Source: Rhodospirillaceae bacterium (GTDB taxonomy: Bacteria; Pseudomonadota; Alphaproteobacteria; Rhodospirillales; Rhodospirillaceae). From it: a stretch of 62,536 bases of DNA. Each line of letters begins with the position of its first letter. Within the stretch, counting starts at the first letter, position 1. Made by a program: the position numbers and the translations under genes. Below, piece after piece: positions 1 to 62,536 of the stretch. The notes beneath the pieces were generated by a model, which was not told where the DNA came from, ran no database searches, and worked only from the letters and a program-made list of their open reading frames with translations. The stretch is taken from contig JAIBCD010000013.1 in NCBI GenBank assembly GCA_019694335.1, positions 1-62,536 on the forward strand. The letters are read 5' to 3'.

Positions 1-45
1 CTCATAACGGTCTGGTTGGGGGTTCAAGTCCCTCCGGGCCCACCA
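1..45 (+). tRNA. tRNA with CAU anticodon (5' part outside window)
   Basis: The 3' half of a tRNA is visible: a seven-base anticodon loop CTCATAA at the window start, a T arm with loop TTCAAGT closed by GGGGG/CCCTC, then acceptor strand CGGGCCC, discriminator A and encoded CCA ending at 45. The anticodon is CAU, so this is either elongator tRNA-Met or the tRNA-Ile2 that is modified to lysidine; the missing 5' half prevents a choice. Its 3' end is the kind of site used by tyrosine recombinases, and a decayed recombinase lies 2.6 kb downstream. Confidence 0.85.
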
Positions 46-296
46 ATTTCTCAAGGGGTTGCGAGGTTATGAGGCCCGCAATCCACCGCCGTAAGGGCGG
101 CGCAGATTCTCTTTCCATTCACGCCCATCACCGTCCGCAAGTGTCCATAACGGACTGGCTGGCTGGAGCGGGACATACATCGGTGTCACGCGGCTGAAGA
201 TTAATGGGAGCGCCCGGCTTGCGCGTGGTCTGTCCCGGTGAGCGCCCGATCATTCGCCCCGGCCGGTACTTGCCGGCGGTCTCGTGGCGGCGGTCC

Positions 297-2498
297 TTAG
301 CTGTTATCAAACTGCATGCGGCGGTTCATAAAGATCAGCCGAGTGATTACAAGGCGTGCGACAAACTCGTGCAAGACCGGTTCAATGAGGCGGAATTTTT
401 CCGCGCCGAGTGTCGCGAGTTTTTCCGGCGGCAGGCGGTATACAATTGACGGGGCTATCGCCTGAGCCGACGCCGAACGGGTTTTATCCCCGCTGTATGC
501 GGCCATCTCTCCGATCACGGTGCCACGCGAAAACTCCCGAAGGCGTCTGACGCCCTTGGGAGTATCCAGTTGGACTTCGATCGCGCCGCGTTCGATCACG
601 TAAAGGCAGATGTCCTGGTCGCCCTGTCTAAAGAGGTAGTCACCCTCCTTAACCTCTAGGCGCTCCATCACTTCCACGAGCCAACGGCTCTTGCTCGGAT
701 CGCCGACTATGTCGGTCAAGATTTCGTGGATGCTTTCGCACTCCGGTTGGTCGGGCTGCGAATTCAACACTCTCTCCTCGACCCGCTTCAGGCTCAGATC
801 GAGATCGGGAAAAATATGGAAGGAGTCCGCATCCAACCCTTCGGCATGGTCGAGTGCGGTTCGGATCTGCCCAGTCATTCCGCAGACGATGGTCTCGATC
901 CCTGCGCCATCCAGAAGGGTAACGATCTTGGTAAGGATCTGTGCCGCGGTGCTGTCCATTCCCGTGACGCGCCGGAAGTTGAGAACGACGTGCGCAAGTT
1001 CCTGGTTCGTCTCCGTTTCGCGCTTAAGCTTTTCGTACAGGCGGCTTGCCGACCCGAAGAACAGAAATCCGCGCAAATTGAAAATGCGAGCGGCGGCGCT
1101 GCGTTGCTTCAGAAGGCGCACTTTGCCTGCGGAGCGCTCGACCGAGCTGGTGAGCTCATTCAAGGAAAATACGCCCTCCACGATGTCGATCCTGCTGTAA
1201 CGCACGATAAACAAGAGCGAGGAAAGCAAGATGCCCAGCACGACGCCGGGCATGAAGCCAACAACGACGATGACGCCGAATATGGACCAAACAACGATCC
1301 GCTCCGGAAGGGGCATGCGATGGCGAATTTCGACGAGCCAGTCGAAGAACAAATTGAAGGCCATGAAAATCACCATGGCTGCCGCTACGCACTTCGGCAC
1401 ATATTCGAGAAATCCTCCGCCCAGCGCCGCGCCGACCGCGCAAATCGATGCGACGATAAGCGGGAAAAGCCGGCTGCTCGCGCCGAGTTTCGGATACATC
1501 ACCGAGCCCACGATGTCGGTGACGGCGGGAGCGCCCAGGATAAGTCCGCTGGCAATATTGGCGGTGCCCAGGGTTCGCAGTTCGCCCCTGAGCGGCAGGA
1601 CCGTGCGCGCGCCCACTTCGAGCGCGGAAAGATTCAGGGAAACGCCGATGACGTTCAACACCACAGCCGTGGCGATTTCCGGGATTTTGGACGTGAGGAA
1701 GGAGAGATTGATTCCGGTGGCGGACAGGTCCGAAAATCGGGCGGCTCTTCCCGTTTCAAAGGAAAACACCCAGCCTTCCGCATGCAACGCGGCGAGGTTC
1801 ATGCCCTGGGTGGTTGCTGCAAGGTAAAAGCCGGCGGTTGCAAGGAGCAACACCCCAGGCAAGAGCAGAACGTGGTGCCACATGCGCGCCAACACGAAAA
1901 GCCCGAACCCGACCCCGACGGCGGGCAACCAGCGTAGCGCTACGCCCTCCGCGACGAGCTTCGGGATTGCTTCCCTGGAAATGGAGGCGTCCGTCAGGAG
2001 TGCAATCGCGGCATCGAACAGCAGCCATCCCAAACCGGCGAGAAACCCGCAGACCACGGGGAAGGGGAGTAGCTGGATCAGGTGCCCGACGTCGAACCGC
2101 GAAGCCAAACGAAGGCTTATGCCCGCGAGCAAGGCAATTAACGCCATGATGGCGAACATTGTGGACGCCGCATCGCCCGGCGTCGCGAAGCTACCCCATT
2201 GTGCGTTGGCGGTCGCGCCGATGGCAGCCATGATGGCGACTGTCTGCTCATCGATCACCGCGACATGGAACGAGTGGAAGGAGGTTGCTCCCACGACGCC
2301 GGCGATAAGCGCACTGCTCAGCAGCATCACCACAATCGCGACGGACAGATAGCCGGAGAGGTGTCCGGCGAAAATCATGGCGGCGAAGGTGCAGCTCCAC
2401 AGCATCGTTTCGACGCCGCTGAGACCGCCAAGGACAATATCTGGCGCAATGCGCTCGGGCAGGTAATCTTTAAGTCGGAGGCCGTGCCACGCATTCAT
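297..2498 (-). CDS. SulP family anion transporter with STAS and cyclic nucleotide-binding domains
   Basis: Membrane transporter of the SulP/SLC26 family, which carries sulfate, bicarbonate or other anions; the substrate cannot be read from sequence. The first ~430 residues hold about ten to twelve hydrophobic segments. A STAS domain follows (about 460-580, with the stretch LNFRRVTGMDSTAAQI), then a C-terminal cyclic-nucleotide-binding domain (about 600-733) with the phosphate-binding-cassette pattern GEMAAYSGDKTRSASA. The ATG at 2498 (MNAWHGLRLKDYLPE) is preferred; a TTG at 2537 would add 13 residues. The three-domain fusion suggests transport gated by cAMP or a similar nucleotide. GC content and codon choice are lower than in the rest of the window, consistent with transfer. 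Confidence 0.9.
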   Translation of the reverse strand: MNAWHGLRLKDYLPERIAPDIVLGGLSGVETMLWSCTFAAMIFAGHLSGYLSVAIVVMLLSSALIAGVVGATSFHSFHVAVIDEQTVAIMAAIGATANAQWGSFATPGDAASTMFAIMALIALLAGISLRLASRFDVGHLIQLLPFPVVCGFLAGLGWLLFDAAIALLTDASISREAIPKLVAEGVALRWLPAVGVGFGLFVLARMWHHVLLLPGVLLLATAGFYLAATTQGMNLAALHAEGWVFSFETGRAARFSDLSATGINLSFLTSKIPEIATAVVLNVIGVSLNLSALEVGARTVLPLRGELRTLGTANIASGLILGAPAVTDIVGSVMYPKLGASSRLFPLIVASICAVGAALGGGFLEYVPKCVAAAMVIFMAFNLFFDWLVEIRHRMPLPERIVVWSIFGVIVVVGFMPGVVLGILLSSLLFIVRYSRIDIVEGVFSLNELTSSVERSAGKVRLLKQRSAAARIFNLRGFLFFGSASRLYEKLKRETETNQELAHVVLNFRRVTGMDSTAAQILTKIVTLLDGAGIETIVCGMTGQIRTALDHAEGLDADSFHIFPDLDLSLKRVEERVLNSQPDQPECESIHEILTDIVGDPSKSRWLVEVMERLEVKEGDYLFRQGDQDICLYVIERGAIEVQLDTPKGVRRLREFSRGTVIGEMAAYSGDKTRSASAQAIAPSIVYRLPPEKLATLGAEKFRLIEPVLHEFVARLVITRLIFMNRRMQFDNS

Positions 2499-2627
2499 GG
2501 TGTCCGGCTGGATAGAGGGCACCAGCGACGGTGTCAATCCGCTCTGCCTGCGCGCACCTCAAGGCAGCCCCTGTCTTTGGATCAACGTGGGGGTTAATAT
2601 CCTTGTGGGCCCAAAGGGCCAGGGCGG

Positions 2628-2834
2628 CTACGGCGGACATTTAACGCCGCCCAGCGAATTGGCTGCGAGATGACCCCATGCGCGCGCCTTTGACGGCGCG
2701 CCGCGAACATCGTCCAGATCGCGATTGGCTGTTGCGCGCTTGCGGCCGGCCGTGATGCGTGCCGTGTGGAACGTCTCGAAGTCTTCGGCGGTGATGTGCT
2801 CCAGCCGATCGGCGCTTCTCCTCCTCAACCGCAA
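2628..2834 (-). pseudogene. Tyrosine recombinase (phage integrase) fragment, degenerate
   Basis: One reverse frame reads ITAEDFETFHTARI, then a segment containing RATANRDLDDVRGA and WGHLAANSLGGVK. This matches the N-terminal core-binding part of tyrosine recombinases, whose usual pattern is 'vNRdL..lr.alskAv.WghLa.NPl..vK'. No catalytic domain (R...HxxR...Y) follows, and upstream coding similarity switches frame, so this is a broken remnant. In the 750 bp between the SulP gene and the HdeD-like gene (2499-3248) I see only this fragment and the 17-bp tandem repeat. With the tRNA-CAU end at 45 and the lower GC of the flanking genes it marks a probable old integration. Confidence 0.5.
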
Positions 2835-3043
2835 TCGTCATGCCTTCCAGAACAGATCGGCACCGTGCCACCGCATCGTTGTAGTGACCGACCAAGAAAA
2901 GTTCTCTGGCCTTGTGCGGATGTCCGATTGCGGTGCGTAAGTGCGGGGCTTGAGATTGCGGCGGTCGGCCATTCCGCCACTGGTCGAAACGCGGCCGATC
3001 AACTAACATCCACTGCGGACCACTCACGGGGGTCGAGCACGCT

Positions 3044-3105
3044 CCTCAAGATGGCACGATCCTCAAGATGGCACGATCCTCAAGATGGCACGATCCTGAA
3101 GATGG
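3044..3105 (+). repeat. 17-bp tandem repeat, 3.6 copies
   Basis: The unit cctcaagatggcacgat occurs exactly at 3044-3060, 3061-3077 and 3078-3094, followed by a partial, slightly changed copy (cctgaagatgg) to 3105. There are no spacers between units. It lies in noncoding sequence between the integrase remnant and the HdeD-like gene. Confidence 0.9.
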
Positions 3106-3248
3106 TAAGTGCGGATCAGGTCTTGCCGGCAGTAATTCAAGATCGGCCTTGCCGTTCTACAATGGGGATTCGTATCGTCGATTGATCCGGAAGCTCACAA
3201 ACTCAACGATGTTCATTTCAGCATCGCATCGCCAACGAGGGGAGCATC

Positions 3249-3800
3249 ATGAATACGATCGCATCGGATTTGAAACAAGTTGGACGAAATTGGAGCTGGA
3301 TGCTTGCTTATGGCATCCTGCTTGTCGTGCTGGGCATCTTCGCAATGACGCATCCGCTCGCGATGAGCTATGGCGTTGGCATCATATTGTCGGTGAGCTT
3401 CCTCTTCAGCGCGGGCGGTGCGCTGATTGCCGCGTTTCGCGATGCGGGATGGCAGGCGAAGACGGTCGATGTGCTGTTCGGGGCGCTGTCGTTGCTGGCC
3501 GCCATCATCTTCTTCGTCAACCCGTTCAGTGGCGCCCTAACTGTGATCTGGGTGATCGGCGTGATGTTCCTGATTATGGGCGGATTTGAATTCGTCGCCG
3601 GTTTCAGATCGAACAGCGATCGAGTCTGGCTGATCATGCTGGGCGTGGTCGATATGTTGATCGGTTTCTGGGCGACATTCTTCATGCCGCCTACTGCGGC
3701 GCTAGTGGCGCTGGCAACTCTGGTTGGCTTGGCATTCATGTTTCGCGGAATTCTGCTTGCGATCCTGGCCTTCAAGACGCGGGGTCTGGCCAAGGCTTGA
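3249..3800 (+). CDS. HdeD-like membrane protein (DUF308)
   Basis: A 183-residue inner-membrane protein built almost entirely from hydrophobic helices, six by eye, separated by short polar turns. The pattern (WSWMLAYGILLVVLGIFA near the N terminus, repeated GxxxLxxG-type helices, MLGVVDMLIGFWATFF late) is that of the DUF308/HdeD family; E. coli HdeD is linked to acid resistance at high cell density. Its molecular role is not known. A purine-rich stretch (GAGGGGAG) sits just before the ATG. The codon use and GC resemble the SulP gene and differ from genes to the right, so it probably belongs to the same transferred segment. The next gene follows 75 bp later in the same direction. Confidence 0.85.
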   Translation: MNTIASDLKQVGRNWSWMLAYGILLVVLGIFAMTHPLAMSYGVGIILSVSFLFSAGGALIAAFRDAGWQAKTVDVLFGALSLLAAIIFFVNPFSGALTVIWVIGVMFLIMGGFEFVAGFRSNSDRVWLIMLGVVDMLIGFWATFFMPPTAALVALATLVGLAFMFRGILLAILAFKTRGLAKA

Positions 3801-3875
3801 TCCACCACGACCTGATCCCGCGCGCGGGTTTTCTTGGCGCGCCGGCCCCCTCTTAACTCAAGTGGAGGAGACAGT

Positions 3876-4607
3876 ATGCCGGAACGAAAGAGCCAAAGTG
3901 TTCAGCCGGGGTCGGTGGAAAGCGATCCTTCGATCAGCGTGGTGGTGCTTGATGGCGGACCCTACATTGTTCGGGGGGCGCCCCCGTTGCATATCCAGAC
4001 GATCACGCGCAATGCTCAGGGACAGTCATGGTCCTATACGCAGGGCCGGGAATTCCCGATCAAGGACAAGACCGCGTTGTGCCGTTGCGGCCATTCGCGC
4101 AACAAGCCCTATTGTGACGGCACGCACGCCAAGGTCGATGTCGACCTGACTGAAACCGCGACTTTTGAGCCGATGCTGAACGGGGCCGAGGAAATCGATG
4201 GTCCACGCTATGCGCTGACCGATAATGAGCACTACTGTGCCTTCGCCCGATTCTGCGACAACGGCGAGCGAATCTGGAACGAGGTCCGGATACCAGGTGA
4301 GGAACACGCGCAACTGGCCGTCCATATGGCCCACCATTGTCCCGGGGGGCGTCTGCTGGTCTGGGACCGAACAACGGGTCTTCCGGTCGAGCAACCGCTG
4401 CCCGTGAGCCTTTCGCTGATCGAAGATCCGGGCGCCCAGGCCAGCGGCCCGCTGGTGCTGCGTGGTGGCATCAGGGTGCAGAGTGCCAATGGCGAGAGCT
4501 ATGAAATTCGCAACCGTCAGGCACTGTGCCGTTGCGGCGCGTCATCGAACAAGCCGTTTTGCGATGGCAGCCACGCCTCGATCCACTTTCGCGACGGACT
4601 GGAATAG
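3876..4607 (+). CDS. Double CDGSH iron-sulfur protein with central divergent ferredoxin-like segment
   Basis: A 243-residue soluble protein. Two CDGSH-type motifs that bind a 2Fe-2S cluster with three Cys and one His are clear: CRCGHSRNKPYCDGTH from about residue 69 and CRCGASSNKPFCDGSH from about residue 218. Between them lies a segment with FCDNG and HHCPGGRL that resembles the divergent mono-cluster ferredoxin family (Fer4_19). The ATG at 3876 is chosen because GTGGAGGAG precedes it; an upstream in-frame start lacks such a site. Electron transfer or cluster storage is likely, but the partner is not visible. It probably shares transcription with the HdeD-like gene. Confidence 0.85.
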   Translation: MPERKSQSVQPGSVESDPSISVVVLDGGPYIVRGAPPLHIQTITRNAQGQSWSYTQGREFPIKDKTALCRCGHSRNKPYCDGTHAKVDVDLTETATFEPMLNGAEEIDGPRYALTDNEHYCAFARFCDNGERIWNEVRIPGEEHAQLAVHMAHHCPGGRLLVWDRTTGLPVEQPLPVSLSLIEDPGAQASGPLVLRGGIRVQSANGESYEIRNRQALCRCGASSNKPFCDGSHASIHFRDGLE

Positions 4608-4868
4608 GGCCGCGCCAGGCAACAACCAGTTACTTGGAGCACACCTGAAACATGGGAAATCCGCATTGAACGCCGGTTGATCCGGCGAGAGGAAGGGGAA
4701 CAAAGCTCGGCAAGGACCGCTTGGTATCTTCTCGGGTGCGCATCGTTCCTCAACTGCCCGCGGCACTCTTCACGCCGGCGAGGCAGCTCAAGGACGGTCT
4801 CGACGCCGTCGAGGTGGATTTCCAGCACCGCTTCCGGCAGAGAGAAAGGAACAATGTTCTGCGGGGCG

Positions 4869-6050
4869 CTAAGCTGGCTGCAAATCCTGCCGCCCGAATT
4901 CGTCGACGAAATCCTCGACCCGCTGGACCGCGGTGCGGTTCGGGTCGAACGCGAAGTAGCGGTTGAACACGCGGGCGCGCGCGGCCATGTCCACGGGCGG
5001 CGGGCCGTTCACCACGCATTCGGCGACCGCGCGCCGCAGGCTTGGTTCATCGGGCAGGAATTCCATATGCCCCCGCAAATTCGGATCGGCGGGCGAGGGC
5101 GCCAAGCCCTTGGGCGCCTGGTCGGTCTCGCCCCAGCGCGGGATCAGGATGCGCGTGGGCGACAGCAGGGCCTCGTACATGGCGGCGGAGTGGAAGCCGA
5201 CCACCGCGCGCGCGTTGCTGAGCAGCGACGGCAGGTACATGGTGTCGATGACTTCGAGACTCAGACCGCGCTGGGCCACGATCTGGCGTAGCTGCGTTTC
5301 TTCTTGGGCGTGCTTCGCCTTCAGCAGAAATGGCACCTGGGGATACTGCCGGGCGAGGTCCGAAAACAAATGCATCATGCCGAGGAAGTGCGTATCGGCG
5401 CCATAGCCCTTGAGATAGGACATCAGGACAATCGGGCGATCATGGGACGGCGCGACCGGGTGGCGCCATACATCAAGGCGTGGCCAGCCGGTCACGCGGA
5501 GTTGGGGCGCGGGTAACAGGTTCAAGCGTTCGAACAATTCACGCGTAGCTTCGCCGGCGCAAGCCATGGCGGTGATCTTGGGTATGCGGCTGAGCGCGGC
5601 ATAGTAGTCGCCCTCGGTCTGGAGGCGGATGCCGGTGAGATTGTGCTCGCGCATTAGCACCAGGAAGGGCAGGCCGACTTCGCGACAGGCGAGACGCAGG
5701 CATTCATCCTGCCAATAGTCGAGATTCCCCGCCATCACCGCCGTGAGTTTTACGCCCTGTCGCACCAGATTGGCGAGGAGGCCGAGGCCGAACCGCTTGG
5801 CCTTCGCCCAGGCCGCATCCACGTCGGCTCCCGATTCATTGACGTAGTAGCCCTGGTCGCGCAGACGCGCTGGCATCCAGGCTGCCTGGGCCTCGGTGAG
5901 GAACGTATCCGGCAAGGCCGCCCAGGCGTAGCGCGTGCTGTGCTGCTGGAGGACGTCGATATCGCGATTGAACTGGAGGCTGTAGGAGCACAGCACCACG
6001 GGACGGTTGCGGTCGGCGCCCTCGAGAATCAACTCCATTACGGTCTCCAC
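4869..6050 (-). CDS. Predicted GT-B-fold polysaccharide transferase-like protein
   Basis: A 393-residue soluble protein without signal peptide. The C-terminal half has features of GT-B fold transferases and TagB/capsule-synthesis-like proteins: a beta-alpha rhythm, the phrase YLKGYGADTHFLGMM after the inter-domain region (VLMSYLKG), and a late block NARAVVGFHSAAMYEALL followed by a conserved-looking proline-rich strand, where such enzymes bind the nucleotide-sugar or CDP-polyol. The N-terminal half contains MREHN and MACAGEATRELFE, typical of acceptor-side strands. The substrate is unknown. It is downstream of the blaR1-like gene on the same strand with an 88-bp gap. The family assignment is tentative. 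Confidence 0.5.
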   Translation of the reverse strand: METVMELILEGADRNRPVVLCSYSLQFNRDIDVLQQHSTRYAWAALPDTFLTEAQAAWMPARLRDQGYYVNESGADVDAAWAKAKRFGLGLLANLVRQGVKLTAVMAGNLDYWQDECLRLACREVGLPFLVLMREHNLTGIRLQTEGDYYAALSRIPKITAMACAGEATRELFERLNLLPAPQLRVTGWPRLDVWRHPVAPSHDRPIVLMSYLKGYGADTHFLGMMHLFSDLARQYPQVPFLLKAKHAQEETQLRQIVAQRGLSLEVIDTMYLPSLLSNARAVVGFHSAAMYEALLSPTRILIPRWGETDQAPKGLAPSPADPNLRGHMEFLPDEPSLRRAVAECVVNGPPPVDMAARARVFNRYFAFDPNRTAVQRVEDFVDEFGRQDLQPA

Positions 6051-6138
6051 GCCCTAGGTGGCGGAATTCGTAATGTTTCCCAGACAGGCGCGCAACGCAC
6101 AATTTGCGCGGCGCGCCCCACGGGACGTGCGCGGAGCG

Positions 6139-8256
6139 CTATTTCTCGACAATCTTCTTCTCGAGGATCTTCATCATCGCCCGGCCGATTCCGGACTCCT
6201 GCAGCCCGCGCGGGGCATCGCCGGCCGTGAGGTATAGCGCCTTGAGGTAGGCCATGTCGAACTCCGACAGGGTCTTGGCCCTGACGCTGTCGCTGCAATG
6301 CCCGAGCGCGTTGGTGATGCTGGGGATCTGCTGGCATTTGTCGGGGGTCTTGGCGCGCGCCAGGGACTGCATCGCGATGTAATCGGCGATGGTGCCGATC
6401 TCCCAGTCCTCGATCCTGGCGATATCCGCGACGACGATCACCGAGGCGAACTCGCTGGTCAGGCCCGAGCGCAGGTGGCTGCCGAGGGTGGTGTAAACCG
6501 GCGCATCGATTCCATCGATTCCCGACATGCCCGGGACCGAATTCCAGTCGTAGCTGTCGAGGGTCCGCTGGCCGCGGACATCGCGCGTGCCGGTGGCGTA
6601 CCACGCCTGCACCGGGTAGGTGACGGTCGCCAGCTTGGCAAGCATCGCCGGATAGTAGGGGCCCAGGAGTTGCGGCCGCTTGGCCTTGACGTAGTCGAGC
6701 AGCTCCTGTGGATGCGGGCTGAAGTGAACGGCGAGGTTGGGTCGGCAGGGTTGATCCTTGACCTCGGGTGCGCCGACTTCGGCGGCAACCTCCTTGATGC
6801 GGTTGGCGACATAGGCGTTATAGCCCTTGGCGAGGCCTTGGACCTGCACGCACAGGGGCTCGTGCCAGCGCGAGATCTGGTCGAGGAAATCCGACGGCGC
6901 CGTGTACATGCGCACGAACTCCCGGGTGCGCACGAATTCACGGATCGCCTTGCCGGTCACCACGATCTCCTCCATGGGCGCGGTCGGCGGCGCCACCTTG
7001 GACGGCGCGGGAGCGGGAGCGTTCGCCGCCACCGCCGTCTCCGCCGGCACCGCCTTTGCCGGTATCGGTGCGATCGCGGTGGTTTTGGGCGTGGCGGGCA
7101 CGTGCGCCGCCGCCGCGCGGGCTGGGGTGGAAACCGTAACCGCGCGCGGCGCCGGCTTGGATGCGGCCTGTGGCAAAGCTTGAACGGCGCTATCCGGACG
7201 CGGCTGCGGGGCAGGCGGCACCGCTGTGCTCGTGCGCAGCGGCGCTGCGATCGCTTCAGGCGTCAGCAGCCCCGACGCCAGCAGCAGCAGCAGCGCGCCA
7301 GCGGCGACCCCCGCCAGCAGCGCCAGCTTGGGGACGCCGAGGCGTGTGAATGTGCCGTTTTCCAGAATTCGCTTCACGCGATGCTTGAGGTTGGCGCCCG
7401 CGACGCCCGAGGCGCAGGTAAGGGGCGAGCGCAGATAGAAGCGGCAGACTTCGAGGATGCTGTTGGCGTAGGCCTTGGGATCGCTGCCGCCGGCCAGCAC
7501 GGTTTCGTCGCAGGCGCGTTCGCGCTCGGCCACCAGGCACTTGCCGATCCACCAGACGACCGGGTGGAACCAGAACACCAATTGGACACCCATGTGAATC
7601 GCCGCGGTCAGGTTGTCGCGGCGGCGCCAGTGGCACAGCTCGTGCTCGATCACGAGGGCGAGCTGCGCGGGCGAGAGTTGCGCGGTGATGCCCTCGGGCA
7701 GGAGCAGGACCGGACGGAAGATCCCGACCAGCCCGGGCTCGAACAGCGTGCGGCTGAACCGCACCGGGATCGCCGCCGCGATGGGCGCGGGAGTCGAGGC
7801 CTTGCGCACGGCCCGCAGATGCAGCCACTGCTCCGTCCAATGGCACAACAGGCAGAAACAGCCGACGAGCCAGACGCCGAGCAGGATCGATTCATGGTTC
7901 AGGGATGCGCTGGGCAGCGTTTTGGCCGGTAGCGCCATGAGGGCGGCGCCAACAAGAGGTTCGGGCAGCGCGAGGTGCGCCACGGCGTCCGGTAGGGCGA
8001 GGTCCGGCAGGGCCTCCGCCAGCAGGCGCGGCAGGTCGCGCGGTAGAGTCAGGGCGACCGCGGGCGCGGTCTCCCAGCGCAAGGAGCTGCCCACGGCGGC
8101 GATCGCGGAAAACGGAATCGCGAATTTCACCGACGCGGCCAGCCACAGGCCATACCGCACGGCCGCGCGGTTGTTGGCGAAGAACAGGGTCAGCTGCCCC
8201 ATCAGCAGCGCGAACAGGGTGGATTCGAGCAGATGGTCAATCAGGAAGGAGGTCAT
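6139..8256 (-). CDS. BlaR1/MecR1-type M56 membrane metalloprotease with extra C-terminal domain
   Basis: A 705-residue sensor-protease. The N-terminal ~340 residues have four hydrophobic helices and the zinc-protease motif HELCHW (about residues 205-210) in VIEHELCHWRRRDN, as in M56 peptidases that cleave BlaI-type repressors. A long Ala/Pro-rich linker (about 345-435) follows, then IVVTGKAIREF and a ~270-residue domain with paired cysteines. That domain is not the penicillin-binding-like sensor of BlaR1, and no SxxK/SxN/KTG set is apparent. The start overlaps the stop of the BlaI-like gene by ATGA, so the two are co-translated. The signal sensed is probably periplasmic but is not identifiable. 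Confidence 0.8.
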   Translation of the reverse strand: MTSFLIDHLLESTLFALLMGQLTLFFANNRAAVRYGLWLAASVKFAIPFSAIAAVGSSLRWETAPAVALTLPRDLPRLLAEALPDLALPDAVAHLALPEPLVGAALMALPAKTLPSASLNHESILLGVWLVGCFCLLCHWTEQWLHLRAVRKASTPAPIAAAIPVRFSRTLFEPGLVGIFRPVLLLPEGITAQLSPAQLALVIEHELCHWRRRDNLTAAIHMGVQLVFWFHPVVWWIGKCLVAERERACDETVLAGGSDPKAYANSILEVCRFYLRSPLTCASGVAGANLKHRVKRILENGTFTRLGVPKLALLAGVAAGALLLLLASGLLTPEAIAAPLRTSTAVPPAPQPRPDSAVQALPQAASKPAPRAVTVSTPARAAAAHVPATPKTTAIAPIPAKAVPAETAVAANAPAPAPSKVAPPTAPMEEIVVTGKAIREFVRTREFVRMYTAPSDFLDQISRWHEPLCVQVQGLAKGYNAYVANRIKEVAAEVGAPEVKDQPCRPNLAVHFSPHPQELLDYVKAKRPQLLGPYYPAMLAKLATVTYPVQAWYATGTRDVRGQRTLDSYDWNSVPGMSGIDGIDAPVYTTLGSHLRSGLTSEFASVIVVADIARIEDWEIGTIADYIAMQSLARAKTPDKCQQIPSITNALGHCSDSVRAKTLSEFDMAYLKALYLTAGDAPRGLQESGIGRAMMKILEKKIVEK

Positions 8257-8654
8257 TTGGACTTCTCCTCTTGTTCGAACTCATTTTGTTCAAAGCGGGC
8301 GAGCACTTCCTCGGCTTCTGCGATGTCGTCGCGGGTCAGCTTGCCGGTTTCGATCAGGTGGGCCATGAGCAGGCTGGGCCCGCCGCCGAGGAGACTGAGC
8401 AGTTCGTCCACCAGCCGCCCGCGCGCGGCGCGCGGCGACAGCACGGCTTCGAAGATATGGGCGTTGCTGATTTTCTTGGCCCGCCGCAGCGCCTTCTTGG
8501 TTTCCAGGCGGTACACCGTGGTCTGGATGGTGGTGTAGGCGGGCCGCCGCGTGGCCGGGAAGGCTTCCTGGATTTCGCGCACCGAGCACGGCCCCAGCTT
8601 CCAGACCGCCTCCATGATCCGGAGTTCGAGCGTGGTCAGCTTGGGAATGGCCAT
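8253..8654 (-). CDS. BlaI/MecI/CopY family transcriptional repressor
   Basis: A 133-residue repressor. The N terminus LTTLELRIMEAVWKLGPCSV and the recognition region TTIQTTVYRLETKKAL are the winged-helix of the BlaI/MecI family. The C-terminal third is the dimerisation and cleavage part. In this family the partner M56 protease cleaves the repressor and frees the operator. The gene precedes the M56 gene with a 4-bp overlap, and a matching operator lies 24 bp upstream of the start. No beta-lactamase or penicillin-binding gene is nearby, so the target is probably its own operon and possibly unlinked genes. Confidence 0.9.
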   Translation of the reverse strand: MAIPKLTTLELRIMEAVWKLGPCSVREIQEAFPATRRPAYTTIQTTVYRLETKKALRRAKKISNAHIFEAVLSPRAARGRLVDELLSLLGGGPSLLMAHLIETGKLTRDDIAEAEEVLARFEQNEFEQEEKSK

Positions 8655-8677
8655 GGAGAGTCCCCCGGGGCGCAGAA

Positions 8678-8704
8678 CTACTATCGATGTAGTAGAAACT
8701 ACTA
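8678..8704 (-). promoter_or_regulatory. BlaI-type operator upstream of the repressor gene
   Basis: CTACTA at 8678-8683 and TAGTAG at 8690-8695 form a perfect inverted repeat around the six-base spacer TCGATG, and a third half-site CTACTA lies at 8699-8704. The TAC...GTA dyad matches the type bound by BlaI/MecI repressors. The position, directly before the blaI-like start on the minus strand, fits autoregulation. Confidence 0.75.
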
Positions 8705-8731
8705 TCCGACCGAAGGCAAGCCGCTTTCGGG

Positions 8732-10060
8732 TCAGTCCAGGGCTGAAATCACCGCCCGCAGGGTTTCCATGATCCGGTCGATCTGGGCGCGTTCCACGAT
8801 GAACGGCGGCGACATGGCGATGGTGTCGCCGGTCACGCGGATCAGCACGCCTTGTTCGAAGCAGCGGGTGAACACCTCCATGGCGCGGGCGCCGGGCGCT
8901 CCCGCGCGCGGCTCCAGCTGAACCGCGCCGATCAGGCCGAGGTTGCGGATATCCTCCACATGACGCGTGCCGCGCAGGGCGTGGATCTGGCTCTCGAGGT
9001 AAGGCGCCATTTCCGCGCAGCGCTGGAACAGGTTTTCCTCTTTGTAGGTGTCGAGCGTCGCCAGGGCCGCCGCGCAGGCCAGCGGGTGGCCGGAATAGGT
9101 ATAGCCGTGGAACAGCTCGATGCCGCCGGGGGCGGTGGCGCCGGCGATGGCGTCGAAGATGCCTTCGCGCGCCATCACGCCGCCCATGGGTACGGTGGCG
9201 TTGGTCATGCCCTTGGCCATGGTGATCAGGTCCGGGGTCACGCCGAAATATTGCGAACCGAAGGCGGTCCCCAGGCGGCCGAAGCCGGTGATGACTTCGT
9301 CGAAGATCAGCAGAATGCCGTGCTTGTCGCAGATCGCGCGCAGGCGCTCGAGATAGCCCTTGGGCGGCACCAGCACGCCGGTGGAGCCGGCCACCGGTTC
9401 GACCATGACGCAGGCGATGGTCGATGCGTCGTGCAGGGCCACCAGCCGTTCCAGGTCATCGGCGAATTCCGCGCCTTCGGCCGGCTGCCCGCGCGACCAC
9501 TGCTGGCGGGCGAGGTCGTGGGTGTGGCGGATGTGATCGGTGCCGGGGATCAGCATGCCGAAGGTCTTGCGGTTGCTGACGATACCGCCGACCGAGATGC
9601 CGCCGAAGCCGACGCCATGATAGCCGCGCTCGCGCCCGATCAGGCGGGTGCGCGTGCCCTGGCCGCGCGCGCGGTGATAGGCGAGCGCGATTTTCAGTGC
9701 GGTGTCGTCGGCCTCGGAGCCGGAGTTGCAGTAGAACACATGGCTGAAACCCTGGGGCGCCAAGTCGATCAGCCGGTTGGAGAGTTCAAAGGCGGCGGGA
9801 TGGGCGAGCTGGAATTGCGGCGCGTAGTCCAGGACCGCCGCCTGCTTCTGGATCGCGGCGACGATCCTGGGCCGGTTGTGGCCGGCGTTGCTGCACCACA
9901 GGCCCGACGTGGCGTCGAGCACTTCGCGCCCTTCCGGTGTGCGGTAATACATGCCGTCGGCGGATGTGAATAATTTAGGCGCCGCCTTGAAGGCGCGGTT
10001 GGCCGTGAACGGCAGCCAGTAGGACTCGAGATCGTTGACGCCGGCTTTATGCGAGGCCAT
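8732..10060 (-). CDS. Class III omega-amino acid:pyruvate aminotransferase
   Basis: A 442-residue PLP enzyme. Class III (fold type I) features are present: FYCNSGSEADDTALKIA for cofactor phosphate binding, a GRERGYHG segment, IFDEVITGFGR with the conserved Asp, the Schiff-base lysine in MAKGMTNATVPMGG (about residue 285), and HGYTYSGHPLA. The length and N terminus (LESYWLPFTANRAFK) match beta-alanine/omega-amino acid:pyruvate aminotransferases, which move an amino group from omega-amino acids or amines to pyruvate. It lies 97 bp after the glycosyltransferase-like gene on the same strand as the amino-acid ABC importer, suggesting that imported amino compounds are substrates. The exact substrate is not resolved. 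Confidence 0.88.
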   Translation of the reverse strand: MASHKAGVNDLESYWLPFTANRAFKAAPKLFTSADGMYYRTPEGREVLDATSGLWCSNAGHNRPRIVAAIQKQAAVLDYAPQFQLAHPAAFELSNRLIDLAPQGFSHVFYCNSGSEADDTALKIALAYHRARGQGTRTRLIGRERGYHGVGFGGISVGGIVSNRKTFGMLIPGTDHIRHTHDLARQQWSRGQPAEGAEFADDLERLVALHDASTIACVMVEPVAGSTGVLVPPKGYLERLRAICDKHGILLIFDEVITGFGRLGTAFGSQYFGVTPDLITMAKGMTNATVPMGGVMAREGIFDAIAGATAPGGIELFHGYTYSGHPLACAAALATLDTYKEENLFQRCAEMAPYLESQIHALRGTRHVEDIRNLGLIGAVQLEPRAGAPGARAMEVFTRCFEQGVLIRVTGDTIAMSPPFIVERAQIDRIMETLRAVISALD

Positions 10061-10123
10061 CGCGCTTCCTCCGTTGGTTCAGGCGCGAATTTTAGACGGA
10101 TTTGCCGCGCGCGGTCGAGCGGG

Positions 10124-10165
10124 CCGGAGTCGGCGGACCGGAGTCGGCGGGCCGGAGTCAGCGCG
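10124..10165. repeat. 14-bp tandem triplication
   Basis: Three adjacent 14-bp units (ccggagtcggcgga, ccggagtcggcggg, ccggagtcagcgcg) run from 10124 to 10165. They span the stop codon of the glycosyltransferase-like gene and the start of the gap before the aminotransferase gene, and look like slippage products. Confidence 0.75.
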
Positions 10166-11396
10166 CCGGCTTGGCGGGCCACAGCACGCGGCCGTGGACC
10201 TTGCTCGTGTCGCAGATCCCCACGGGCACGCTGGCGATCCTGAGAAAAGGCACCTGGTTCTTGACCAGGACAGTGTACATCGCCACCTGGTCGATGCCCC
10301 AGGGGAGGCGCCCCTTTTCCAGGAAATGGGCGACATATCCCACCACCCGCAGCAGGTAGTCGCGGGCACGGGCCTGCGCGGAAAACCCGGTGAACGACAG
10401 GCATACCTTGTTACGCACTTCGAAACGCCCCGGCGAGAGCCCCAGCATCGCGTCGCAGCCCTCCAAGGCCGTGAACAGCAGCTGGGTATCGTCCGCGACC
10501 AGCATGTCGGTGTCGAGCATCCACACCGCCGCATTGGGATGGGCGGTCAGCAATTGGTGCAGGCGGATCAGGCGGCCGGCGTGATAGTAGCCGCGCGCCC
10601 GCGCATTGGCGGCGGGGCCCGGCGTGCGCAGATTGGTCCACTCGGTGGTGAGCGCCCAGCTAAGACCGGCGTAACCGTCCAGCCGCGCCACGGCGGCTTC
10701 GGTCTCGGCCGGGGTCATGTCCATGATATGCAGCGCGAGATGGCCGCCGGGCGCGGCATGGCGCGCGAAGCTCTCGACCAGATCCCAGCCCCATTTCTGG
10801 AAATAGAGATAGTCGGCGGCGGTGAACACAACCCGCGTGGCGCCGTCCGGCAGCGGTTTGAGGACACGTTGCGGCGGCAGGCGCTGCGAAGCGCTCGCGC
10901 CCAGCGCCGCGAGCTTGGCGTGCAGGCCGTCGTCGAACGAGGTGACCGCGGCCACATGGTCCATGCCTTGCGCGCGCAAGCCCGCGAGCACTGTCTCGGC
11001 TTCCATGACGCGCCCGGTGGAGACCAGGCTTTCGGCCAGCAATATGGCGGCGCCCGGGGAGGCGTAGCGTCCGAGGAACGTTCTGGCCGCGGCGGTCAGG
11101 GCTTCCAGCTCGGCGCGGGCGAACTGGAAATCGAGATCGTCCACGCCGCGGGCATTGGTCACGGACAGGCCGGCGTCGCGCCGCGCCTGCTTCTCGCGCA
11201 AGTGCGCGAAGATGTGCAGTTCGTTGAGACGCAAGGCGTCGGTGATGGGCTTTTGCGCCAGGCGCGCGCGCACCATCGCGATCGTTTCATCGAGGGCTTC
11301 GTATTCGCCGGCGGTGCAGCAGGCATAGAACAGGTTGGGGTCGCCGGGCGCGGCGGCGAGGGCCTTGAGGGCATCGCGGAAGGAAACGGCGGGCAT
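10158..11396 (-). CDS. Predicted glycosyltransferase-like protein with N-terminal helical region
   Basis: A 412-residue protein of unproven function. Residues 1-150 are helix-rich and resemble tetratricopeptide-like repeats. The C-terminal ~240 residues look like a GT-A nucleotide-sugar fold: VVFTAADYLYFQKW, then AVWMLDTDMLVAD, where DTD would be the metal-binding DxD motif, then LPWGIDQVAMY, resembling the late catalytic D/Q segment of such enzymes. It lies only 3 bp downstream of the second permease gene of the ABC importer, so it is probably in that operon. That placement is odd for a glycosyltransferase. Confidence 0.55.
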   Translation of the reverse strand: MPAVSFRDALKALAAAPGDPNLFYACCTAGEYEALDETIAMVRARLAQKPITDALRLNELHIFAHLREKQARRDAGLSVTNARGVDDLDFQFARAELEALTAAARTFLGRYASPGAAILLAESLVSTGRVMEAETVLAGLRAQGMDHVAAVTSFDDGLHAKLAALGASASQRLPPQRVLKPLPDGATRVVFTAADYLYFQKWGWDLVESFARHAAPGGHLALHIMDMTPAETEAAVARLDGYAGLSWALTTEWTNLRTPGPAANARARGYYHAGRLIRLHQLLTAHPNAAVWMLDTDMLVADDTQLLFTALEGCDAMLGLSPGRFEVRNKVCLSFTGFSAQARARDYLLRVVGYVAHFLEKGRLPWGIDQVAMYTVLVKNQVPFLRIASVPVGICDTSKVHGRVLWPAKPAR

Positions 11397-11399
11397 GCG

Positions 11400-12071
11400 T
11401 TACTCCGCAACCAGATTTTTGTGTTCCAGCCGGCTCAACCAGCGGACCAGCGGCCACAGCAGCGCGAGATAGATCAGCGCCGCCAGCACCACCGGCGAGG
11501 GATTATAGACCAGCGATTGGGCGTCGCGCGCGATCCGTAAAAGTTCCGGCAGCGCCACGACACTGGCGATGGTGGTCAGCTTGATGACCTCGATACTGTT
11601 GCCGAGCAGGTCGGGTAGGACGTTGCGCACCGCCTGGGGAATGACCACATGGATCAGTGCCTGACCGCGCGTCAGGCCGGTCGAGCGCGCGGCTTCCATC
11701 TGCCCCGCGGGTACGCTGGCGAGGCCGGCGCGGAAAATCTCGCCGTAATAGGCGGCGTTGTTCAAAAGGAAGCCGAGCGCCACGGCCAGCAGCTTGGGCA
11801 GGTCGATCCCCAGGAACGGGAATCCGAAGTAGATGAAGATCAGCAGCACCAGCGGCGGCAGCGCGCGGAACAGGTCGACATAGACCGCGACCAGGATGCG
11901 CGCGAGTCGGTTGCCCTGGGTCGCGAGCAAAGCCACCGCGAGGCCGCCGGCGAGGCCGAGCGGGATCACCAGCACCGAAAGTCCCAGCGTGGTCAGCAGC
12001 CCTTCCAGCAGGAACGGCAGCACCTGCTTGAACACGCCGACGTTGAAGAAATTGGTGAGCAAGGCGTCCAT
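11400..12071 (-). CDS. Polar amino-acid ABC transporter permease (second)
   Basis: A 223-residue inner-membrane permease of the His/Glu/Gln type. It has five hydrophobic helices and the permease coupling loop, visible as YYGEIFRAGLASVPAGQMEAA...GL...VIPQAVR, in which EA and the conserved glycine contact the ATPase. The start ATG at 12071 (MDALLTNFFNVG) lies 2 bp after the stop of the first permease; the reading frame is open further upstream but that part overlaps the first permease and is a shadow. It would form a heterodimeric channel with the neighbouring permease. Confidence 0.9.
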   Translation of the reverse strand: MDALLTNFFNVGVFKQVLPFLLEGLLTTLGLSVLVIPLGLAGGLAVALLATQGNRLARILVAVYVDLFRALPPLVLLIFIYFGFPFLGIDLPKLLAVALGFLLNNAAYYGEIFRAGLASVPAGQMEAARSTGLTRGQALIHVVIPQAVRNVLPDLLGNSIEVIKLTTIASVVALPELLRIARDAQSLVYNPSPVVLAALIYLALLWPLVRWLSRLEHKNLVAE

Positions 12072-12073
12072 GC

Positions 12074-12754
12074 TTATGTCCGCCACTGGAAGCGGCTTTC
12101 CAGGCGCCGGGCGCCCAGCATGGCCGGAATGAAGATCACCAGATAGGCGGCCGCCGCCATGGTCAGGGGCGTCGGGTTGCCGGCGGCGCTGGTGGCGGAC
12201 TGCGCCAGGTTCAGCACCTCGGACAACGCCACGACCGATCCCAGCGCCACGTTCTTGGCGACCGCGATGACGCGGTTGGTGAGCGGCGGTATGGCGATGC
12301 GGATCGCCTGGGGCAGGATCACGGCGTGCATGGTCTGCCACCATGTCAGGCCGGTGGAGCGCGCGGCCTCGGTTTGGCCACGCGGCAGGCTGAGGATGCC
12401 GCCCCACACGCTTTCCTCGGCATAGGCCGCCAGCACCAGCGACAAGGCCAGCCAGGTTGCGGTGAAGGCCGACATCTCGACGCCGATCATCGGAAAGGCG
12501 AAAAAGAAGATGATGATCAGCACCAGCGGCGGCAACGCCCGCAGGATGTCGACGAAGGCGACGATCGGCAGGCGCATCCAGCCGCGCCCCATCGCCCGCA
12601 GGATCGCGAGCGCGAGGCCGGCGGCGAGGCCGGTGACCGTGACCGCGAGGCCGACGCCGATGGTGACCGCCATGCCGGACAGAATGTCGGGCAGGTAACG
12701 CGCCGCGACCTCGGCGTTGAAGAACGTCTCCAGGAATTTGCCGAAGCCCTGCAT
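12074..12754 (-). CDS. Polar amino-acid ABC transporter permease (first)
   Basis: A 226-residue permease of the HisQ/HisM family. The typical early helix LPDILSGMAVTIGVGLAVT, the FVDILRALPPLVLI segment and the coupling loop AEESVWGGILSLPRGQTEAARSTGL are present. It begins within the last codon of the ATPase gene (1-bp overlap at 12754) and ends 2 bp before the second permease, so all are translated from one message. With the second permease, the ATPase and the binding protein it makes a complete importer. Confidence 0.9.
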   Translation of the reverse strand: MQGFGKFLETFFNAEVAARYLPDILSGMAVTIGVGLAVTVTGLAAGLALAILRAMGRGWMRLPIVAFVDILRALPPLVLIIIFFFAFPMIGVEMSAFTATWLALSLVLAAYAEESVWGGILSLPRGQTEAARSTGLTWWQTMHAVILPQAIRIAIPPLTNRVIAVAKNVALGSVVALSEVLNLAQSATSAAGNPTPLTMAAAAYLVIFIPAMLGARRLESRFQWRT

Positions 12755-13494
12755 CAGTGCCCGGCGGTGTAGCGCGCGAGGAAGGCGCGGGTGCGGTCGT
12801 GTTTGGGGGCGCCAAACACCTCGGCCGGCGGGCCTTGTTCGACGATGGCCCCGGCGTCCATGAAGATCACGCGGTCGGCGGCGGCGCGGGCGAAGCCCAT
12901 CTCATGGGTGACCACCAGCATGGTCATCCCGGCCTCGCGCAGCTCGCGCATCACTTTCAGCACCTCGCCCACGGTCTCGGGGTCGAGGGCGCTGGTGGGT
13001 TCGTCGAACAGCATGAGCTTGGGTTGCAGCACGATGGCGCGGGCGATGGCGACGCGTTGCTGCTGGCCGCCGGAAAGCTGCGCCGGATGGTTGTTGGCCT
13101 TGTCGGCCAGGCCGACGCGCTCCAGCGCGGCCAATCCCAGGGCATCGGCTTCGGCCGGGGATTTTCCCTGCACCTTGCGCAACGCCAAGGTGACGTTGTC
13201 CAGCGCGGTCAGGTGCGGATAGAGATTGAATTGCTGGAACACCATGCCGATGCGCGTCCGCACCTGGTTGATGTTCACCCCGGCGCGGGTGATGTCCTCG
13301 CCGTCGACGATGATATGCCCGCCGGTGGACTCCTCGAGGCGGTTACAGCAGCGCAGGAGGCTGCTCTTGCCCGAGCCCGAAGGGCCGACGATGCACACCA
13401 GTTCTCCCGGGAAGACGCGCAGATCGACGCCGCGCAGCACCTCGAGCGCGCCGTAGGATTTCCGTAGTCCGGCGAGCTCCAGGAGAGGCGTCAT
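12754..13494 (-). CDS. Amino-acid ABC transporter ATP-binding protein
   Basis: A 246-residue ATPase with all nucleotide-binding elements in order: Walker [10 protein letters not shown] (about residues 36-44), Q-loop [12 protein letters not shown], signature [14 protein letters not shown], Walker [13 protein letters not shown] and switch histidine VVTHEMGFA. The [13 protein letters not shown] stretch is characteristic of the GlnQ/HisP polar amino-acid subgroup. It lies between the binding-protein gene (13 bp) and the first permease gene (1-bp overlap). Confidence 0.93.
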
Positions 13495-13507
13495 CGCGTT
13501 GGAAACT

Positions 13508-14359
13508 TTACGAGCACTTCAATGGGGCAGGGGTGGCGTCATAGCCGTCCATGCCCGGGATACCCTGGCCCGGCGCGATCGCGACCGCGCTGTTGCTGGC
13601 CTCGGGCATGAACCCGAACCACTTCTGCGCGGTCCTGGCGACGAAGCCGTCCTTCTTCATGCACTTCAGCACCATCGAGATGGAATCGCGCCCCGCCTTA
13701 TCGTCGGCGCGGAACGCCAGGGCCCAGACGAAGCCGGTGTGGATGGAAAAGGTCGGTTTGACCAGGGGATTCTGCTTGGCGACCCAGCCCGAGACGCTGC
13801 TGGCCGAGAGGTTGGCGTCGGCGCGGCCCGCCTGCACCGCCTGCACCGCGTCGGCGTTGCTGCCGTAGGAGGCATAGGTGAAACCGTACTTGGCGCCGTT
13901 GTCACGGCACCAGGCCTCGAACGCCGAGCCCTTGTTGACCGAGATGACTTTACCCTTAAGGTCTTCCAGCGCCTTGATGCCGGGCGCGGCTTTCTTCTCG
14001 ACGAAGGTGAAGTCGGTATCCAGGTAGCCCTCGCTGAACAGCATCTGCTTGGCGCGTTCCGGCGTCGCGGTCACCGGCGTCAGGATGAAATCGTATTTGC
14101 CGGCGTTCATGCCCGGCAGCAGGCCGGAGAACTCGGTGCCTTCGACTTCGAGCTTCCGTCCCATGCGCCGGGCGATCTCATAACCGAGGTCCAGGTTGAA
14201 CCCCTGCAAACCGCCGCCGAGCTTGACCATGGCGTGCGGCGCGAAGGTGGCATCGACACCGGTTCTCAGGACTTGTTGCGCGCACGCCTCCCGTCCAGAG
14301 AGGGGGCTCGCGACCAGAACGGCCGCCACCAGTCCAAGGCACAGTTTCCGCGTGGTCAT
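13508..14359 (-). CDS. Amino-acid ABC transporter substrate-binding protein
   Basis: A 283-residue periplasmic binding protein of family 3. The start at 14359 gives a clean signal peptide ([18 protein letters not shown], cleavage near ACAQQ); an upstream ATG at 14416 would bury it. Mature-protein features include [42 protein letters not shown] and [13 protein letters not shown], the usual two-lobe ligand-binding pattern. The ligand is unresolved; the downstream aminotransferase suggests an amino acid or omega-amino acid. It is the first gene of the importer operon. Confidence 0.9.
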
Positions 14360-14450
14360 CGAAAATCCTCTGCTTCCCGCGTTGCAGCATAATGCACTAA
14401 AATCCGCCGCGTCCATAATGCCCTAGGCCGCCAGGAATGCCCGCACAACC

Positions 14451-15101
14451 ATGGATATAGCCGCTGAAGACCTCACGCCCGGACAGCTTTACAAGCTGCT
14501 CACCAGCACGGTGATGCCGCGGCCCATCGCCCTGGTGTCCACGCGCGATGCCGGCGGCACCGTCAATGTGGCGCCGTTCAGTTTCTTCAATGTGTTCAGC
14601 GAAGCGCCGCCGCTGCTGATCCTGGGCATTGAGGGCAGCAACCGGGAGGGCGCGGGCCAGCTCAAGGATACCTCCCGCAATATCGCCGCCCAAGGCGAGT
14701 TCGTGGTCAACCTCGTCAGCCGCGAAATCGCCGACCAGATGGTCGCTTGCGCCGTGCCGTTTCCCGAAGGCGTGAGCGAACTTCGCGAGGCCGGACTGAC
14801 GCCGCGCGCGTCAAAACAGGTCGCGGTCCCCGGGGTCGCGGAGTCCCCGGTGAGCTTCGAGTGCCGGTTGTTCGCCAGCCAGACCCTGCCGCAGGGGCGT
14901 AATCTGATCACCGGCGAGATCGTGCATATTCATGTGCGCGACCACCTGATCGACGAGAACCTGACCATCGATGTCGCGGCGCTCGACGTGGTCGGGCGCA
15001 TGAACGGCAACGGGTGGTATTGCACCACCCGCGACCGCTTCCAGATCCCCAACATGACCGTCGCCGCCTGGCGGGCGAAGAAGGGCGGCGGAGCAATTTA
15101 G
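14451..15101 (+). CDS. Flavin reductase-like FMN-binding split-barrel protein
   Basis: A 216-residue protein of the flavin reductase-like family. The N-terminal MPRPIALVSTRDAGGTVNVAPFSFFNVFSEAPP region matches the FMN-binding strands (consensus 'pRPiawvST.d..G..NlAPfSfF'), followed by KDTSRNI and EFVVNLV. Such proteins bind FMN and either reduce free flavin or use bound flavin in reductions. It is transcribed alone, divergent from the importer operon, and its TAG stop lies inside the first copy of the 61-bp tandem duplication. Confidence 0.88.
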   Translation: MDIAAEDLTPGQLYKLLTSTVMPRPIALVSTRDAGGTVNVAPFSFFNVFSEAPPLLILGIEGSNREGAGQLKDTSRNIAAQGEFVVNLVSREIADQMVACAVPFPEGVSELREAGLTPRASKQVAVPGVAESPVSFECRLFASQTLPQGRNLITGEIVHIHVRDHLIDENLTIDVAALDVVGRMNGNGWYCTTRDRFQIPNMTVAAWRAKKGGGAI

Positions 15102-15214
15102 GCCGAAGTGGAAGCCGGTTCGGCCGCCAAAATTGCGGCCAAACCGAAGACCGGCAATTTAGGCCGAAGTGGAAGCCGGTTCGGCCGCCAAAATTGCGGC
15201 CAAACCGAAGACCG
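15093..15214. repeat. 61-bp tandem direct duplication containing a hairpin
   Basis: Two apparently identical 61-bp copies lie at 15093-15153 and 15154-15214 between two convergent genes. Each contains CGGTTCGGCCGC and GCGGCCAAACCG separated by CAAAATT, a 12-bp stem with one mismatch, so each transcript could form a strong hairpin. The GAAGTGGAAGCCGG part resembles the AAGTGG...CCGG core of alphaproteobacterial intergenic palindromes. The pair may act as a bidirectional terminator; the second copy ends just before the stop codon of the ABC exporter gene. Confidence 0.85.
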
Positions 15215-15215
15215 G

Positions 15216-17012
15216 TTATTCGCCGATCAGGATCTCCTCCATCCGTGCGGCGCCGGACTGCCGGTCGAACAGGCGCCGGTACATGCCGCGCGGGTTCGCG
15301 AGCAGACCGGCATGGTCGCCGTCCTCGATGACCGCGCCCTTGTCGAACACCAGGATGCGGTCGAGCGCGCGCACCGTCGACAGGCGGTGGGCGATGATGA
15401 TGGCGGTGCGGCCTTTCATCAGCCGGCCGATGGCTTCCTGGATCAGCGCCTCGGAGTCCGAATCCAGGCTCGAGGTGGCCTCGTCCAGGATCAGGATCGG
15501 CGCGTCGGCCAGGAAGGCCCGCGCGAGTGCCACCCGCTGACGTTCGCCGCCCGAGAGTTTCACGCCGCGTTCGCCGACCAGGGTGGCGTACCCCCGGGGC
15601 AGGCGCGAGATGAATTCGTGGGCGTTGGCGAGCCTGGCCGCGTGCTCGATCTCGGCCTGGGTCGCGTCCGGCCGGGCGTAGGCGATGTTGTCGGTCAGGC
15701 TGCGGTGAAACAGGATCGGCTCCTGCTGCACCATGGCGATCTGCGCGCGTAAGGATTGCTGCGTGGCCTCGCGCACGTCCTGGCCATCCACCAGCACCCG
15801 GCCACCGGTCACGTCGTAGAGCCGCTGGATCAGCTTGACGAAGGTGGTCTTGCCCGAGCCCGAGTGGCCCACCAGGCCGACACGCTGGCCGGCCGGGATG
15901 GTCACGGTCAGGTTGCGGTACAAGGGCGTGGTGTGGCCGCCGTAGCGGAAGGTCACCTCGTCGAAGCGCACTTCGCCATCAGGAATGCAGGCGGGTTTGG
16001 CATTCGGCGCGTCCTCGATGCCCAGCGGGTGGGCGTGGATTTCTACCAGTTCCTCCATTTCGTTCACCGAACGCTGCAAGTGGTTCACATGCTGGCCGAT
16101 GTCGCGCAGGTAGCCGTGCACGATGAAATAACTGGTGAGCACGTAGGCCACGTCGCCCGGCGAGGCTTTGCCCTGGAACCACAGCCAGATCGCCGCGCCG
16201 ACCAGCGAGGTGCGCACTACCCACAGCAGCGCGATCTGGCTGCTGCCGGACCAGGTGCCGCGCACCCAGGTGCGGCGGGTGCGCGTCTTCCATTTTGCGA
16301 GCAGGCGGCCGAGCGTGTCCTCCTCGCGGTCCTCGCCGCCGAAGCTCTTGACCACGGCGTTGGAGCTGATGGCATCGGCCAGCGCGCCGCTCAGCCGCGT
16401 ATCCCAGGCGTTGGATAGGGACGCAGCCGGCGCCAGCCACTGGGTCGCGAGCGTGACGGTGAGGGCGGTGTACAGCACCGCGCCCACGCCCATCACCGCG
16501 CCGAGCAGCGGCGCGTTCAAGGTCAGCAGCACGATGGTGCCGGCCAGCACCACCACCGACGGCCCGAGCGCCAGCAGTAACGTGTCGTTGAGCAGGTCGA
16601 GCGCCCACATGCCGCGCGTGATCTTGCGTACCGTGGAGCCGGCGAAGGTATTGGCGTGCCAGTCGGTCGAGAACCGCTGCACCCGGTGGAAGGCGTCGGC
16701 GGCGACATCTGCCATCAGCCGCAAGGTGAAGGAGATCACGCCCATCCAGGCGAAATGCCGCAGCACCACCATCGCCAGGCCAAGCGCGGCCATGGCCGCG
16801 AACGCCGGCAGCACCGCCGCACGCGTACCGGCGGCGAGCGCGTCGACGATGCGTCCGGCGAATACCGGGACGAAGATCTCGGTCACGGTCGCGCCGCAGA
16901 TGCTGAGCGCGATCGACCAAGCGCGCAGCTTCTGCTTCGCCCAATGGGCAAAAGTGAAGCGAAGGACGGTGGGCATCGCGCTGGCGCGACGCTTGGAACG
17001 AAGTGCGGTCAT
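15216..17012 (-). CDS. ABC exporter (fused transmembrane and ATPase domains)
   Basis: A 598-residue half-transporter. Residues ~1-330 form an exporter-type membrane domain with six helices. The C-terminal ATPase shows Walker A GLVGHSGSGKTT, a Q-loop (MVQQEPILFHRSL), signature LSGGERQRVALARA, Walker B ILILDEATSSLD and switch His IIIAHRLSTV. It would act as a dimer, exporting a lipid, peptide or drug; the substrate cannot be read. No partner half-transporter is adjacent. It converges on the flavin reductase-like gene across the 61-bp duplication. Confidence 0.92.
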   Translation of the reverse strand: MTALRSKRRASAMPTVLRFTFAHWAKQKLRAWSIALSICGATVTEIFVPVFAGRIVDALAAGTRAAVLPAFAAMAALGLAMVVLRHFAWMGVISFTLRLMADVAADAFHRVQRFSTDWHANTFAGSTVRKITRGMWALDLLNDTLLLALGPSVVVLAGTIVLLTLNAPLLGAVMGVGAVLYTALTVTLATQWLAPAASLSNAWDTRLSGALADAISSNAVVKSFGGEDREEDTLGRLLAKWKTRTRRTWVRGTWSGSSQIALLWVVRTSLVGAAIWLWFQGKASPGDVAYVLTSYFIVHGYLRDIGQHVNHLQRSVNEMEELVEIHAHPLGIEDAPNAKPACIPDGEVRFDEVTFRYGGHTTPLYRNLTVTIPAGQRVGLVGHSGSGKTTFVKLIQRLYDVTGGRVLVDGQDVREATQQSLRAQIAMVQQEPILFHRSLTDNIAYARPDATQAEIEHAARLANAHEFISRLPRGYATLVGERGVKLSGGERQRVALARAFLADAPILILDEATSSLDSDSEALIQEAIGRLMKGRTAIIIAHRLSTVRALDRILVFDKGAVIEDGDHAGLLANPRGMYRRLFDRQSGAARMEEILIGE

Positions 17013-17373
17013 AGGAAACTACCGGCGTGGATTCGCCGGCTCCATTTTCGCGTTTGGGATGATGTGATCCGAAAAGTCGGGATCGGTTTCAGAAGAGGCG
17101 GCCCACGAAACAAAAATGCGGGCGCCGCTTGGCCGGGATTCGCGGCGTTCTAAGCGCGCATCTCGGAGGGCGCGCTACGCGCGCAGGCGCCCTTTGATTT
17201 TGCTGTGATAAACCGGCATCGCCGTTCACCGCTGTTGCCTGAAACGGCGCGGAACATACGCCCGCGTCGGCATTTCGGCAAGACGCACGCGGCACGCGGC
17301 GAAATCCCAGTTCCCATAAGACCTTGGCGGGTGCACCTTATCCGCACGCCACATTTCAGTGATGGGGTTTGCC
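17013..17373. other. Divergent intergenic region with palindrome remnant and leader hairpin
   Basis: No gene is supported in these 361 bp between the ABC exporter and the S9 peptidase. Around 17065-17090, TGATCCGAAAAGTCGGGATCGG followed by TTTC is a degenerate copy of the intergenic palindrome family seen at 37304. At 17167-17193, AGGGCGC and GCGCCCT form a 7-bp stem, followed by TTGATTTT. On the plus strand this resembles a weak terminator in the peptidase leader, about 180 bp before the start. Confidence 0.45.
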
Positions 17374-19446
17374 ATGATCGGACAAGTGATTGTCTCCGCC
17401 GGGCTCCTTTCCGCCCTGCTTTCCACCAGTGCTTTCGCGCAAGCCACGCAGGCCCGCGCCGGTCTGCCGATCGACGCCTTGGCCAAGACGGTGTGGATCG
17501 AGGAATTCGACGTGGCGCCCGACGCCCAATCCATCGCCTACAAATCGGCGGAAGCGGGCACTTACGATATCTGGACCTCGCCGGTAAACGGCGGCACGCC
17601 GAAGCAGATCACCCATATGCCGGGCCGCGAGATGAACCCGGTCTATAGCCCGGACGGCAAGTGGATCGCCTTCGAGGCCGATTATCGCGGCGTTAACGTG
17701 CGCGACATCTACATCGTGCCGGCGGCAGGCGGCGAGCCCATCCAGCTCACCGACCACCCGCTCAACGACGCCAACCCGATGTGGGCGCCGGACAGCAAGA
17801 CGCTGTACTTCGTCACCGACATGTTCTGGAACACGTCGATCGGCGCCATCGACATCGCCAGCAGGAAGATCACACGCGTCGGTCCGGGCGGCGGGTCGGC
17901 CAGCCTGTCGCCGGACGGCAAGATGTTCGCCTTCACCCGCAACACCAAGCCCAACGACGACGACCAGAGCAACAACGATATCTATGTCATGCCGGTCACC
18001 GGGGGCGAACCGCGCCTGCTTACGCCCGACACCCTCAATTCGCTGGACGCGGCGCCGCAATGGTCGCCGGACAGCAGGAAGCTGGCGTTCATCTCCGACC
18101 GCAACGGCTTCAACAACCTCGGCGTGATCGATGTCGCCAGCGGCAAGGCCACCATGCTGCTGACCGAGAACATCGAGGCCAGCGAGCCGCGCTGGTCGCC
18201 GGACGGCAAGTGGATCAGTTTCACCAAGAACCTGAACTACCAGTACCAGATCTTCCGGATCGGCGCGGACGGCGGCAAGGCGACGCAGCTCACCACGCGC
18301 GGCGGCGTCAACGGCGGTTCGTCCGCCACCGGACAGACCCGCGGCACCCATCTGTGGAGCGCCAAGGGCGACCAGATCTTCTTCTATCATTCCGACCCCT
18401 CCATGACCGGCGACGTGTGGGTGATGAAGGCGGCGGGTGGGGCGGAGCGCCAGATCACCAACCACCAGGATCCCGCGATCCGCGATGCCAGCCTGTTCGT
18501 GTGGCCGGAGTTCATGGAATACAAGAGCTTCGACGGCCGCAAGGTGGCGGGCCTGGTCTACAAGCCGAAGGGTTCCAAGGCGGGCGACAAGCTGCCGGCG
18601 TTGTTTTTCTTCAGGGCCAACTCCAACGGCCAGCACCCCGAGCAGTGGCATCCGTATATCCAGTACTTCGTCAGCCGGGGATACCTGGTGTTCGCCCCCA
18701 ACTTCCGCGGCTCGACCGGGCGCGGCAAGGACTACCGCCAGGCGGTGTTCACGCGCGGCGGCGAGGACGACATTCACGACGCCTTCATCGGCATGGACAT
18801 GCTGGCCGCCGACGGCTGGGTGGACCCGAAACGCGTCGGCGTTTTCGGTGGCTCGACCGGCGGTTACTTCACCACGGCGGCGGCGGTGAAAGACCCGCAG
18901 CGCTTCAAGGCCGGCATCGTGTGGTACGGCGCTACCGATCTGGTGACCTTGTCGACCTACGCCAGCATGGAAGGCTGGAACAAGTTCCTGATCGGCAAGA
19001 CGCCGCAGGAAAACCCGGAGAATTATTATAACCGCTCGCTGATCTATCACGCCGACCGGGTGAAGGTGCCGCTGTTGTTCCTCTACGCCCAGGGCGATTC
19101 AGCCGCGCGCTTCCAGCAGATCGAGCAGTACGGCGTCCAGGCCAAGATCCACGGCAACTGGTACGACTGGGTGGAATACGCCGAGGAGCCGCACGGCTGG
19201 TACCACTTCCGCCCGGACAGCACCAAGAAGATGCTGACGATCATGAGCGACATGTTCGACACTTTCATCCTGGGCGACGCGAAGGACGTGAAGGCCATCG
19301 CCACCACCCAGCGGGAAGGGGTGAAGATCATCCGCAATCCCAATATCGAACTGTGGAACTCGCTCACCAACGGGTGGCCCGATGCGTCCAAGCCGCCGGC
19401 CTCCGCGACCACCACCGGCGGCCGGGGCGACGGCGGCGAAAGGTAA
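17374..19446 (+). CDS. Exported S9 family serine peptidase (prolyl oligopeptidase type)
   Basis: A ~690-residue exported peptidase. The signal peptide MIGQVIVSAGLLSALLSTSAFAQ is read from the ATG at 17374, preceded by GGGG; GTG and ATG starts at 17359/17362 are alternatives. Residues ~50-370 contain repeated beta-propeller (PD40-like) units such as SPDGKWIAFEA and SPDSRKLAFISD. The C-terminal alpha/beta-hydrolase domain has the nucleophile in FGGSTGGY (about residue 491), the acid in YAQGDSAARF (~573) and the histidine in EEPHGWYHF (~606). It would cleave oligopeptides in the periplasm. It is a single gene. Confidence 0.9.
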   Translation: MIGQVIVSAGLLSALLSTSAFAQATQARAGLPIDALAKTVWIEEFDVAPDAQSIAYKSAEAGTYDIWTSPVNGGTPKQITHMPGREMNPVYSPDGKWIAFEADYRGVNVRDIYIVPAAGGEPIQLTDHPLNDANPMWAPDSKTLYFVTDMFWNTSIGAIDIASRKITRVGPGGGSASLSPDGKMFAFTRNTKPNDDDQSNNDIYVMPVTGGEPRLLTPDTLNSLDAAPQWSPDSRKLAFISDRNGFNNLGVIDVASGKATMLLTENIEASEPRWSPDGKWISFTKNLNYQYQIFRIGADGGKATQLTTRGGVNGGSSATGQTRGTHLWSAKGDQIFFYHSDPSMTGDVWVMKAAGGAERQITNHQDPAIRDASLFVWPEFMEYKSFDGRKVAGLVYKPKGSKAGDKLPALFFFRANSNGQHPEQWHPYIQYFVSRGYLVFAPNFRGSTGRGKDYRQAVFTRGGEDDIHDAFIGMDMLAADGWVDPKRVGVFGGSTGGYFTTAAAVKDPQRFKAGIVWYGATDLVTLSTYASMEGWNKFLIGKTPQENPENYYNRSLIYHADRVKVPLLFLYAQGDSAARFQQIEQYGVQAKIHGNWYDWVEYAEEPHGWYHFRPDSTKKMLTIMSDMFDTFILGDAKDVKAIATTQREGVKIIRNPNIELWNSLTNGWPDASKPPASATTTGGRGDGGER

Positions 19447-19582
19447 AGTTTCATTGAACCGCAAACAACGTTCCGGCGGCGGCGCGTAAAATGCCCCGGA
19501 ATCCCGAGGCTATGGATTGGCCGCATCGTTTTGCCGCAGACCGGTTGCCACGTTTCGGAACGATGCGCTGCGTGGAGGAACC

Positions 19583-20722
19583 ATGATCGGCCGCAGGCTT
19601 TTCGTCCGTAACGTATTCGCCGCCTTGGCGATGGCGCCTGCCGCGCGCGCCTTCGCCGGGACCGCGAGGATCGAGACCGCGCCGACGGTCTACGATGCTA
19701 CGTTCAAGGCCACGCTCCCGAAGGGCGCGGTCCTGCGCATTGTCGCCCGCTCCGGACAGCCCGCGGTGGAGGGCGGCGCCTATGCCTGGCATGCGGCGCC
19801 CGACGGCGGCGCCTGCTTCAAGACCGGCAACGGCTGGATCTACGTTTCAAACAGCGAAGTGGGCGACAGCGGCGGCGGCGTGGGCGCCTTGCGCTTCGAC
19901 GCGTCGGGCAACATCGCCGACAGCTATCCCATCCTCAAGGGCACCAGCACCAATTGCGCCGGCGGCCGTACGCCCTGGGGCACGTGGCTGTCCTGCGAGG
20001 AGAACGGCGATGCCGGCCAGGTGTACGAGTGCGATCCCACCGGCGAGAAACCCGCGCAGGTGCGGCCCGGCCTTGGTTCCTTCAACCACGAGGCCGCGGC
20101 CTTCGATCCCAAGACCGGCATCGTCTATCTCACCGAGGACCGGCCCGACGGCTGCCTCTACCGGTTTGTCCCCGCGACCGCCGGTGACTTGTCCGCCGGG
20201 CGCCTGGAAGTGGCGGTGGTGGACGGCCCGCGTCTGGCCTGGGCGCCGGTGCCCGACCCGTCCGCCGCCCGCGGCCCGACCCGGACGCAGGTGCCGGGCG
20301 TGCAGCGATTCGCGGGCAGCGAGGGCATCATCTATTCCGACGGCAAGGTCTACTTCACCACCAAGCACGACAACCGGGTGTGGAGGTTGACCCTGGCCAC
20401 CCGGGAGATCGCCGCGGTCTACGATATCGCCACCAGCGCCAATCCCATCCTCAAGGGCGTGGACAACATCGAAGTCACCCCGACCGGCGAACTGCTGGTG
20501 GCGGAGGACGGCGGCGACATGCAGATCGTCGCCCTGACCCGCAGCTACAAACCCGTGGCCCTGGTCACCTTGCACGGCCAGGACAAGTCCGAGATCACCG
20601 GCCCTGCCTTCAGCCCGGACGGGCGGCGCCTGTACTTCAGCTCCCAGCGCGGCATCCAGGGCACTTCCGAACACGGGCTCACCTACGAACTGGATCTCGG
20701 CGCCGCCGGCATTTTCCGTTAG
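19583..20722 (+). CDS. PhoX-like (DUF839) Tat-exported protein
   Basis: A 379-residue protein beginning MIGRRLFVRNVFAALAMAP, a twin-arginine-like signal; the start is supported by GTGGAGGAACC immediately upstream. The body is a beta-propeller-like sequence resembling the PhoX/DUF839 family: NCAGGRTPWGTWLSCEEN, FNHEAAAFDPKTGIVYLTEDR, and DNIEVTPTGELLVAEDG. PhoX enzymes are calcium/iron-dependent phosphatases, but this member is shorter than typical PhoX, so phosphatase activity is uncertain. A 9-bp perfect hairpin follows the gene. Confidence 0.8.
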   Translation: MIGRRLFVRNVFAALAMAPAARAFAGTARIETAPTVYDATFKATLPKGAVLRIVARSGQPAVEGGAYAWHAAPDGGACFKTGNGWIYVSNSEVGDSGGGVGALRFDASGNIADSYPILKGTSTNCAGGRTPWGTWLSCEENGDAGQVYECDPTGEKPAQVRPGLGSFNHEAAAFDPKTGIVYLTEDRPDGCLYRFVPATAGDLSAGRLEVAVVDGPRLAWAPVPDPSAARGPTRTQVPGVQRFAGSEGIIYSDGKVYFTTKHDNRVWRLTLATREIAAVYDIATSANPILKGVDNIEVTPTGELLVAEDGGDMQIVALTRSYKPVALVTLHGQDKSEITGPAFSPDGRRLYFSSQRGIQGTSEHGLTYELDLGAAGIFR

Positions 20723-20751
20723 GGAAAACCGCCACCGACACGCGTATGATG

Positions 20752-20778
20752 GGCTCTGTTCGCGTCACCAACAGAGCC
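20752..20778 (+). terminator. Hairpin after the PhoX-like gene
   Basis: GGCTCTGTT (20752-20760) and AACAGAGCC (20770-20778) form a perfect 9-bp stem around a nine-base loop, 30 bp after the stop. No U-tract follows, so it may be a Rho-assisted terminator or 3'-end stabiliser rather than a classical terminator. Confidence 0.5.
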
Positions 20779-20854
20779 GCTGATACCTATGAGCCGCCGG
20801 GGGACAAATCTCATCGCTGCCGCCGCCATGCCACTGCGCGCGTGAGGGGAGGCC

Positions 20855-22144
20855 ATGGTGAATTTGACCAAGCTCCATCGCGCGGGTGGGTTGGCGGCGC
20901 TGCGGGACGAGATGGCGCGGCAGTATCCCGACATGATCGCGCGGATCAAGGTGGCGCCCGATGCCGCGCCGGCGTCGCTTCTGGGCAAGGCCATGGTCGG
21001 TGCGGTTTGCGCGGGCGATCAGGACAACGCCCTGCGTATCGCCGGGCGGCTGATGCCCGGCCTGCCCGCGTTGGGCCCTTTGCGCCTCTCGCCGTTGGGC
21101 ACTCTGGCCGATTACTGCGGCGCGCGCGGGCTTCGGTATGAAGAGGTGCTGCCCGCGGCGCGTGTGCGACTCGCGCCAACGACGTCCTATTCACTGCCAT
21201 ATAGCTACGAGACGACGCCGGCCTGGTTCGCGTCCCTACCGCAGGCGCAGTTCATCCCCGGGTGGGATTTCGTGCTCGGCGAGGACGGCACCATCCTCAC
21301 CGACAGCGGTTACATGCCGCCGCATCCCGCGACCCGGGCGTTCATTACCTTCTATGTGCGCGCGGTCGACAGCCTGATCCACTACGCCCCGGCCGAGGAG
21401 CGCTTCGTCGATGAAGAGGTGCTGTTCCTGTCCGCGCCGGAGAACAACATCGGCCATTGGATGATCGACTTCCTGCCGCGCCTGAAGGGGCTGGCTCTCC
21501 TGGCCGGGCGCAAGGTCAAGCTGGCGGTGCCGGCGGACCTGCCGCCGCGCTGCATCGCGATGTTGCGTGCTTTCGGGGTGGCGGACGAGGATATCCTCGC
21601 CTGCGCGCCCGGCGTGCGTCACCGCTTCCGGATGTGCCATATCTACAAGCCCGGAATCGCCGAGCCGCCCAACCCGGTGCATGTGAAATTCGTGCGCGAG
21701 GGTTTGACCCGGGGCATGCCTTTGCGGATCACGCCGGGAAAGCGCGTGTTCCTGTCCCGCGCCAGCGTCGGCACCCGGCGCATCGCCAATCAGGCCGAGG
21801 TCGATGCGCTGCTGGCGCGCGAAGGCTTCATCGCGGCCGATCTCGCGCACCTGGATTTCGCGGGCCAGAAGGAGTTGCTGGGCGACGCGGAGGTCATCCT
21901 GGGGCCGTTCGGCAGCAACCTGTTCGGGATGTACCTGGCGCCCGGGAACTGCACCCTCATGATGCTGATCAACGCCGCGTTGGAAGACTCGATTTTCGCC
22001 CACACCGCCGCGATATTGGGGTTGCGTCATCAGTTCGTCCTGTGCGCAACCACGCCCGAAAGTGCGGCGATACGCAACAAGGAGCGGGACGTCATCGTCA
22101 ACTGCGAGGCCCTGGCGGCGCAGATCTCCCTGGCGGGGGCATAA
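20855..22144 (+). CDS. GT61 family glycosyltransferase (first of a tandem pair)
   Basis: A 429-residue protein with the layout of GT61 (DUF563) glycosyltransferases. A helical N-terminal region of ~100 residues is followed by the core: EEVLFLSAPENNIGHWMIDFLPRLKGL, containing the family-typical HW...LPRL; then FLSRASVGTRRIANQAEVDALL, where an arginine-rich strand precedes 'N..EV..LL'; then LDFAGQKELLGDAEVILGPFGSNLFGMYLAPG, the phosphate/sugar nucleotide segment. It probably adds a sugar to a surface polysaccharide. The next gene is a close paralogue starting one base after this stop. Confidence 0.82.
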   Translation: MVNLTKLHRAGGLAALRDEMARQYPDMIARIKVAPDAAPASLLGKAMVGAVCAGDQDNALRIAGRLMPGLPALGPLRLSPLGTLADYCGARGLRYEEVLPAARVRLAPTTSYSLPYSYETTPAWFASLPQAQFIPGWDFVLGEDGTILTDSGYMPPHPATRAFITFYVRAVDSLIHYAPAEERFVDEEVLFLSAPENNIGHWMIDFLPRLKGLALLAGRKVKLAVPADLPPRCIAMLRAFGVADEDILACAPGVRHRFRMCHIYKPGIAEPPNPVHVKFVREGLTRGMPLRITPGKRVFLSRASVGTRRIANQAEVDALLAREGFIAADLAHLDFAGQKELLGDAEVILGPFGSNLFGMYLAPGNCTLMMLINAALEDSIFAHTAAILGLRHQFVLCATTPESAAIRNKERDVIVNCEALAAQISLAGA

Positions 22145-22145
22145 C

Positions 22146-23471
22146 GTGACCCCGGCGGAAACACCGCAGCGCCGGGTCGATATCGCCGGACTCCGGCGCA
22201 TCCTGGCCGCCAAGTATCCCAAAGTACGGGCGGCGCTCGGCGCCGCCGGTGCGGGTGCGGCGCCCGCGTTGCGGCAGCAGGCGATGCTGTGCGCGGTCTG
22301 CGCGGACGACCAAGACGCGGCGATGGCGATTGCGCGCGAATTCCTGCCGAATGTACCGCCGTTGCGTCCGTTGCGCCTCGCGCCGCTCGCGACGCTCGCC
22401 GATTACTGCCGCGAACACGGCCTGGCTTGCACCACGGCCGTGGCGCCGCTGCAGGTCGAGATTCCGCCGACCGAGCGGTACCCCGTGCCGGCTTCCTATA
22501 CCACCGAGCCCGCCCTGTTCGCGTCGATCCCGCGGGCGCAGTTCATTCCCGGGTGGGATTTCGTGATCGGCGAAGACGACAGCGTGCTTCACGACACCGG
22601 CTATATGCCGCCAGGGCTCGCGACCGGCGATTTCATGACCTTCCACGTCGGCGCCCTAAACTGCCTGATCCACCACGCCCCGGCGGAAGAACGCTATGTC
22701 GACGAGGAAGTCCTGTTCCTGTCGGCACCACGCAACAGCGTGGGGCATTGGATGGTCGACTTCCTGCCGCGGCTGAAGGGGCTCGAACAACTCTCCGGCC
22801 GTAAGGTCAAGCTGGCGCTGCCCGCGAACCTGCACCCGCGCTATGCCGAGATGCTGTTCCGTTTCGGAGTCACTCCGGACGACATCGTCTCCTGCGCGCC
22901 CGGCGTGCGCCATCGATTCAAGATGTGCCACGTCTACAAACCGGGGCCCTGCGAGCCGCCCAATCCGGTCCACGTACGGTTCGTGCGCGAGGGCCTGCTG
23001 CGCGGTGAGGTTCCGAAAAAGCGCAGCGGAAAGAAAGTGTTCCTGGGGCGCAGCAGCGTCGGCACCCGGATGATCGCCAACCGCGCCGAATTCGAACATT
23101 TCCTGGCGCGGGAAGGAATCACCGCCGTGGATCCGGCGGACCTGGATTTCGCGGCGCAAAAGGAACTATTGGCCGACGCGGATGTCATCCTGGGGCCGTT
23201 TGGGAGCAATCTGTTCGGCATGTACCTGGCGCCGGCGGATTGCACTGTCGTGGTGCTGATGAACGCGGCGCTCGAAGACCCGATCTTCGCGGCGACCGCC
23301 GCGCTGTTTGGCATGAAGCCGCGGCATGTGCTGTGCGCCACCGCGCCGGAAAGTGCGGGCGTGCGCGAGAAGGACCGCGACATCGTGGTCGACTGCGCCG
23401 CGCTCGCCGGACGCTTGCGGGACGGCCAGAGCGACGCCCTGCTTGAGCTATCCCAGCCGGCGTCGGCGTGA
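22146..23471 (+). CDS. GT61 family glycosyltransferase (second of a tandem pair)
   Basis: A 441-residue paralogue of the previous protein, similar along its whole length: matching blocks include FIPGWDFVIGEDDSVLHDTGYMPP, VGHWMVDFLPRLKGLE, LGRSSVGTRMIANRAEFEHFL and LGPFGSNLFGMYLAP (shown here in parts). The start is taken as GTG at 22146, one base after the preceding stop; this gives an N terminus aligned with the paralogue. The pair arose by tandem duplication and is translationally coupled. Both probably act in the cytoplasm on sequential or alternative steps of the same glycan. Confidence 0.8.
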   Translation: MTPAETPQRRVDIAGLRRILAAKYPKVRAALGAAGAGAAPALRQQAMLCAVCADDQDAAMAIAREFLPNVPPLRPLRLAPLATLADYCREHGLACTTAVAPLQVEIPPTERYPVPASYTTEPALFASIPRAQFIPGWDFVIGEDDSVLHDTGYMPPGLATGDFMTFHVGALNCLIHHAPAEERYVDEEVLFLSAPRNSVGHWMVDFLPRLKGLEQLSGRKVKLALPANLHPRYAEMLFRFGVTPDDIVSCAPGVRHRFKMCHVYKPGPCEPPNPVHVRFVREGLLRGEVPKKRSGKKVFLGRSSVGTRMIANRAEFEHFLAREGITAVDPADLDFAAQKELLADADVILGPFGSNLFGMYLAPADCTVVVLMNAALEDPIFAATAALFGMKPRHVLCATAPESAGVREKDRDIVVDCAALAGRLRDGQSDALLELSQPASA

Positions 23472-23505
23472 AGCGCGGCCCAGCGCGCGGCCGGGCCGGT
23501 AATCC

Positions 23506-24783
23506 CTACTTGCGCGTCTTGTCGACGACCACCGCGCCGTCCTTCATCACCCAGCGCACCTTGTTGATGGTGACGTCGACATCCTTCAGCGGATCGCCGT
23601 CAACCGCGGCGATGTCGGCGAAGAAGCCGGGCGCGACCTGGCCGATCGACTTCTCCATGCCCATCAGGCCCGCGGCGACAGTGGTGGCGGACGCCAGTGC
23701 TTGCGCGGGTGTCATGCCGGCTTTGACAAACCAGCCGAGTTCGCGGGTGTTCTGGCCGAACATTTCGTAGATGGCGTCGGAGCCCATGGCGATCATGGCG
23801 CCGGCCTTCACCGCCTTGCGCGTGGTCTCGAGGTTGCGGGCGATGAAGTCGGTCAGGTTCGCCTTGGCGCCGGGCGGGTATTTGAAGCGCTCGGCGTTGT
23901 CGAAATAGTAGCGGTTATGGTCGATGGTGGGGACGAAGTAGATTTTCTTCTTCACCAATTCGGCGATGGTCGCGTCGTCCATGTCGGTGGCGTGTTCGAG
24001 GCTGTCTGCGCCCGCGCGGATGGCGTCGCGCGCGCCGCCGGGGCCGTAGGAGTGGATGCCGACCCGCTTGCCCATGCTATGGGCGATATCGACCGCGGCC
24101 TTCATTTCCTCATAGGTCACGGTCTGGAACTGGGTGACGTCGTCGCCCGAACCGGTCGAGCCGAAGATCTTGATCCAGTCGACGCCGGCGGCGATCTGCT
24201 GGCGGGCGGCGCGGGCGAATTCGTTGGGCCCGTTGCCTTCGCCGCAGCCGAGCGGGGCGCCGGCCGGGTTGAAGCGGCTGCGCGTCGCGCGCAGGCCGCA
24301 GCCGACCACATACATGCGCGGCCCCGTCCAGACGCCCATGTTGATCAGTTCGCGCATGGAGATGTCGAGGTAGTCGGACGCGTTCATGTCGCGCACGGTG
24401 GTGACGCCGGACTCGAGGGTCTTCTGCAAGCCGTCACGGCCGAGGATCATGTTGGTGGCGTTGGTGCGGCTCGCGCGGGTGGTCGGATCGGGCCCATAGG
24501 TCATGTGGGTATGGACGTCGATCATCCCCGGGATGCCGGTGAAAGCGGTGAGGTCGATCACCTCGGCCCCCGCCGGCGGCGCGCCCGTGCCGACGCTGGT
24601 GATCTTGTTGTCGGTCACCACCACGACCGCGTTGTCGGTGACTTTGCCCGAGCCGTCGACCAGCTTCCCGAACTTGATGGCCTTGGTGGCGGCGCTGGCC
24701 GGCGCGACGATGAACGCGGCGGCGATAAGGCCTGCGGCAAATCCTGTTTTGAGCACGGCAATCCCCCGATTTCGGTGTTCCAC
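23506..24783 (-). CDS. Exported amidohydrolase
   Basis: A 425-residue member of the metal-dependent amidohydrolase superfamily. The signal peptide is GFAAGLIAAAFIVAPASAA. Metal-binding motifs are IDVHTHM (HxH, ~residue 90), a later lysine in DWIKIFGS that could be carboxylated, HSYGPGG, SLEHATDMDD and MGSDAIYEMF for the aspartate. The arrangement resembles imidazolonepropionase-like and Xaa-Pro dipeptidase-like periplasmic amidohydrolases. The substrate is unknown; together with the S9 peptidase it could process peptides. It converges on the second GT61 gene with a 34-bp gap. Confidence 0.85.
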   Translation of the reverse strand: MEHRNRGIAVLKTGFAAGLIAAAFIVAPASAATKAIKFGKLVDGSGKVTDNAVVVVTDNKITSVGTGAPPAGAEVIDLTAFTGIPGMIDVHTHMTYGPDPTTRASRTNATNMILGRDGLQKTLESGVTTVRDMNASDYLDISMRELINMGVWTGPRMYVVGCGLRATRSRFNPAGAPLGCGEGNGPNEFARAARQQIAAGVDWIKIFGSTGSGDDVTQFQTVTYEEMKAAVDIAHSMGKRVGIHSYGPGGARDAIRAGADSLEHATDMDDATIAELVKKKIYFVPTIDHNRYYFDNAERFKYPPGAKANLTDFIARNLETTRKAVKAGAMIAMGSDAIYEMFGQNTRELGWFVKAGMTPAQALASATTVAAGLMGMEKSIGQVAPGFFADIAAVDGDPLKDVDVTINKVRWVMKDGAVVVDKTRK

Positions 24784-24843
24784 TAGTACCCATTAAAGGA
24801 GGATTCGGTGGCGCGCGCACCAGAAGGGTGAAGGTTTGAGCCT

Positions 24844-24883
24844 AAAAAAAGCCGGGGCACGCGGTTGACGGCGCGGCCGGCTT
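24844..24883 (-). terminator. Rho-independent terminator of the EamA gene
   Basis: Read on the minus strand, AAGCCGG and CCGGCTT (plus positions 24877-24883 and 24849-24855) form a 7-bp stem with a small inner CGCG pairing, followed directly by a run of T (plus-strand A run 24844-24850). It lies 14 bp after the EamA stop. Confidence 0.8.
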
Positions 24884-24896
24884 ATGGCCGCCCCGC

Positions 24897-25787
24897 TTAT
24901 GGCCTGACGGCGCGCACCAGGCGGGGCGCCAGCAGGTTGACCGCGAGGCCGCCAATCACCAAGCCGCAGGCGGCGATTTTCCAAAAGGGCAGGCTTTCGC
25001 CGAGCAGCAACACCGACGAGCCGATGCCGAACACCGGCACCAGCAGCGCCGAGGGAGTCACGGTCGCCGCCGGGTGGCGCGCCAGCAGCCAGCTCCAGGC
25101 GCCGTAACCGAACATGGTGTTGCCGACCGACTGCCAAGCCACCGCGCCCCAGGTGCCGAGAGAGGCGTTGACGACGCCGTCGCGGATCGCGGGCCAGCCC
25201 TCCACGGCGAGCGACAGCAGGAACAGCGGCAGGATCGCGAAGCCGCTGGCCCAGACCACATAGGCCAGCATGTTGACCTTGCCGCCGCGCGCGGCCACCA
25301 GGTTGCCGCCCGACCAGCTGGCGGCGGCGCCGAGGATCATGAGCAGGCCCAAGGGGGTCGCGCTGCCGTCGGTGAAGGCGGCGATCACGCCGACGCCGGC
25401 GGCGGCCATCAGCAACGCCAGCCATTGCGCGGGTTGCACGCGTTCGCCGGTGAAGCGCACTGACAACAGGATCGTGAAGAACACCTGGGTCTGCACCACC
25501 AGGGAGGCGAGGCCCGGGGTGATATGGCCATCGATGGCGGAATAGAGCAGGCCGAACTGGCCCGCGCCGATCAACAGGCCGAAGGCGGCGAGCTGTTTCA
25601 CCGGCACCGGCGGGCGCTTCAGGAAGAACACCGCCGGAAAGAACGCGAGCGCGAACCGCAAGGTCGCGAACAACAACGGCGGCAGGTGATCGAGGCCGGC
25701 GCGGATCACGACGAAGTTCGTGCCCCACACCGCGACCACGGCGAGCGCGAGCAGCATGTGAGACAGCGGAAGCGGACGCGGCGCCAT
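24897..25787 (-). CDS. EamA/DMT family transporter
   Basis: A 296-residue membrane protein with ten hydrophobic helices in two homologous halves, the standard EamA drug/metabolite transporter design. Diagnostic stretches are VVAVWGTNFVVIRAGLDHLPP and LLFATLRFALAF at the N terminus, and WSWLLARHPAATVTPSALLVPVFG in the second half. It resembles EamA-type amino-acid or metabolite exporters; the substrate is unresolved. The start at 25787 (MAPRPLPLSH) removes a non-hydrophobic 31-residue extension. It lies 135 bp downstream of the hisC-like gene on the same strand and may be co-transcribed with it. Confidence 0.88.
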   Translation of the reverse strand: MAPRPLPLSHMLLALAVVAVWGTNFVVIRAGLDHLPPLLFATLRFALAFFPAVFFLKRPPVPVKQLAAFGLLIGAGQFGLLYSAIDGHITPGLASLVVQTQVFFTILLSVRFTGERVQPAQWLALLMAAAGVGVIAAFTDGSATPLGLLMILGAAASWSGGNLVAARGGKVNMLAYVVWASGFAILPLFLLSLAVEGWPAIRDGVVNASLGTWGAVAWQSVGNTMFGYGAWSWLLARHPAATVTPSALLVPVFGIGSSVLLLGESLPFWKIAACGLVIGGLAVNLLAPRLVRAVRP

Positions 25788-25922
25788 GGGTTCACCCGGG
25801 AAAACTGAGCCCAGACTTAGGCTTGCCTGCGGAAAACCTACAATGCGCGCGAAGTCTCGCGAGCCTTGCGGGTTCTGCATGGGTCGGCCTAACAGGGGGA
25901 TTAATGGCCGGTATGGCGGCGT

Positions 25923-27044
25923 TTAGCGTTTCAACACGCGCTTCAGCGAGGCCACGAGGCGGTCATTCTCGGGCGGCCGGCCGGTGTTGGCGCGGAGGAA
26001 GGACTCGTAGCCTTTTTCCCGCCAGGCCTTGACGATGATGCCGTCGGCGAGCAGGCCCTTGGCCACCTCGGCGGCATCCATGCGGCAATCGAAGAACAGG
26101 AAATTGGTCTGCGACGGCGCGGCGGTGATGCCGATCTTCAGGAGTTCGGAGCGGGTGCGGTCGCGTTCGGCGCGAATCTCGATCACCGCGTTCTTCATCC
26201 AGGCCTGGTCGCCAATGGCGGCGATGGCGCCCAGCTGCGCCGCGGCGTTGACGTTGAACGGCGTCTTGGCGGCGGCGGTCACGCGCGCGATCTCGGTGTC
26301 CGAGCACACCGCGAAACCGACGCGCAGGCCCGCGAGGCCATAGGCCTTCGAGAACGAGCGCAACACAACGTGAGGAATGCCGGCGGCGCGCAGCACTTCG
26401 ATGCCGTTCGGCATGCCGGGGTCCATGAACTCGAAATAGGCTTCGTCCAGCACGAACAGGGTGGTGGGCGCGGCCGCCTTGATGAGGCGATCGAGCGCGG
26501 CGCCGTTCAGGGCCGGGCCGACCGGATTCCACGGAGACGAGATGAAGAAGATCTGCGGGGCCTTCCTGAGTTCGGCTTCCAGCGCCGCGAGGTCGAAATC
26601 CAGATCCTTGGTCATGGCAATCTTGGTGACCTTGGCGCCGAGCGCCAAAGGCTCGATCTCGTGCAGGCCGAAGCTCGGCACCACCGTGAGCACGCTCGAG
26701 CCCGGCGGCAGGAACGCGCGGCTGAGCGCCGCGATCATTTCTTCCGAGCCGTTGCCGCACACGATCTCTGCGGCGTCCACGCCCACGTGGCCCGCGAGCA
26801 CTTCGCGCAGGGCCGTGCAGGCGGGATCGGCGTAACGCCACGGCTCGAACGCGGCCGAGGCCAGCGCTTCCAGCACCTTGGGCGAACACCCCAGCGGGTT
26901 CTCATTGCTGCCCAGGCGCGCGATGTCGTCCTTGCCGGAAAGCGCCCGCGCCTTCGCGACGCTCATGCCCGCGTTATAGGCGGGCAGCGCCGCGACATGC
27001 GGATTGAAGGCGAGGCGTGCGGAGGACTTGGGGCGCGTATCCAT
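25923..27044 (-). CDS. Histidinol-phosphate aminotransferase-like class I/II aminotransferase
   Basis: A ~373-residue PLP enzyme of the HisC group. Features are LGSNENPLGCSPKVLEAL, YADPACTALREVLA, GNGSEEMIAAL, SPWNPVGPAL, FVLDEAYFEF, the Schiff-base lysine in LRSFSKAYGLAGLR (about residue 230), and the C-terminal LRANTGRPPEND arginine segment. The ATG at 27044 is used; ATG at 27074 is an alternative. HisC normally makes histidinol phosphate, but here the gene sits beside histidine-utilisation regulators with two HutC-type operator sites in its upstream region. A role in histidine or aromatic amino-acid transamination is therefore possible. Confidence 0.85.
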   Translation of the reverse strand: MDTRPKSSARLAFNPHVAALPAYNAGMSVAKARALSGKDDIARLGSNENPLGCSPKVLEALASAAFEPWRYADPACTALREVLAGHVGVDAAEIVCGNGSEEMIAALSRAFLPPGSSVLTVVPSFGLHEIEPLALGAKVTKIAMTKDLDFDLAALEAELRKAPQIFFISSPWNPVGPALNGAALDRLIKAAAPTTLFVLDEAYFEFMDPGMPNGIEVLRAAGIPHVVLRSFSKAYGLAGLRVGFAVCSDTEIARVTAAAKTPFNVNAAAQLGAIAAIGDQAWMKNAVIEIRAERDRTRSELLKIGITAAPSQTNFLFFDCRMDAAEVAKGLLADGIIVKAWREKGYESFLRANTGRPPENDRLVASLKRVLKR

Positions 27045-27096
27045 GGGCTTCTGGGGGTTCGGGAAGCGCATCATCAAACTGTTGCGCGGGACGATT

Positions 27097-27108
27097 ATGT
27101 ATAGTCAT
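27097..27108. promoter_or_regulatory. HutC-type operator site, hisC/LysR intergenic (1)
   Basis: ATGTATAGTCAT is a near-palindrome matching the consensus ATGTMTAGRCAT found upstream of hutC, hutF/hutI and fdsG in this window. It lies 53 bp upstream of the hisC-like start. Confidence 0.55.
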
Positions 27109-27120
27109 ATGTATGCGTTC

Positions 27121-27132
27121 ATGTCTAGGCAT
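27121..27132. promoter_or_regulatory. HutC-type operator site, hisC/LysR intergenic (2)
   Basis: ATGTCTAGGCAT, a second near-palindrome of the same family, lies 24 bp centre-to-centre from the first. It overlaps a possible ATG for the LysR gene at 27121, which supports the downstream GTG start at 27148. Confidence 0.55.
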
Positions 27133-27147
27133 AATGGCGCGGGTCCA

Positions 27148-28125
27148 GTGTCCACGCAGCTTCCTCCGATGCGGGCGGTGCAGGTGTTCGAGGCGGTCGT
27201 GCGCTGCGGCAGCGTCACCGCGGCCGCCGAGGAACTGTGCGTTTCCCCGGGCGCCATCAGCCAGCAGATCCACAATATCGAGAAGGCGCTCAACGTCCGC
27301 CTGTTCGAGCGCTCGGGGCGTTCGCTGGCGCTGACCTCGTGGGGGCGCATTTATTATGAGCGCGTGCGCTTCGCGTTCGAACAGCTGCGTACCGCGCAGG
27401 ATACGCTGAGCCGCGCGCGCTCCAAGCCGGGCATCGTGCTGTCCGCGCTGCCGTCGCTGGCGATCCGCTGGCTGCGGCCCTTGATGCTCCAGTGGCGTGC
27501 CGCGCATCCCGGCGCCGCCGTGCGCCTTGTCGGCACCGACGAGGAAAGCAGTTTGCGCGACGAACAGATCGATTTCCGCATCTCCTACGGAACCGATGTG
27601 CGTCAGTACGAGCATTTCACCGAATTGTTCATCGATACCGTGGTGCCGGCCTGTTCGGCGGAGTTCCTGGCGAAGCATCCCGTGCAGACGGCGGCCGATA
27701 TCCTCGGCAGTCCGCTGATCGACATCGAGTGGGATGTGCGCCACCGGCCGGCGCCGTCCTGGGACGATTGGGCGCGCAGCGCCGGGCTGCCGCAACCGGA
27801 CACCGCAGCGGAACTCGCGTTCTCGCTCTCCAGCGCCGCGATCGACGCGGCGGTGAGCGGCGGCGGTTTCGTGCTCGGGCAGGTCGCGATGATCCACGAG
27901 GACGTGGCGAGCGGGCGGCTGGAGATTCCCATCGACCGGCGCCTGACCATGCCGGCGCCGTATTTCCTGGCGTGGGACCGGGCGGTGCTGGACCGCCCTT
28001 ACGGCGAGGATTTCCGCGCCTTTATCATCGCCGCTGCGCGGCGGCAGGCCGCCCAGTCCGCCGGACGGGCGCCTCTGGCTCCGGCCCGGGCGCGGGTGCA
28101 GCCGTTCCAATCTGGCGCGGCTTGA
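27148..28125 (+). CDS. LysR family transcriptional regulator (GcvA-like)
   Basis: A ~325-residue regulator. The N-terminal helix-turn-helix reads LPPMRAVQVFEAVVRCGSV, then CVSPGAISQQIHNIEKAL and LFERSGRSLALTSWG, typical of GcvA-type LysR proteins. The effector domain follows with IDFRISYGTD and a late GGGFVLGQVAMI. GTG at 27148 gives the usual short lead (VSTQLPP); ATG at 27121 is an alternative. It is divergent from the hisC-like gene and probably controls it, or the hut genes, alongside HutC. Its 3' end overlaps the hutC 3' end by 101 bp in convergent orientation. Confidence 0.88.
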   Translation: MSTQLPPMRAVQVFEAVVRCGSVTAAAEELCVSPGAISQQIHNIEKALNVRLFERSGRSLALTSWGRIYYERVRFAFEQLRTAQDTLSRARSKPGIVLSALPSLAIRWLRPLMLQWRAAHPGAAVRLVGTDEESSLRDEQIDFRISYGTDVRQYEHFTELFIDTVVPACSAEFLAKHPVQTAADILGSPLIDIEWDVRHRPAPSWDDWARSAGLPQPDTAAELAFSLSSAAIDAAVSGGGFVLGQVAMIHEDVASGRLEIPIDRRLTMPAPYFLAWDRAVLDRPYGEDFRAFIIAAARRQAAQSAGRAPLAPARARVQPFQSGAA

Positions 28126-28888
28126 ACGGGCTGACGTTGCCGGCTTTCGATCCGGTGCCGGCCGTGCGTTTGTCGGCGGGCGCGAAGCGGGCGATCAACT
28201 CATGCAGGTGGCCGGGATAGGTGAGCCGCACGAAGGTCACGGTGTGATCCGCGCTCCAGGTGCGGCGTTCGATCACCAGGCACGGCTTGCCGGCCGCGAG
28301 TTTCAAGGCTTCGGCGGCGAGGGCGGAGGCTTCGGTCGCCTGGATGCGGTGTTCGGCCGCGGTCCAGGGGATGTGGCTCATCAGCCATGCGCCCGGCGCT
28401 TGCGCGGCGAAGTCGACCTCGGCGGCTTCCGGCACCGCGGCGACGTTGATCAGGCGTTCCTCGAAACAGAACGGCTGCCGGCCGGCGTAGTGACAGCAGG
28501 TGAGTTCCAGCACCGGGCCGGGCGTCTTGAGGTCGAGCGCGGTACGGTCGCCCTGGCTGCTCTTGCGGCGGCGGCGAATCAGGAGGTCGAAGCTGTAGGG
28601 CAGACCCAACGCCGAAACCTCGGCCTTGATGTCGGGGATCTCGAGCACCGCCGATTGCAGGTGCGGTTTCGAAACGAAGCTGCCGGCCTTGCGGCGGCGC
28701 TCGATCATGTCGGCGTTGGCGAGGTGGGTCAGCACCTTGCTCACGGTCATGCGCGAGCATTTGTACTGCGCCATCAATTCGTGTTCGAACGGGATGCGGT
28801 AACCCGGCGGCCACTCGCCCGAAAGAATCCTGTCGGCGATATCCGTGAGAATCCGCTGGTGTAGCGAAATACTGTCTTTGACGGTCAT
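28025..28888 (-). CDS. hutC: GntR family histidine utilisation repressor
   Basis: A 287-residue regulator of the GntR/HutC subfamily. The winged-helix domain is at residues ~1-75 (HQRILTDIADRILSGEWPPG, YKCSRMTVSKVLTHLANADM, RRKAGSFVS). The UTRA effector domain follows, with CCHYAGRQPFCFEERLIN and ERRTWSADHTVTFVRLTYPG; in this family urocanate is the inducer. A Pro/Ala-rich tail of ~45 residues is unusual and coincides with the overlap with the LysR gene. An operator-like site lies 64 bp upstream of its start, suggesting autoregulation. Confidence 0.9.
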   Translation of the reverse strand: MTVKDSISLHQRILTDIADRILSGEWPPGYRIPFEHELMAQYKCSRMTVSKVLTHLANADMIERRRKAGSFVSKPHLQSAVLEIPDIKAEVSALGLPYSFDLLIRRRRKSSQGDRTALDLKTPGPVLELTCCHYAGRQPFCFEERLINVAAVPEAAEVDFAAQAPGAWLMSHIPWTAAEHRIQATEASALAAEALKLAAGKPCLVIERRTWSADHTVTFVRLTYPGHLHELIARFAPADKRTAGTGSKAGNVSPFKPRQIGTAAPAPGPEPEAPVRRTGRPAAAQRR

Positions 28889-28951
28889 CTACTCTTCGCC
28901 CCGGAGGGCCTCTTGGCTTGCCGAGCCATTATCACATCGATATCCTCGTTT

Positions 28952-28963
28952 ATGTATAGGCAA
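28952..28963. promoter_or_regulatory. HutC-type operator upstream of hutC
   Basis: ATGTATAGGCAA matches the shared 12-bp near-palindrome (ATGTMTAGRCAT) at all but its last base. It lies between the divergently transcribed hutC and symporter genes, so it could control both. Confidence 0.6.
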
Positions 28964-29137
28964 ATGAGCGCCCGCTCAAAGACCCTCGCCCGGGGCAATG
29001 GCGAGCGGTCCTGGAATCGCTCTAGACCACGCGCCGGTCCAGGGGGATCGGCGCAGGGGCCAGGTTTGTTTTAGTCGCATTTTCTACGGCGAACCGCTCA
29101 CTCTTCGCCGCAAAAAGCTTTGTACCGGGGGTCTTTC

Positions 29138-30628
29138 ATGGATTTCGTCGTCATCGCGCTCTACATGGCCGCCATGGTCGCGGTTGGCTTCTGGGCCAAG
29201 GGCAAGGCCAAAAGCGAGTCCGACTACCTGGTGGCCGGGCGGCGGCTGGGCCCCATGCTCTACGCCGGCACCATGGCTGCCCTGGTGATGGGCGGCGGCG
29301 CCACCATCGGGGGGGTGGGACGCGGCTATATCTTCGGCATCTCCGGCATGTGGCTGCCGTTCGCGCTCGGCATGGGCGTGTTCGTGGTCAGCCTGACGAT
29401 CGCGCCGCTGGTCAGCCGGCTCAAGGTCTACACGGTCAGCCAGATGCTGGAATTGCGCTACGGCCCCGGCACCAGCCTGCTGTCGGGCTTCGTGATGATG
29501 AGCTACGCCTTCATGATCGCGGTCACCTCGACCATCGCCTACGGCGCGATCTTCGAGGTGCAGTTCGGCATGACCAAGATCCCGGCCGTGCTGTTCGGCG
29601 GCGGCATCGTGGTGCTGTACTCGGTGCTCGGCGGCATGTGGTCGATCACGCTCACCGATTTCGCCCAGTTCATCATCAAGACCATCGGACTGATGTTCAT
29701 CCTGCTGCCGGCCTCGATCATGGCCGCCGGCGGCCTGGACAACATGCACGCCAAGCTGCCGCCGGAGATGTTCTCGCCCACCAACATCGGTTGGGGCCGC
29801 ATCATCACCTTCTTCATCATCTTCAACCTGTCGATCGTGGTCGGCCAGGACGTGTGGCAGCGCATCTTCACGGCGCGCAGCCCCGAGGTCGCGAAGTGGG
29901 CGGGCGCCGGCGCCGGCATCTACTGCTTTGTCTTCGCCACCTGCGTCGGCCTGATCGGCACCGCGGCGCAGATCGTTCTGCCCGCCGGTATCGAACGCGA
30001 CAAGGTCTACGCCGAGATGGTGAAGGCCACGCTGCCCGAGGGTATTTCGGGCCTGGTGATGGCGGCGGCCCTGGCCGCGATCATGTCGGTGTCGAGCGGC
30101 ACGCTGATCGCCTCGGCCACGGTCGCCAAGGAGGACATCATGCGCGTGCTCAAGCGCAAGAGCCTCGCCGACGCCACCGACGAAACCAGCGACCACAAGG
30201 ACGAGGTCGCCGACAGCCGGTGGTACATCCTGGGCTTCGGTGTTCTGATGATCCTGCTGGCCTGTGTGATGAAGGACGTGGTCACCGCGCTCACCATCGG
30301 CAGCGCCATCGTCGTCACCGGCCTGTTCGTGCCGATCATCGGCGGCATGGTCTGGAGCCGCGGCACGCTGATGGGGGCGGTCGCCGGGATCATCCTCGGC
30401 ATCGTGTTCACTTTCGGCGACATGGCTTACCTGGCGTTCTTCGGCGGCATGTCCGGCGAGGACGCCATCGGCGCCGACGAGCCGGTCTATATCGGCATGC
30501 TGGGCAGCCTGATCGGCTATGTGATCGTGAGCCTGATGAGCGCGCCGACACCGGCCGCGGTGATGGAAGAATGGCTGCGGCGGGCTAAAAAACCCGAGTC
30601 TACGCAGCCAGCTGCTTCATCACCTTAA
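29138..30628 (+). CDS. Sodium:solute symporter, probable histidine or urocanate uptake
   Basis: A 496-residue membrane protein of the SSS family. About thirteen hydrophobic helices are visible, with typical segments VAGRRLGPMLYAGTMAALVMGGGATIGG (in part), LRYGPGTSLLSGFVMM, YSVLGGMWSITLTDFAQF and VGQDVWQRIFTARSP. The ATG at 29138 (MDFVVIALYMAA) is preceded by CCGGGGGTC. Its position between hutC and hutF suggests it imports histidine, urocanate or a related compound; the substrate is inferred only from context. Its 3' end overlaps the hutF 3' end by 29 bp, convergently. Confidence 0.88.
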   Translation: MDFVVIALYMAAMVAVGFWAKGKAKSESDYLVAGRRLGPMLYAGTMAALVMGGGATIGGVGRGYIFGISGMWLPFALGMGVFVVSLTIAPLVSRLKVYTVSQMLELRYGPGTSLLSGFVMMSYAFMIAVTSTIAYGAIFEVQFGMTKIPAVLFGGGIVVLYSVLGGMWSITLTDFAQFIIKTIGLMFILLPASIMAAGGLDNMHAKLPPEMFSPTNIGWGRIITFFIIFNLSIVVGQDVWQRIFTARSPEVAKWAGAGAGIYCFVFATCVGLIGTAAQIVLPAGIERDKVYAEMVKATLPEGISGLVMAAALAAIMSVSSGTLIASATVAKEDIMRVLKRKSLADATDETSDHKDEVADSRWYILGFGVLMILLACVMKDVVTALTIGSAIVVTGLFVPIIGGMVWSRGTLMGAVAGIILGIVFTFGDMAYLAFFGGMSGEDAIGADEPVYIGMLGSLIGYVIVSLMSAPTPAAVMEEWLRRAKKPESTQPAASSP

Positions 30629-31955
30629 AGAAGGCCTGCGAGACGTCACCGCGCGCGCGGTGACGTCCGCCCTCTACCTGCTTCACGCCGTTCACCCAGA
30701 CGCAATCGACGCCGCCGTTGCCGGCGTTGAAAATCCAGGCGTCGAGCAGGGCGTCGTCCTTGGCGCCGGCGAAAGCGGCGTGCCCGGTGTTCAGGCTGAC
30801 GATGTCGGCCGGGCCGCCGGCGGCGAGGCCCGTGAATTCCGCGCCCAAGGCCCTGGCGCCGCCCCGCAGAGCTTGGTCATAGAGCGCGCGGCCGGTGGAA
30901 CCGCCGGGGGGCGCCATGACATTGCGGCCTTGCCGGGCGAGGCGCTGTGAGTATTCCAGGAGGCGCAGTTCGTCCGCCGCGCCGATCTGCACGTTGGAAT
31001 CCGAACCCACGCCGAACCGTCCGCCGGCGGCGGTGAAAGTCGGTGCGTTGAATACCCCGTCGCCCAGGTTGGCTTCGGTGATCGGGCAGATCCCCACTAC
31101 GGCGCGGCTGGCGGCCGTGCGGGTGGTCTCTGCCTCGGTCATATGGGTGGCGTGCACCAGGCACCAACGCTCATCGACCGGTGCGTGATCGAGCAGCCAG
31201 GCGATCGGGCGCTGGCCGCTCCAGGCCACGCAGTCCTCCACTTCGCGCATCTGCTCAGCGATGTGAATATGGATCGGCGTATTGGGGGCGAGGGCGACAA
31301 CGCCAGCGAGTTCCTCGGGGGTGACCGCGCGCAAGGAATGAGGCGCGACACCGACCACGCCGGTGCCCAAGGGTTTCACCGCGCGGCGGCAGCCATCGAG
31401 AAGCTGCGCGTAGCTATCGACGCTATTGATGAACCGGCGCTGGCCCTCGTTGGGCGGTTTACCGCCGAAAGCGGAATGGGCGTAGAACACCGGCAGCAAG
31501 GTCATGCCGAGGCCGGTGTGGGCGGCGGCAGCGGACACCGCGTTGGCCATCTCCGCGATCTCGGCGTAAGGGCGGCCATCCACGTCGTGGTGCAGGTAGT
31601 GGAATTCGCCCACGCGGCTGAAGCCGGCCTCGAGCATCTCGATATAAGCCTGCGCCGCCACGGCGCGGACCTGATCCGGATTCATGGACAGCGCGAGCCG
31701 GTACATCAGCTCGCGCCAACTCCAGAACGTGTCGTTGCCGGTATGGCGGCGTTCGGCGAGGCCGGCCATGGCGCGCTGGAACGCGTGGCTGTGCAGGTTG
31801 GGCATGGCGGGAACCACGACCGCATGGCGCTCGTCGCCGGGGTGCGGCGCGGCGCCGGTTTCAATGCCCGTGATTCGCCCGTCCCGGATGGTGAGCCGGA
31901 CGGCCTGGCGCCATCCGCCTGGAATCAGGGCCTGATCTGCAAAAAGTGACGTCAT
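30600..31955 (-). CDS. hutF: Formimidoylglutamate deiminase
   Basis: A ~451-residue amidohydrolase-superfamily enzyme that converts N-formimidoyl-L-glutamate to N-formyl-L-glutamate plus ammonia. Seen are the N terminus LFADQALIPGGWRQAVRLTI, metal ligands in MPNLHSHAFQRAMAG, the substrate segment FWSWRELMYRLALSMNPDQ, GEFHYLHHD, IHIHIAEQ, LVHATHM and GVGSDSNVQI. The start at 31955 gives the normal family length; a start at 32015 would add 20 unconserved residues. It is divergent from hutI across a HutC-type operator. With hutG it defines the two-step route that releases formate. Confidence 0.93.
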   Translation of the reverse strand: MTSLFADQALIPGGWRQAVRLTIRDGRITGIETGAAPHPGDERHAVVVPAMPNLHSHAFQRAMAGLAERRHTGNDTFWSWRELMYRLALSMNPDQVRAVAAQAYIEMLEAGFSRVGEFHYLHHDVDGRPYAEIAEMANAVSAAAAHTGLGMTLLPVFYAHSAFGGKPPNEGQRRFINSVDSYAQLLDGCRRAVKPLGTGVVGVAPHSLRAVTPEELAGVVALAPNTPIHIHIAEQMREVEDCVAWSGQRPIAWLLDHAPVDERWCLVHATHMTEAETTRTAASRAVVGICPITEANLGDGVFNAPTFTAAGGRFGVGSDSNVQIGAADELRLLEYSQRLARQGRNVMAPPGGSTGRALYDQALRGGARALGAEFTGLAAGGPADIVSLNTGHAAFAGAKDDALLDAWIFNAGNGGVDCVWVNGVKQVEGGRHRARGDVSQAFFKVMKQLAA

Positions 31956-32026
31956 TTCGCCTGCATTTATATAGGAGGCGGCGTCTAAACGCCCCTCGGA
32001 CTCTTTAGCTTGCATCGCAGGTTATT

Positions 32027-32038
32027 ATGTCTATACAT
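32027..32038. promoter_or_regulatory. HutC-type operator between hutF and hutI
   Basis: ATGTCTATACAT is a near-palindrome of the shared family. It is centred ~35 bp before the chosen hutI start and ~77 bp before the hutF start, suitable for joint repression of both divergent units. Confidence 0.7.
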
Positions 32039-32067
32039 TAAATCCAACCCGAATGTTTGGATCCCCG

Positions 32068-33282
32068 ATGGCCCCGCCCAAGACTCCCTCCTTACGCCTG
32101 TGGCGCAACGCGCGGCTGGCCACGCTGGCGGCGCCAGGGCTCGGGGTCGTGGAGAAGGGCGCCGTGGCGGCGCGCGATGGGATCATCGTCTACGCCGGGC
32201 CCGAGGCCGATCTTCCCGCCGATATCGCGCGCGCCGAGGTCACGGACTGCGAAGGCCGCTGGATCACGCCCGGACTGGTCGATTGCCATACCCATCTGAT
32301 CTACGCGGGCAACCGCGCCCATGAGTTCGAACTGCGGCTTGCGGGCGCCAGCTATGAGGAGATCGCGCGCGCCGGCGGCGGCATCGTGTCGTCGGTGAAA
32401 AACCTGCGCGCGGCCTCCGAGCAGGACCTGGTGGCGCAGGCCCTGCCGCGCCTGGCCGCGCTGATCGCCGAGGGCGCGACCACCGTCGAGGTCAAGTCGG
32501 GCTATGGCCTGGATTACGACAACGAGCGCAAATCCCTTCGGGCCGCGCGCACGCTGGGCGAACGGCGCCCGGTCACCATCAAGACCACCTTCCTCGGCGC
32601 CCATGCGGTGCCGCCGGAAGCCAACAAGGATTCCGCCGCGCATATCGCGCGCGTGGTGGAGATGATGCCCAGGATCGCCGCCGAAGGCCTGATCGATGCG
32701 GTCGATGCGTTTTGCGAGGGCATCGGGTTCTCGCCCGCCGAGACCAGGCAGGTGTTCGACATGGCCAAGAGCCTCGGCCTGCCGGTGAAGCTACACGCCG
32801 ACCAGTTGTCCAACCTGCACGGCGCGGCGCTGACAGCGGAATACCGCGGCCTGTCCGCCGATCATCTGGAACACACGGACGATGCGGGTGCCGCCGCCAT
32901 GAGCAAGGCGGGCACGGTCGCGGTACTGCTGCCGGGCGCCTATTATTTCATTCGCGAGACCAAGTTGCCGCCGCTCGACCTGTTCCGCAAACACGGCGTC
33001 GCTTTGGCGCTGGCGACCGATTGCAATCCCGGAACCGCGCCGCTCACGTCGCTGCTGCTCACGATGAACATGGCGGCCACGCTGTTCCGCATGACCGTGG
33101 ACGAGTGCATCGCCGGCGTCACCCGCGAAGGCGCCAAGGCGTTGGGCATGGGCCAGGAAGCCGGAACGCTGGAGCCCGGGAAGTGGGCCGACCTCGCCAT
33201 CTGGAATATCGAGCGGCCGGCCGAGCTGGTCTACCGCATGGGCTTCAATCCGCTGCACGCGCGCGTCTGGAAAGGCCAATGA
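32068..33282 (+). CDS. hutI: Imidazolonepropionase
   Basis: A ~404-residue enzyme that hydrolyses imidazolone propionate to formiminoglutamate. Family features are [10 protein letters not shown] at the N terminus, the metal motif [65 protein letters not shown] and [14 protein letters not shown] at 32068 is preferred because GGA lies 8 bp before it; ATG at 32053 is possible. It is the first gene of the hutI-hutH-hutG-hutU unit and its stop overlaps the hutH start (ATGA). Confidence 0.95.
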
Positions 33283-34814
33283 AGAAAGTCATCCTCAAAC
33301 CGGGAACCAATACCCTCGCCGATTGGCGCGCGATTTATCGTGGCGCGAGCGTCAAGCTCGATCCCTCGTCCGAAGCCTGGGTGGCGGCGGGCGCGGCGGC
33401 GGTCGCGCGCATCATCGCCAAGGGCGAACCGGTTTACGGCATCAACACCGGCTTCGGGAAGCTCGCCAGCGTGCGCATTCCGACGAGCGATCTGGAAAAA
33501 CTGCAAAGCAACATCGTGCTGTCCCATTGCGCCGGCGTGGGCGAACCGATGCCGCGAAACGTCGCGCGGCTGATGATGAGCCTGAAGCTCGCCAGCCTTG
33601 GCCAGGGTGCCTCGGGTATCCAACCCAAGACCTTGGCGCTGCTGGAAGCCATGCTCGACAAGGACGTGATTCCGGTTGTGCCGGCGCAAGGTTCGGTCGG
33701 CGCATCCGGCGACCTCGCACCGCTGTCGCATATGACCGCGGCGATGATCGGCGTCGGCGAAGCCTTCACGCCCGCCGGCCGCCTGCCGGCGAAGGAAGCC
33801 CTCGCGAAAGCCGGCCTCGCGCCGGTGGTGCTGGGCCCGAAGGAGGGGCTCGCGCTGCTCAACGGCACGCAGTTCTCGACCGCCTATGCATTGGCGGGCC
33901 TGTTCGAAGCCGAGTTGCTCTATCAGTCGGGGATCGTCACCGGCGCGCTGTCGACCGATGCGGCGCGCGGGACCGACGCGCCGTTCGATCCGCGTATCCA
34001 TCGCTTGCGCCGCCACGCCGGCCAGATGGAAACCGCCGAGGCTTTGCGCCAACTCTTGAAGGGCAGCGCCATCCGCGCCTCGCACCTGGTGAACGACGAT
34101 CGGGTGCAGGATCCCTATTGTCTGCGCTGTCAGCCGCAGGTGATGGGCGCATGCCTCGACCTGTTGCGCCAGGCGGCCGCCACGCTCGAAACCGAGGCCA
34201 ATGGCGTGTCCGACAATCCGCTGATCTTCGCCACCGAGGACGAAGCCCTGTCGGGCGGCAATTTCCACGCCGAACCCGTGGCCTTCGCCGCCGATATGAT
34301 CGCCCTGGCGCTGTGCGAGATCGGGTCGCTCGCCGAACGGCGCATCGCCATGCTGGTGGATCCCGCGTTGTCGGGACTGCCCGCGTTCCTCACCGGCAAG
34401 CCGGGGCTGAATTCCGGATTCATGATTCCGCAGGTGACGGCGGCGGCGCTGGTGTCCGAGAACAAGCAGAAAGCCTATCCGGCGAGCGTGGATTCCATCC
34501 CGACCTCCGCCAACCAGGAAGACCATGTCTCCATGGCCGCCCACGGCGGACGCCGCCTGCTGCCCATGGCCGAGAACACGGGCGCGGTGATCGCCATCGA
34601 GCTGCTGGCGGCGGCGCAGGCCTGCGACTTCCACCTGCCGCTGACCTTGAGCCCGCCCTTGGAATCCGCGCGCCGCGTGGTGCGCGCGGTGGTGCCGCAC
34701 CTTGACGAAGACCGCCACTTCCAGCCTGACATCGCCAGGGCCATCGAACTGGTGCGCGGCGGCGCGCTCGCGGCTTCGGTGACCGGCGTGACCTTGCCGG
34801 CGGTGGCGCTATGA
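33279..34814 (+). CDS. hutH: Histidine ammonia-lyase
   Basis: A 511-residue enzyme that deaminates histidine to urocanate. The autocatalytic cofactor MIO forms from Ala-Ser-Gly within [15 protein letters not shown] (about residues 140-143). Other family marks are [42 protein letters not shown] and [17 protein letters not shown]. The ATG at 33279 overlaps the hutI stop; the open frame upstream of it lies within hutI and is a shadow. The stop overlaps the hutG start by ATGA. Confidence 0.96.
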
Positions 34815-35629
34815 GCGCGCATCCCTGGCTGACCATTCATCGCGGCGACGGCCCGCTGCTGCTGAGCATGCCGCACACCGGCACCGAACTGGGCGCGTAT
34901 GAAAGCCGGTATGTCTCGCCGTGGATGGCGCGCAAGGACGCGGACTGGTGGGTGGAGAAGCTCTACGATTTCGGCCGCGACCTCGGCGCCACCCTCGTGC
35001 GCACCACCTTGTCGCGCTCGGTGATCGATGTGAACCGCGACCCTTCGGGTGTGTCGCTCTATCCCGGCCAGGCCACCACCGAGCTGTGCCCCACCACCAC
35101 TTTCGATGGCGAGCCCTTATATAGGGACGGCCAGGTTCCCGACGCGGCCGATATCGCCGACCGTCGTTCCAAGTACTTCGATCCTTACCACGCGGCGCTC
35201 GCGGCCGAGGTCGCGCGTCTGAAGGCCGCGCATCCCAAAGTGGTGGTTTACGATTGCCATTCCATCCGCTCGGAAGTGCCGCGCCTGTTCGCGGGGCCGT
35301 TGCCGCATTTCAATATCGGCACCAACAGCGGCAAGTCCTGCGATCCGAAGCTCACCGCCGCGGTCGAGGCCGCCTGCGCCACCACCACCTTCAGCCATGT
35401 CGTCAATGGCCGGTTCAAGGGCGGCTTCATTACCCGCAACCTCGGCAAGCCTGAGAGCAACGTGCACGCCATCCAGATGGAGCTTGCAGCCCGCGGTTAT
35501 CTGCGCGAGATAACCGGCCCGGTCACGCACGCGAACTGGCCGGTGGCTTACGACGAAACCCACGCCGCGCCCATGCGCGCGGCGCTCAAGAATATCCTCG
35601 AGGCTTGCCTCGCCTTCGCTAGAAACTAA
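34811..35629 (+). CDS. hutG: N-formylglutamate amidohydrolase
   Basis: A 272-residue enzyme that hydrolyses N-formyl-L-glutamate to glutamate plus formate, the last step of the HutF branch. Seen are [59 protein letters not shown], and [15 protein letters not shown] followed by HAIQMELA, the conserved arrangement of N-formylglutamate deformylase. It is coupled to hutH by ATGA and lies 10 bp before hutU. The formate product connects this locus to the formate dehydrogenase operon further right. Confidence 0.94.
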
Positions 35630-35639
35630 GGACGCTTCC

Positions 35640-37304
35640 ATGACCCGCATCGACAACGCCCGTAAGATCCGCGCCGCCACCGGCAACCAGATCACCGCCA
35701 AGAGCTGGCTGACGGAAGCGCCCATGCGCATGCTGATGAACAACCTGGACCCGGATGTGGCCGAGAAGCCGGAGGAGCTGGTGGTTTACGGCGGCATCGG
35801 CCGTGCCGCCCGCGATTGGGAGAGCTTCGACCGCATCGTCTCGACCCTGAAGCGTCTCGAAGACGATCAAACCCTTCTTGTGCAATCCGGCAAGCCGGTG
35901 GGCGTGTTCCGCACGCACAAGGACGCGCCGCGCGTTCTGATCGCCAACTCCAACCTGGTGCCGCACTGGGCCACCTGGGAGCATTTCAACGAGCTCGATA
36001 AGAAGGGCTTGATGATGTACGGCCAGATGACCGCGGGCTCGTGGATCTACATCGGCTCGCAAGGCATCGTGCAGGGCACCTATGAGACCTTCGTCGAGAT
36101 GGGCCGTCAGCATTACAATGGCAGCCTCGCCGGCAAGTGGATCCTGACCGCGGGCCTGGGCGGCATGGGCGGCGCGCAGCCGCTGGCCGCCACCATGGCG
36201 GGCGCATCGTGCCTGGCCATCGAGTGCAAGCAGACCAGCATCGATTTCCGCCTGCGCACCAAATACATCGATGTGCAGGCCAAGGACTTGGATGACGCGC
36301 TGGCGATCATCGCGAAGGCCGGCGCCGAGAAGAAGGCGATCTCGGTCGCGCTGCTCGGCAACGCGGCTGAGATCCTGCCGGAAATGGTGCGCCGTGGCGT
36401 GCGCCCGGACGCGGTCACCGACCAGACCTCCGCCCACGACCCGGTCAACGGTTACCTGCCCAAGGGCTGGACCCTGGCCAAGTGGGACGAGATGCGCGAG
36501 AAGAATCCGGCGGCGGTGCGCAAGGCCGCCAAGGCCTCCATGGCCGAACACGTGCGCGCCATGCTGGCGTTCCACAAGGCGGGCGTGCCGACGGTCGACT
36601 ACGGCAACAACATCCGGCAGATGGCTCTGGAAGAGGGCGTCACCGACGCCTTCGCCTTCCCGGGGTTCGTGCCGGCCTATATCCGCCCGCTGTTCTGCCG
36701 CGGCATCGGCCCGTTCCGTTGGGCGGCGCTGTCCGGAGACCCCGAGGACATCTACAAGACAGACGCCAAGGTGAAGGAGATGCTCGCCCACGATAAGCAC
36801 CTCTGCAACTGGCTCGACATGGCCCAAAAGCGCATCAAGTTCCAGGGCCTGCCGGCGCGTATTTGCTGGGTGGGCCTGGGCGTGCGCCACAAGCTCGGCC
36901 TCGCCTTCAACGAGATGGTGGCCAAGGGTGAACTCAAGGCGCCGATCGTCATCGGCCGCGACCACCTCGATTCTGGTTCGGTGTCCTCGCCCAACCGCGA
37001 GACCGAAGCCATGAAGGACGGCTCCGACGCCGTGTCCGACTGGCCGCTCCTGAACGCGCTGCTCAACTGCGCCTCGGGCGCGACCTGGGTGTCGTTGCAC
37101 CACGGCGGCGGCGTCGGCATGGGCTTCTCGCAGCACTCCGGCATGGTGATCGTGTGCGATGGGACTCCCGAAGCCGCGAAGCGCATCGAACGCGTGCTGT
37201 GGAACGATCCCGGCACCGGCGTCATGCGTCACGCCGACGCGGGCTACGACATCGCCATCGACTGCGCGCGTGAACAGGGCCTCGATCTGCCGAGCCTGAA
37301 GTAG
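35640..37304 (+). CDS. hutU: Urocanate hydratase
   Basis: A 554-residue NAD-dependent enzyme (urocanase) converting urocanate to imidazolone propionate. The sequence is highly conserved: [52 protein letters not shown] for NAD binding, [25 protein letters not shown], and [19 protein letters not shown] near the C terminus. The standard family length is kept. It is the last gene of the hutIHGU unit; a strong palindrome begins at its stop codon. Confidence 0.96.
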
Positions 37305-37351
37305 CGCGGGTCCAGGAAAAGTGGACACCGGTTTTCCGTCCGGACCCGCGC
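37304..37351. repeat. 48-bp intergenic palindrome after hutU
   Basis: GCGCGGGTCC (37304-37313) and GGACCCGCGC (37342-37351) are a perfect 10-bp inverted repeat. Inside it GGAAAA and TTTTCC pair again around GTGGACACCGG. It starts at the last base of hutU and ends 4 bp before hutD. It belongs to the GAAAAGTGG...CCGGTTTTC palindrome family common between alphaproteobacterial genes and may attenuate read-through or stabilise the hutU message. Confidence 0.8.
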
Positions 37352-37355
37352 CAGA

Positions 37356-37931
37356 ATGAGCATGCAGGTTCTTCGCCAGGCGGACTATCGCCGCATGCCA
37401 TGGAAGAACGGCGGCGGCGAAACCACCGAAGTGACCGTATCGCCGCCGGGAGCCGGCTTCGACACCTTCGACTGGCGCATCTCCATGGCGCTGGTCAAAG
37501 GCGACGGCCCGTTCTCGGTCTTCCCCGGCATCGACCGCACGCTCTCGATCCTCGACGGCAACGGCATGCGCCTCGACATCGACGGCGCGCGTTTCGATCT
37601 CACGCGCGCCTCGGCGCCGCTCGCGTTTCCCGCCGACGTGGCGACCGACGCCGTGCTGATGGACGGCGCGATCACCGACCTCAATGTCATGAGCCGGCGC
37701 ACCGTCTTTCGCCATCAGGTCGAACGCTTCGACCTCGGCGCGGCGCGGACCTTCACCTCGGACGCGGATGTGATGGCGGTGCTCGCCGACACCGGCCGCA
37801 TCACCGTGACCGCGTCCGAATCCACCGCTCTCGGCCCCCGCGACACGGCGATCTTCCAGGCGCCCGGGGCGGTGGCGGTAGCGGCAAAGGATACCGCCCG
37901 GGGCTACGTGATCTCTTTCTGGAAGATTTAG
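37356..37931 (+). CDS. hutD: HutD family protein
   Basis: A 191-residue cupin-like protein of the HutD family, which accompanies hut genes and has been proposed to moderate pathway flux; its biochemistry is not established. The N terminus QADYRRMPWKNGGGETTEV, then FDWRISMALVKGDGPFSVFPGIDRTLSILDG (in parts), and GAITDLNVMSRR late, are the family hallmarks. It follows hutU after 51 bp occupied by the palindrome and is probably still within the hut transcript. Confidence 0.88.
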   Translation: MSMQVLRQADYRRMPWKNGGGETTEVTVSPPGAGFDTFDWRISMALVKGDGPFSVFPGIDRTLSILDGNGMRLDIDGARFDLTRASAPLAFPADVATDAVLMDGAITDLNVMSRRTVFRHQVERFDLGAARTFTSDADVMAVLADTGRITVTASESTALGPRDTAIFQAPGAVAVAAKDTARGYVISFWKI

Positions 37932-38072
37932 TAGCTTCAGTGAGTTGGGTGGCGGTGGCCGGCCGCGACACCGTAGAAAAATAGTGGCGGCTCATTAGAA
38001 AATCTAAATAGAATCACAGGACGGCGCGGTTGTCCTGGGCCTCCTCTTGGGCGGACACTTAAGCCGTTCACG

Positions 38073-39134
38073 ATGGAGGGTTCGGTGTTCATCAAAAACG
38101 CCTGGTATGTCGCGGCCTGGGATCACGAGATCACCCGCGCGCTGAAACCCACCACCATCCTCGGCGAGGACATCGTCCTGTTCCGCACCACCGCCGGCAA
38201 GATCGCCGCGCTCGAGAATGCCTGCCCGCACCGCAAGCTGCCGCTGTCCATGGGCCGCCTCAAGGGCGACGAAGTGGAGTGCGGCTATCACGGCCTGACC
38301 TTCGATTGCGTGGGCACCTGCGTGCGCGTGCCGGGCGCCACCAAGATTCCCAAAACCGCCAAGGTGCGCAGCTATCCGGTCGAGGAGCGCTATGGCCTGG
38401 CATGGATCTGGATGGGCGATGCCACGCTGGCGAACCCCGCCGAGATCATGGCGGTGGAACATTGGGGCGATCCGGGCTGGGGCGTGAACCGGGGCGAGTC
38501 CATGACGGTGGCCTGCAATTACCTCTATATCACCGACAATCTGCTCGATCCGTCGCATGTGGCCTGGGTGCATACCACGTCGTTCGGCGGCGCGGGCTGC
38601 GAGGATACGCCGCTGGAAACCATCGCCGTGCCGTCGGGCGTCGCGGTGTCGCGCTGGATGAACGACACGCCGCCGGCGCCGTTCTACGCGCCGTTCCTGA
38701 AATTCCAGGGCAACTGCGACCGCCAGCAGTATTACGAAGTGCGCTATCCCGCCCACGCCATCATCAAGGCGGTGTTCGTGCCGGCGGGCGCGGGCGGCGA
38801 CGGCAAGTCCCAGAGACCCGAAGCGCATCCCGACGTGTTCCTGATGGACAGCTATAACTTCATGACGCCGGTGGACGAGAACAACACGCGCTACTACTGG
38901 TTCCAGCTGCGCAACTTCGCGCCCAATGACATGCGTGTTTCCGACCAGTTCGCGGAATCGGTGCGCAACGCCTTCGCCGAGGATCGCGTGATCCTGGAAG
39001 CCGTGCATAAGGGCATGACCGAAATGCGCACCCCCAACATGAGCCTCGCGATCGACAAGGGCCCGCTCGCCTTCCGGCGCGGGACCGCCGCCCGGATCGC
39101 CGCCGAACAGCCGGCGGCGATGGTGGCCGAATAA
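38073..39134 (+). CDS. VanA-like Rieske non-haem iron oxygenase
   Basis: A 353-residue terminal oxygenase. The Rieske 2Fe-2S ligands are CPHRKLPLSMG and CGYHGLTFDC (CxH...CxxH, about residues 50-72). The mononuclear iron site is visible in YITDNLLDPSHVAWVHTTSFG (shown in part: NLLDPSHVAWVH), with two histidines and a downstream aspartate expected. The N terminus NAWYVAAWDHEI matches vanillate O-demethylase oxygenase and related aryl-ether demethylases. No VanB-type reductase is adjacent, so the electron donor is elsewhere. It lies 141 bp after hutD and its link to histidine metabolism is doubtful. Confidence 0.85.
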   Translation: MEGSVFIKNAWYVAAWDHEITRALKPTTILGEDIVLFRTTAGKIAALENACPHRKLPLSMGRLKGDEVECGYHGLTFDCVGTCVRVPGATKIPKTAKVRSYPVEERYGLAWIWMGDATLANPAEIMAVEHWGDPGWGVNRGESMTVACNYLYITDNLLDPSHVAWVHTTSFGGAGCEDTPLETIAVPSGVAVSRWMNDTPPAPFYAPFLKFQGNCDRQQYYEVRYPAHAIIKAVFVPAGAGGDGKSQRPEAHPDVFLMDSYNFMTPVDENNTRYYWFQLRNFAPNDMRVSDQFAESVRNAFAEDRVILEAVHKGMTEMRTPNMSLAIDKGPLAFRRGTAARIAAEQPAAMVAE

Positions 39135-39215
39135 CCGGGCGGTTACCGGCGGAAAAGCCCAGATTTACAGGCTTAAGTTGGCGTCCTGGGAATGACTCCG
39201 GGGCACTTTTTTAGT

Positions 39216-39227
39216 ATATCTAAACAA
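39216..39227. promoter_or_regulatory. Weak HutC-type operator-like site
   Basis: ATATCTAAACAA matches the fdsG-upstream site (ATGTCTAGACAA) at 10 of 12 positions. It lies 64 bp before the first gene of the exported-protein cluster. The match is weaker than the other sites and may be chance. Confidence 0.3.
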
Positions 39228-39290
39228 GACCGCGATTAACGCCCGTGCTGCGTTGCGGTAGGCTACGCCGTTCACGTGGAAAGACGCTAC

Positions 39291-40430
39291 ATGCCGCGCG
39301 CTGCCGTTCTCATTTTCGCCGCCGCGCTGATCTCCGGCCCCCTGTTTGGTCAGCAGGCCATGGCCGAGAGCAAATCCTTTGTCGTCACCTGGTTCGGTCA
39401 GGCGATGAATTCCAAGGACGGCGACTGCGGCCCCGAGGGCCCCAATCCGCGCTGGCCCGAACAGCGCCTCAAGAACGCCCGCGACCTCGGCTACAGCGCC
39501 GAGGAGGTCGAGAAGATGCTGAAGGAGGACTTGCGCGGTGACGAAGGCTACGAAGCCGGCAAGATCGTCCAGGCCAATGTCTTCCGTGGCCGCATCAACG
39601 GCGAGGCGGTGAACGGCTATCTGTACCCGAGCACCGTGATCGACCCGAAGCTGCGCGGCCTGACCGGCGAGAAGGCCAGGTTTCAATATGGCTTCAACCT
39701 CGACGGCAAAGTCGGCGACAAGGACTTCGAGGATCCAGAGACCCATGAGAAGGGCGTGGACAGCGCATTCACCCGCGCCATGGGCTGCATGCCCACGTTC
39801 CGCGGCGGCCTCACGCCCGCCGCCGCGCCCCTGGAATACGCCTGGGCCTGGGCGTGGAAGAAGGAAGGCCGTTCCGCCTGGATCGTCACCGTCACCGCTG
39901 GCGACCTGACCAGGGATGGCGACGCCACGCTCACCTTCGACCGCGCCATCGAGCGCCTGCGCTTCAACGCCGACGGGAGCCCGCGCAGCGACAGCTCCTA
40001 CCGCATCGATCCCAGCCCCAAGTCGCACAACGAGTACAAGGCGCGGATCAAGGACGGCCTGATCACGTTGGCCGATCCGGGGGCGGCGGATTTCTCGATG
40101 GTTTACAATCCGGAATTCATCCCGGTCATTCGCATGACCAAGGTGCATATCCGCCTGAAGGTGCTGCCCGACCGCACCATCGCGGGCTTCCTCGGCGGCT
40201 ACGAGCGCTGGGACGATCTCTACATCGCTTACGCCTCGGGCGGCAAATCCAACGAGGACGGCAACGCCGGTGATCTCGCGGGCCTCTACTGGCTTCTGCG
40301 CAAGTACGCCGATCATGATCCCAGCCCGGCCACCGGCCAGATGATGGCGATCTCGGCCACCTGGAATTTCTACGGCATCCCGGCGTTCGCCGTGAAAATC
40401 GAGGCCCCCACGGCCTCGGTCCACCACTAG
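39291..40430 (+). CDS. Exported protein of unknown function, first in exported-protein cluster
   Basis: A ~379-residue protein I do not recognise. The signal peptide (MPRAAVLIFAAALISGPLFG, ending near AMAES) marks export. The mature part begins FVVTWFGQAMNSKDGDCG and includes RWPEQRLKNARDLGYSAEEV and an RAMGCMPTF segment with single cysteines. No enzyme motif is evident. The ATG at 39291 is chosen over GTG at 39276 because GTGGAAAG precedes it. Its stop overlaps the start of the CxxCH gene by one base, so it is part of the same operon. Confidence 0.7.
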   Translation: MPRAAVLIFAAALISGPLFGQQAMAESKSFVVTWFGQAMNSKDGDCGPEGPNPRWPEQRLKNARDLGYSAEEVEKMLKEDLRGDEGYEAGKIVQANVFRGRINGEAVNGYLYPSTVIDPKLRGLTGEKARFQYGFNLDGKVGDKDFEDPETHEKGVDSAFTRAMGCMPTFRGGLTPAAAPLEYAWAWAWKKEGRSAWIVTVTAGDLTRDGDATLTFDRAIERLRFNADGSPRSDSSYRIDPSPKSHNEYKARIKDGLITLADPGAADFSMVYNPEFIPVIRMTKVHIRLKVLPDRTIAGFLGGYERWDDLYIAYASGGKSNEDGNAGDLAGLYWLLRKYADHDPSPATGQMMAISATWNFYGIPAFAVKIEAPTASVHH

Positions 40431-42118
40431 TGCCGGGCGCGCGCGTGAAGCCCCGGGCCAGGATCGTTTTCGCGCTGGCGGCCGTGCTGGCCGCGCCGGC
40501 GTTCGCCGCCAAGGACAAGGTAACGGTCGCTCCGGAAGAGGCGGCGGTGCGGCGGTTGACCGGCGAACAGTATCGAAATGTGATCCGCGTCGTGTTCGGG
40601 CCGACCATCGCATTCGGCGGCCACTTCGAGCCGGGCCTCAAGGTCGGCGGCCTGGCGGCGGCGGGCGCCAGCAGCATCGGCGTGACGCCGGCCGGCATGG
40701 AGCAATACGATGCCATCGCCCGCGTCATCGCCGCGCAGGTGGTGAGCGAGCCTTACCGCGCGCAGACGATGCCCTGCCAACCGGAGAACGCGAAAGCGGC
40801 CGACGACGCCTGCGCGCAGCAGTTCCTGAGCAGCGTCGGGCGCCTGCTGTATCGCCGGCCGCTGACGCCGGCGAGCCTGCACGCCCATGTCGCCGCGGCT
40901 CATGCCGGTGCGGAAGCGACCAGGGACTTCTATAAGGGCCTGGGCCTGTCGCTGGCGGCGATGTTGTCCGCGCCGCAATTCCTGTTCCGCGACGCGGAGC
41001 TGGAAACCGATCCCGACACCCGGGGCGGCTGGCGTCTCGACCCGTATTCCAAGGCCTCGCAACTGTCGTTTTTTCTGTGGAACGCCGGTCCCGATCTGCC
41101 GCTCCTCGCGGCCGCCGCGAGCGGTGAGCTTTCCAGCCGCAAGGGCCTCGCGCACCAGGTCGACCGCATGATGGCCAGCCCGCGCCTGGAAGCGGGCGTG
41201 CGCGCCTTCTTCATCGACAACTTCGGCTTCGATGAGTTCGCCGAGCTCACCAAGGATGCGGTGCTGTTTCCCAAATTCAGCGCCCAGGCGGCGAACGACG
41301 CCCAGGAACAGACCCTCAAGACCATCGTGCAGCTGGTCCTGAAGGAGAACGGCGACTATCGCGACATCTTCACCACCAAGAAAACCTTCCTCACCCCGGA
41401 ACTGGGCGCGATCTACCGGGTGCCGCTGGTGGATGACCGCCCCACCGGCACGCCGGACGGCTGGGCCCCCTACGAGTTCGCGGCCGACGATAGGCGCGCG
41501 GGCATCCTCACGCATATGAGCTTCACCGCTTTGCACTCGCCGGCCGGGCGCGGCTCGCCCACCATCCGCGGCAAGGCGCTGCGCGAGGTGATCCTGTGCC
41601 AGAAGGTGCCGCCGCCGCCGGGCAACGTGCCGTTCAACATCATCCAGGACACCGGCAATCCGTTGTTCAAGACCGCCCGCGACCGCCTGACCGCGCACCG
41701 CGCCAATCCGGTCTGCGCCGGGTGCCACAAGATCACCGATCCGATAGGCCTCGCGCTCGAGAATTTCGACGGCGCCGGCGAATTCCGCACCACCGAGAAC
41801 GGCAAGAAGATCGACACCAGCGGTGAGCTGGATGGCATCGCCTTCAAGGACGCCGCGGGCCTGGGCAAGGCCGTGCACGACAGCCCGGCCACGCCGCGCT
41901 GCCTGGTCAACCGCCTCGCGTCTTACGCCTTGGGCCGCCTGCCCGGCGCCGGCGAGCAGCCGTGGATCGCGGCGCTGCAGGCGTCATTCGCCGACACCGG
42001 CTACCGCGTGCCCGACCTGATGCGCGAGATCGCCGTCAGCGACGCCTTCTACCGGCGGGCCTTGCCGCGGCCGCCCGTCGTCGCCGGCACCGCGCCGGTC
42101 CAACAGGAGGCCAAATGA
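40430..42118 (+). CDS. Exported DUF1592/DUF1588/DUF1585-type protein with one CxxCH
   Basis: A 562-residue exported protein read from GTG at 40430; the signal peptide is IVFALAAVLAAPAFAAK. It has the domain series first noted in planctomycetes (PSD family): RRLTGEQYRNVIR at the start, RLLYRRPLTPASL, then DPYSKASQLSFFLWNAGPD and VRAFFIDNFG (DUF1592-like), RAGILTHMSFTALHS...RGKALREVILC (DUF1588-like), and a C-terminal block with CAGCHKITDPIGLALENFDGAG. CAGCH could bind a c-type haem. It precedes a DUF1552 gene with an ATGA overlap, the usual pairing. The biochemical role of these families is not established. Confidence 0.85.
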   Translation: MPGARVKPRARIVFALAAVLAAPAFAAKDKVTVAPEEAAVRRLTGEQYRNVIRVVFGPTIAFGGHFEPGLKVGGLAAAGASSIGVTPAGMEQYDAIARVIAAQVVSEPYRAQTMPCQPENAKAADDACAQQFLSSVGRLLYRRPLTPASLHAHVAAAHAGAEATRDFYKGLGLSLAAMLSAPQFLFRDAELETDPDTRGGWRLDPYSKASQLSFFLWNAGPDLPLLAAAASGELSSRKGLAHQVDRMMASPRLEAGVRAFFIDNFGFDEFAELTKDAVLFPKFSAQAANDAQEQTLKTIVQLVLKENGDYRDIFTTKKTFLTPELGAIYRVPLVDDRPTGTPDGWAPYEFAADDRRAGILTHMSFTALHSPAGRGSPTIRGKALREVILCQKVPPPPGNVPFNIIQDTGNPLFKTARDRLTAHRANPVCAGCHKITDPIGLALENFDGAGEFRTTENGKKIDTSGELDGIAFKDAAGLGKAVHDSPATPRCLVNRLASYALGRLPGAGEQPWIAALQASFADTGYRVPDLMREIAVSDAFYRRALPRPPVVAGTAPVQQEAK

Positions 42119-43446
42119 GCGTCCTTCTCGACCGCCGCACGCTCTTGCGCGGGTCATTCGGCGGCGCGGCGGTCGCCGTCGCGCTGCCGGTGCTCGATGG
42201 ATTCCTGAACGCCAACGGCACCGCGCTCGCCGCCACGGGCAAACCGCTGCCGCAGGCGTTCGGCACATGGTTCCAGGCGTTATCGTTCACGCCCGGCCGC
42301 TGGCTGCCGGATCAGGTTGGCAAGGACTACGAGAGCGGGGTCGAGCTGAAGCCGCTCGACCGCTTCAAGGACCGCATCAACCTGTTCAGCGGCATGAAGT
42401 ACTTCCATGATTCGCGGCCGATGGAGGATCACCGCTCCGGCTGGGTGATCGGCTCCTCGGGCGGTCTACCGGTGGGTTCGGTGGCGCCGCCCTCGATCGA
42501 CGCCATCATCGCCGACCACATCGGCCAGGGCACACGCTTCCGGTCGCTCGAGGTATCCCTGAGCGGAACGCGCGCCAGCATCAGCCGGCGCGCCAATTCG
42601 CCGACCTATAATCCTTCCGAGCCGTCGCCGGCGGCGCTCTACAGGCGCGTCTTCGGGCCGGAATTCAAGGATCCCAATGCCGCCACTTTCACGCCCGACG
42701 CCATGGCGCTGGCGCGCAGGAGCGTGCTGTCGGTGGTGGCCGAGGACCGCAAGGCCTTCACCGCCCGGCTCGGCGCCGCCGACCGCGCGCGCATGGACGA
42801 ATATTTCACCGCGGTGCGCCAGATCGAGAATCAGCTCGAGATCGAACTCGCGAAGCCTGCGCCACTCGAAGCCTGTTCCAAGCCCGGACGATTCGACGAG
42901 ACCGAGCTCGGCAACACCACGGAACTGGTCGAACCCAACACCAAGCTGTTCGGCCAGTTGCTGGCCCATGCGCTGTCCTGCGACCAGACCCGCGTGGTCA
43001 ATGTGCACCTCGGCATCCACAGCGCCATCCGCAAGACCGGCGGCGCGCTGGCCTGGCACTCGCTCACCCACGAGGAGCCCACCGACGAAAAACTCGGCTA
43101 CCAGCCGCAGGTGGCGTGGTTCATCAACTGGGCCAACCACAATTTCGCGTCGTTCCTGTCCATCCTGGAAAGCACCAGGGAGGGACCGGGCAACCTGCTC
43201 GACCGCCTGGCGCTGCTGTGGATCACGGATCACGGCGACGCGCGCATCCACTCGGTGGACAATGTGCCGATCATCACGGTCGGCAGTGCCGGCGGGCGGC
43301 TCAAGTCGGGCTATCATCTCTCGGCGCCCGGCGATCCCTCGACCCGCGTCGGCCTGACCTTGCAGCAGGCGTTTGGGGTTCCGGTGAACAGTTGGGGCCT
43401 GCTCTCCAACGCCACGACCAAGACTTTCACCGAGATCATGGCCTGA
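42115..43446 (+). CDS. Tat-exported DUF1552 protein
   Basis: A 443-residue protein starting with a twin-arginine signal (DRRTLLRGSFGGAAVAVALP, about residues 6-25). The mature sequence has the DUF1552 pattern: FGTWFQALSFTPGRW, INLFSGMKYFHDSRPMEDHRSGW (in part), SVAPPSIDAIIADHIG, SLEVSLSGTRASISR and a late LLWITDHGDARIHSV resembling metal-binding regions of sulfatase/phosphatase-like folds. DUF1552 proteins almost always follow a DUF1592 protein; the function is unknown. The start at 42115 overlaps the upstream stop by ATGA. Confidence 0.85.
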   Translation: MSVLLDRRTLLRGSFGGAAVAVALPVLDGFLNANGTALAATGKPLPQAFGTWFQALSFTPGRWLPDQVGKDYESGVELKPLDRFKDRINLFSGMKYFHDSRPMEDHRSGWVIGSSGGLPVGSVAPPSIDAIIADHIGQGTRFRSLEVSLSGTRASISRRANSPTYNPSEPSPAALYRRVFGPEFKDPNAATFTPDAMALARRSVLSVVAEDRKAFTARLGAADRARMDEYFTAVRQIENQLEIELAKPAPLEACSKPGRFDETELGNTTELVEPNTKLFGQLLAHALSCDQTRVVNVHLGIHSAIRKTGGALAWHSLTHEEPTDEKLGYQPQVAWFINWANHNFASFLSILESTREGPGNLLDRLALLWITDHGDARIHSVDNVPIITVGSAGGRLKSGYHLSAPGDPSTRVGLTLQQAFGVPVNSWGLLSNATTKTFTEIMA

Positions 43447-43451
43447 GGCTC

Positions 43452-44834
43452 ATGATGAAGGGCTCCCTCAAAGCCGTTGTTCTTGCCTCGGTCCTGTCAG
43501 CGGGGAGCGCCTTCGCCGCCGGCCTGGGCGAGATGGCGACGCCGGCCGGCATCACGCTGCAGCCGCTGGGCCGCGACCAGGGCTACGGCTTCGGCGGCGG
43601 CGGCCCCGCGGGCCGCGAGCGCCTGGTGTTCGCCGATCCAGCCGGCATGACCCTCTATACCTACGACAACGACACGCCGGGCAAGGCCAGCACATGCAAC
43701 AGCGACTGCGCCCGGGATTGGCCGCCGGCGCTGGCGCCTGACAGACCGAAACTTTTCGGCCCGTGGTCGGTGATCAAGCGCGAGGACGGGACCAGGCAGT
43801 GGGCCTACAAGGGCCGGCCGCTTTACACCTGCGCGAAGGATGTCGATCCGGGTTCCTGGTATGGCAACAGTCCCGCGAACGATGGCCCCCCGCGCAAGAA
43901 CGGTGCCGGCCAGATCGTCGGCCACGAGCCGAGCTATCTCGGTGGGGATGAAGGGCGCCGCGAACGGGCCCGGGAGGCGCCGCTCCCCGAGGACTGGAAG
44001 ATCGCCGAGATTCTGCCGGTGAAAGACATCAAACTGCCGGTCGGGTTCGCTGTGAAGGAAGTGCAGGACGCGCTCGGCATCGTGCTGGTCGATTGGCGGA
44101 AACGCACGCTCTACACCTTCGCCGGCGATCCCAATAAGGACGCCCGGCCCGACACGCCGTGGGAACCGGCCGAGGCGCCGCAGCTTTCCCAGGCCGTCGG
44201 CGATTTCGGCCTGATCACCCGCAACGACGGCCGGCGTCAGTGGACCTATAAAGGCCGGGGCCTTTACACCTACGCGCCCGATATCGAGGAGAGTTATGCC
44301 GACGGTATCGGCGTCGACAAGCAGTTCGACGTGGCGGCAATCTATCGCTACTACACACCCGCCAATATCTCGACCACGCACAGCCCGTCGGTCGGCAAGA
44401 TCCTGGCCACCGACAAAGGCATCACGGTCTATCGCCGCGAGGGCCATTCGGTCGGCCAGACGCATGGGCTGCGCCGTAGCCAATCCTTGAAGCCGGCGGT
44501 TGGCCGCGATCTCGGCATCGACCCGGTCTGCGACGCGGAATGCCGCGAGCACTGGCATCCGTATCCCGCCGCCAAGAACCAGCCCGACGCCTGGGGCCAG
44601 TGGACGGTCTACACCCACCCCGACGGTTTCCGGCAGTTGGCCTATCAGGGCTACGCGTTGTGGACGTTCGACGGCGATGCCAAGCCCGGCGATATCAACG
44701 GCCACGACGACTATCTGGATTTTCAGTTCTCCGGCCTGATCACCAAGGACGGCGAGAAACCCAAGGAGCTGATCGATCTGGGCACGCCGCAGGACGGCCC
44801 GGCCGCGCTCTATTGGGCTGTGATTCAGCCTTAA
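43452..44834 (+). CDS. Exported protein with three COG4315-type (Lipoprotein_15) repeats
   Basis: A ~460-residue exported protein (signal SLKAVVLASVLSAGSAFAAG). It carries three units of the secreted repeat family: GMTLYTYDNDTPGKASTCNS...WPPALAP...WAYKGRPLYTC; then RTLYTFAGDPNKD...QWTYKGRGLYTYAPD; then GITVYRREGHSV...CDAECREHW...LAYQGYALWTFDGD. Each has a first tyrosine strand, a CxxxC-like pair in two of the units, and a final 'Y(K/Q)G..L(Y/W)T' strand. Such repeats occur in secreted proteins of unknown role, sometimes with redox partners. It starts 5 bp after the DUF1552 stop. Confidence 0.8.
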   Translation: MMKGSLKAVVLASVLSAGSAFAAGLGEMATPAGITLQPLGRDQGYGFGGGGPAGRERLVFADPAGMTLYTYDNDTPGKASTCNSDCARDWPPALAPDRPKLFGPWSVIKREDGTRQWAYKGRPLYTCAKDVDPGSWYGNSPANDGPPRKNGAGQIVGHEPSYLGGDEGRRERAREAPLPEDWKIAEILPVKDIKLPVGFAVKEVQDALGIVLVDWRKRTLYTFAGDPNKDARPDTPWEPAEAPQLSQAVGDFGLITRNDGRRQWTYKGRGLYTYAPDIEESYADGIGVDKQFDVAAIYRYYTPANISTTHSPSVGKILATDKGITVYRREGHSVGQTHGLRRSQSLKPAVGRDLGIDPVCDAECREHWHPYPAAKNQPDAWGQWTVYTHPDGFRQLAYQGYALWTFDGDAKPGDINGHDDYLDFQFSGLITKDGEKPKELIDLGTPQDGPAALYWAVIQP

Positions 44835-44872
44835 CTCCAACCTGCCCAACTCCAACCTGATTGAGGGACACC

Positions 44873-45376
44873 ATGGAATCGATCGTCGCCGGCCTGTTGA
44901 GTGAATTCGAGAACGGCAAGATGTCGCGCCGCGACCTGGTCAAGAAGCTCACGGTCACCGCCGCCGCCACGGCTGCGGCGGCGCCGGCCGTGGCCGCGCC
45001 TTCGCCGCTCCAGGGCAAGGGCTTCAAGGCCACGGCGGTCAATCACATCTCCTACGGCGTCGCGGACTACGGGCGCACGCGCGACTTCTACGCCGACCTG
45101 CTCGGCATGAAGGTGTCGCACGACACCGGCAAGGACTGCATCCTGTCGTTCGGCGACAGCCTGTTGATCCTGCGCAAGACCCGCCAACCCGACAACAAGC
45201 CCTATATCGACCACATCGCCTATACCATCGCCAACTGGGACAAGGCGGTGGTGGAGGAGGAGCTGAAGAAGCGCGGCCACACCCCGCGCCCCGACACCGA
45301 TTTCAGCTTCCACATCAAGGATCCGGACGGGTTCGACTTGCAGATCGAGGGCGACGACGTCGCCCAGTACCGTTAA
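44873..45376 (+). CDS. Tat-exported VOC (glyoxalase-fold) protein
   Basis: A 167-residue protein. The N terminus has MSRRDLVKKLTVTAAATAAAAP, a twin-arginine signal preceded by a 20-residue lead. The mature part is one vicinal-oxygen-chelate module: AVNHISYGVADYGRTRDFYADLLGMKV, IDHIAYTIANWDK, and FSFHIKDPDGFDLQIEG (shown in parts), with HISYGV, DHIAYTI and a terminal Glu as likely metal ligands. VOC proteins include dioxygenases and isomerases; a Tat-exported one is unusual. GAGGGACACC precedes the ATG at 44873. Confidence 0.85.
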   Translation: MESIVAGLLSEFENGKMSRRDLVKKLTVTAAATAAAAPAVAAPSPLQGKGFKATAVNHISYGVADYGRTRDFYADLLGMKVSHDTGKDCILSFGDSLLILRKTRQPDNKPYIDHIAYTIANWDKAVVEEELKKRGHTPRPDTDFSFHIKDPDGFDLQIEGDDVAQYR

Positions 45377-45399
45377 GCGTTTTCTCCAGGGGGATATCG

Positions 45400-46560
45400 A
45401 TGATCAAATCGTTCGTGCGCATCGGCGCCGCGCTGCTCGCGCTCGCCGGGCCGGTGCTTGTTCTTTGCGGGCCTTCGGCCGCGCGGGCCGCCGAAGGCCC
45501 GCCCGCCAATCCGGACATTTCCAAGTACAAATACGATCCCACGTGGCCGAAGCTGCCGATCGCCAACAACTGGGCCATCGGCCTGATCGGCGGCGTGCAT
45601 GTGGATGCCAAGGATCACGTCTGGATCTATCACAGCACCAAATGGCTTTCGCCGCGCGACCTGGGTGCCGCGCAGACCCCGCCGTCGGGCAAGTGCTGCC
45701 TGCCGGCGCCGCCGATCCTCGAATTCGACCAGGCCGGCAATATCGTGCACGCCTTCGGCGGGCCTCCCAAGGAGGGGTCGGGCGACAGCTATGAGTGGCC
45801 CACCGACGAGCACGGCCTGTTCATCGACTACAAGGGCAACATCTGGGTCGGCGGTAGCAAGACCCGCAAGGGCCAGGATGGCGTCGAACCCGACGGCATG
45901 GTGTTGAAGTTCAGCCCCGAGGGCAAATTCCTGCTCCAGGTCGGCAGCCGCGGCCCCACCAAGGGCAGTACCGACACCACGCGTCTGTCGGGTGCGGCCA
46001 ATGTCGCGGTCGATCCCAAGACCAACGAAGCCTATATCGCCGACGGCTACGGCAATCACCGCGTGATCGTGGTGGACGCCGATACCGGCGCCTTCAAGCG
46101 CCAGTGGGGCGCCTACGGCAAGCCGCCCACGGACCAGGACATCGGGCGCTACGATCCTGCGCAGCCGCCCGCGCAGCAGTTCCGCATCGTCCACTGCGTG
46201 CGCATTGCCAGGGATGGGCTCGTGTATGTCTGCGACCGCCTGAACAACCGCATCCAGGTGTTCAAGACCGATGGCACCTTTGTGCAGGAGTTCATCTACC
46301 GCAAGGAGACCAAGGGTTCAGGTGCGGTCGGCACCATCGCCTTCTGGCCGGACGCTACCCAGAGCAAGATCCTGCTCAACGACCCGGGCAACTTCGAGGT
46401 GCACCTGATCAACCGCGCGGATGGCAAAGTGCTCGGCTCGTTCGGGCACTACGGCGCCTACGGCGGCGAGTTCGACCGCAATCACGAGTCTCAGCTGGAT
46501 TCGAAAGGGAACCTCTATGTCTCCGGCGACCAGCGTTTGCAGAAGTTCACGCTGAAGTAA
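45400..46560 (+). CDS. Exported NHL-repeat six-bladed beta-propeller protein
   Basis: A 386-residue protein with signal peptide (IGAALLALAGPVLVLCG, ending near ARAAEG). NHL-type propeller units are visible: GVHVDAKDHVWIYH, GLFIDYKGNIWVGGS, ANVAVDPKTNEAYIADGYGNHRV, CVRIARDGLVYVCDRLNNRIQVF and SQLDSKGNLYVSGDQRLQKF (each shorter than a full blade). It resembles peptidyl-hydroxyglycine lyase-like propellers but no active site can be assigned. GGGGGATATCG lies just before the ATG. It ends the cluster and overlaps mobA by 14 bp in convergent orientation. Confidence 0.85.
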   Translation: MIKSFVRIGAALLALAGPVLVLCGPSAARAAEGPPANPDISKYKYDPTWPKLPIANNWAIGLIGGVHVDAKDHVWIYHSTKWLSPRDLGAAQTPPSGKCCLPAPPILEFDQAGNIVHAFGGPPKEGSGDSYEWPTDEHGLFIDYKGNIWVGGSKTRKGQDGVEPDGMVLKFSPEGKFLLQVGSRGPTKGSTDTTRLSGAANVAVDPKTNEAYIADGYGNHRVIVVDADTGAFKRQWGAYGKPPTDQDIGRYDPAQPPAQQFRIVHCVRIARDGLVYVCDRLNNRIQVFKTDGTFVQEFIYRKETKGSGAVGTIAFWPDATQSKILLNDPGNFEVHLINRADGKVLGSFGHYGAYGGEFDRNHESQLDSKGNLYVSGDQRLQKFTLK

Positions 46561-47134
46561 GCCGCGCTTCGGCCGCGGCAAGGTCGCTGGGCGTGTTGAT
46601 GTTGAAGAACGGGTCTGGGCCGTCGTCGAAATTGGCGACGGCCCATTTTCGTGTCCGGGCGAAGGACTCCACGCCGCGCATGCGGGTCTGGGCGAGGGTG
46701 TATTCGAGATCCTGCATGACCTGGGGCGACCACAGGGCGATCGCCGGCTGAACCGCGCCGCGCCATGCGGCCATGACCACGTCGGGGTGCTCGCGTTCCG
46801 ACACAAACATGAGTTTTTCGACCAGGTTCGGCGGCAAGAACGGCGTGTCCGCCGGTGTCGAGATGGCCGGACCTCGCGCCCAGCGCAGACCGGCCAGAAT
46901 CCCCGACAGCGGTCCTTCGCCCGGAAACGGATCGCCGACCACCGGCAAGGACCAGGCGGCGAAACGCGCCGCGTCTCCGGTCGCGTTGATCGCCAAGGCG
47001 CCTACTTGCGGGCGCAAGGCCTCGATGATGTGAGAGAGCAGGGGGCGGCCGCCCAGCGAGAGCAGCGTCTTATCGCCCCCGCCCATGCGCGTGGCGCGGC
47101 CGCCGGCGAGGATGATGCAGGCGGGCTTTATCAT
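46547..47134 (-). CDS. mobA: Molybdenum cofactor guanylyltransferase
   Basis: A 195-residue nucleotidyltransferase that joins GTP to molybdopterin to make the MGD cofactor. Features are CIILAGGRATRMGGGDK at the N terminus (GTP-binding G-rich loop with Arg and Lys), ATGDAARFA, VVGDPFPGEGPLSGILAG and STPADTPFLPP (PADxPF metal site), then NINTPSDLA at the end. The length is normal. It overlaps fdsD by 4 bp and is the last gene of the formate dehydrogenase operon, supplying its cofactor. Confidence 0.93.
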   Translation of the reverse strand: MIKPACIILAGGRATRMGGGDKTLLSLGGRPLLSHIIEALRPQVGALAINATGDAARFAAWSLPVVGDPFPGEGPLSGILAGLRWARGPAISTPADTPFLPPNLVEKLMFVSEREHPDVVMAAWRGAVQPAIALWSPQVMQDLEYTLAQTRMRGVESFARTRKWAVANFDDGPDPFFNINTPSDLAAAEARLTSA

Positions 47135-47352
47135 TGGGCTGGCCGCAGGCTGCGCACGGCAGCGAGCACGCGGCTGTCGAGCCCGGTGCCGCCGGCCTGT
47201 TCATAGGCCAGGATCGCTTTCTTCATGCGCGGCTCCCAGAAGCTGCGAATGTGACCGGCGATGCTGGCCACGGACGCGGCTTCGTCCTGATAAGCGAAGG
47301 CCTTGCCGATCTGGTTGGCCATATATACGAGCTTCTTGTCGTCCACGTTCAA
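47131..47352 (-). CDS. fdsD: Formate dehydrogenase delta subunit
   Basis: A 73-residue protein matching the small FdsD subunit of soluble NAD-dependent molybdenum formate dehydrogenases: [16 protein letters not shown], then [20 protein letters not shown], the conserved 'HI..FW.PRM' signature. It is needed for assembly or stability of the Fds complex rather than catalysis. It sits between fdhD and mobA with 4-bp overlaps on both sides. Confidence 0.92.
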
Positions 47353-48179
47353 TCCATCAATATGCGTTCGGGCGCGGTGAAGACTTCGAATCCGTCGTCG
47401 CGCGCCACGGCCGCGAGGGTGAGATTGGCCCGTTCCGCCGTGCGGATGGCGAGCGCGGTGGGCGCCGAGATCGCCACCAGTAATGGCGCGCCCATGATCG
47501 CGGCCTTTTGCACCATCTCGACCGAGACACGGCTGGAGATCAGCACGACACCACCGCCGGCCTTAAGCCCGCGCCGCGCCAGGGTTCCGGCGAGTTTGTC
47601 CAGGGCGTTATGGCGGCCAACGTCTTCGCGCACGGCCGCGAGGCCGCCGTTCCAGAACGCGGCGGCATGCACCGCGCGCGTGGCATGATTGAGTTCCTGC
47701 GCCGCACCCAGGGCGGCCAAGGCCGTGACGATCTCCGCCGCCGGTAGGCGGAGATCGTTTTTAATCACGGGCAGCGGGCGCATGGCCTCGGTCAGGCTTT
47801 CCAGGCCGCACAGTCCGCAGCCTACGGGGCCGGCCATCTGGCGGCGGCGCTCCGTGAAGCGTTCGGCGCTGTGCGTGGCCAGTTCCATGCGCAGTTCCAC
47901 GCCGAGGTCGCCGGGGACAACCTCGAGCGCGGTGATTTCGGAACCGGCGGAGACGATGCCCTCGGACAACGTGAAGCCGACCGCGAAGTCTTCCAGGTCG
48001 GCGGGCGAGGCCATCATCACCGCGTAAGAAAAGCGGTTGTAGGTGAAGGCAATGGCGGTTTCCTCGGGGACCGCGCGCAGGCCGGCGGCGCGGTGGCCAT
48101 GGCGGAACGAGGTGCGCGGCGCGGTCACCACCGCAGCCGGAAGGGCAGGCGTGTCCGCGCGCGTTTCCGCCGGCATCAT
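47349..48179 (-). CDS. fdhD: Formate dehydrogenase accessory sulfurtransferase
   Basis: A ~276-residue protein that passes sulfur to the bis-MGD cofactor of formate dehydrogenase. Seen are [34 protein letters not shown] (in parts), the cysteine pair in [10 protein letters not shown] (about residue 120), [15 protein letters not shown] and [14 protein letters not shown]. The ATG at 48179 overlaps the fdsA stop (ATGA); an earlier start at 48242 would lie inside fdsA and is rejected. Confidence 0.93.
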
Positions 48180-51013
48180 TCCGCCGCGGGCGTGGCGATA
48201 CGGGTGTTGGCTTCGCTCATCTCGCGATAACGCTCCTGCCATTCGCTCGGGCCGTTGGAGAGCAGTACCTGCACGGCCGTCACCTTGTACTCGGGGCAGT
48301 TGGTAGCCCAGTCGGAGTAGTCGGTGGTCACCACGTTGATCTGGGTGTCGGGGTGGTGGAAGGTCGTATACACGACGCCCGGCGCCACGCGGTCGGTGAT
48401 GCGCGCGCGCAAGGACGTGGCGCCGGCGCGGCTTTGCACCTTCACCAGGTCGCCTTCGCGCACGCCGCGGCTTTCGGCGTCGAACGGATGAATTTCCAGC
48501 CGGTCTTCCTCGTGCCAGACCACGTTCTGGGTGCGGCGTGTCTGGGCGCCGACATTATACTGGCTGAGGATGCGCCCGGTGGTGAGCAGCAGCGGGAAAC
48601 GCGCCGAGGTGCGCTCGTCGGTCGGCACATACTCGGTGATCACGAACTTGCCCTTACCCCGGACGAAGCCGTCGATATGCATGATCGGCGTGCCGGCCTC
48701 GGCCTTGTCGTTGCAGGGCCATTGCACCGAGCCGAGTTCATCGAGCTTCTTGTAGGAAACGCCGGCGAACGTCGGCGTGGCGGTGGCGATCTCGTCCATG
48801 ATCTCGGACGGGTGGCTGTAGTGCATCGCGAAGCCCATGGCCTTGGCGATGGCGAGGGTGGTTTCCCAGTCGGCCTTGCCGGCCAAGGGCGGCATCACCT
48901 TGCGCACGCGGCTGATGCGGCGCTCGGCGTTGGTGAAGGTGCCGTCCTTCTCCAGGAACGACGAGCCCGGCAGGAAGACATGCGCGAACTTGGCGGTCTC
49001 GTTGAGGAACAGATCCTGCACCACCAGGCATTCCAGGGCGCTCATGCCCGCCACCACATGGGCGGTTTCGGGGTCCGATTGCACCATGTCCTCGCCCTGG
49101 ACGTAGAGGCCCTTGAAGCTGCCGTCGACGGCGGCGTCGAACATGTTGGGGATGCGAAGCCCGGGTTCGGATTCCAGCGCGACGCCCCATAGGCTTTCGA
49201 ACATGGTGCGGGTGGCGGCGTCGCTGACATGGCGGTAGCCCGAGAATTCGTGCGGGAACGAGCCCATGTCGCAGGAGCCCTGCACGTTGTTCTGGCCGCG
49301 CAAGGGGTTCACGCCCACGCCCCGCCGGCCGATGTTGCCGGTGGCCATGGCGAGGTTGGCCATGCACATGACCATGGTGGTGCCCTGGCTGTGTTCGGTG
49401 ACACCCAGGCCGTAGTAGATGGCGCCGTTGCCGCCGGTGGCATAAAGGCGCGCGGCCTTGCGGATGTTCTCGGCCGGAACGCCGGTCATGCCCGCCACGG
49501 CTTCGGGGCTGTTGTGGGCCTGCGCCACGAACGCCGCCCAGCTCTGGAACTCGTCCCAGTCGCAGCGTTCGCGCACGAAGGTCTCGTTCACCAGGCCTTC
49601 GGTGACGATCACATGGGCCAGGGCATTGGCCATGGCGACATTGGTGCCCGGGAGCAGGGGCAGGTGATAGTCGGCCTCCACATGCGGCGTGCGCACCAGG
49701 TCGATGCGGCGCGGATCGATGACGATCAGCCTGGCACCTTCGCGCAGGCGCTTTTTCATGCGCGCGGCGAATACCGGATGACCATCGGTGGGATTGGCGC
49801 CGATCACCACGATCACGTCGGCCTCGTCCACGGAATCGAAGTCCTGGGTGCCGGCGGAGGTGCCGAAGGTGGTTTTAAGACCGTAGCCCGTGGGCGAATG
49901 GCAGACCCTGGCGCAGGTGTCGACGTTGTTGTTGCCGAACACGGCGCGCACCAGTTTCTGCACCAGGTAGGTCTCCTCGTTGGTGCAGCGCGACGAGGTG
50001 ATGCCGCCGATGGCGCCCTTGCCATAGGTCTTCTGGATGCGCAGGAATTCGGAGGCGGTATGCGCGATCGCTTCGTCCCAGGAAACTTCACGCCAGGGAT
50101 CGGTGATTTTGGCGCGGATCATGGGCTTGGTGATGCGGTCCTTGTGGGTGGCGTAGCCCCAGGCGAAACGGCCTTTCACGCAGGAATGGCCGTGGTTGGC
50201 CTTGCCGTCCTTGTAGGGGACCATGCGCACCACTTCATTGCCGCGCATCTCGGCCTTGAAGGCGCAGCCGACGCCACAATAGGCGCAGGTGGTCACAACG
50301 GAGTGCTCGGGCTGGCCGGTCTCCACCACCGATTTCTCGATCAGCGTGGCGGTCGGGCAGGCTTGCACACAGGCGCCGCACGAGACGCATTCGGACTTCA
50401 GGAATTCGCCCATGCCGGGCGCGACCTTGGACTCGAAGCCGCGGCCCTGGATGGTAAGGGCGAAAGTGCCTTGCGTTTCCTCGCAAGCGCGTACGCAGCG
50501 CGAACAGACGATGCACTTGGAGGGATCGAAGTCGAAATACGGGTTGGAGATGTCCTTGGGCGCGGTGAGGTGGTTCTCGCCCTCGAAGCCGTAGCGCACA
50601 TCGCGCAGGCCCACGGCGCCCGCCATGTCCTGGAGTTCGCAGTCGCCGTTGGCGGCACAGGTCAGGCAGTCGAGCGGGTGGTCGGAGATGTAGAGCTCCA
50701 TCACGCCGCGGCGGAGTTTTTTGAGTGTCGGGGTCTGGGTGGACACCTGCATGCCCGCCGCGACCGGGGTGGTGCAGGACGCGGGCGTTCCGTTGCGGCC
50801 CGCGATCTCCACCAGGCACAAGCGGCACGAGCCGAAGGCGTTCAGGCTGTCCGTGGCGCATAGCTTGGGGATCGCGACGCCGCTGTCCATGGCGGCGCGC
50901 ATGATCGAGGTGCCCGCCGGCACGGTCACCGCCGCGCCGTCGATGGTGAGAGTCACCATCTCCGTGGCGGTGGCGGCGGGCGTGCCGTAGTCGGTTTCCT
51001 GAACGAGACCCAT
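48176..51013 (-). CDS. fdsA: NAD-dependent formate dehydrogenase alpha subunit
   Basis: A 945-residue catalytic subunit. In order: an N-terminal 2Fe-2S domain ([21 protein letters not shown], in parts), the His-Cys cluster region ([15 protein letters not shown]), two 4Fe-4S motifs ([12 protein letters not shown] and [13 protein letters not shown]), then the molybdopterin domain opening with [10 protein letters not shown]...SCVKGRF. The Mo ligand is a cysteine in [11 protein letters not shown] (about residue 370), so no selenocysteine is used. The C-terminal MGD-binding region is complete. It oxidises formate to CO2 and sends electrons through the clusters to FdsB. It lies 9 bp after fdsB. Confidence 0.96.
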
Positions 51014-51022
51014 GACTGAACC

Positions 51023-52582
51023 CTAGGCGACATCGGCGAGGGACCGGGGCCTGGCCCGGAAGTCCTCGGGGAAATGGGTGAGCGCGCTCAACACCGGATA
51101 GGGGACAAAGCCCCCCAGGGCGCACAGCGAGCCCAATTTCATTGTACTACATAAGTCTTCCAGCAGCGCGATCTGCGCATCGACCTCTATCCCCTTGAGA
51201 ATGCGGTCGATCACTTCCTGGCCGCGTACGGATCCGATCCTGCAGGGCGTGCATTTGCCGCAGGATTCGATGGCGCAGAATTCCATGGCGAAGCGGGCCT
51301 GGCGCAGCATGTCGACGGTGTCGTCGAACACCACCACGCCGGCATGGCCGATCAGCCCGTCCTTGGCGGAGAAGGCTTCGTAGTCGAATGGCGTGTCGAA
51401 CAGGTTGGGCGGGAAATAGGCGCCGAGCGGGCCGCCCACCTGCACCGCGCGTACGGGACGCCCGGAAGCCGTGCCGCCGCCGATGTCCATGACGATCTGG
51501 CCCAGGGTCATGCCGAACGGCGCTTCATAGAGCCCTGCGTGTTTCACATTGCCGGCGAGCTGGATCGGAATGGTGCCGAGCGACCGCCCGGTACCCAGAC
51601 TCTTATAGGTATCGGCGCCGTTCGCCAGGATCGCCGGCACTGAGGCCAGACTGATGACATTGTTGACGGCAGTGGGTTTCCCGAACAGACCATGATGCGC
51701 GGGCAGCGGCGGCTTCGCGCGCACCTGGCCGCGCCGGCCTTCGAGGCTTTCCAGCAGTGAGGTTTCCTCGCCGCAGACATAAGCTCCCGCGCCAACCCGC
51801 ACTTCCATATCGAAGGCATGGGGGGAATCCATCACCGATGCGCCGAGCAGGCGCGCTTCACGGGCGTGCTGGATGGCGCGGGTCATGATGCCGACGGCGA
51901 TGGGGTATTCCGAACGGATGTAGATGAAACCCTTGGTGGCGCCTGTGGCGATGCCGGCGATCACCATGCCTTCGATCACCGCGAGCGGATCGCCTTCCAT
52001 GATCATGCGGTCGGAGAAGGTGCCGGAGTCGCCTTCGTCGGCATTGCAGACGACGTATTTCTGGCCGGCTTTCGCGTCCTTCACCGTCTTCCATTTGATG
52101 CCGGTGGGGAACCCCGCACCGCCGCGCCCGCGCAGGCCGGAGGCGGTGACGGCGGCGAGTATGGCGTCGGGGCCGAGTTTGAGCGCCTGGGCGAGGCCTT
52201 TGAGGCCGCCCGCTGCGCGGTAGTCGGCGATGGACAAGGGATCGATACGTCCGCAACGCGCGAAGGTCAGGCGGGTTTGCGGCTTGATGAAGGGATGATC
52301 GTCGACGCGGCCCACGGACAGCCCGTGCTTGCCGCCGCCGAGGAATTTGGCGTCGAACAGGCCGGGCACGTCCGCCGCCTTGACCGGGCCATAGGCCGTG
52401 CGGCCGGTGGGCGTCTCCACCTCCACCAGCGGCTCCAGCCAGTGCATCCCGTGCGAACCGGTGCGCGTGATCGTGAGCGCAATCCCCCGCGCCAACGCCT
52501 CGCGCGCCATCGCCTGCGCGACATCGTCAGCGCCCAGCGCGACGGCGGCGGAGTCCAGTGGAATGAAGATCCGCGCGCTCAT
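51023..52582 (-). CDS. fdsB: Formate dehydrogenase beta subunit (NADH-binding, NuoF-like)
   Basis: A 519-residue diaphorase subunit. An N-terminal ~110-residue thioredoxin-like extension (MHWLEPLVEVETPTGRTAYG) precedes the NuoF-like core: GLRGRGGAGFPTGIKW for FMN (about residue 154), CNADEGDSGTF, GAGAYVCGEETSLLES for NAD, and the 4Fe-4S ligands ESCGKCTPCRIG (about residue 440) plus a later cysteine in DLCSTMKLGSLC. It hands electrons from FdsA to NAD+. The start at 52582 overlaps the stop of a five-codon reading frame that links it to fdsG. Confidence 0.96.
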   Translation of the reverse strand: MSARIFIPLDSAAVALGADDVAQAMAREALARGIALTITRTGSHGMHWLEPLVEVETPTGRTAYGPVKAADVPGLFDAKFLGGGKHGLSVGRVDDHPFIKPQTRLTFARCGRIDPLSIADYRAAGGLKGLAQALKLGPDAILAAVTASGLRGRGGAGFPTGIKWKTVKDAKAGQKYVVCNADEGDSGTFSDRMIMEGDPLAVIEGMVIAGIATGATKGFIYIRSEYPIAVGIMTRAIQHAREARLLGASVMDSPHAFDMEVRVGAGAYVCGEETSLLESLEGRRGQVRAKPPLPAHHGLFGKPTAVNNVISLASVPAILANGADTYKSLGTGRSLGTIPIQLAGNVKHAGLYEAPFGMTLGQIVMDIGGGTASGRPVRAVQVGGPLGAYFPPNLFDTPFDYEAFSAKDGLIGHAGVVVFDDTVDMLRQARFAMEFCAIESCGKCTPCRIGSVRGQEVIDRILKGIEVDAQIALLEDLCSTMKLGSLCALGGFVPYPVLSALTHFPEDFRARPRSLADVA

Positions 52583-52612
52583 GCTTTGCCGCTCATGCCT
52601 TGCCGCTCATGG
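52575..52612 (-). repeat. 14-bp tandem triplication creating a five-codon minicistron between fdsG and fdsB
   Basis: GCTCATG-containing 14-bp units occur three times. On the minus strand they give the end of fdsG (MSGKA then TGA), a second ATG AGC GGC AAA GCA TGA at 52596-52579, and the fdsB start (ATG AGC GCG). The first ATGA (52596-52593) overlaps fdsG and the second (52582-52579) overlaps fdsB, so ribosomes could pass by two successive stop-start steps. Confidence 0.8.
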
Positions 52613-53090
52613 GTTTTTCTTGGGCGAGAGCGGTCAGGCCTTTCGCATCGGCGCGGCCGATCGGCCGCCCGTCGAACATGGCCGAAGGCGCGCAGGAACA
52701 CAGGCCCAGGCAGAACACCGGCTCCAGGGTGATACGGCCATCGGCGGTGGTCTCATGCCAGTCGACGTTCAGCGCGCCGCGGACCTCGGCGGCGAGTTTG
52801 TCCGCGCCCACCGCCTGGCAGGCTTCGGAACGGCATAGCTTGAGCACATGCGCGCCGGCCGGCGCGCGGCGGAAGTCGTGATAGAACGACACCACCCCAT
52901 GCACCTCGGCGCGCGACAGATTGAGTGTGTCGGCGACCATTTCGATGGCCCGGTCGGCGATGAAGCCGAAGGCCGCTTGCAGGGCATGCAGGACCGGCAG
53001 CGCCGCCCCATCCGTGGCTTTGTGAGCGTCGATGATCGCTTGCGCGCGGGTTTCGTCCCAGGCCGTTGCCGGCATGAAAAAGTCCATCAA
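52593..53090 (-). CDS. fdsG: Formate dehydrogenase gamma subunit (NuoE-like)
   Basis: A 165-residue 2Fe-2S protein of the NuoE/thioredoxin-like family. Cluster ligands are CRSEACQAVG (about residue 85; C-x4-C) and CLGLCSCAPSAM (about residue 127). The N-terminal helices VLHALQAAFGFI and HGVVSFYHDFRR are standard. It takes part in electron transfer with FdsB. The start at 53090 (or 53087/53075) lies about 72 bp from an upstream HutC-type operator. It is the first gene of the fdsG-fdsB-fdsA-fdhD-fdsD-mobA operon. Confidence 0.95.
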   Translation of the reverse strand: MMDFFMPATAWDETRAQAIIDAHKATDGAALPVLHALQAAFGFIADRAIEMVADTLNLSRAEVHGVVSFYHDFRRAPAGAHVLKLCRSEACQAVGADKLAAEVRGALNVDWHETTADGRITLEPVFCLGLCSCAPSAMFDGRPIGRADAKGLTALAQEKPMSGKA

Positions 53091-53161
53091 AACAATGGGA
53101 AGCGGGCGCTGTCCGCGCTTTCGTCCTCCCCGACCGGCTCAGTCTGCACCTTCCATTTATT

Positions 53162-53173
53162 ATGTCTAGACAA
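53162..53173. promoter_or_regulatory. HutC-type operator upstream of fdsG
   Basis: ATGTCTAGACAA contains the perfect palindrome TGTCTAGACA, the best-matching member of the shared family. It lies in the 147-bp divergent region between fdsG and the acetylpolyamine amidohydrolase-like gene, which starts at 53238. Confidence 0.6.
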
Positions 53174-53237
53174 AAAAGCGGTCCGCGGCTGGCCGGCAAG
53201 CCCCTGCGGTAACGGGATTTTCGCCTATAGTTGGCGC

Positions 53238-54278
53238 ATGAGGGCGTTTTTCCACCCCGATCAGCAGCTCCATGATCCCCAGCAGTTCATGCGGGCGGGA
53301 CGGATCGCCGCGCCCAAGGATACCCCAGCGCGGACCGCGCAGTTGCTGGCAGGACTGCGGCGCTGCGGTCTCGCCGCGACCACACCGCCTGACCCGGGGT
53401 TGGGGCCGCTGAAAGCGGTCCACGCCGAGGGTTATCTCGAATTCCTGCGCACCGCCTACGGGCGCTGGCAGGCTTTGACCGAGCCCGGCCCGGAAGTGTT
53501 GCCGAACTGCTTTCCCTATTGGAACGCGCAACCCGGCATGCCCGCGCGTCCACCGTGCCCATCGCGCCACATCATTGCTGAGGCCGGCTACTACCTCGGC
53601 GATCTCGCGGTGCCGGTCGGTCCCGCCACCTGGGATGCGGTCCGCGCGAGCGCGAGCGGCGCGGTGGCCGCGGCACGGGCCGTAGCGGGCGGGGAGGGCG
53701 CGGCTTACGCCTTGTGCCGGCCGTCCGGCCACCACGCCCGCGCCGACCGCGCCAGCGGCTTCTGCTATGTGAACAATGCCGCGATAGCCGCCGAAATCCT
53801 GTGCGCGGCTTTCGGCAGAGTGGCGGTGATCGACGTCGACGCCCATCATGGCGACGGCACGCAGGCGATCTTCTATGCGCGCGGGGACGTGCTGACGGTG
53901 TCGGTCCATGCCGACCCGGCGTCGTACTATCCCTTCTTCACCGGTTATGCGGAGGAACGCGGTGCCGGCGCGGGCGAGGGCTGCAATCTCAACCTGGTAT
54001 TGGCGCCCGGCGCGGGGGATGCGGAGATCGCGGCCGCGACCCGCGCGGCGGCCCGCGCCACCCTGAACTTCGGCGCCAAGGCCCTGGTGGTGGCGCTTGG
54101 TTTCGACAGCCATGCGGATGACCCGATTGGCGTGCTGAAGGTCTCCACCGGCGGTTTCCGCGCCGTGGGCGAGACCTTGGGCGCGCTGGGAGTGCCGACC
54201 GTGATCGTCCAGGAAGGCGGCTACGCATTGCCGGTGCTCGCCGACTGCCTGGCTGAATTCCTCACCGATTTTGCATAG
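53238..54278 (+). CDS. Acetylpolyamine amidohydrolase / histone deacetylase family protein
   Basis: A 346-residue zinc hydrolase of the HDAC superfamily. Active-site elements are present: RPSGHHARADRASGFCYVNN (in part; the paired histidines), VIDVDAHHGDGTQ (zinc Asp and His), LGFDSHADDP (second zinc Asp) and a C-terminal QEGGY with the catalytic tyrosine. The N terminus MRAFFHPDQQLHDPQQFM and the size match bacterial acetylpolyamine amidohydrolases, which deacetylate acetylputrescine, acetylspermidine and related compounds. ATG at 53238 is chosen. The next gene follows after 9 bp. Confidence 0.9.
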   Translation: MRAFFHPDQQLHDPQQFMRAGRIAAPKDTPARTAQLLAGLRRCGLAATTPPDPGLGPLKAVHAEGYLEFLRTAYGRWQALTEPGPEVLPNCFPYWNAQPGMPARPPCPSRHIIAEAGYYLGDLAVPVGPATWDAVRASASGAVAAARAVAGGEGAAYALCRPSGHHARADRASGFCYVNNAAIAAEILCAAFGRVAVIDVDAHHGDGTQAIFYARGDVLTVSVHADPASYYPFFTGYAEERGAGAGEGCNLNLVLAPGAGDAEIAAATRAAARATLNFGAKALVVALGFDSHADDPIGVLKVSTGGFRAVGETLGALGVPTVIVQEGGYALPVLADCLAEFLTDFA

Positions 54279-54287
54279 AGAGCGCAG

Positions 54288-55058
54288 ATGGATTTGCCGA
54301 AAAACCCCTTCAAACACGCGATCAAGGAAGGCCGCCAGCAGCTCGGCCTGTGGTCGGTTCTGTCGAGTTCCTATAGCGCGGAGATCGTCGCGGGAGCGGG
54401 CTACGACTGGGTGCTGCTGGACACCGAACATTCGCCGTCGGGCGTCGAAGGCGTGCTGCCGCAGTTGCAGGCCATGGCGCCGTACCCTGTGTCACCGGTG
54501 GTGCGCGCCGCATGGAACGACACGGTGCTGATCAAACGCTATCTGGACATCGGCGTGCAAAGCCTGCTGCTTCCGTTCGTGCAATCGGCCGAGGAGGCCG
54601 CCGCGGCGGTGGCGGCGGTGCGTTATCCGCCCGGCGGCGTGCGCGGCATCTCCATGTTCACCCGCGCCAACCGCTTCGGGCGGGTGAAGGATTATGTGAA
54701 ACGCGCCAGCGAGGAAATCTGCCTGCTGGTGCAGGTCGAGACCCGCACGGCGGTGGACCAGGTGGAAGCGATCGCCAAGGTTGACGGTATCGACGGCGTA
54801 TTCGTGGGGCCGAGCGACCTCGCCGCCAGCCTGGGGTATCTGGGCCAGCCCGCCCACGAGGACGTGATGGCCGTGATCGAAAACACGTTCGGGCGCATCC
54901 GGGCTTGCGGCAAGCCGGCGGGATTCCTGACGCCCGATCAGGCCATCGCACGGCGCGCGATTGCCGCGGGATCCGTGTTCACCGCGATCGGGATCGACGG
55001 TGCGCTGCTCGCGCGTGGATCGGAAAGCCTGCTCGCGCAGTTCAAAAGCAGCCTCTAG
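54288..55058 (+). CDS. HpcH/HpaI family aldolase
   Basis: A 256-residue class II aldolase. Seen are LGLWSVLSSSYSAEIVAGAGYDWVLLDTEHSP (in parts; catalytic His in TEHSP), VQSLLLPFVQSAEEA, CLLVQVETRTAVD with the metal Glu, and GVFVGPSDLAASLGY with the metal Asp. This family splits 2-keto-3-deoxy sugar acids or 2,4-dihydroxyhept-2-enedioate to pyruvate and an aldehyde; the substrate is not resolved. It follows the HDAC-like gene closely and converges on the TauE gene with a 4-bp overlap. Confidence 0.92.
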   Translation: MDLPKNPFKHAIKEGRQQLGLWSVLSSSYSAEIVAGAGYDWVLLDTEHSPSGVEGVLPQLQAMAPYPVSPVVRAAWNDTVLIKRYLDIGVQSLLLPFVQSAEEAAAAVAAVRYPPGGVRGISMFTRANRFGRVKDYVKRASEEICLLVQVETRTAVDQVEAIAKVDGIDGVFVGPSDLAASLGYLGQPAHEDVMAVIENTFGRIRACGKPAGFLTPDQAIARRAIAAGSVFTAIGIDGALLARGSESLLAQFKSSL

Positions 55059-55801
55059 AAGAAGCTGCGATACTCGAGCTGGGCACCGACGAACAGGAGG
55101 CCGGCGAAAAACACTTTGCGGAAGGTGGCGGGCGCGATGCGCGCGCGTAGCCAGCCGCCCAGGCCCATGCCGATGAACGAGGGCACCAGGGCCAGCACCG
55201 AATAGCCGCCGAGCGACACCGAGAACACGCCGTGCCAGGCGAGCGCCGCGCCCAGCGCCAGGGAACTGACGGTGAAGAACAGGCCCAGGGTCTGCACCAG
55301 TTCGTCGCGCGGCAGGTCGAGGGCGCCGAAATAGGGCACCGCCGGCACGGCGAAGTTGCCCGAGATGCCGCCCATGATCCCGGTGGTGAACCCGGTAAGC
55401 GGTCCGGCCCAGGCCTCGGCCGCCGCCGGTACGCGCATCGGCAGCTTCAACAGGCCGACGGTACCGTAAATCAGAAGCGCCGCGCCCAAGACCGCGGTCG
55501 CGAGGCGCACCGGGGCGTCGGCGAAGATCGCGGCCGCGACCCAGGTGCCGGCAATGGTGCCGGCGAGCAGCGGCCACAGGCGGCGCAGCAACTCACCGAG
55601 CTTGGGGCCGGTGGCGAGCTGCCAGATATTGGTGGCCAGAGTTGGCACGATCAGCAGCGCCGCGGCTTTGGCCGGCGGCATGAACAGTCCCAGGATGCCG
55701 ACCGCGACCGTCGGTAGGCCGAGGCCGAGCGTGCCCTTCACCAATCCGGCGAGGACAAACACCAGCGAGGCTGGCAGCGCGGAATGCAGGAATTCATCCA
55801 T
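55055..55801 (-). CDS. TauE/SafE (TSUP) family sulfite exporter-like permease
   Basis: A 248-residue membrane protein with about eight hydrophobic helices in two repeats. LVKGTLGLGLPTVAVGILGLF is the first repeat's glycine/proline motif, and GFTTGIMGGISGNFAVPAVPYF the second, as in TSUP proteins that export sulfite, sulfoacetate or related organosulfur compounds. The substrate is unknown. It lies 18 bp downstream of the thioesterase-like gene on the same strand. Confidence 0.9.
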   Translation of the reverse strand: MDEFLHSALPASLVFVLAGLVKGTLGLGLPTVAVGILGLFMPPAKAAALLIVPTLATNIWQLATGPKLGELLRRLWPLLAGTIAGTWVAAAIFADAPVRLATAVLGAALLIYGTVGLLKLPMRVPAAAEAWAGPLTGFTTGIMGGISGNFAVPAVPYFGALDLPRDELVQTLGLFFTVSSLALGAALAWHGVFSVSLGGYSVLALVPSFIGMGLGGWLRARIAPATFRKVFFAGLLFVGAQLEYRSFF

Positions 55802-55819
55802 GAGGAACGGGCATGAGGA

Positions 55820-56269
55820 TCAGGCGCGGTCGAAGACCAGAAGCGTGGAGGTGGCCGAGGCATATAACTTGCCCGCGGCGTCGGTGAGTTTGGCTTCGGC
55901 GAAAGCGACGCGGCGTCCGAACGACAGCACGGTGCCGGTGGCGCGTACTTCGCCGGTCCGGTCGGTCATGGCTTTGTGGTAGGCGATCTTGAGTTCGAGG
56001 GTGGTGTAGGCCTGGCTGGCGTCGAGCTTGGAGTGCACGGCGCAGCCGCAGGCGGAATCCAGAAGCGTCGCGGCATAGCCGCCGTGGATGCTGCCCAGCG
56101 GATTGTAGGCGTTGGGGCCCGGCGTACCGGCGAACACCGCGCGGCCGGCATCGATCTCGACCAGCGCGAATCCCAGGGTGTCGCCGATCGGCGGCCGTCG
56201 TCCGCTTTTGATCAGTGCGCGCAGCTGCTCCAGCCCGGAAAGATCGCGGAATTCCTCGAAGACATTCAT
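55820..56269 (-). CDS. PaaI-like hotdog-fold thioesterase
   Basis: A ~149-residue protein of the PaaI/acyl-CoA thioesterase group. Residues around YNPLGSIHGGYAATLLDSACGCAV form the central hotdog helix with the 'HGG..atllD' catalytic signature, followed by TLELKIAYHKAM and RATGTVLSFGRRVAFAEAKL. The start at 56269 (MNVFEEFRDLSG) removes a non-conserved lead. The acyl-CoA substrate is unknown. Confidence 0.9.
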   Translation of the reverse strand: MNVFEEFRDLSGLEQLRALIKSGRRPPIGDTLGFALVEIDAGRAVFAGTPGPNAYNPLGSIHGGYAATLLDSACGCAVHSKLDASQAYTTLELKIAYHKAMTDRTGEVRATGTVLSFGRRVAFAEAKLTDAAGKLYASATSTLLVFDRA

Positions 56270-56364
56270 GGAAAAAGCCCCCGCAATATGCGGGATTTCC
56301 ATAGCAGGTCGGCACCGAAAAGACGATTTCCGCCTTTGCGGCACAGCCTTGCCAAAAGGAAAGA

Positions 56365-57630
56365 TTAATCCGGCCTTTGCGGGGGCGGCGGCCGGTCGGG
56401 CCGCGTCGGCGGCGGCGCGACGCGCTCGGGCAACACCGGGCGGACATGGTCGGGCAGCGTCGGGCGATCCGCCGGTTGCGGCGGGAGGGCATCGCCTGGG
56501 CGTGTCGCCGGCGGCAATGTCGTGGGCCGTTGTGGCGGGGCCGATGCGTCCGGTGCGGTTTGGGGTAGCTGTCTCCTGGTTCCGGTTGGGGGAGTTGGCG
56601 GCAGTGCCGGCGGGGACAACGGTGTCGTCCGCGCGGCGGCATCGGGCGGCGGGACCGGCAACACCCGTTGCGGCACCAGCGCGCCGCCGGCGCCGATGGC
56701 GCCATCGACCTGGGTCGGTACGCCGGTATCCGCCGGCGCGGCCGCGCCCGTGACACCAAGGCGCTGAAGCGCGGTGGTGAGATTGGCGCCGTAACCCTGC
56801 ACCGAGAGATTGACCATGGGTTGAGAGAAGCCGGCTTCCGTCCGCACCGCGCGCGCGCGCAGGGCGCCGCCGGAAAGGGTGCCGCGGACGGCGACACTGG
56901 CGCCGGCATCGACTTGCGCGGCGTTGATGGCGAGGCCGCCGATCTCGACCCGGCCGGCGGCGGCGCGCGCGATGCCGGAGACGAACACCTCGCGGCCACG
57001 GCGCGGCAGTTTAACGATGGACGTGCCGGCGATGCTGTCGTCGGCGCGGCGCAGGCCCGACACCACCACCCAGTCGCCGCGGCGCACGCCAGCGATATCG
57101 GCGCTGCCGGCGAAGCTCGATACCGCCACGGTCTGGCCGGCGACCGTCATCTGCGATCCATCGCGGGCGATGGCGCTGACCGGACCCGCGACCGCGACGC
57201 TGACATCGATCTTGGCGGCGGCGAGGCCGTTGGCGCCGGTGAAGGCCTCGATCGCCACGACCTGACCGAGGCGCACGTCGGCTTGGTTCGCGGGCAGCCC
57301 CTCGACCGTGACCGCGGTGTCGGACGCCAGCTGCACCTCGAAACCGTTGACGCAGATCGAGCCGAATCCGGTGACGACGCCGACGATTCCCGTGCCGCCC
57401 AGGCCTCGCTCTTCGGGTCTGGCCTCGCGTTGCGCGACGATTCCTCCGCTGCTTATTCCTGTGCCGCCGAGGCCTCGTTGTTCGTCGGTGAGCGCCACCA
57501 GGCGTTCGAGCGCGTTGGAGGCTTGCCCCGCCGCCGCGGGGGTGAAGCGGCAGGCGGCCGGGTCCGCCGCGCGGGCAGTCCCCGCGAGGGCCAGCAGACC
57601 GACAGCCGCGACCAGGCGCCCCCGCATCAT
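56365..57630 (-). CDS. Exported DUF5666 protein with proline-rich C terminus
   Basis: A 421-residue exported protein (signal MRGRLVAAVGLLALAGTARA). Two RGLGGTGI motifs (about residues 52-82) precede a series of small beta domains of the DUF5666 type: GFGSICVNGFEVQL, VRLGQVVAIEAF, VRRGDWVVVSGL, GREVFVSGIAR. The last ~110 residues are Pro/Arg/Thr-rich and probably disordered. The function is unknown. It starts 3 bp after the DUF6502 stop, and these two families commonly neighbour each other. Confidence 0.85.
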   Translation of the reverse strand: MMRGRLVAAVGLLALAGTARAADPAACRFTPAAAGQASNALERLVALTDEQRGLGGTGISSGGIVAQREARPEERGLGGTGIVGVVTGFGSICVNGFEVQLASDTAVTVEGLPANQADVRLGQVVAIEAFTGANGLAAAKIDVSVAVAGPVSAIARDGSQMTVAGQTVAVSSFAGSADIAGVRRGDWVVVSGLRRADDSIAGTSIVKLPRRGREVFVSGIARAAAGRVEIGGLAINAAQVDAGASVAVRGTLSGGALRARAVRTEAGFSQPMVNLSVQGYGANLTTALQRLGVTGAAAPADTGVPTQVDGAIGAGGALVPQRVLPVPPPDAAARTTPLSPPALPPTPPTGTRRQLPQTAPDASAPPQRPTTLPPATRPGDALPPQPADRPTLPDHVRPVLPERVAPPPTRPDRPPPPQRPD

Positions 57631-57633
57631 GAC

Positions 57634-58497
57634 TCAGCCTTTGGCCTTCGGCGGCGCCTTGTCGGCGACGCCTTCGTCCGGGCCGTCGTAATAGTAGATG
57701 CCGAGTGCCATGCGCTGGTCGGCGCCGGTTTTGCCGGCATCGTCATCGGCGCGCTTGAGGGCGTCCTTGTTGAGGGCGACCAGCGCGGTCATGGCGTATT
57801 CGCGCGCGCGTTTGCGCAGGTATGCGATGCTGTCCGGGGTCAGGCGGTCGTAATAGACCGCGCGCTCGAACAGCGGTTCCTTTTCCGCCAGCAGGTTGCT
57901 GACGCTGGTGGCGATGTGGTCGGCGACATTGCGGCCCAGGTAGTAGGCCTTTTCGTCGAAGCCCTCTTCCGGCACGAAGGCGTCGCTCTTGAGGCGGACA
58001 TTGTCGTCTTTATCGATGGTGACGATGCCGAGGCGTACCCATTCTTCCAGGATCACCTTCGGCCGCACGTCGGTGGAGATCGTGTGAACCAGGTCCTCGA
58101 AGGATTTTTCCCTGGGGTCGCCCGCTTTTGAAGTTTGAGTGGTCCGGGGCAGGGGCCGCGCGCCGCCGCGCTTGGCGCGGAAGGCGGGGTCGCCCAGCCA
58201 GATGCCGATCAGGCGCGGGCCCAGGGAGGTGGCTTCGGGAATCACCACGTCGGGCGCCGGCTCGCTCTTGATGCGGTTGATGTCCTTGCGCTGCAATCCG
58301 GTGGCGATGGACAGGCGGCTGACGGTGGCCGCGGACGCCAGCGAGGTCTCGGCCGCGGCGACATACAGGCGCTTCACCAGGTTCATCAGGTAGGGAAAAG
58401 TGACGCCGCGCGCGATCAGCAGGCGGATCAGGGGTTTGAGCAGGCGCGTGAGCGCGCGCACCAACGCCGGCGAAGGGCCGAAAACGGGTCTTGGCAT
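57634..58497 (-). CDS. DUF6502 family protein
   Basis: A 287-residue soluble protein. The N-terminal block LLKPLIRLLIARGVTFPYLMNLVKRLYV followed by RLSIATGLQRKDINRIKS (in parts) looks like a helix-turn-helix, suggesting DNA binding. The rest is helical, with EEWVRLGIVTIDKDDNVRLK and NVADHIATSVSNLL. This matches DUF6502 proteins paired with DUF5666 genes. It may regulate or act with the exported partner. The start at 58497 is chosen from the MPRPVFGPSPALVRAL lead. Confidence 0.8.
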   Translation of the reverse strand: MPRPVFGPSPALVRALTRLLKPLIRLLIARGVTFPYLMNLVKRLYVAAAETSLASAATVSRLSIATGLQRKDINRIKSEPAPDVVIPEATSLGPRLIGIWLGDPAFRAKRGGARPLPRTTQTSKAGDPREKSFEDLVHTISTDVRPKVILEEWVRLGIVTIDKDDNVRLKSDAFVPEEGFDEKAYYLGRNVADHIATSVSNLLAEKEPLFERAVYYDRLTPDSIAYLRKRAREYAMTALVALNKDALKRADDDAGKTGADQRMALGIYYYDGPDEGVADKAPPKAKG

Positions 58498-58545
58498 GGC
58501 CGGAATATACCCAAGCCCGATGCGTGGGTAAACCACCCACGCCCG

Positions 58546-60114
58546 TCAATCGGCTGCAATGGCCGGAGGCTTGGCCGATTCCGGGCGGCGGGTCAGCCAG
58601 ATCAGGCCGATGCCGATCACCGACAGCCAGCCCGAGGCCCAGAACAGGTCGGTACTGGCTTTCAGGTAGGCTTGCTGCAGCAGGTTGTGGGTCATGACGC
58701 CGTAGGCCTGGAGATCGCTGAAGCCGAGGTGGTGCAGCCGCTCGAGGGCCTGACGGAACACCGGGCTGTAGACCGTGGCGTTCTCGGCAAGCCGGTTCTG
58801 GTGGAACGCTTCGCGCCGGTCCCACAGGGTGGTGGTGATCGAGGCCGCGAAACTGCCGGCGGTGATGCGCATGAAGTTCGAGATGCCGGACGCGGCCGGG
58901 ATGCGCGCCGGCGAGATGCCGTCGAGCGACAGCGTAATCATGGTCACGAAGAACGTCGCCATGGCGATGCCCTGGACCATGAGCGGCATCACGAAATCCC
59001 AGAACGAGGCGTCGTTGGTCAGGTTGGCGCGCATGAAATAGGAGACCGCGAAGGCCACGAAGGCCACGGTCGCGATGCGGCGCGCGTCGGTCCTGCCGAG
59101 CAGCTTGGCGGTCAAGGGCGTGAGGAACACCGCGACCACGCCGCTGGGCGCCGCCACCAGCCCCGCCCAGGTGGCGGTGTAGCCCAGGTTCACCTGCAGC
59201 CACAGCGGCAGCAGCAGGATGTTGGCGAAGAATATCGCGTAGCCGAGGCACAAGGTAAGCGTGCCGAGCGCGAAGTTGCGGTTCTTGAACAAGGACAGAT
59301 CGACGATGGGATGGGTTTCGGTCAGCTCCCAGATCAGCCAGGCGGCGCAGCCGATGGCGGCGACGATGCCGAGGACCACGATATGGGTGGAGGCGAACCA
59401 GTCGGCGTCCTTGCCGAGGTCGAGCATGATCTGAAGCGCGCCCACCCATACCACCAGCAGGCCGAGGCCGACGCTGTCGATGGGCAGTTTGCGCGTGGGG
59501 GTTTCGCGGTTGGCGAGGTTGGTCCAGCACAGGATGGCGGACACGATTCCGACCGGCACGTTGATCAGGAATATCCAGCCCCAGGAGATGTTATCCGAGA
59601 TCACCCCGCCCAGGATCGGGCCCAGGATCGGTGCGATCAGGGTGGTGATCGACCAGATGCCGAGCGCGGTCGCGCGTTTCTCCGGCGGGAAGATGGAGAT
59701 CAACAGCGCCTGGGAGCCCGGGATCATCGGTCCCGACACCGCGCCCTGGAAGATGCGGAACACGATCAGCGCCGGCAGGCTCCAGGCGATACCGCATAGG
59801 AGCGAGGCGATGGTGAACAGCGCGACGGACGTGACGAAAGTGCGCACCACGCCGAAGCGCACCATCAGCCAGCCGGTGAGCGGCACCGCGATGCCGTTCG
59901 AGACCGCGAATGACGTGATCACCCAGGTGCCCTGGTCGGTGCTGGCGCCCAGGTTGCCCGCGATGGTCGGCAGCGAGACGTTGGCGATGGTGGTGTCGAG
60001 CACCTGCATGAAGGTGCCGAGCGCCAGCGCGATCGCCGTCACCGCGAGTTGCGCGCCCGTGAGGGGCTTGGGTTGCGGAGGCCCGGAACTTTGCGAAGCG
60101 GCGGGAGCGTTCAT
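58546..60114 (-). CDS. EmrB/QacA-type MFS drug exporter (DHA2)
   Basis: A 522-residue permease with fourteen hydrophobic helices. Motifs are LDTTIANVSLPTIAGNLG (motif D1), GWLMVRFGVVRTF (motif A) and GSQALLISIFPPEKRATALG (motif C region), followed by GPILGGVISDNISWGWIFLINVPVG in parts. These place it in the EmrB subgroup that works with an EmrA-type adaptor and an outer-membrane channel. The ATG at 60114 overlaps the emrA stop. The exported compound is unknown. Confidence 0.92.
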   Translation of the reverse strand: MNAPAASQSSGPPQPKPLTGAQLAVTAIALALGTFMQVLDTTIANVSLPTIAGNLGASTDQGTWVITSFAVSNGIAVPLTGWLMVRFGVVRTFVTSVALFTIASLLCGIAWSLPALIVFRIFQGAVSGPMIPGSQALLISIFPPEKRATALGIWSITTLIAPILGPILGGVISDNISWGWIFLINVPVGIVSAILCWTNLANRETPTRKLPIDSVGLGLLVVWVGALQIMLDLGKDADWFASTHIVVLGIVAAIGCAAWLIWELTETHPIVDLSLFKNRNFALGTLTLCLGYAIFFANILLLPLWLQVNLGYTATWAGLVAAPSGVVAVFLTPLTAKLLGRTDARRIATVAFVAFAVSYFMRANLTNDASFWDFVMPLMVQGIAMATFFVTMITLSLDGISPARIPAASGISNFMRITAGSFAASITTTLWDRREAFHQNRLAENATVYSPVFRQALERLHHLGFSDLQAYGVMTHNLLQQAYLKASTDLFWASGWLSVIGIGLIWLTRRPESAKPPAIAAD

Positions 60115-61313
60115 CGTTCTTCGGATTTGTCCGCGCCCTTGGCGGGAGAGTTGTCGGCCAGGATGCGGGCGATGATCGCTTCCGTGGCCGGGCCGCCGTC
60201 GCTGCCGGCATCGCCGCGCATGGAATTGCCGGCGGTGGGCGCACCGAGCGGGGCGCCATTGGCGTTGCGGATATCGACTTTCACAGCCACCGAAAGGCCC
60301 AGGCGCAGGGGATGGTCGCGGAGTTCCTGGGGTTCCAGGATGATGCGCACCGGCACGCGCTGGACGATCTTGATCCAGTTGCCGGAAGCGTTCTGGGGCG
60401 GCAACAATGCGAAGGCGCTGCCCGATCCGGCGCCAAAACCAGCCACCTTGCCGTGGTAAACCACATCGCCGCCGTAAACATCGGCGGTCACGGTCACCGG
60501 CTGTCCGACGCGCATGCCTTCGAGCTGGCCTTCCTTGAAGTTGGCGTCGATCCACACCGCATCCACCGGCACCACCGCCATCAAAGGCGTGCCGATTGCT
60601 ACTTGCTGCCCGAGCTGAACGGTCCGCTGCGCGATGACTCCGCCGACCGGCGCGGGTAGCTTCATATGGCCGAGGTAGATCGCCGCCGAACGCAGGTTGG
60701 CGATCGAGGCCATGACGTCGGGATTGCTGGCGATGGACGTGCCGTCGACCGAGGCTTTTGCTTGGGCGAGGCTGCTGTCCAGCACGCGCAAGGACGCTTC
60801 GGCGCTCGCCACCGCATCGCGGGCATGGGTGATTTCCTCCTGCGAGACGCTGTCGGCGGCGTCGATACGGCGCTTGAGATCGCTCTGGGCCTGCCCGAGC
60901 CGGATGCGGGCGGCGGCGATTTGGGCCTCGATCTCGGCGACACCCGAGAATTTGGCCCGTACCTCGCGCACGGTCTTGGCCAGGTCGGCCTCGGCCGCCT
61001 GCATGTTCACGCGCGCCTTGACCGGGTCCATGTCCACCAGCACCTGTCCTCGGCTCACGCTCTGGGTGTTGTCGGCGTGGATGGCGAGGATGGTGCCATT
61101 CTCGCGGGCGGTGATCGAAACCACGTCACCGCCGACATAGGCATCGTCGGTGGCGGCATAGTTGCGGGCTTCCAGGAACCAGTAGGCGCCGTAGGCCGCG
61201 CCCGCGAGCACCACCGCGACACCGAGGATGGAAAGGCCGCGCCGGCGAGAACTGGAGGGGGTGTCGTCGTTGCTGTCGGCGGCTTGAGGATCACGGGCTT
61301 TTTGGTCACTCAT
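60111..61313 (-). CDS. EmrA/HlyD-type membrane fusion protein
   Basis: A 400-residue periplasmic adaptor. One N-terminal transmembrane helix (LSILGVAVVLAGAAYGAYWFL) is followed by the barrel-sandwich half NYAATDDAYVGGDVVSITA, a long coiled-coil hairpin (about residues 95-205), and LPAPVGGVIAQRTVQLGQQV, the second half-motif. A Gly/Ala/Asp-rich C-terminal tail is present. It would link the EmrB-like permease to the outer-membrane factor encoded just upstream. It overlaps the outer-membrane factor gene by 8 bp. Confidence 0.92.
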   Translation of the reverse strand: MSDQKARDPQAADSNDDTPSSSRRRGLSILGVAVVLAGAAYGAYWFLEARNYAATDDAYVGGDVVSITARENGTILAIHADNTQSVSRGQVLVDMDPVKARVNMQAAEADLAKTVREVRAKFSGVAEIEAQIAAARIRLGQAQSDLKRRIDAADSVSQEEITHARDAVASAEASLRVLDSSLAQAKASVDGTSIASNPDVMASIANLRSAAIYLGHMKLPAPVGGVIAQRTVQLGQQVAIGTPLMAVVPVDAVWIDANFKEGQLEGMRVGQPVTVTADVYGGDVVYHGKVAGFGAGSGSAFALLPPQNASGNWIKIVQRVPVRIILEPQELRDHPLRLGLSVAVKVDIRNANGAPLGAPTAGNSMRGDAGSDGGPATEAIIARILADNSPAKGADKSEER

Positions 61314-62536
61314 GGCTGGTTTCCTTCGTGAAGCCGCCGCCCAGGGCCATGACCAGGCTCACGCGGGCGGCGAGAATGTCGGTGGAGAGGGCCGCGTCCT
61401 GCCGGCGGGCCGCCAGCACGATGTCCTGGGCGTTGAGGACGGTGAGTTGCGGCGACAGCCCGCTCTTGTGGCGTTGTTCCGCCAGGCGGTAGCTCTCGTC
61501 GGCGGCCGCGCGCATATGGGCCAGTTCGCGCGACTGGCCATGCAGGCTTTGCAGGTCGGTGAGCGCGTCGGCGGTTTCCTTGACGGCGCGGATGACGGCG
61601 GCGTTGTAGTCGGCCACCGCCACGTCGAGACCCGCCGTGGCGCCGGCGTATCTCGCGCGCAAGGCGCCGGCATCGAAGATCGGCAGGTGGATCGCGGCTC
61701 CGGCGCCGTACTGCGTGGACGCGCCGGTGAACAGCCGGTCGAGGCCAAGCGCGGCCCAGCCGGCGGCGCCGATCAGGTTGATGTCGGGATAGAAGGCGAG
61801 GCGTGCCCGCTCGCGTCCCTGGGTGGCGGCGTCGATGCGCGCCAGGGCCGCGGCGATGTCGGCCCGCCGCGCCAGGAGGTCGGCTGGCAAGGCTTGCGGC
61901 AACGCCAGGGCGTCGGCGTTCAGCTTTGGGCGGGCGATGGCGTAGGCGTCCGCGCCGCGGCCGGTCAGGGCGGCGATCTGGTGGACGGCGATTTCCTTCA
62001 GGGCTTGCGCGCGGACCAGGTCGACTTGTGCCGCGGCGGCCTGGGTTTCCGCGAGCTTGGCGGCGGCGGAAGCTTCCAGCCCCGTGCGCACGCGCGTCGC
62101 GGTCAGCGTGAAGATGCCCTGGCGCTGGTTGACGGCGTCCTGCGCGACGTCTGCAAGCACATAGGCGCGGGCGAGCGCGATATAGGCCTGGGTCACCGAG
62201 CCCGCGAGCGCGAGGCGCGCGGCGGTGGCGTCGAGCGCGGCGGCCTCGGCCCCGGCGCGCGCCTTGGCGATCTCGGCATCCTGCTTGCCGAACAAATCGA
62301 GCGACCACGATAGGTTGGCCTGGACCGTGCCGATCCATTGCGACGAGCCGCCGTACGGCGGCGGAATGATGTAATTGGCCGACAGGCGCTGGCGCTGTTC
62401 CTGGCCGTCGAACACCAGCTGCGGGTAAGAGGCGGCGCGGCTATTCGAGACTTCGGCCTGAGCCGCGCGCAGGCGCGCGAGCGCCGCGGCCAGCGAGGGA
62501 TTGCCGGCCAGCGCCTTGTCCACGAGCTGGCCGAGC
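61306..62536 (-). CDS. RND/Emr outer-membrane factor (OprM/NodT family), 5' end outside window
   Basis: At least 410 residues; the reading frame runs through the right edge without a start, so the signal peptide is missing. The visible part begins LGQLVDKALAGNPSLAAALARLRAAQA, typical of the first TolC-type repeat, then SLDLFGKQDAEIAKARAGAEAA and YIALARAYVL. The second repeat starts near LLARRADIAAALARIDAATQ with FYPDINLIGAAGW. It is the outer-membrane channel for the EmrAB pump and lies first in that operon. Confidence 0.9.
   Translation of the reverse strand, partial: LGQLVDKALAGNPSLAAALARLRAAQAEVSNSRAASYPQLVFDGQEQRQRLSANYIIPPPYGGSSQWIGTVQANLSWSLDLFGKQDAEIAKARAGAEAAALDATAARLALAGSVTQAYIALARAYVLADVAQDAVNQRQGIFTLTATRVRTGLEASAAAKLAETQAAAAQVDLVRAQALKEIAVHQIAALTGRGADAYAIARPKLNADALALPQALPADLLARRADIAAALARIDAATQGRERARLAFYPDINLIGAAGWAALGLDRLFTGASTQYGAGAAIHLPIFDAGALRARYAGATAGLDVAVADYNAAVIRAVKETADALTDLQSLHGQSRELAHMRAAADESYRLAEQRHKSGLSPQLTVLNAQDIVLAARRQDAALSTDILAARVSLVMALGGGFTKETSHE

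Follow-up and report, generated by a model that had tools for sequence, protein, structure and literature searches.

HutC regulons serve in textbooks as the model of a local catabolic switch, and the HutF-HutG branch of histidine breakdown is usually explained by the extra ammonia that it yields. The HutC regulon described across Proteobacteria by Leyn et al. 2016 (PMC5343134) contains hut genes and transporters, with a TonB-dependent receptor in some lineages, and its content varies by lineage, the histidine biosynthesis operon having been added in two gammaproteobacteria. The HutC proteins of Pseudomonas fluorescens SBW25 and P. aeruginosa recognise a TGTA-N2-TACA operator, their binding is disrupted by urocanate, and they have targets beyond the hut genes (PMC12977541, PMC12772324). 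The consensus given for the HutC subfamily is GTMTAKAC, in which 4 nt separate GT from AC, unlike the spacing of the FadR subfamily (PMC4494728). The predicted regulon presented here likewise comprises hut genes, transporters, a TonB receptor gene and operators of this type, and it differs from that of PMC5343134 in including fdsGBA, which encodes an NAD-dependent formate dehydrogenase, and a further hutH-like gene; the main text of PMC5343134 never uses the word "formate". Unlike in our proposal, no formate dehydrogenase target appears in the available text of the two Pseudomonas studies, "formate" being absent from the main text of PMC12977541 and used only in a pathway description in PMC12772324. 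No precedent for HutC control of formate dehydrogenase was found in the literature searched.

The window, that is the whole stretch of 62,536 nucleotides analysed, carries hutC at 28025-28888 on the minus strand. The initial annotation had called its product a GntR-type repressor, and this is borne out by a TIGR02018 score of 295.6 bits, above the curated cut-off of 220, with a GntR DNA-binding domain and a UTRA effector domain (99.8 bits); it is the sole UTRA-domain match found in the genome. The catabolic genes hutF, I, H, G, U and D adjoin it, beginning beyond an SSS-family sodium:solute symporter gene (29138-30628, plus strand, PF00474) whose position makes it a likely route of histidine or urocanate uptake. 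Formimidoylglutamate deiminase is encoded by hutF (30600-31955, minus strand, TIGR02022, 653.9 bits), and on the plus strand follow hutI for imidazolonepropionase (32053-33282, TIGR01224, 451.6 bits), hutH for histidine ammonia-lyase (33282-34814, start approximate, TIGR01225, 682 bits), hutG for N-formylglutamate deformylase, the formate-releasing step (34811-35629, TIGR02017, 409 bits), hutU for urocanate hydratase (35640-37304, TIGR01228, 982 bits) and hutD (37356-37931, PF05962, 183.7 bits). The gene following hutD encodes a Rieske oxygenase, which might provide a demethylation branch for methylated histidines, with formaldehyde also ending as formate.

The formate dehydrogenase genes all lie on the minus strand. 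Both fdsG, for the gamma subunit (52593-53075, NF004638, 225.5 bits, cut-off 198), and fdsA, for the catalytic molybdenum subunit (48176-51013, TIGR01591, 948 bits, cut-off 666), score above curated cut-offs, and the NuoF-like beta subunit gene fdsB is assigned by its place between them (51023-52582; its TIGR01959 score of 402 bits is under the NuoF cut-off, as expected of a relative). The order fdsG, fdsB, fdsA is that of the Cupriavidus necator-type enzyme, as is the nearby presence of fdhD, for the formate dehydrogenase sulfurtransferase (47349-48242, TIGR00129, 190.7 bits, cut-off 140.9), and mobA, for molybdenum cofactor guanylyltransferase (46547-47134, TIGR02665, 174.7 bits, cut-off 151.9). 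Unlike C. necator-type fds, the operon has a predicted HutC-type operator upstream, and no fds-linked regulator was recognised in the window.

This operator is one of five near-palindromes reported in the initial annotation, all of which were recovered: ATGTATAGTCAT at 27097-27108, ATGTCTAGGCAT at 27121-27132, ATGTATAGGCAA at 28952-28963, ATGTCTATACAT at 32027-32038 and ATGTCTAGACAA at 53162-53173. Our gene calls also agree that they lie between divergent genes, the pairs being hisC-like/LysR for the first two and hutC/symporter, hutF/hutI and fdsG/HDAC for the others. A scoring matrix of 16 columns was built from 14 hut sites found in the genus, which comprise 5 distinct sequences and include the 28952 and 32027 sites, while the 27097, 27121 and 53162 sites and all fds sites were kept out. 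The top five matches of this hut-trained matrix in the window are exactly the five sites, with scores of 19.0 to 22.6, and the sixth match scores 11.9; the 53162 site has the joint top score (22.6) though it was outside the training set. The palindromic pattern WTGYMTAKRCAW occurs at 6 places in the whole 4.02-Mb genome, and 4 of these are inside the window. By score the five sites are clearly real. The raw count is less striking, since the 10 strand-matches counted when up to 2 mismatches are allowed are a modest excess over dinucleotide shuffles, which give 3.9 +/- 2.1 and in 1 of 100 cases reach 10; such an excess is what an explanation of the fds site as a chance match has in its favour.

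The sites have the geometry expected of a HutC operator. GTMTAKAC is matched exactly at 53162 and 32027, and one half has GC in place of AC at 28952 and 27121, and TC at 27097. The core also matches the operators of Rhizobiales hut loci with a related HutC, which have the form ATGTATATACAT or ATGTATAGACAT, and the seven HutC proteins share the helix residues around RMTVSK despite an overall identity as low as about 45%. Strict sites average 5.6 per genus genome with HutC vs 1.75 without it. The predicted operator between hutF and hutI, assigned like that between hutC and the symporter by its matrix score, is found in the same place in six other genomes (G204, G205, G208, G210, G214 and G215), and the 12-mer of the 28952 site is also present in G210, G214, and G215 (there far from hutC). 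Promoter scans found no sigma-70-like promoter pair near three of the sites, and hence no overlap of operator and promoter there, which counts against the operator reading.

The two remaining sites, assigned by matrix and alignment, separate the gene of a HisC-like aminotransferase (25923-27044, minus strand, TIGR01141, 264 bits, just under the cut-off of 276.6) from that of a GcvA-like LysR-family regulator (27169-28125, plus strand, start inferred from alignment; NF008352, 230 bits, cut-off 288). At the upstream one ATTATGTATAGTCATAT is kept in 4 of 4 aligned genomes. The first three letters of the second form an ATG in frame with LysR, but when three relatives are aligned the LysR start appears to lie later, so that this site is most likely intergenic. 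The pair could be under control of the LysR protein instead of HutC, and the fds site itself might be bound by another regulator, for example this LysR protein or a GntR protein of the FCD type, its likeness to a HutC operator reflecting shared family geometry or cross-talk. The presence of two close, strongly conserved sites in the hisC/LysR promoter is in line with such a reading, as is a LysR paralogue in G204 and G205 with two upstream sites, which fits a LysR protein acting on its own promoter. We nevertheless regard another regulator at fds as unlikely: the core follows the HutC-subfamily consensus, with 4 nt from GT to AC and not the FadR-subfamily spacing, the same matrix also describes the sites beside hutC and between hutF and hutI, and in G204 the orthologous LysR gene has no upstream site scoring 15 or more although that genome does have the fds and hutF/hutI sites.

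Conservation of the fds site was followed in the 27 family members besides G000 that have FdsG, of which 7 were counted as having HutC (E below 1e-60) and 20 as lacking it; weaker HutC-like matches are present in 6 of the 20 (G091, G115, G137, G143, G172 and G195). Weak NuoE-like FdsG matches (including G123, G127, G147, G154 and G162) and G166, which gave no match, were left out before counting. The same or nearly the same site stands upstream of fdsG in all seven genomes of the genus in which HutC and FdsG occur together, and in neither of the two genus genomes with FdsG but without HutC, whose FdsG is more distant (52-53%). Fisher's test for 7/7 vs 0/2 gives p = 0.028, uncorrected for kinship, the seven genomes being related and not independent. 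The possibility raised at the outset, that the 53162 site might not be conserved upstream of fdsG in relatives with the same hutC, was thus not borne out within the genus. Of the 229 12-mers in the 240 bp upstream of fdsG, 4 are present in all six relatives and every one shared by 3 or more relatives overlaps the site, as do those 4, so the site is the sole conserved block in this region across the seven genomes. The alignment indicates that the seven upstream regions have otherwise diverged and had time to do so, and a chance match within 240 bp is expected at no more than 0.0028 per genome (95% upper bound), against the 7/7 observed; we consider a chance match refuted by this conservation.

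The genes divergent from fds differ among the six relatives. In the window the site sits between fdsG and an HDAC-family gene, which could also be read as its target. A tblastn search of the fds stretches from these relatives (L172, L174, L177, L262, L263 and L264) with the HDAC protein gave no match, yet all six retain the site. The HDAC gene was ruled out as the target on this ground, and its regulation by the site, a reading that is largely refuted, has in our estimate a very slight probability. Because the site stays where the HDAC neighbour is missing, it appears to serve fds.

Beyond the genus the arrangement was not found. The fdsG site is absent in 45 other genome entries with HutC and FdsG (15 + 30), which may include repeated species (identical places are G150 and G214, G151 and G210, G152 and G215, and G153 and G219), and fdsG of G219, the sole other genome of the family with both genes, has no site. 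A breadth sample of 385 genomes of the class contained FdsG in 66 (E <= 1e-25) and HutC in 73 (E <= 1e-40), and none of the 65 FdsG genomes outside G000 (30 with HutC, 35 without) had a site upstream of fdsG. A whole-locus scan of fdsG loci from outside the genus, covering 256,764 bases and taking in the contig-end-cut loci L142 and L207, whose upstream slice had been misplaced, gave no score of 17 or more. The HutC-fds link is genus-specific in the genomes tested.

Elsewhere in the genome the motif also stands before a hutH paralogue, which is histidine-ammonia-lyase-like and has the motif in all of 7 genomes, and before the gene of a TonB receptor whose relatives adjoin hut operons. Five TonB receptors have an upstream site among the 19 of 20 fetched loci that were scored, at least one locus (L385) being without upstream DNA. 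In G212, a genome that is 71% complete, the site stands before the hutH paralogue and no HutC was found. At up to 1 mismatch there are 15 places in the genome, 8 of them unexplained, including C16:7675 and C136:3393.

With the 7/7 vs 0/2 comparison and the sole conserved block, these results lend comparative support to the proposal, made in the initial annotation, of a joint control of histidine breakdown and formate disposal by HutC. Our best reading, in which we have good confidence, is that the HutC regulon has been extended to FdsGBA in this genus, with binding and induction predicted from the comparison. The five sites would be operators of the urocanate-sensing repressor encoded at 28025-28888. 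When histidine is lacking, a HutC dimer on GTMTAKAC-type palindromes would repress hutC/symporter, hutF, hutIHGUD and, in this genus, fdsGBA; build-up of urocanate would release HutC and lead to joint expression of all target genes. HutF and HutG would then convert formiminoglutamate to glutamate, ammonia and formate, and FdsGBA would oxidise the formate to CO2 with NAD+. In this scheme the binding of HutC at fds, the repression and the induction by urocanate are deductions from sequence. It might also be that HutC binds the fds site while formate or another signal governs fds, the effect of histidine being small; the cell has other sources of formate, and fds of Cupriavidus necator is thought to be under the LysR regulator FdsR. 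A second conserved block is however missing from the 240 bp upstream of fdsG in the seven genomes, and we hold dominance of such a signal to be improbable.

The histidine-breakdown switch thus very probably also turns on a formate-removing enzyme in one genus of uncultured bacteria, and a single control appears to cover the route as far as CO2. If HutC also runs formate dehydrogenase, disposal or energetic use of a one-carbon product would be coordinated with its source, and the HutF-HutG branch would also pay back NADH. It would be a case of lineage-specific regulon growth, in which an operator was gained upstream of a co-occurring operon and kept in seven genomes despite changed surroundings and neighbours. 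More tentatively, one may imagine a closed histidine-to-CO2 regulon, with one urocanate-sensing repressor over a TonB receptor, inner-membrane uptake, two ammonia-lyases, the five-step route and formate dehydrogenase. If this were true, the one-carbon leftover would be turned into NADH, and formate would count towards the energy gained from histidine instead of being waste.

The five 12-bp near-palindromes that the initial annotation had placed between divergent genes were confirmed at 27097 and 27121 (hisC/LysR), 28952 (hutC/symporter), 32027 (hutF/hutI) and 53162 (upstream of fdsG), and the gene names are backed by NCBIfam and Pfam. HutC reaches 295.6 bits against TIGR02018 (cut-off 220), curated cut-offs are also passed by HutF, HutI, HutH, HutG, HutU, FdsG, FdsA, FdhD and MobA, and HutD is PF05962. 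HutF and HutG are both encoded in the window, and the formate-releasing deformylase branch is therefore present, as had been proposed. HutC gave the only UTRA-domain match in this genome (4,018,042 bases in 228 contigs); thus no paralogue of the same subfamily was found to compete for its sites. The convergent hutC and LysR genes share about 100 bases at their 3' ends (28025-28125). A Rieske oxygenase with a VanA_C domain (38073-39134) comes after hutD, keeps its place beside hut in those members of the genus that were examined, and might demethylate methylated histidines. Between hut and fds lies a DUF1592/DUF1552 (PSD, HXXSHH) gene pair (40430-43446), and similar pairs also occur close to hut and, for the relative G215, next to fds.

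By count alone the excess of sites is modest, with 10 matches in the window against 3.9 ± 2.1 in shuffles. A symmetric weight matrix of 16 columns was derived solely from 14 hut sites in seven genomes of the genus, located beside hutC or between hutF and hutI and amounting to 5 distinct sequences; the fds and hisC/LysR sites were left out. In the window the five sites take ranks 1 to 5, the sites at 53162 and 32027 share the top score of 22.64, and the sixth-ranked place scores 11.91. A scan of the whole genome with the palindromic pattern WTGYMTAKRCAW gave 6 places, the window accounting for 4, and its reversed form gave none; strict matches on other contigs include C16:7675 and C136:3393. 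With at most one mismatch there are 15 places in this genome, 8 of which are without explanation. The fds site ATGTCTAGACAA fits exactly the HutC-subfamily consensus published as GTMTAKAC (PMC4494728); for Pseudomonas HutC the operator is given as TGTA-N2-TACA (PMC12977541). Most Rhizobiales loci with a related HutC carry ATGTATATACAT or ATGTATAGACAT, a minority of the 80 loci being without a strict site.

The site at 53162 could serve either divergent gene. The HDAC protein had no match beside fds in six relatives, which makes it an unlikely target; the first divergent gene that could be recognised is hpaI in two relatives and a DUF1592-family gene in one, while fdsG is constant, and the site therefore goes with fds. 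Among 19 genomes of the genus (presence at E ≤ 1e-20), FdsG is found in 9 and HutC in 7, all seven of which have FdsG. The expected conservation at fdsG holds within the genus, where all 7 HutC+/FdsG+ genomes have the site (ATGTCTAGACAA in six, ATGTCTATACAA in G204), and fails among the tested genomes outside it. No site was found upstream of fdsG in the HutC-lacking G202 (76% complete) and G209 (97%), whose FdsG is more distant (52-53%). The remaining 10 genomes have neither protein; one of these, G212 (71% complete), has hutH genes, so its assembly may be missing HutC. The seven aligned fdsG upstream regions have little in common beyond the block around TTTTGTCTAGACATA: of 229 12-mers in the 240 bp upstream of fdsG in the window, 214 are near-matched in none of the six relatives and 4 in all six, and all those present in at least three overlap the fds site. 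Strict sites average 5.6 in the 7 HutC+ genomes against 1.75 in the 12 others (G212 included); with kinship ignored, Fisher tests give p = 0.028 for site and HutC, and p = 0.0055 for fds and hut (7/8 against 2/11).

Outside the genus, no score of at least 17 was seen upstream of fdsG in 15 genomes that have both HutC and FdsG and were traced through HutC loci, or in 30 such genomes of the class sample, the best being 16.1 (G156), which argues for a lineage-specific extension. In G219, from a different genus within the family, fdsG itself has no site upstream; on one contig (L178:252-4735) fdsG is followed by fdsB, then a MobA-like gene and then a histidine-ammonia-lyase-like gene preceded by a HutC-type site, with no fdsA between.

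Matches elsewhere in this genome make independent sense as members of a putative regulon. The site at C126:8171 precedes an aromatic-amino-acid-lyase-family gene (PF00221, L183:8237-9748) that scores above the cut-off of NF006871 (histidine ammonia-lyase subfamily) and below that of TIGR01225 (hutH equivalog). This second lyase-like gene occurs in 7 genus genomes at no less than 90% identity, with a HutC-type site upstream in 7/7. A TonB-dependent receptor (L184:4596-7661) is preceded by two HutC-type sites, with a match at C140:16688. The closest relatives of this receptor adjoin the hut operon in G204, G205, G208 and G215. Sites precede both copies of G204 and the copies of G205 and G215; the sequence around the G208 copy is truncated on its upstream side. 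Both G204 and G205 have a LysR paralogue preceded by two sites 20 bp apart (L253:7675-7706, L254:4603-4634). As to the hisC/LysR promoter of the window, ATTATGTATAGTCATAT of its two sites is identical in 4/4 aligned genomes, and these sites may belong to LysR instead of HutC.

In the non-subscription papers listed, titles and abstract openings gave no precedent for HutC control of formate dehydrogenase. Promoter scans revealed no sigma-70-like promoter near three of the sites, so repression by occlusion is argued from the family. The arrangement of sites and genes is directly observed, and by family analogy HutC binding, its effector and expression at hut and fds can be predicted: HutC would hold the hut and fds promoters until released by urocanate, uptake and degradation of histidine would then proceed, and the formate freed by HutG would be oxidised by FdsGBA to yield NADH.
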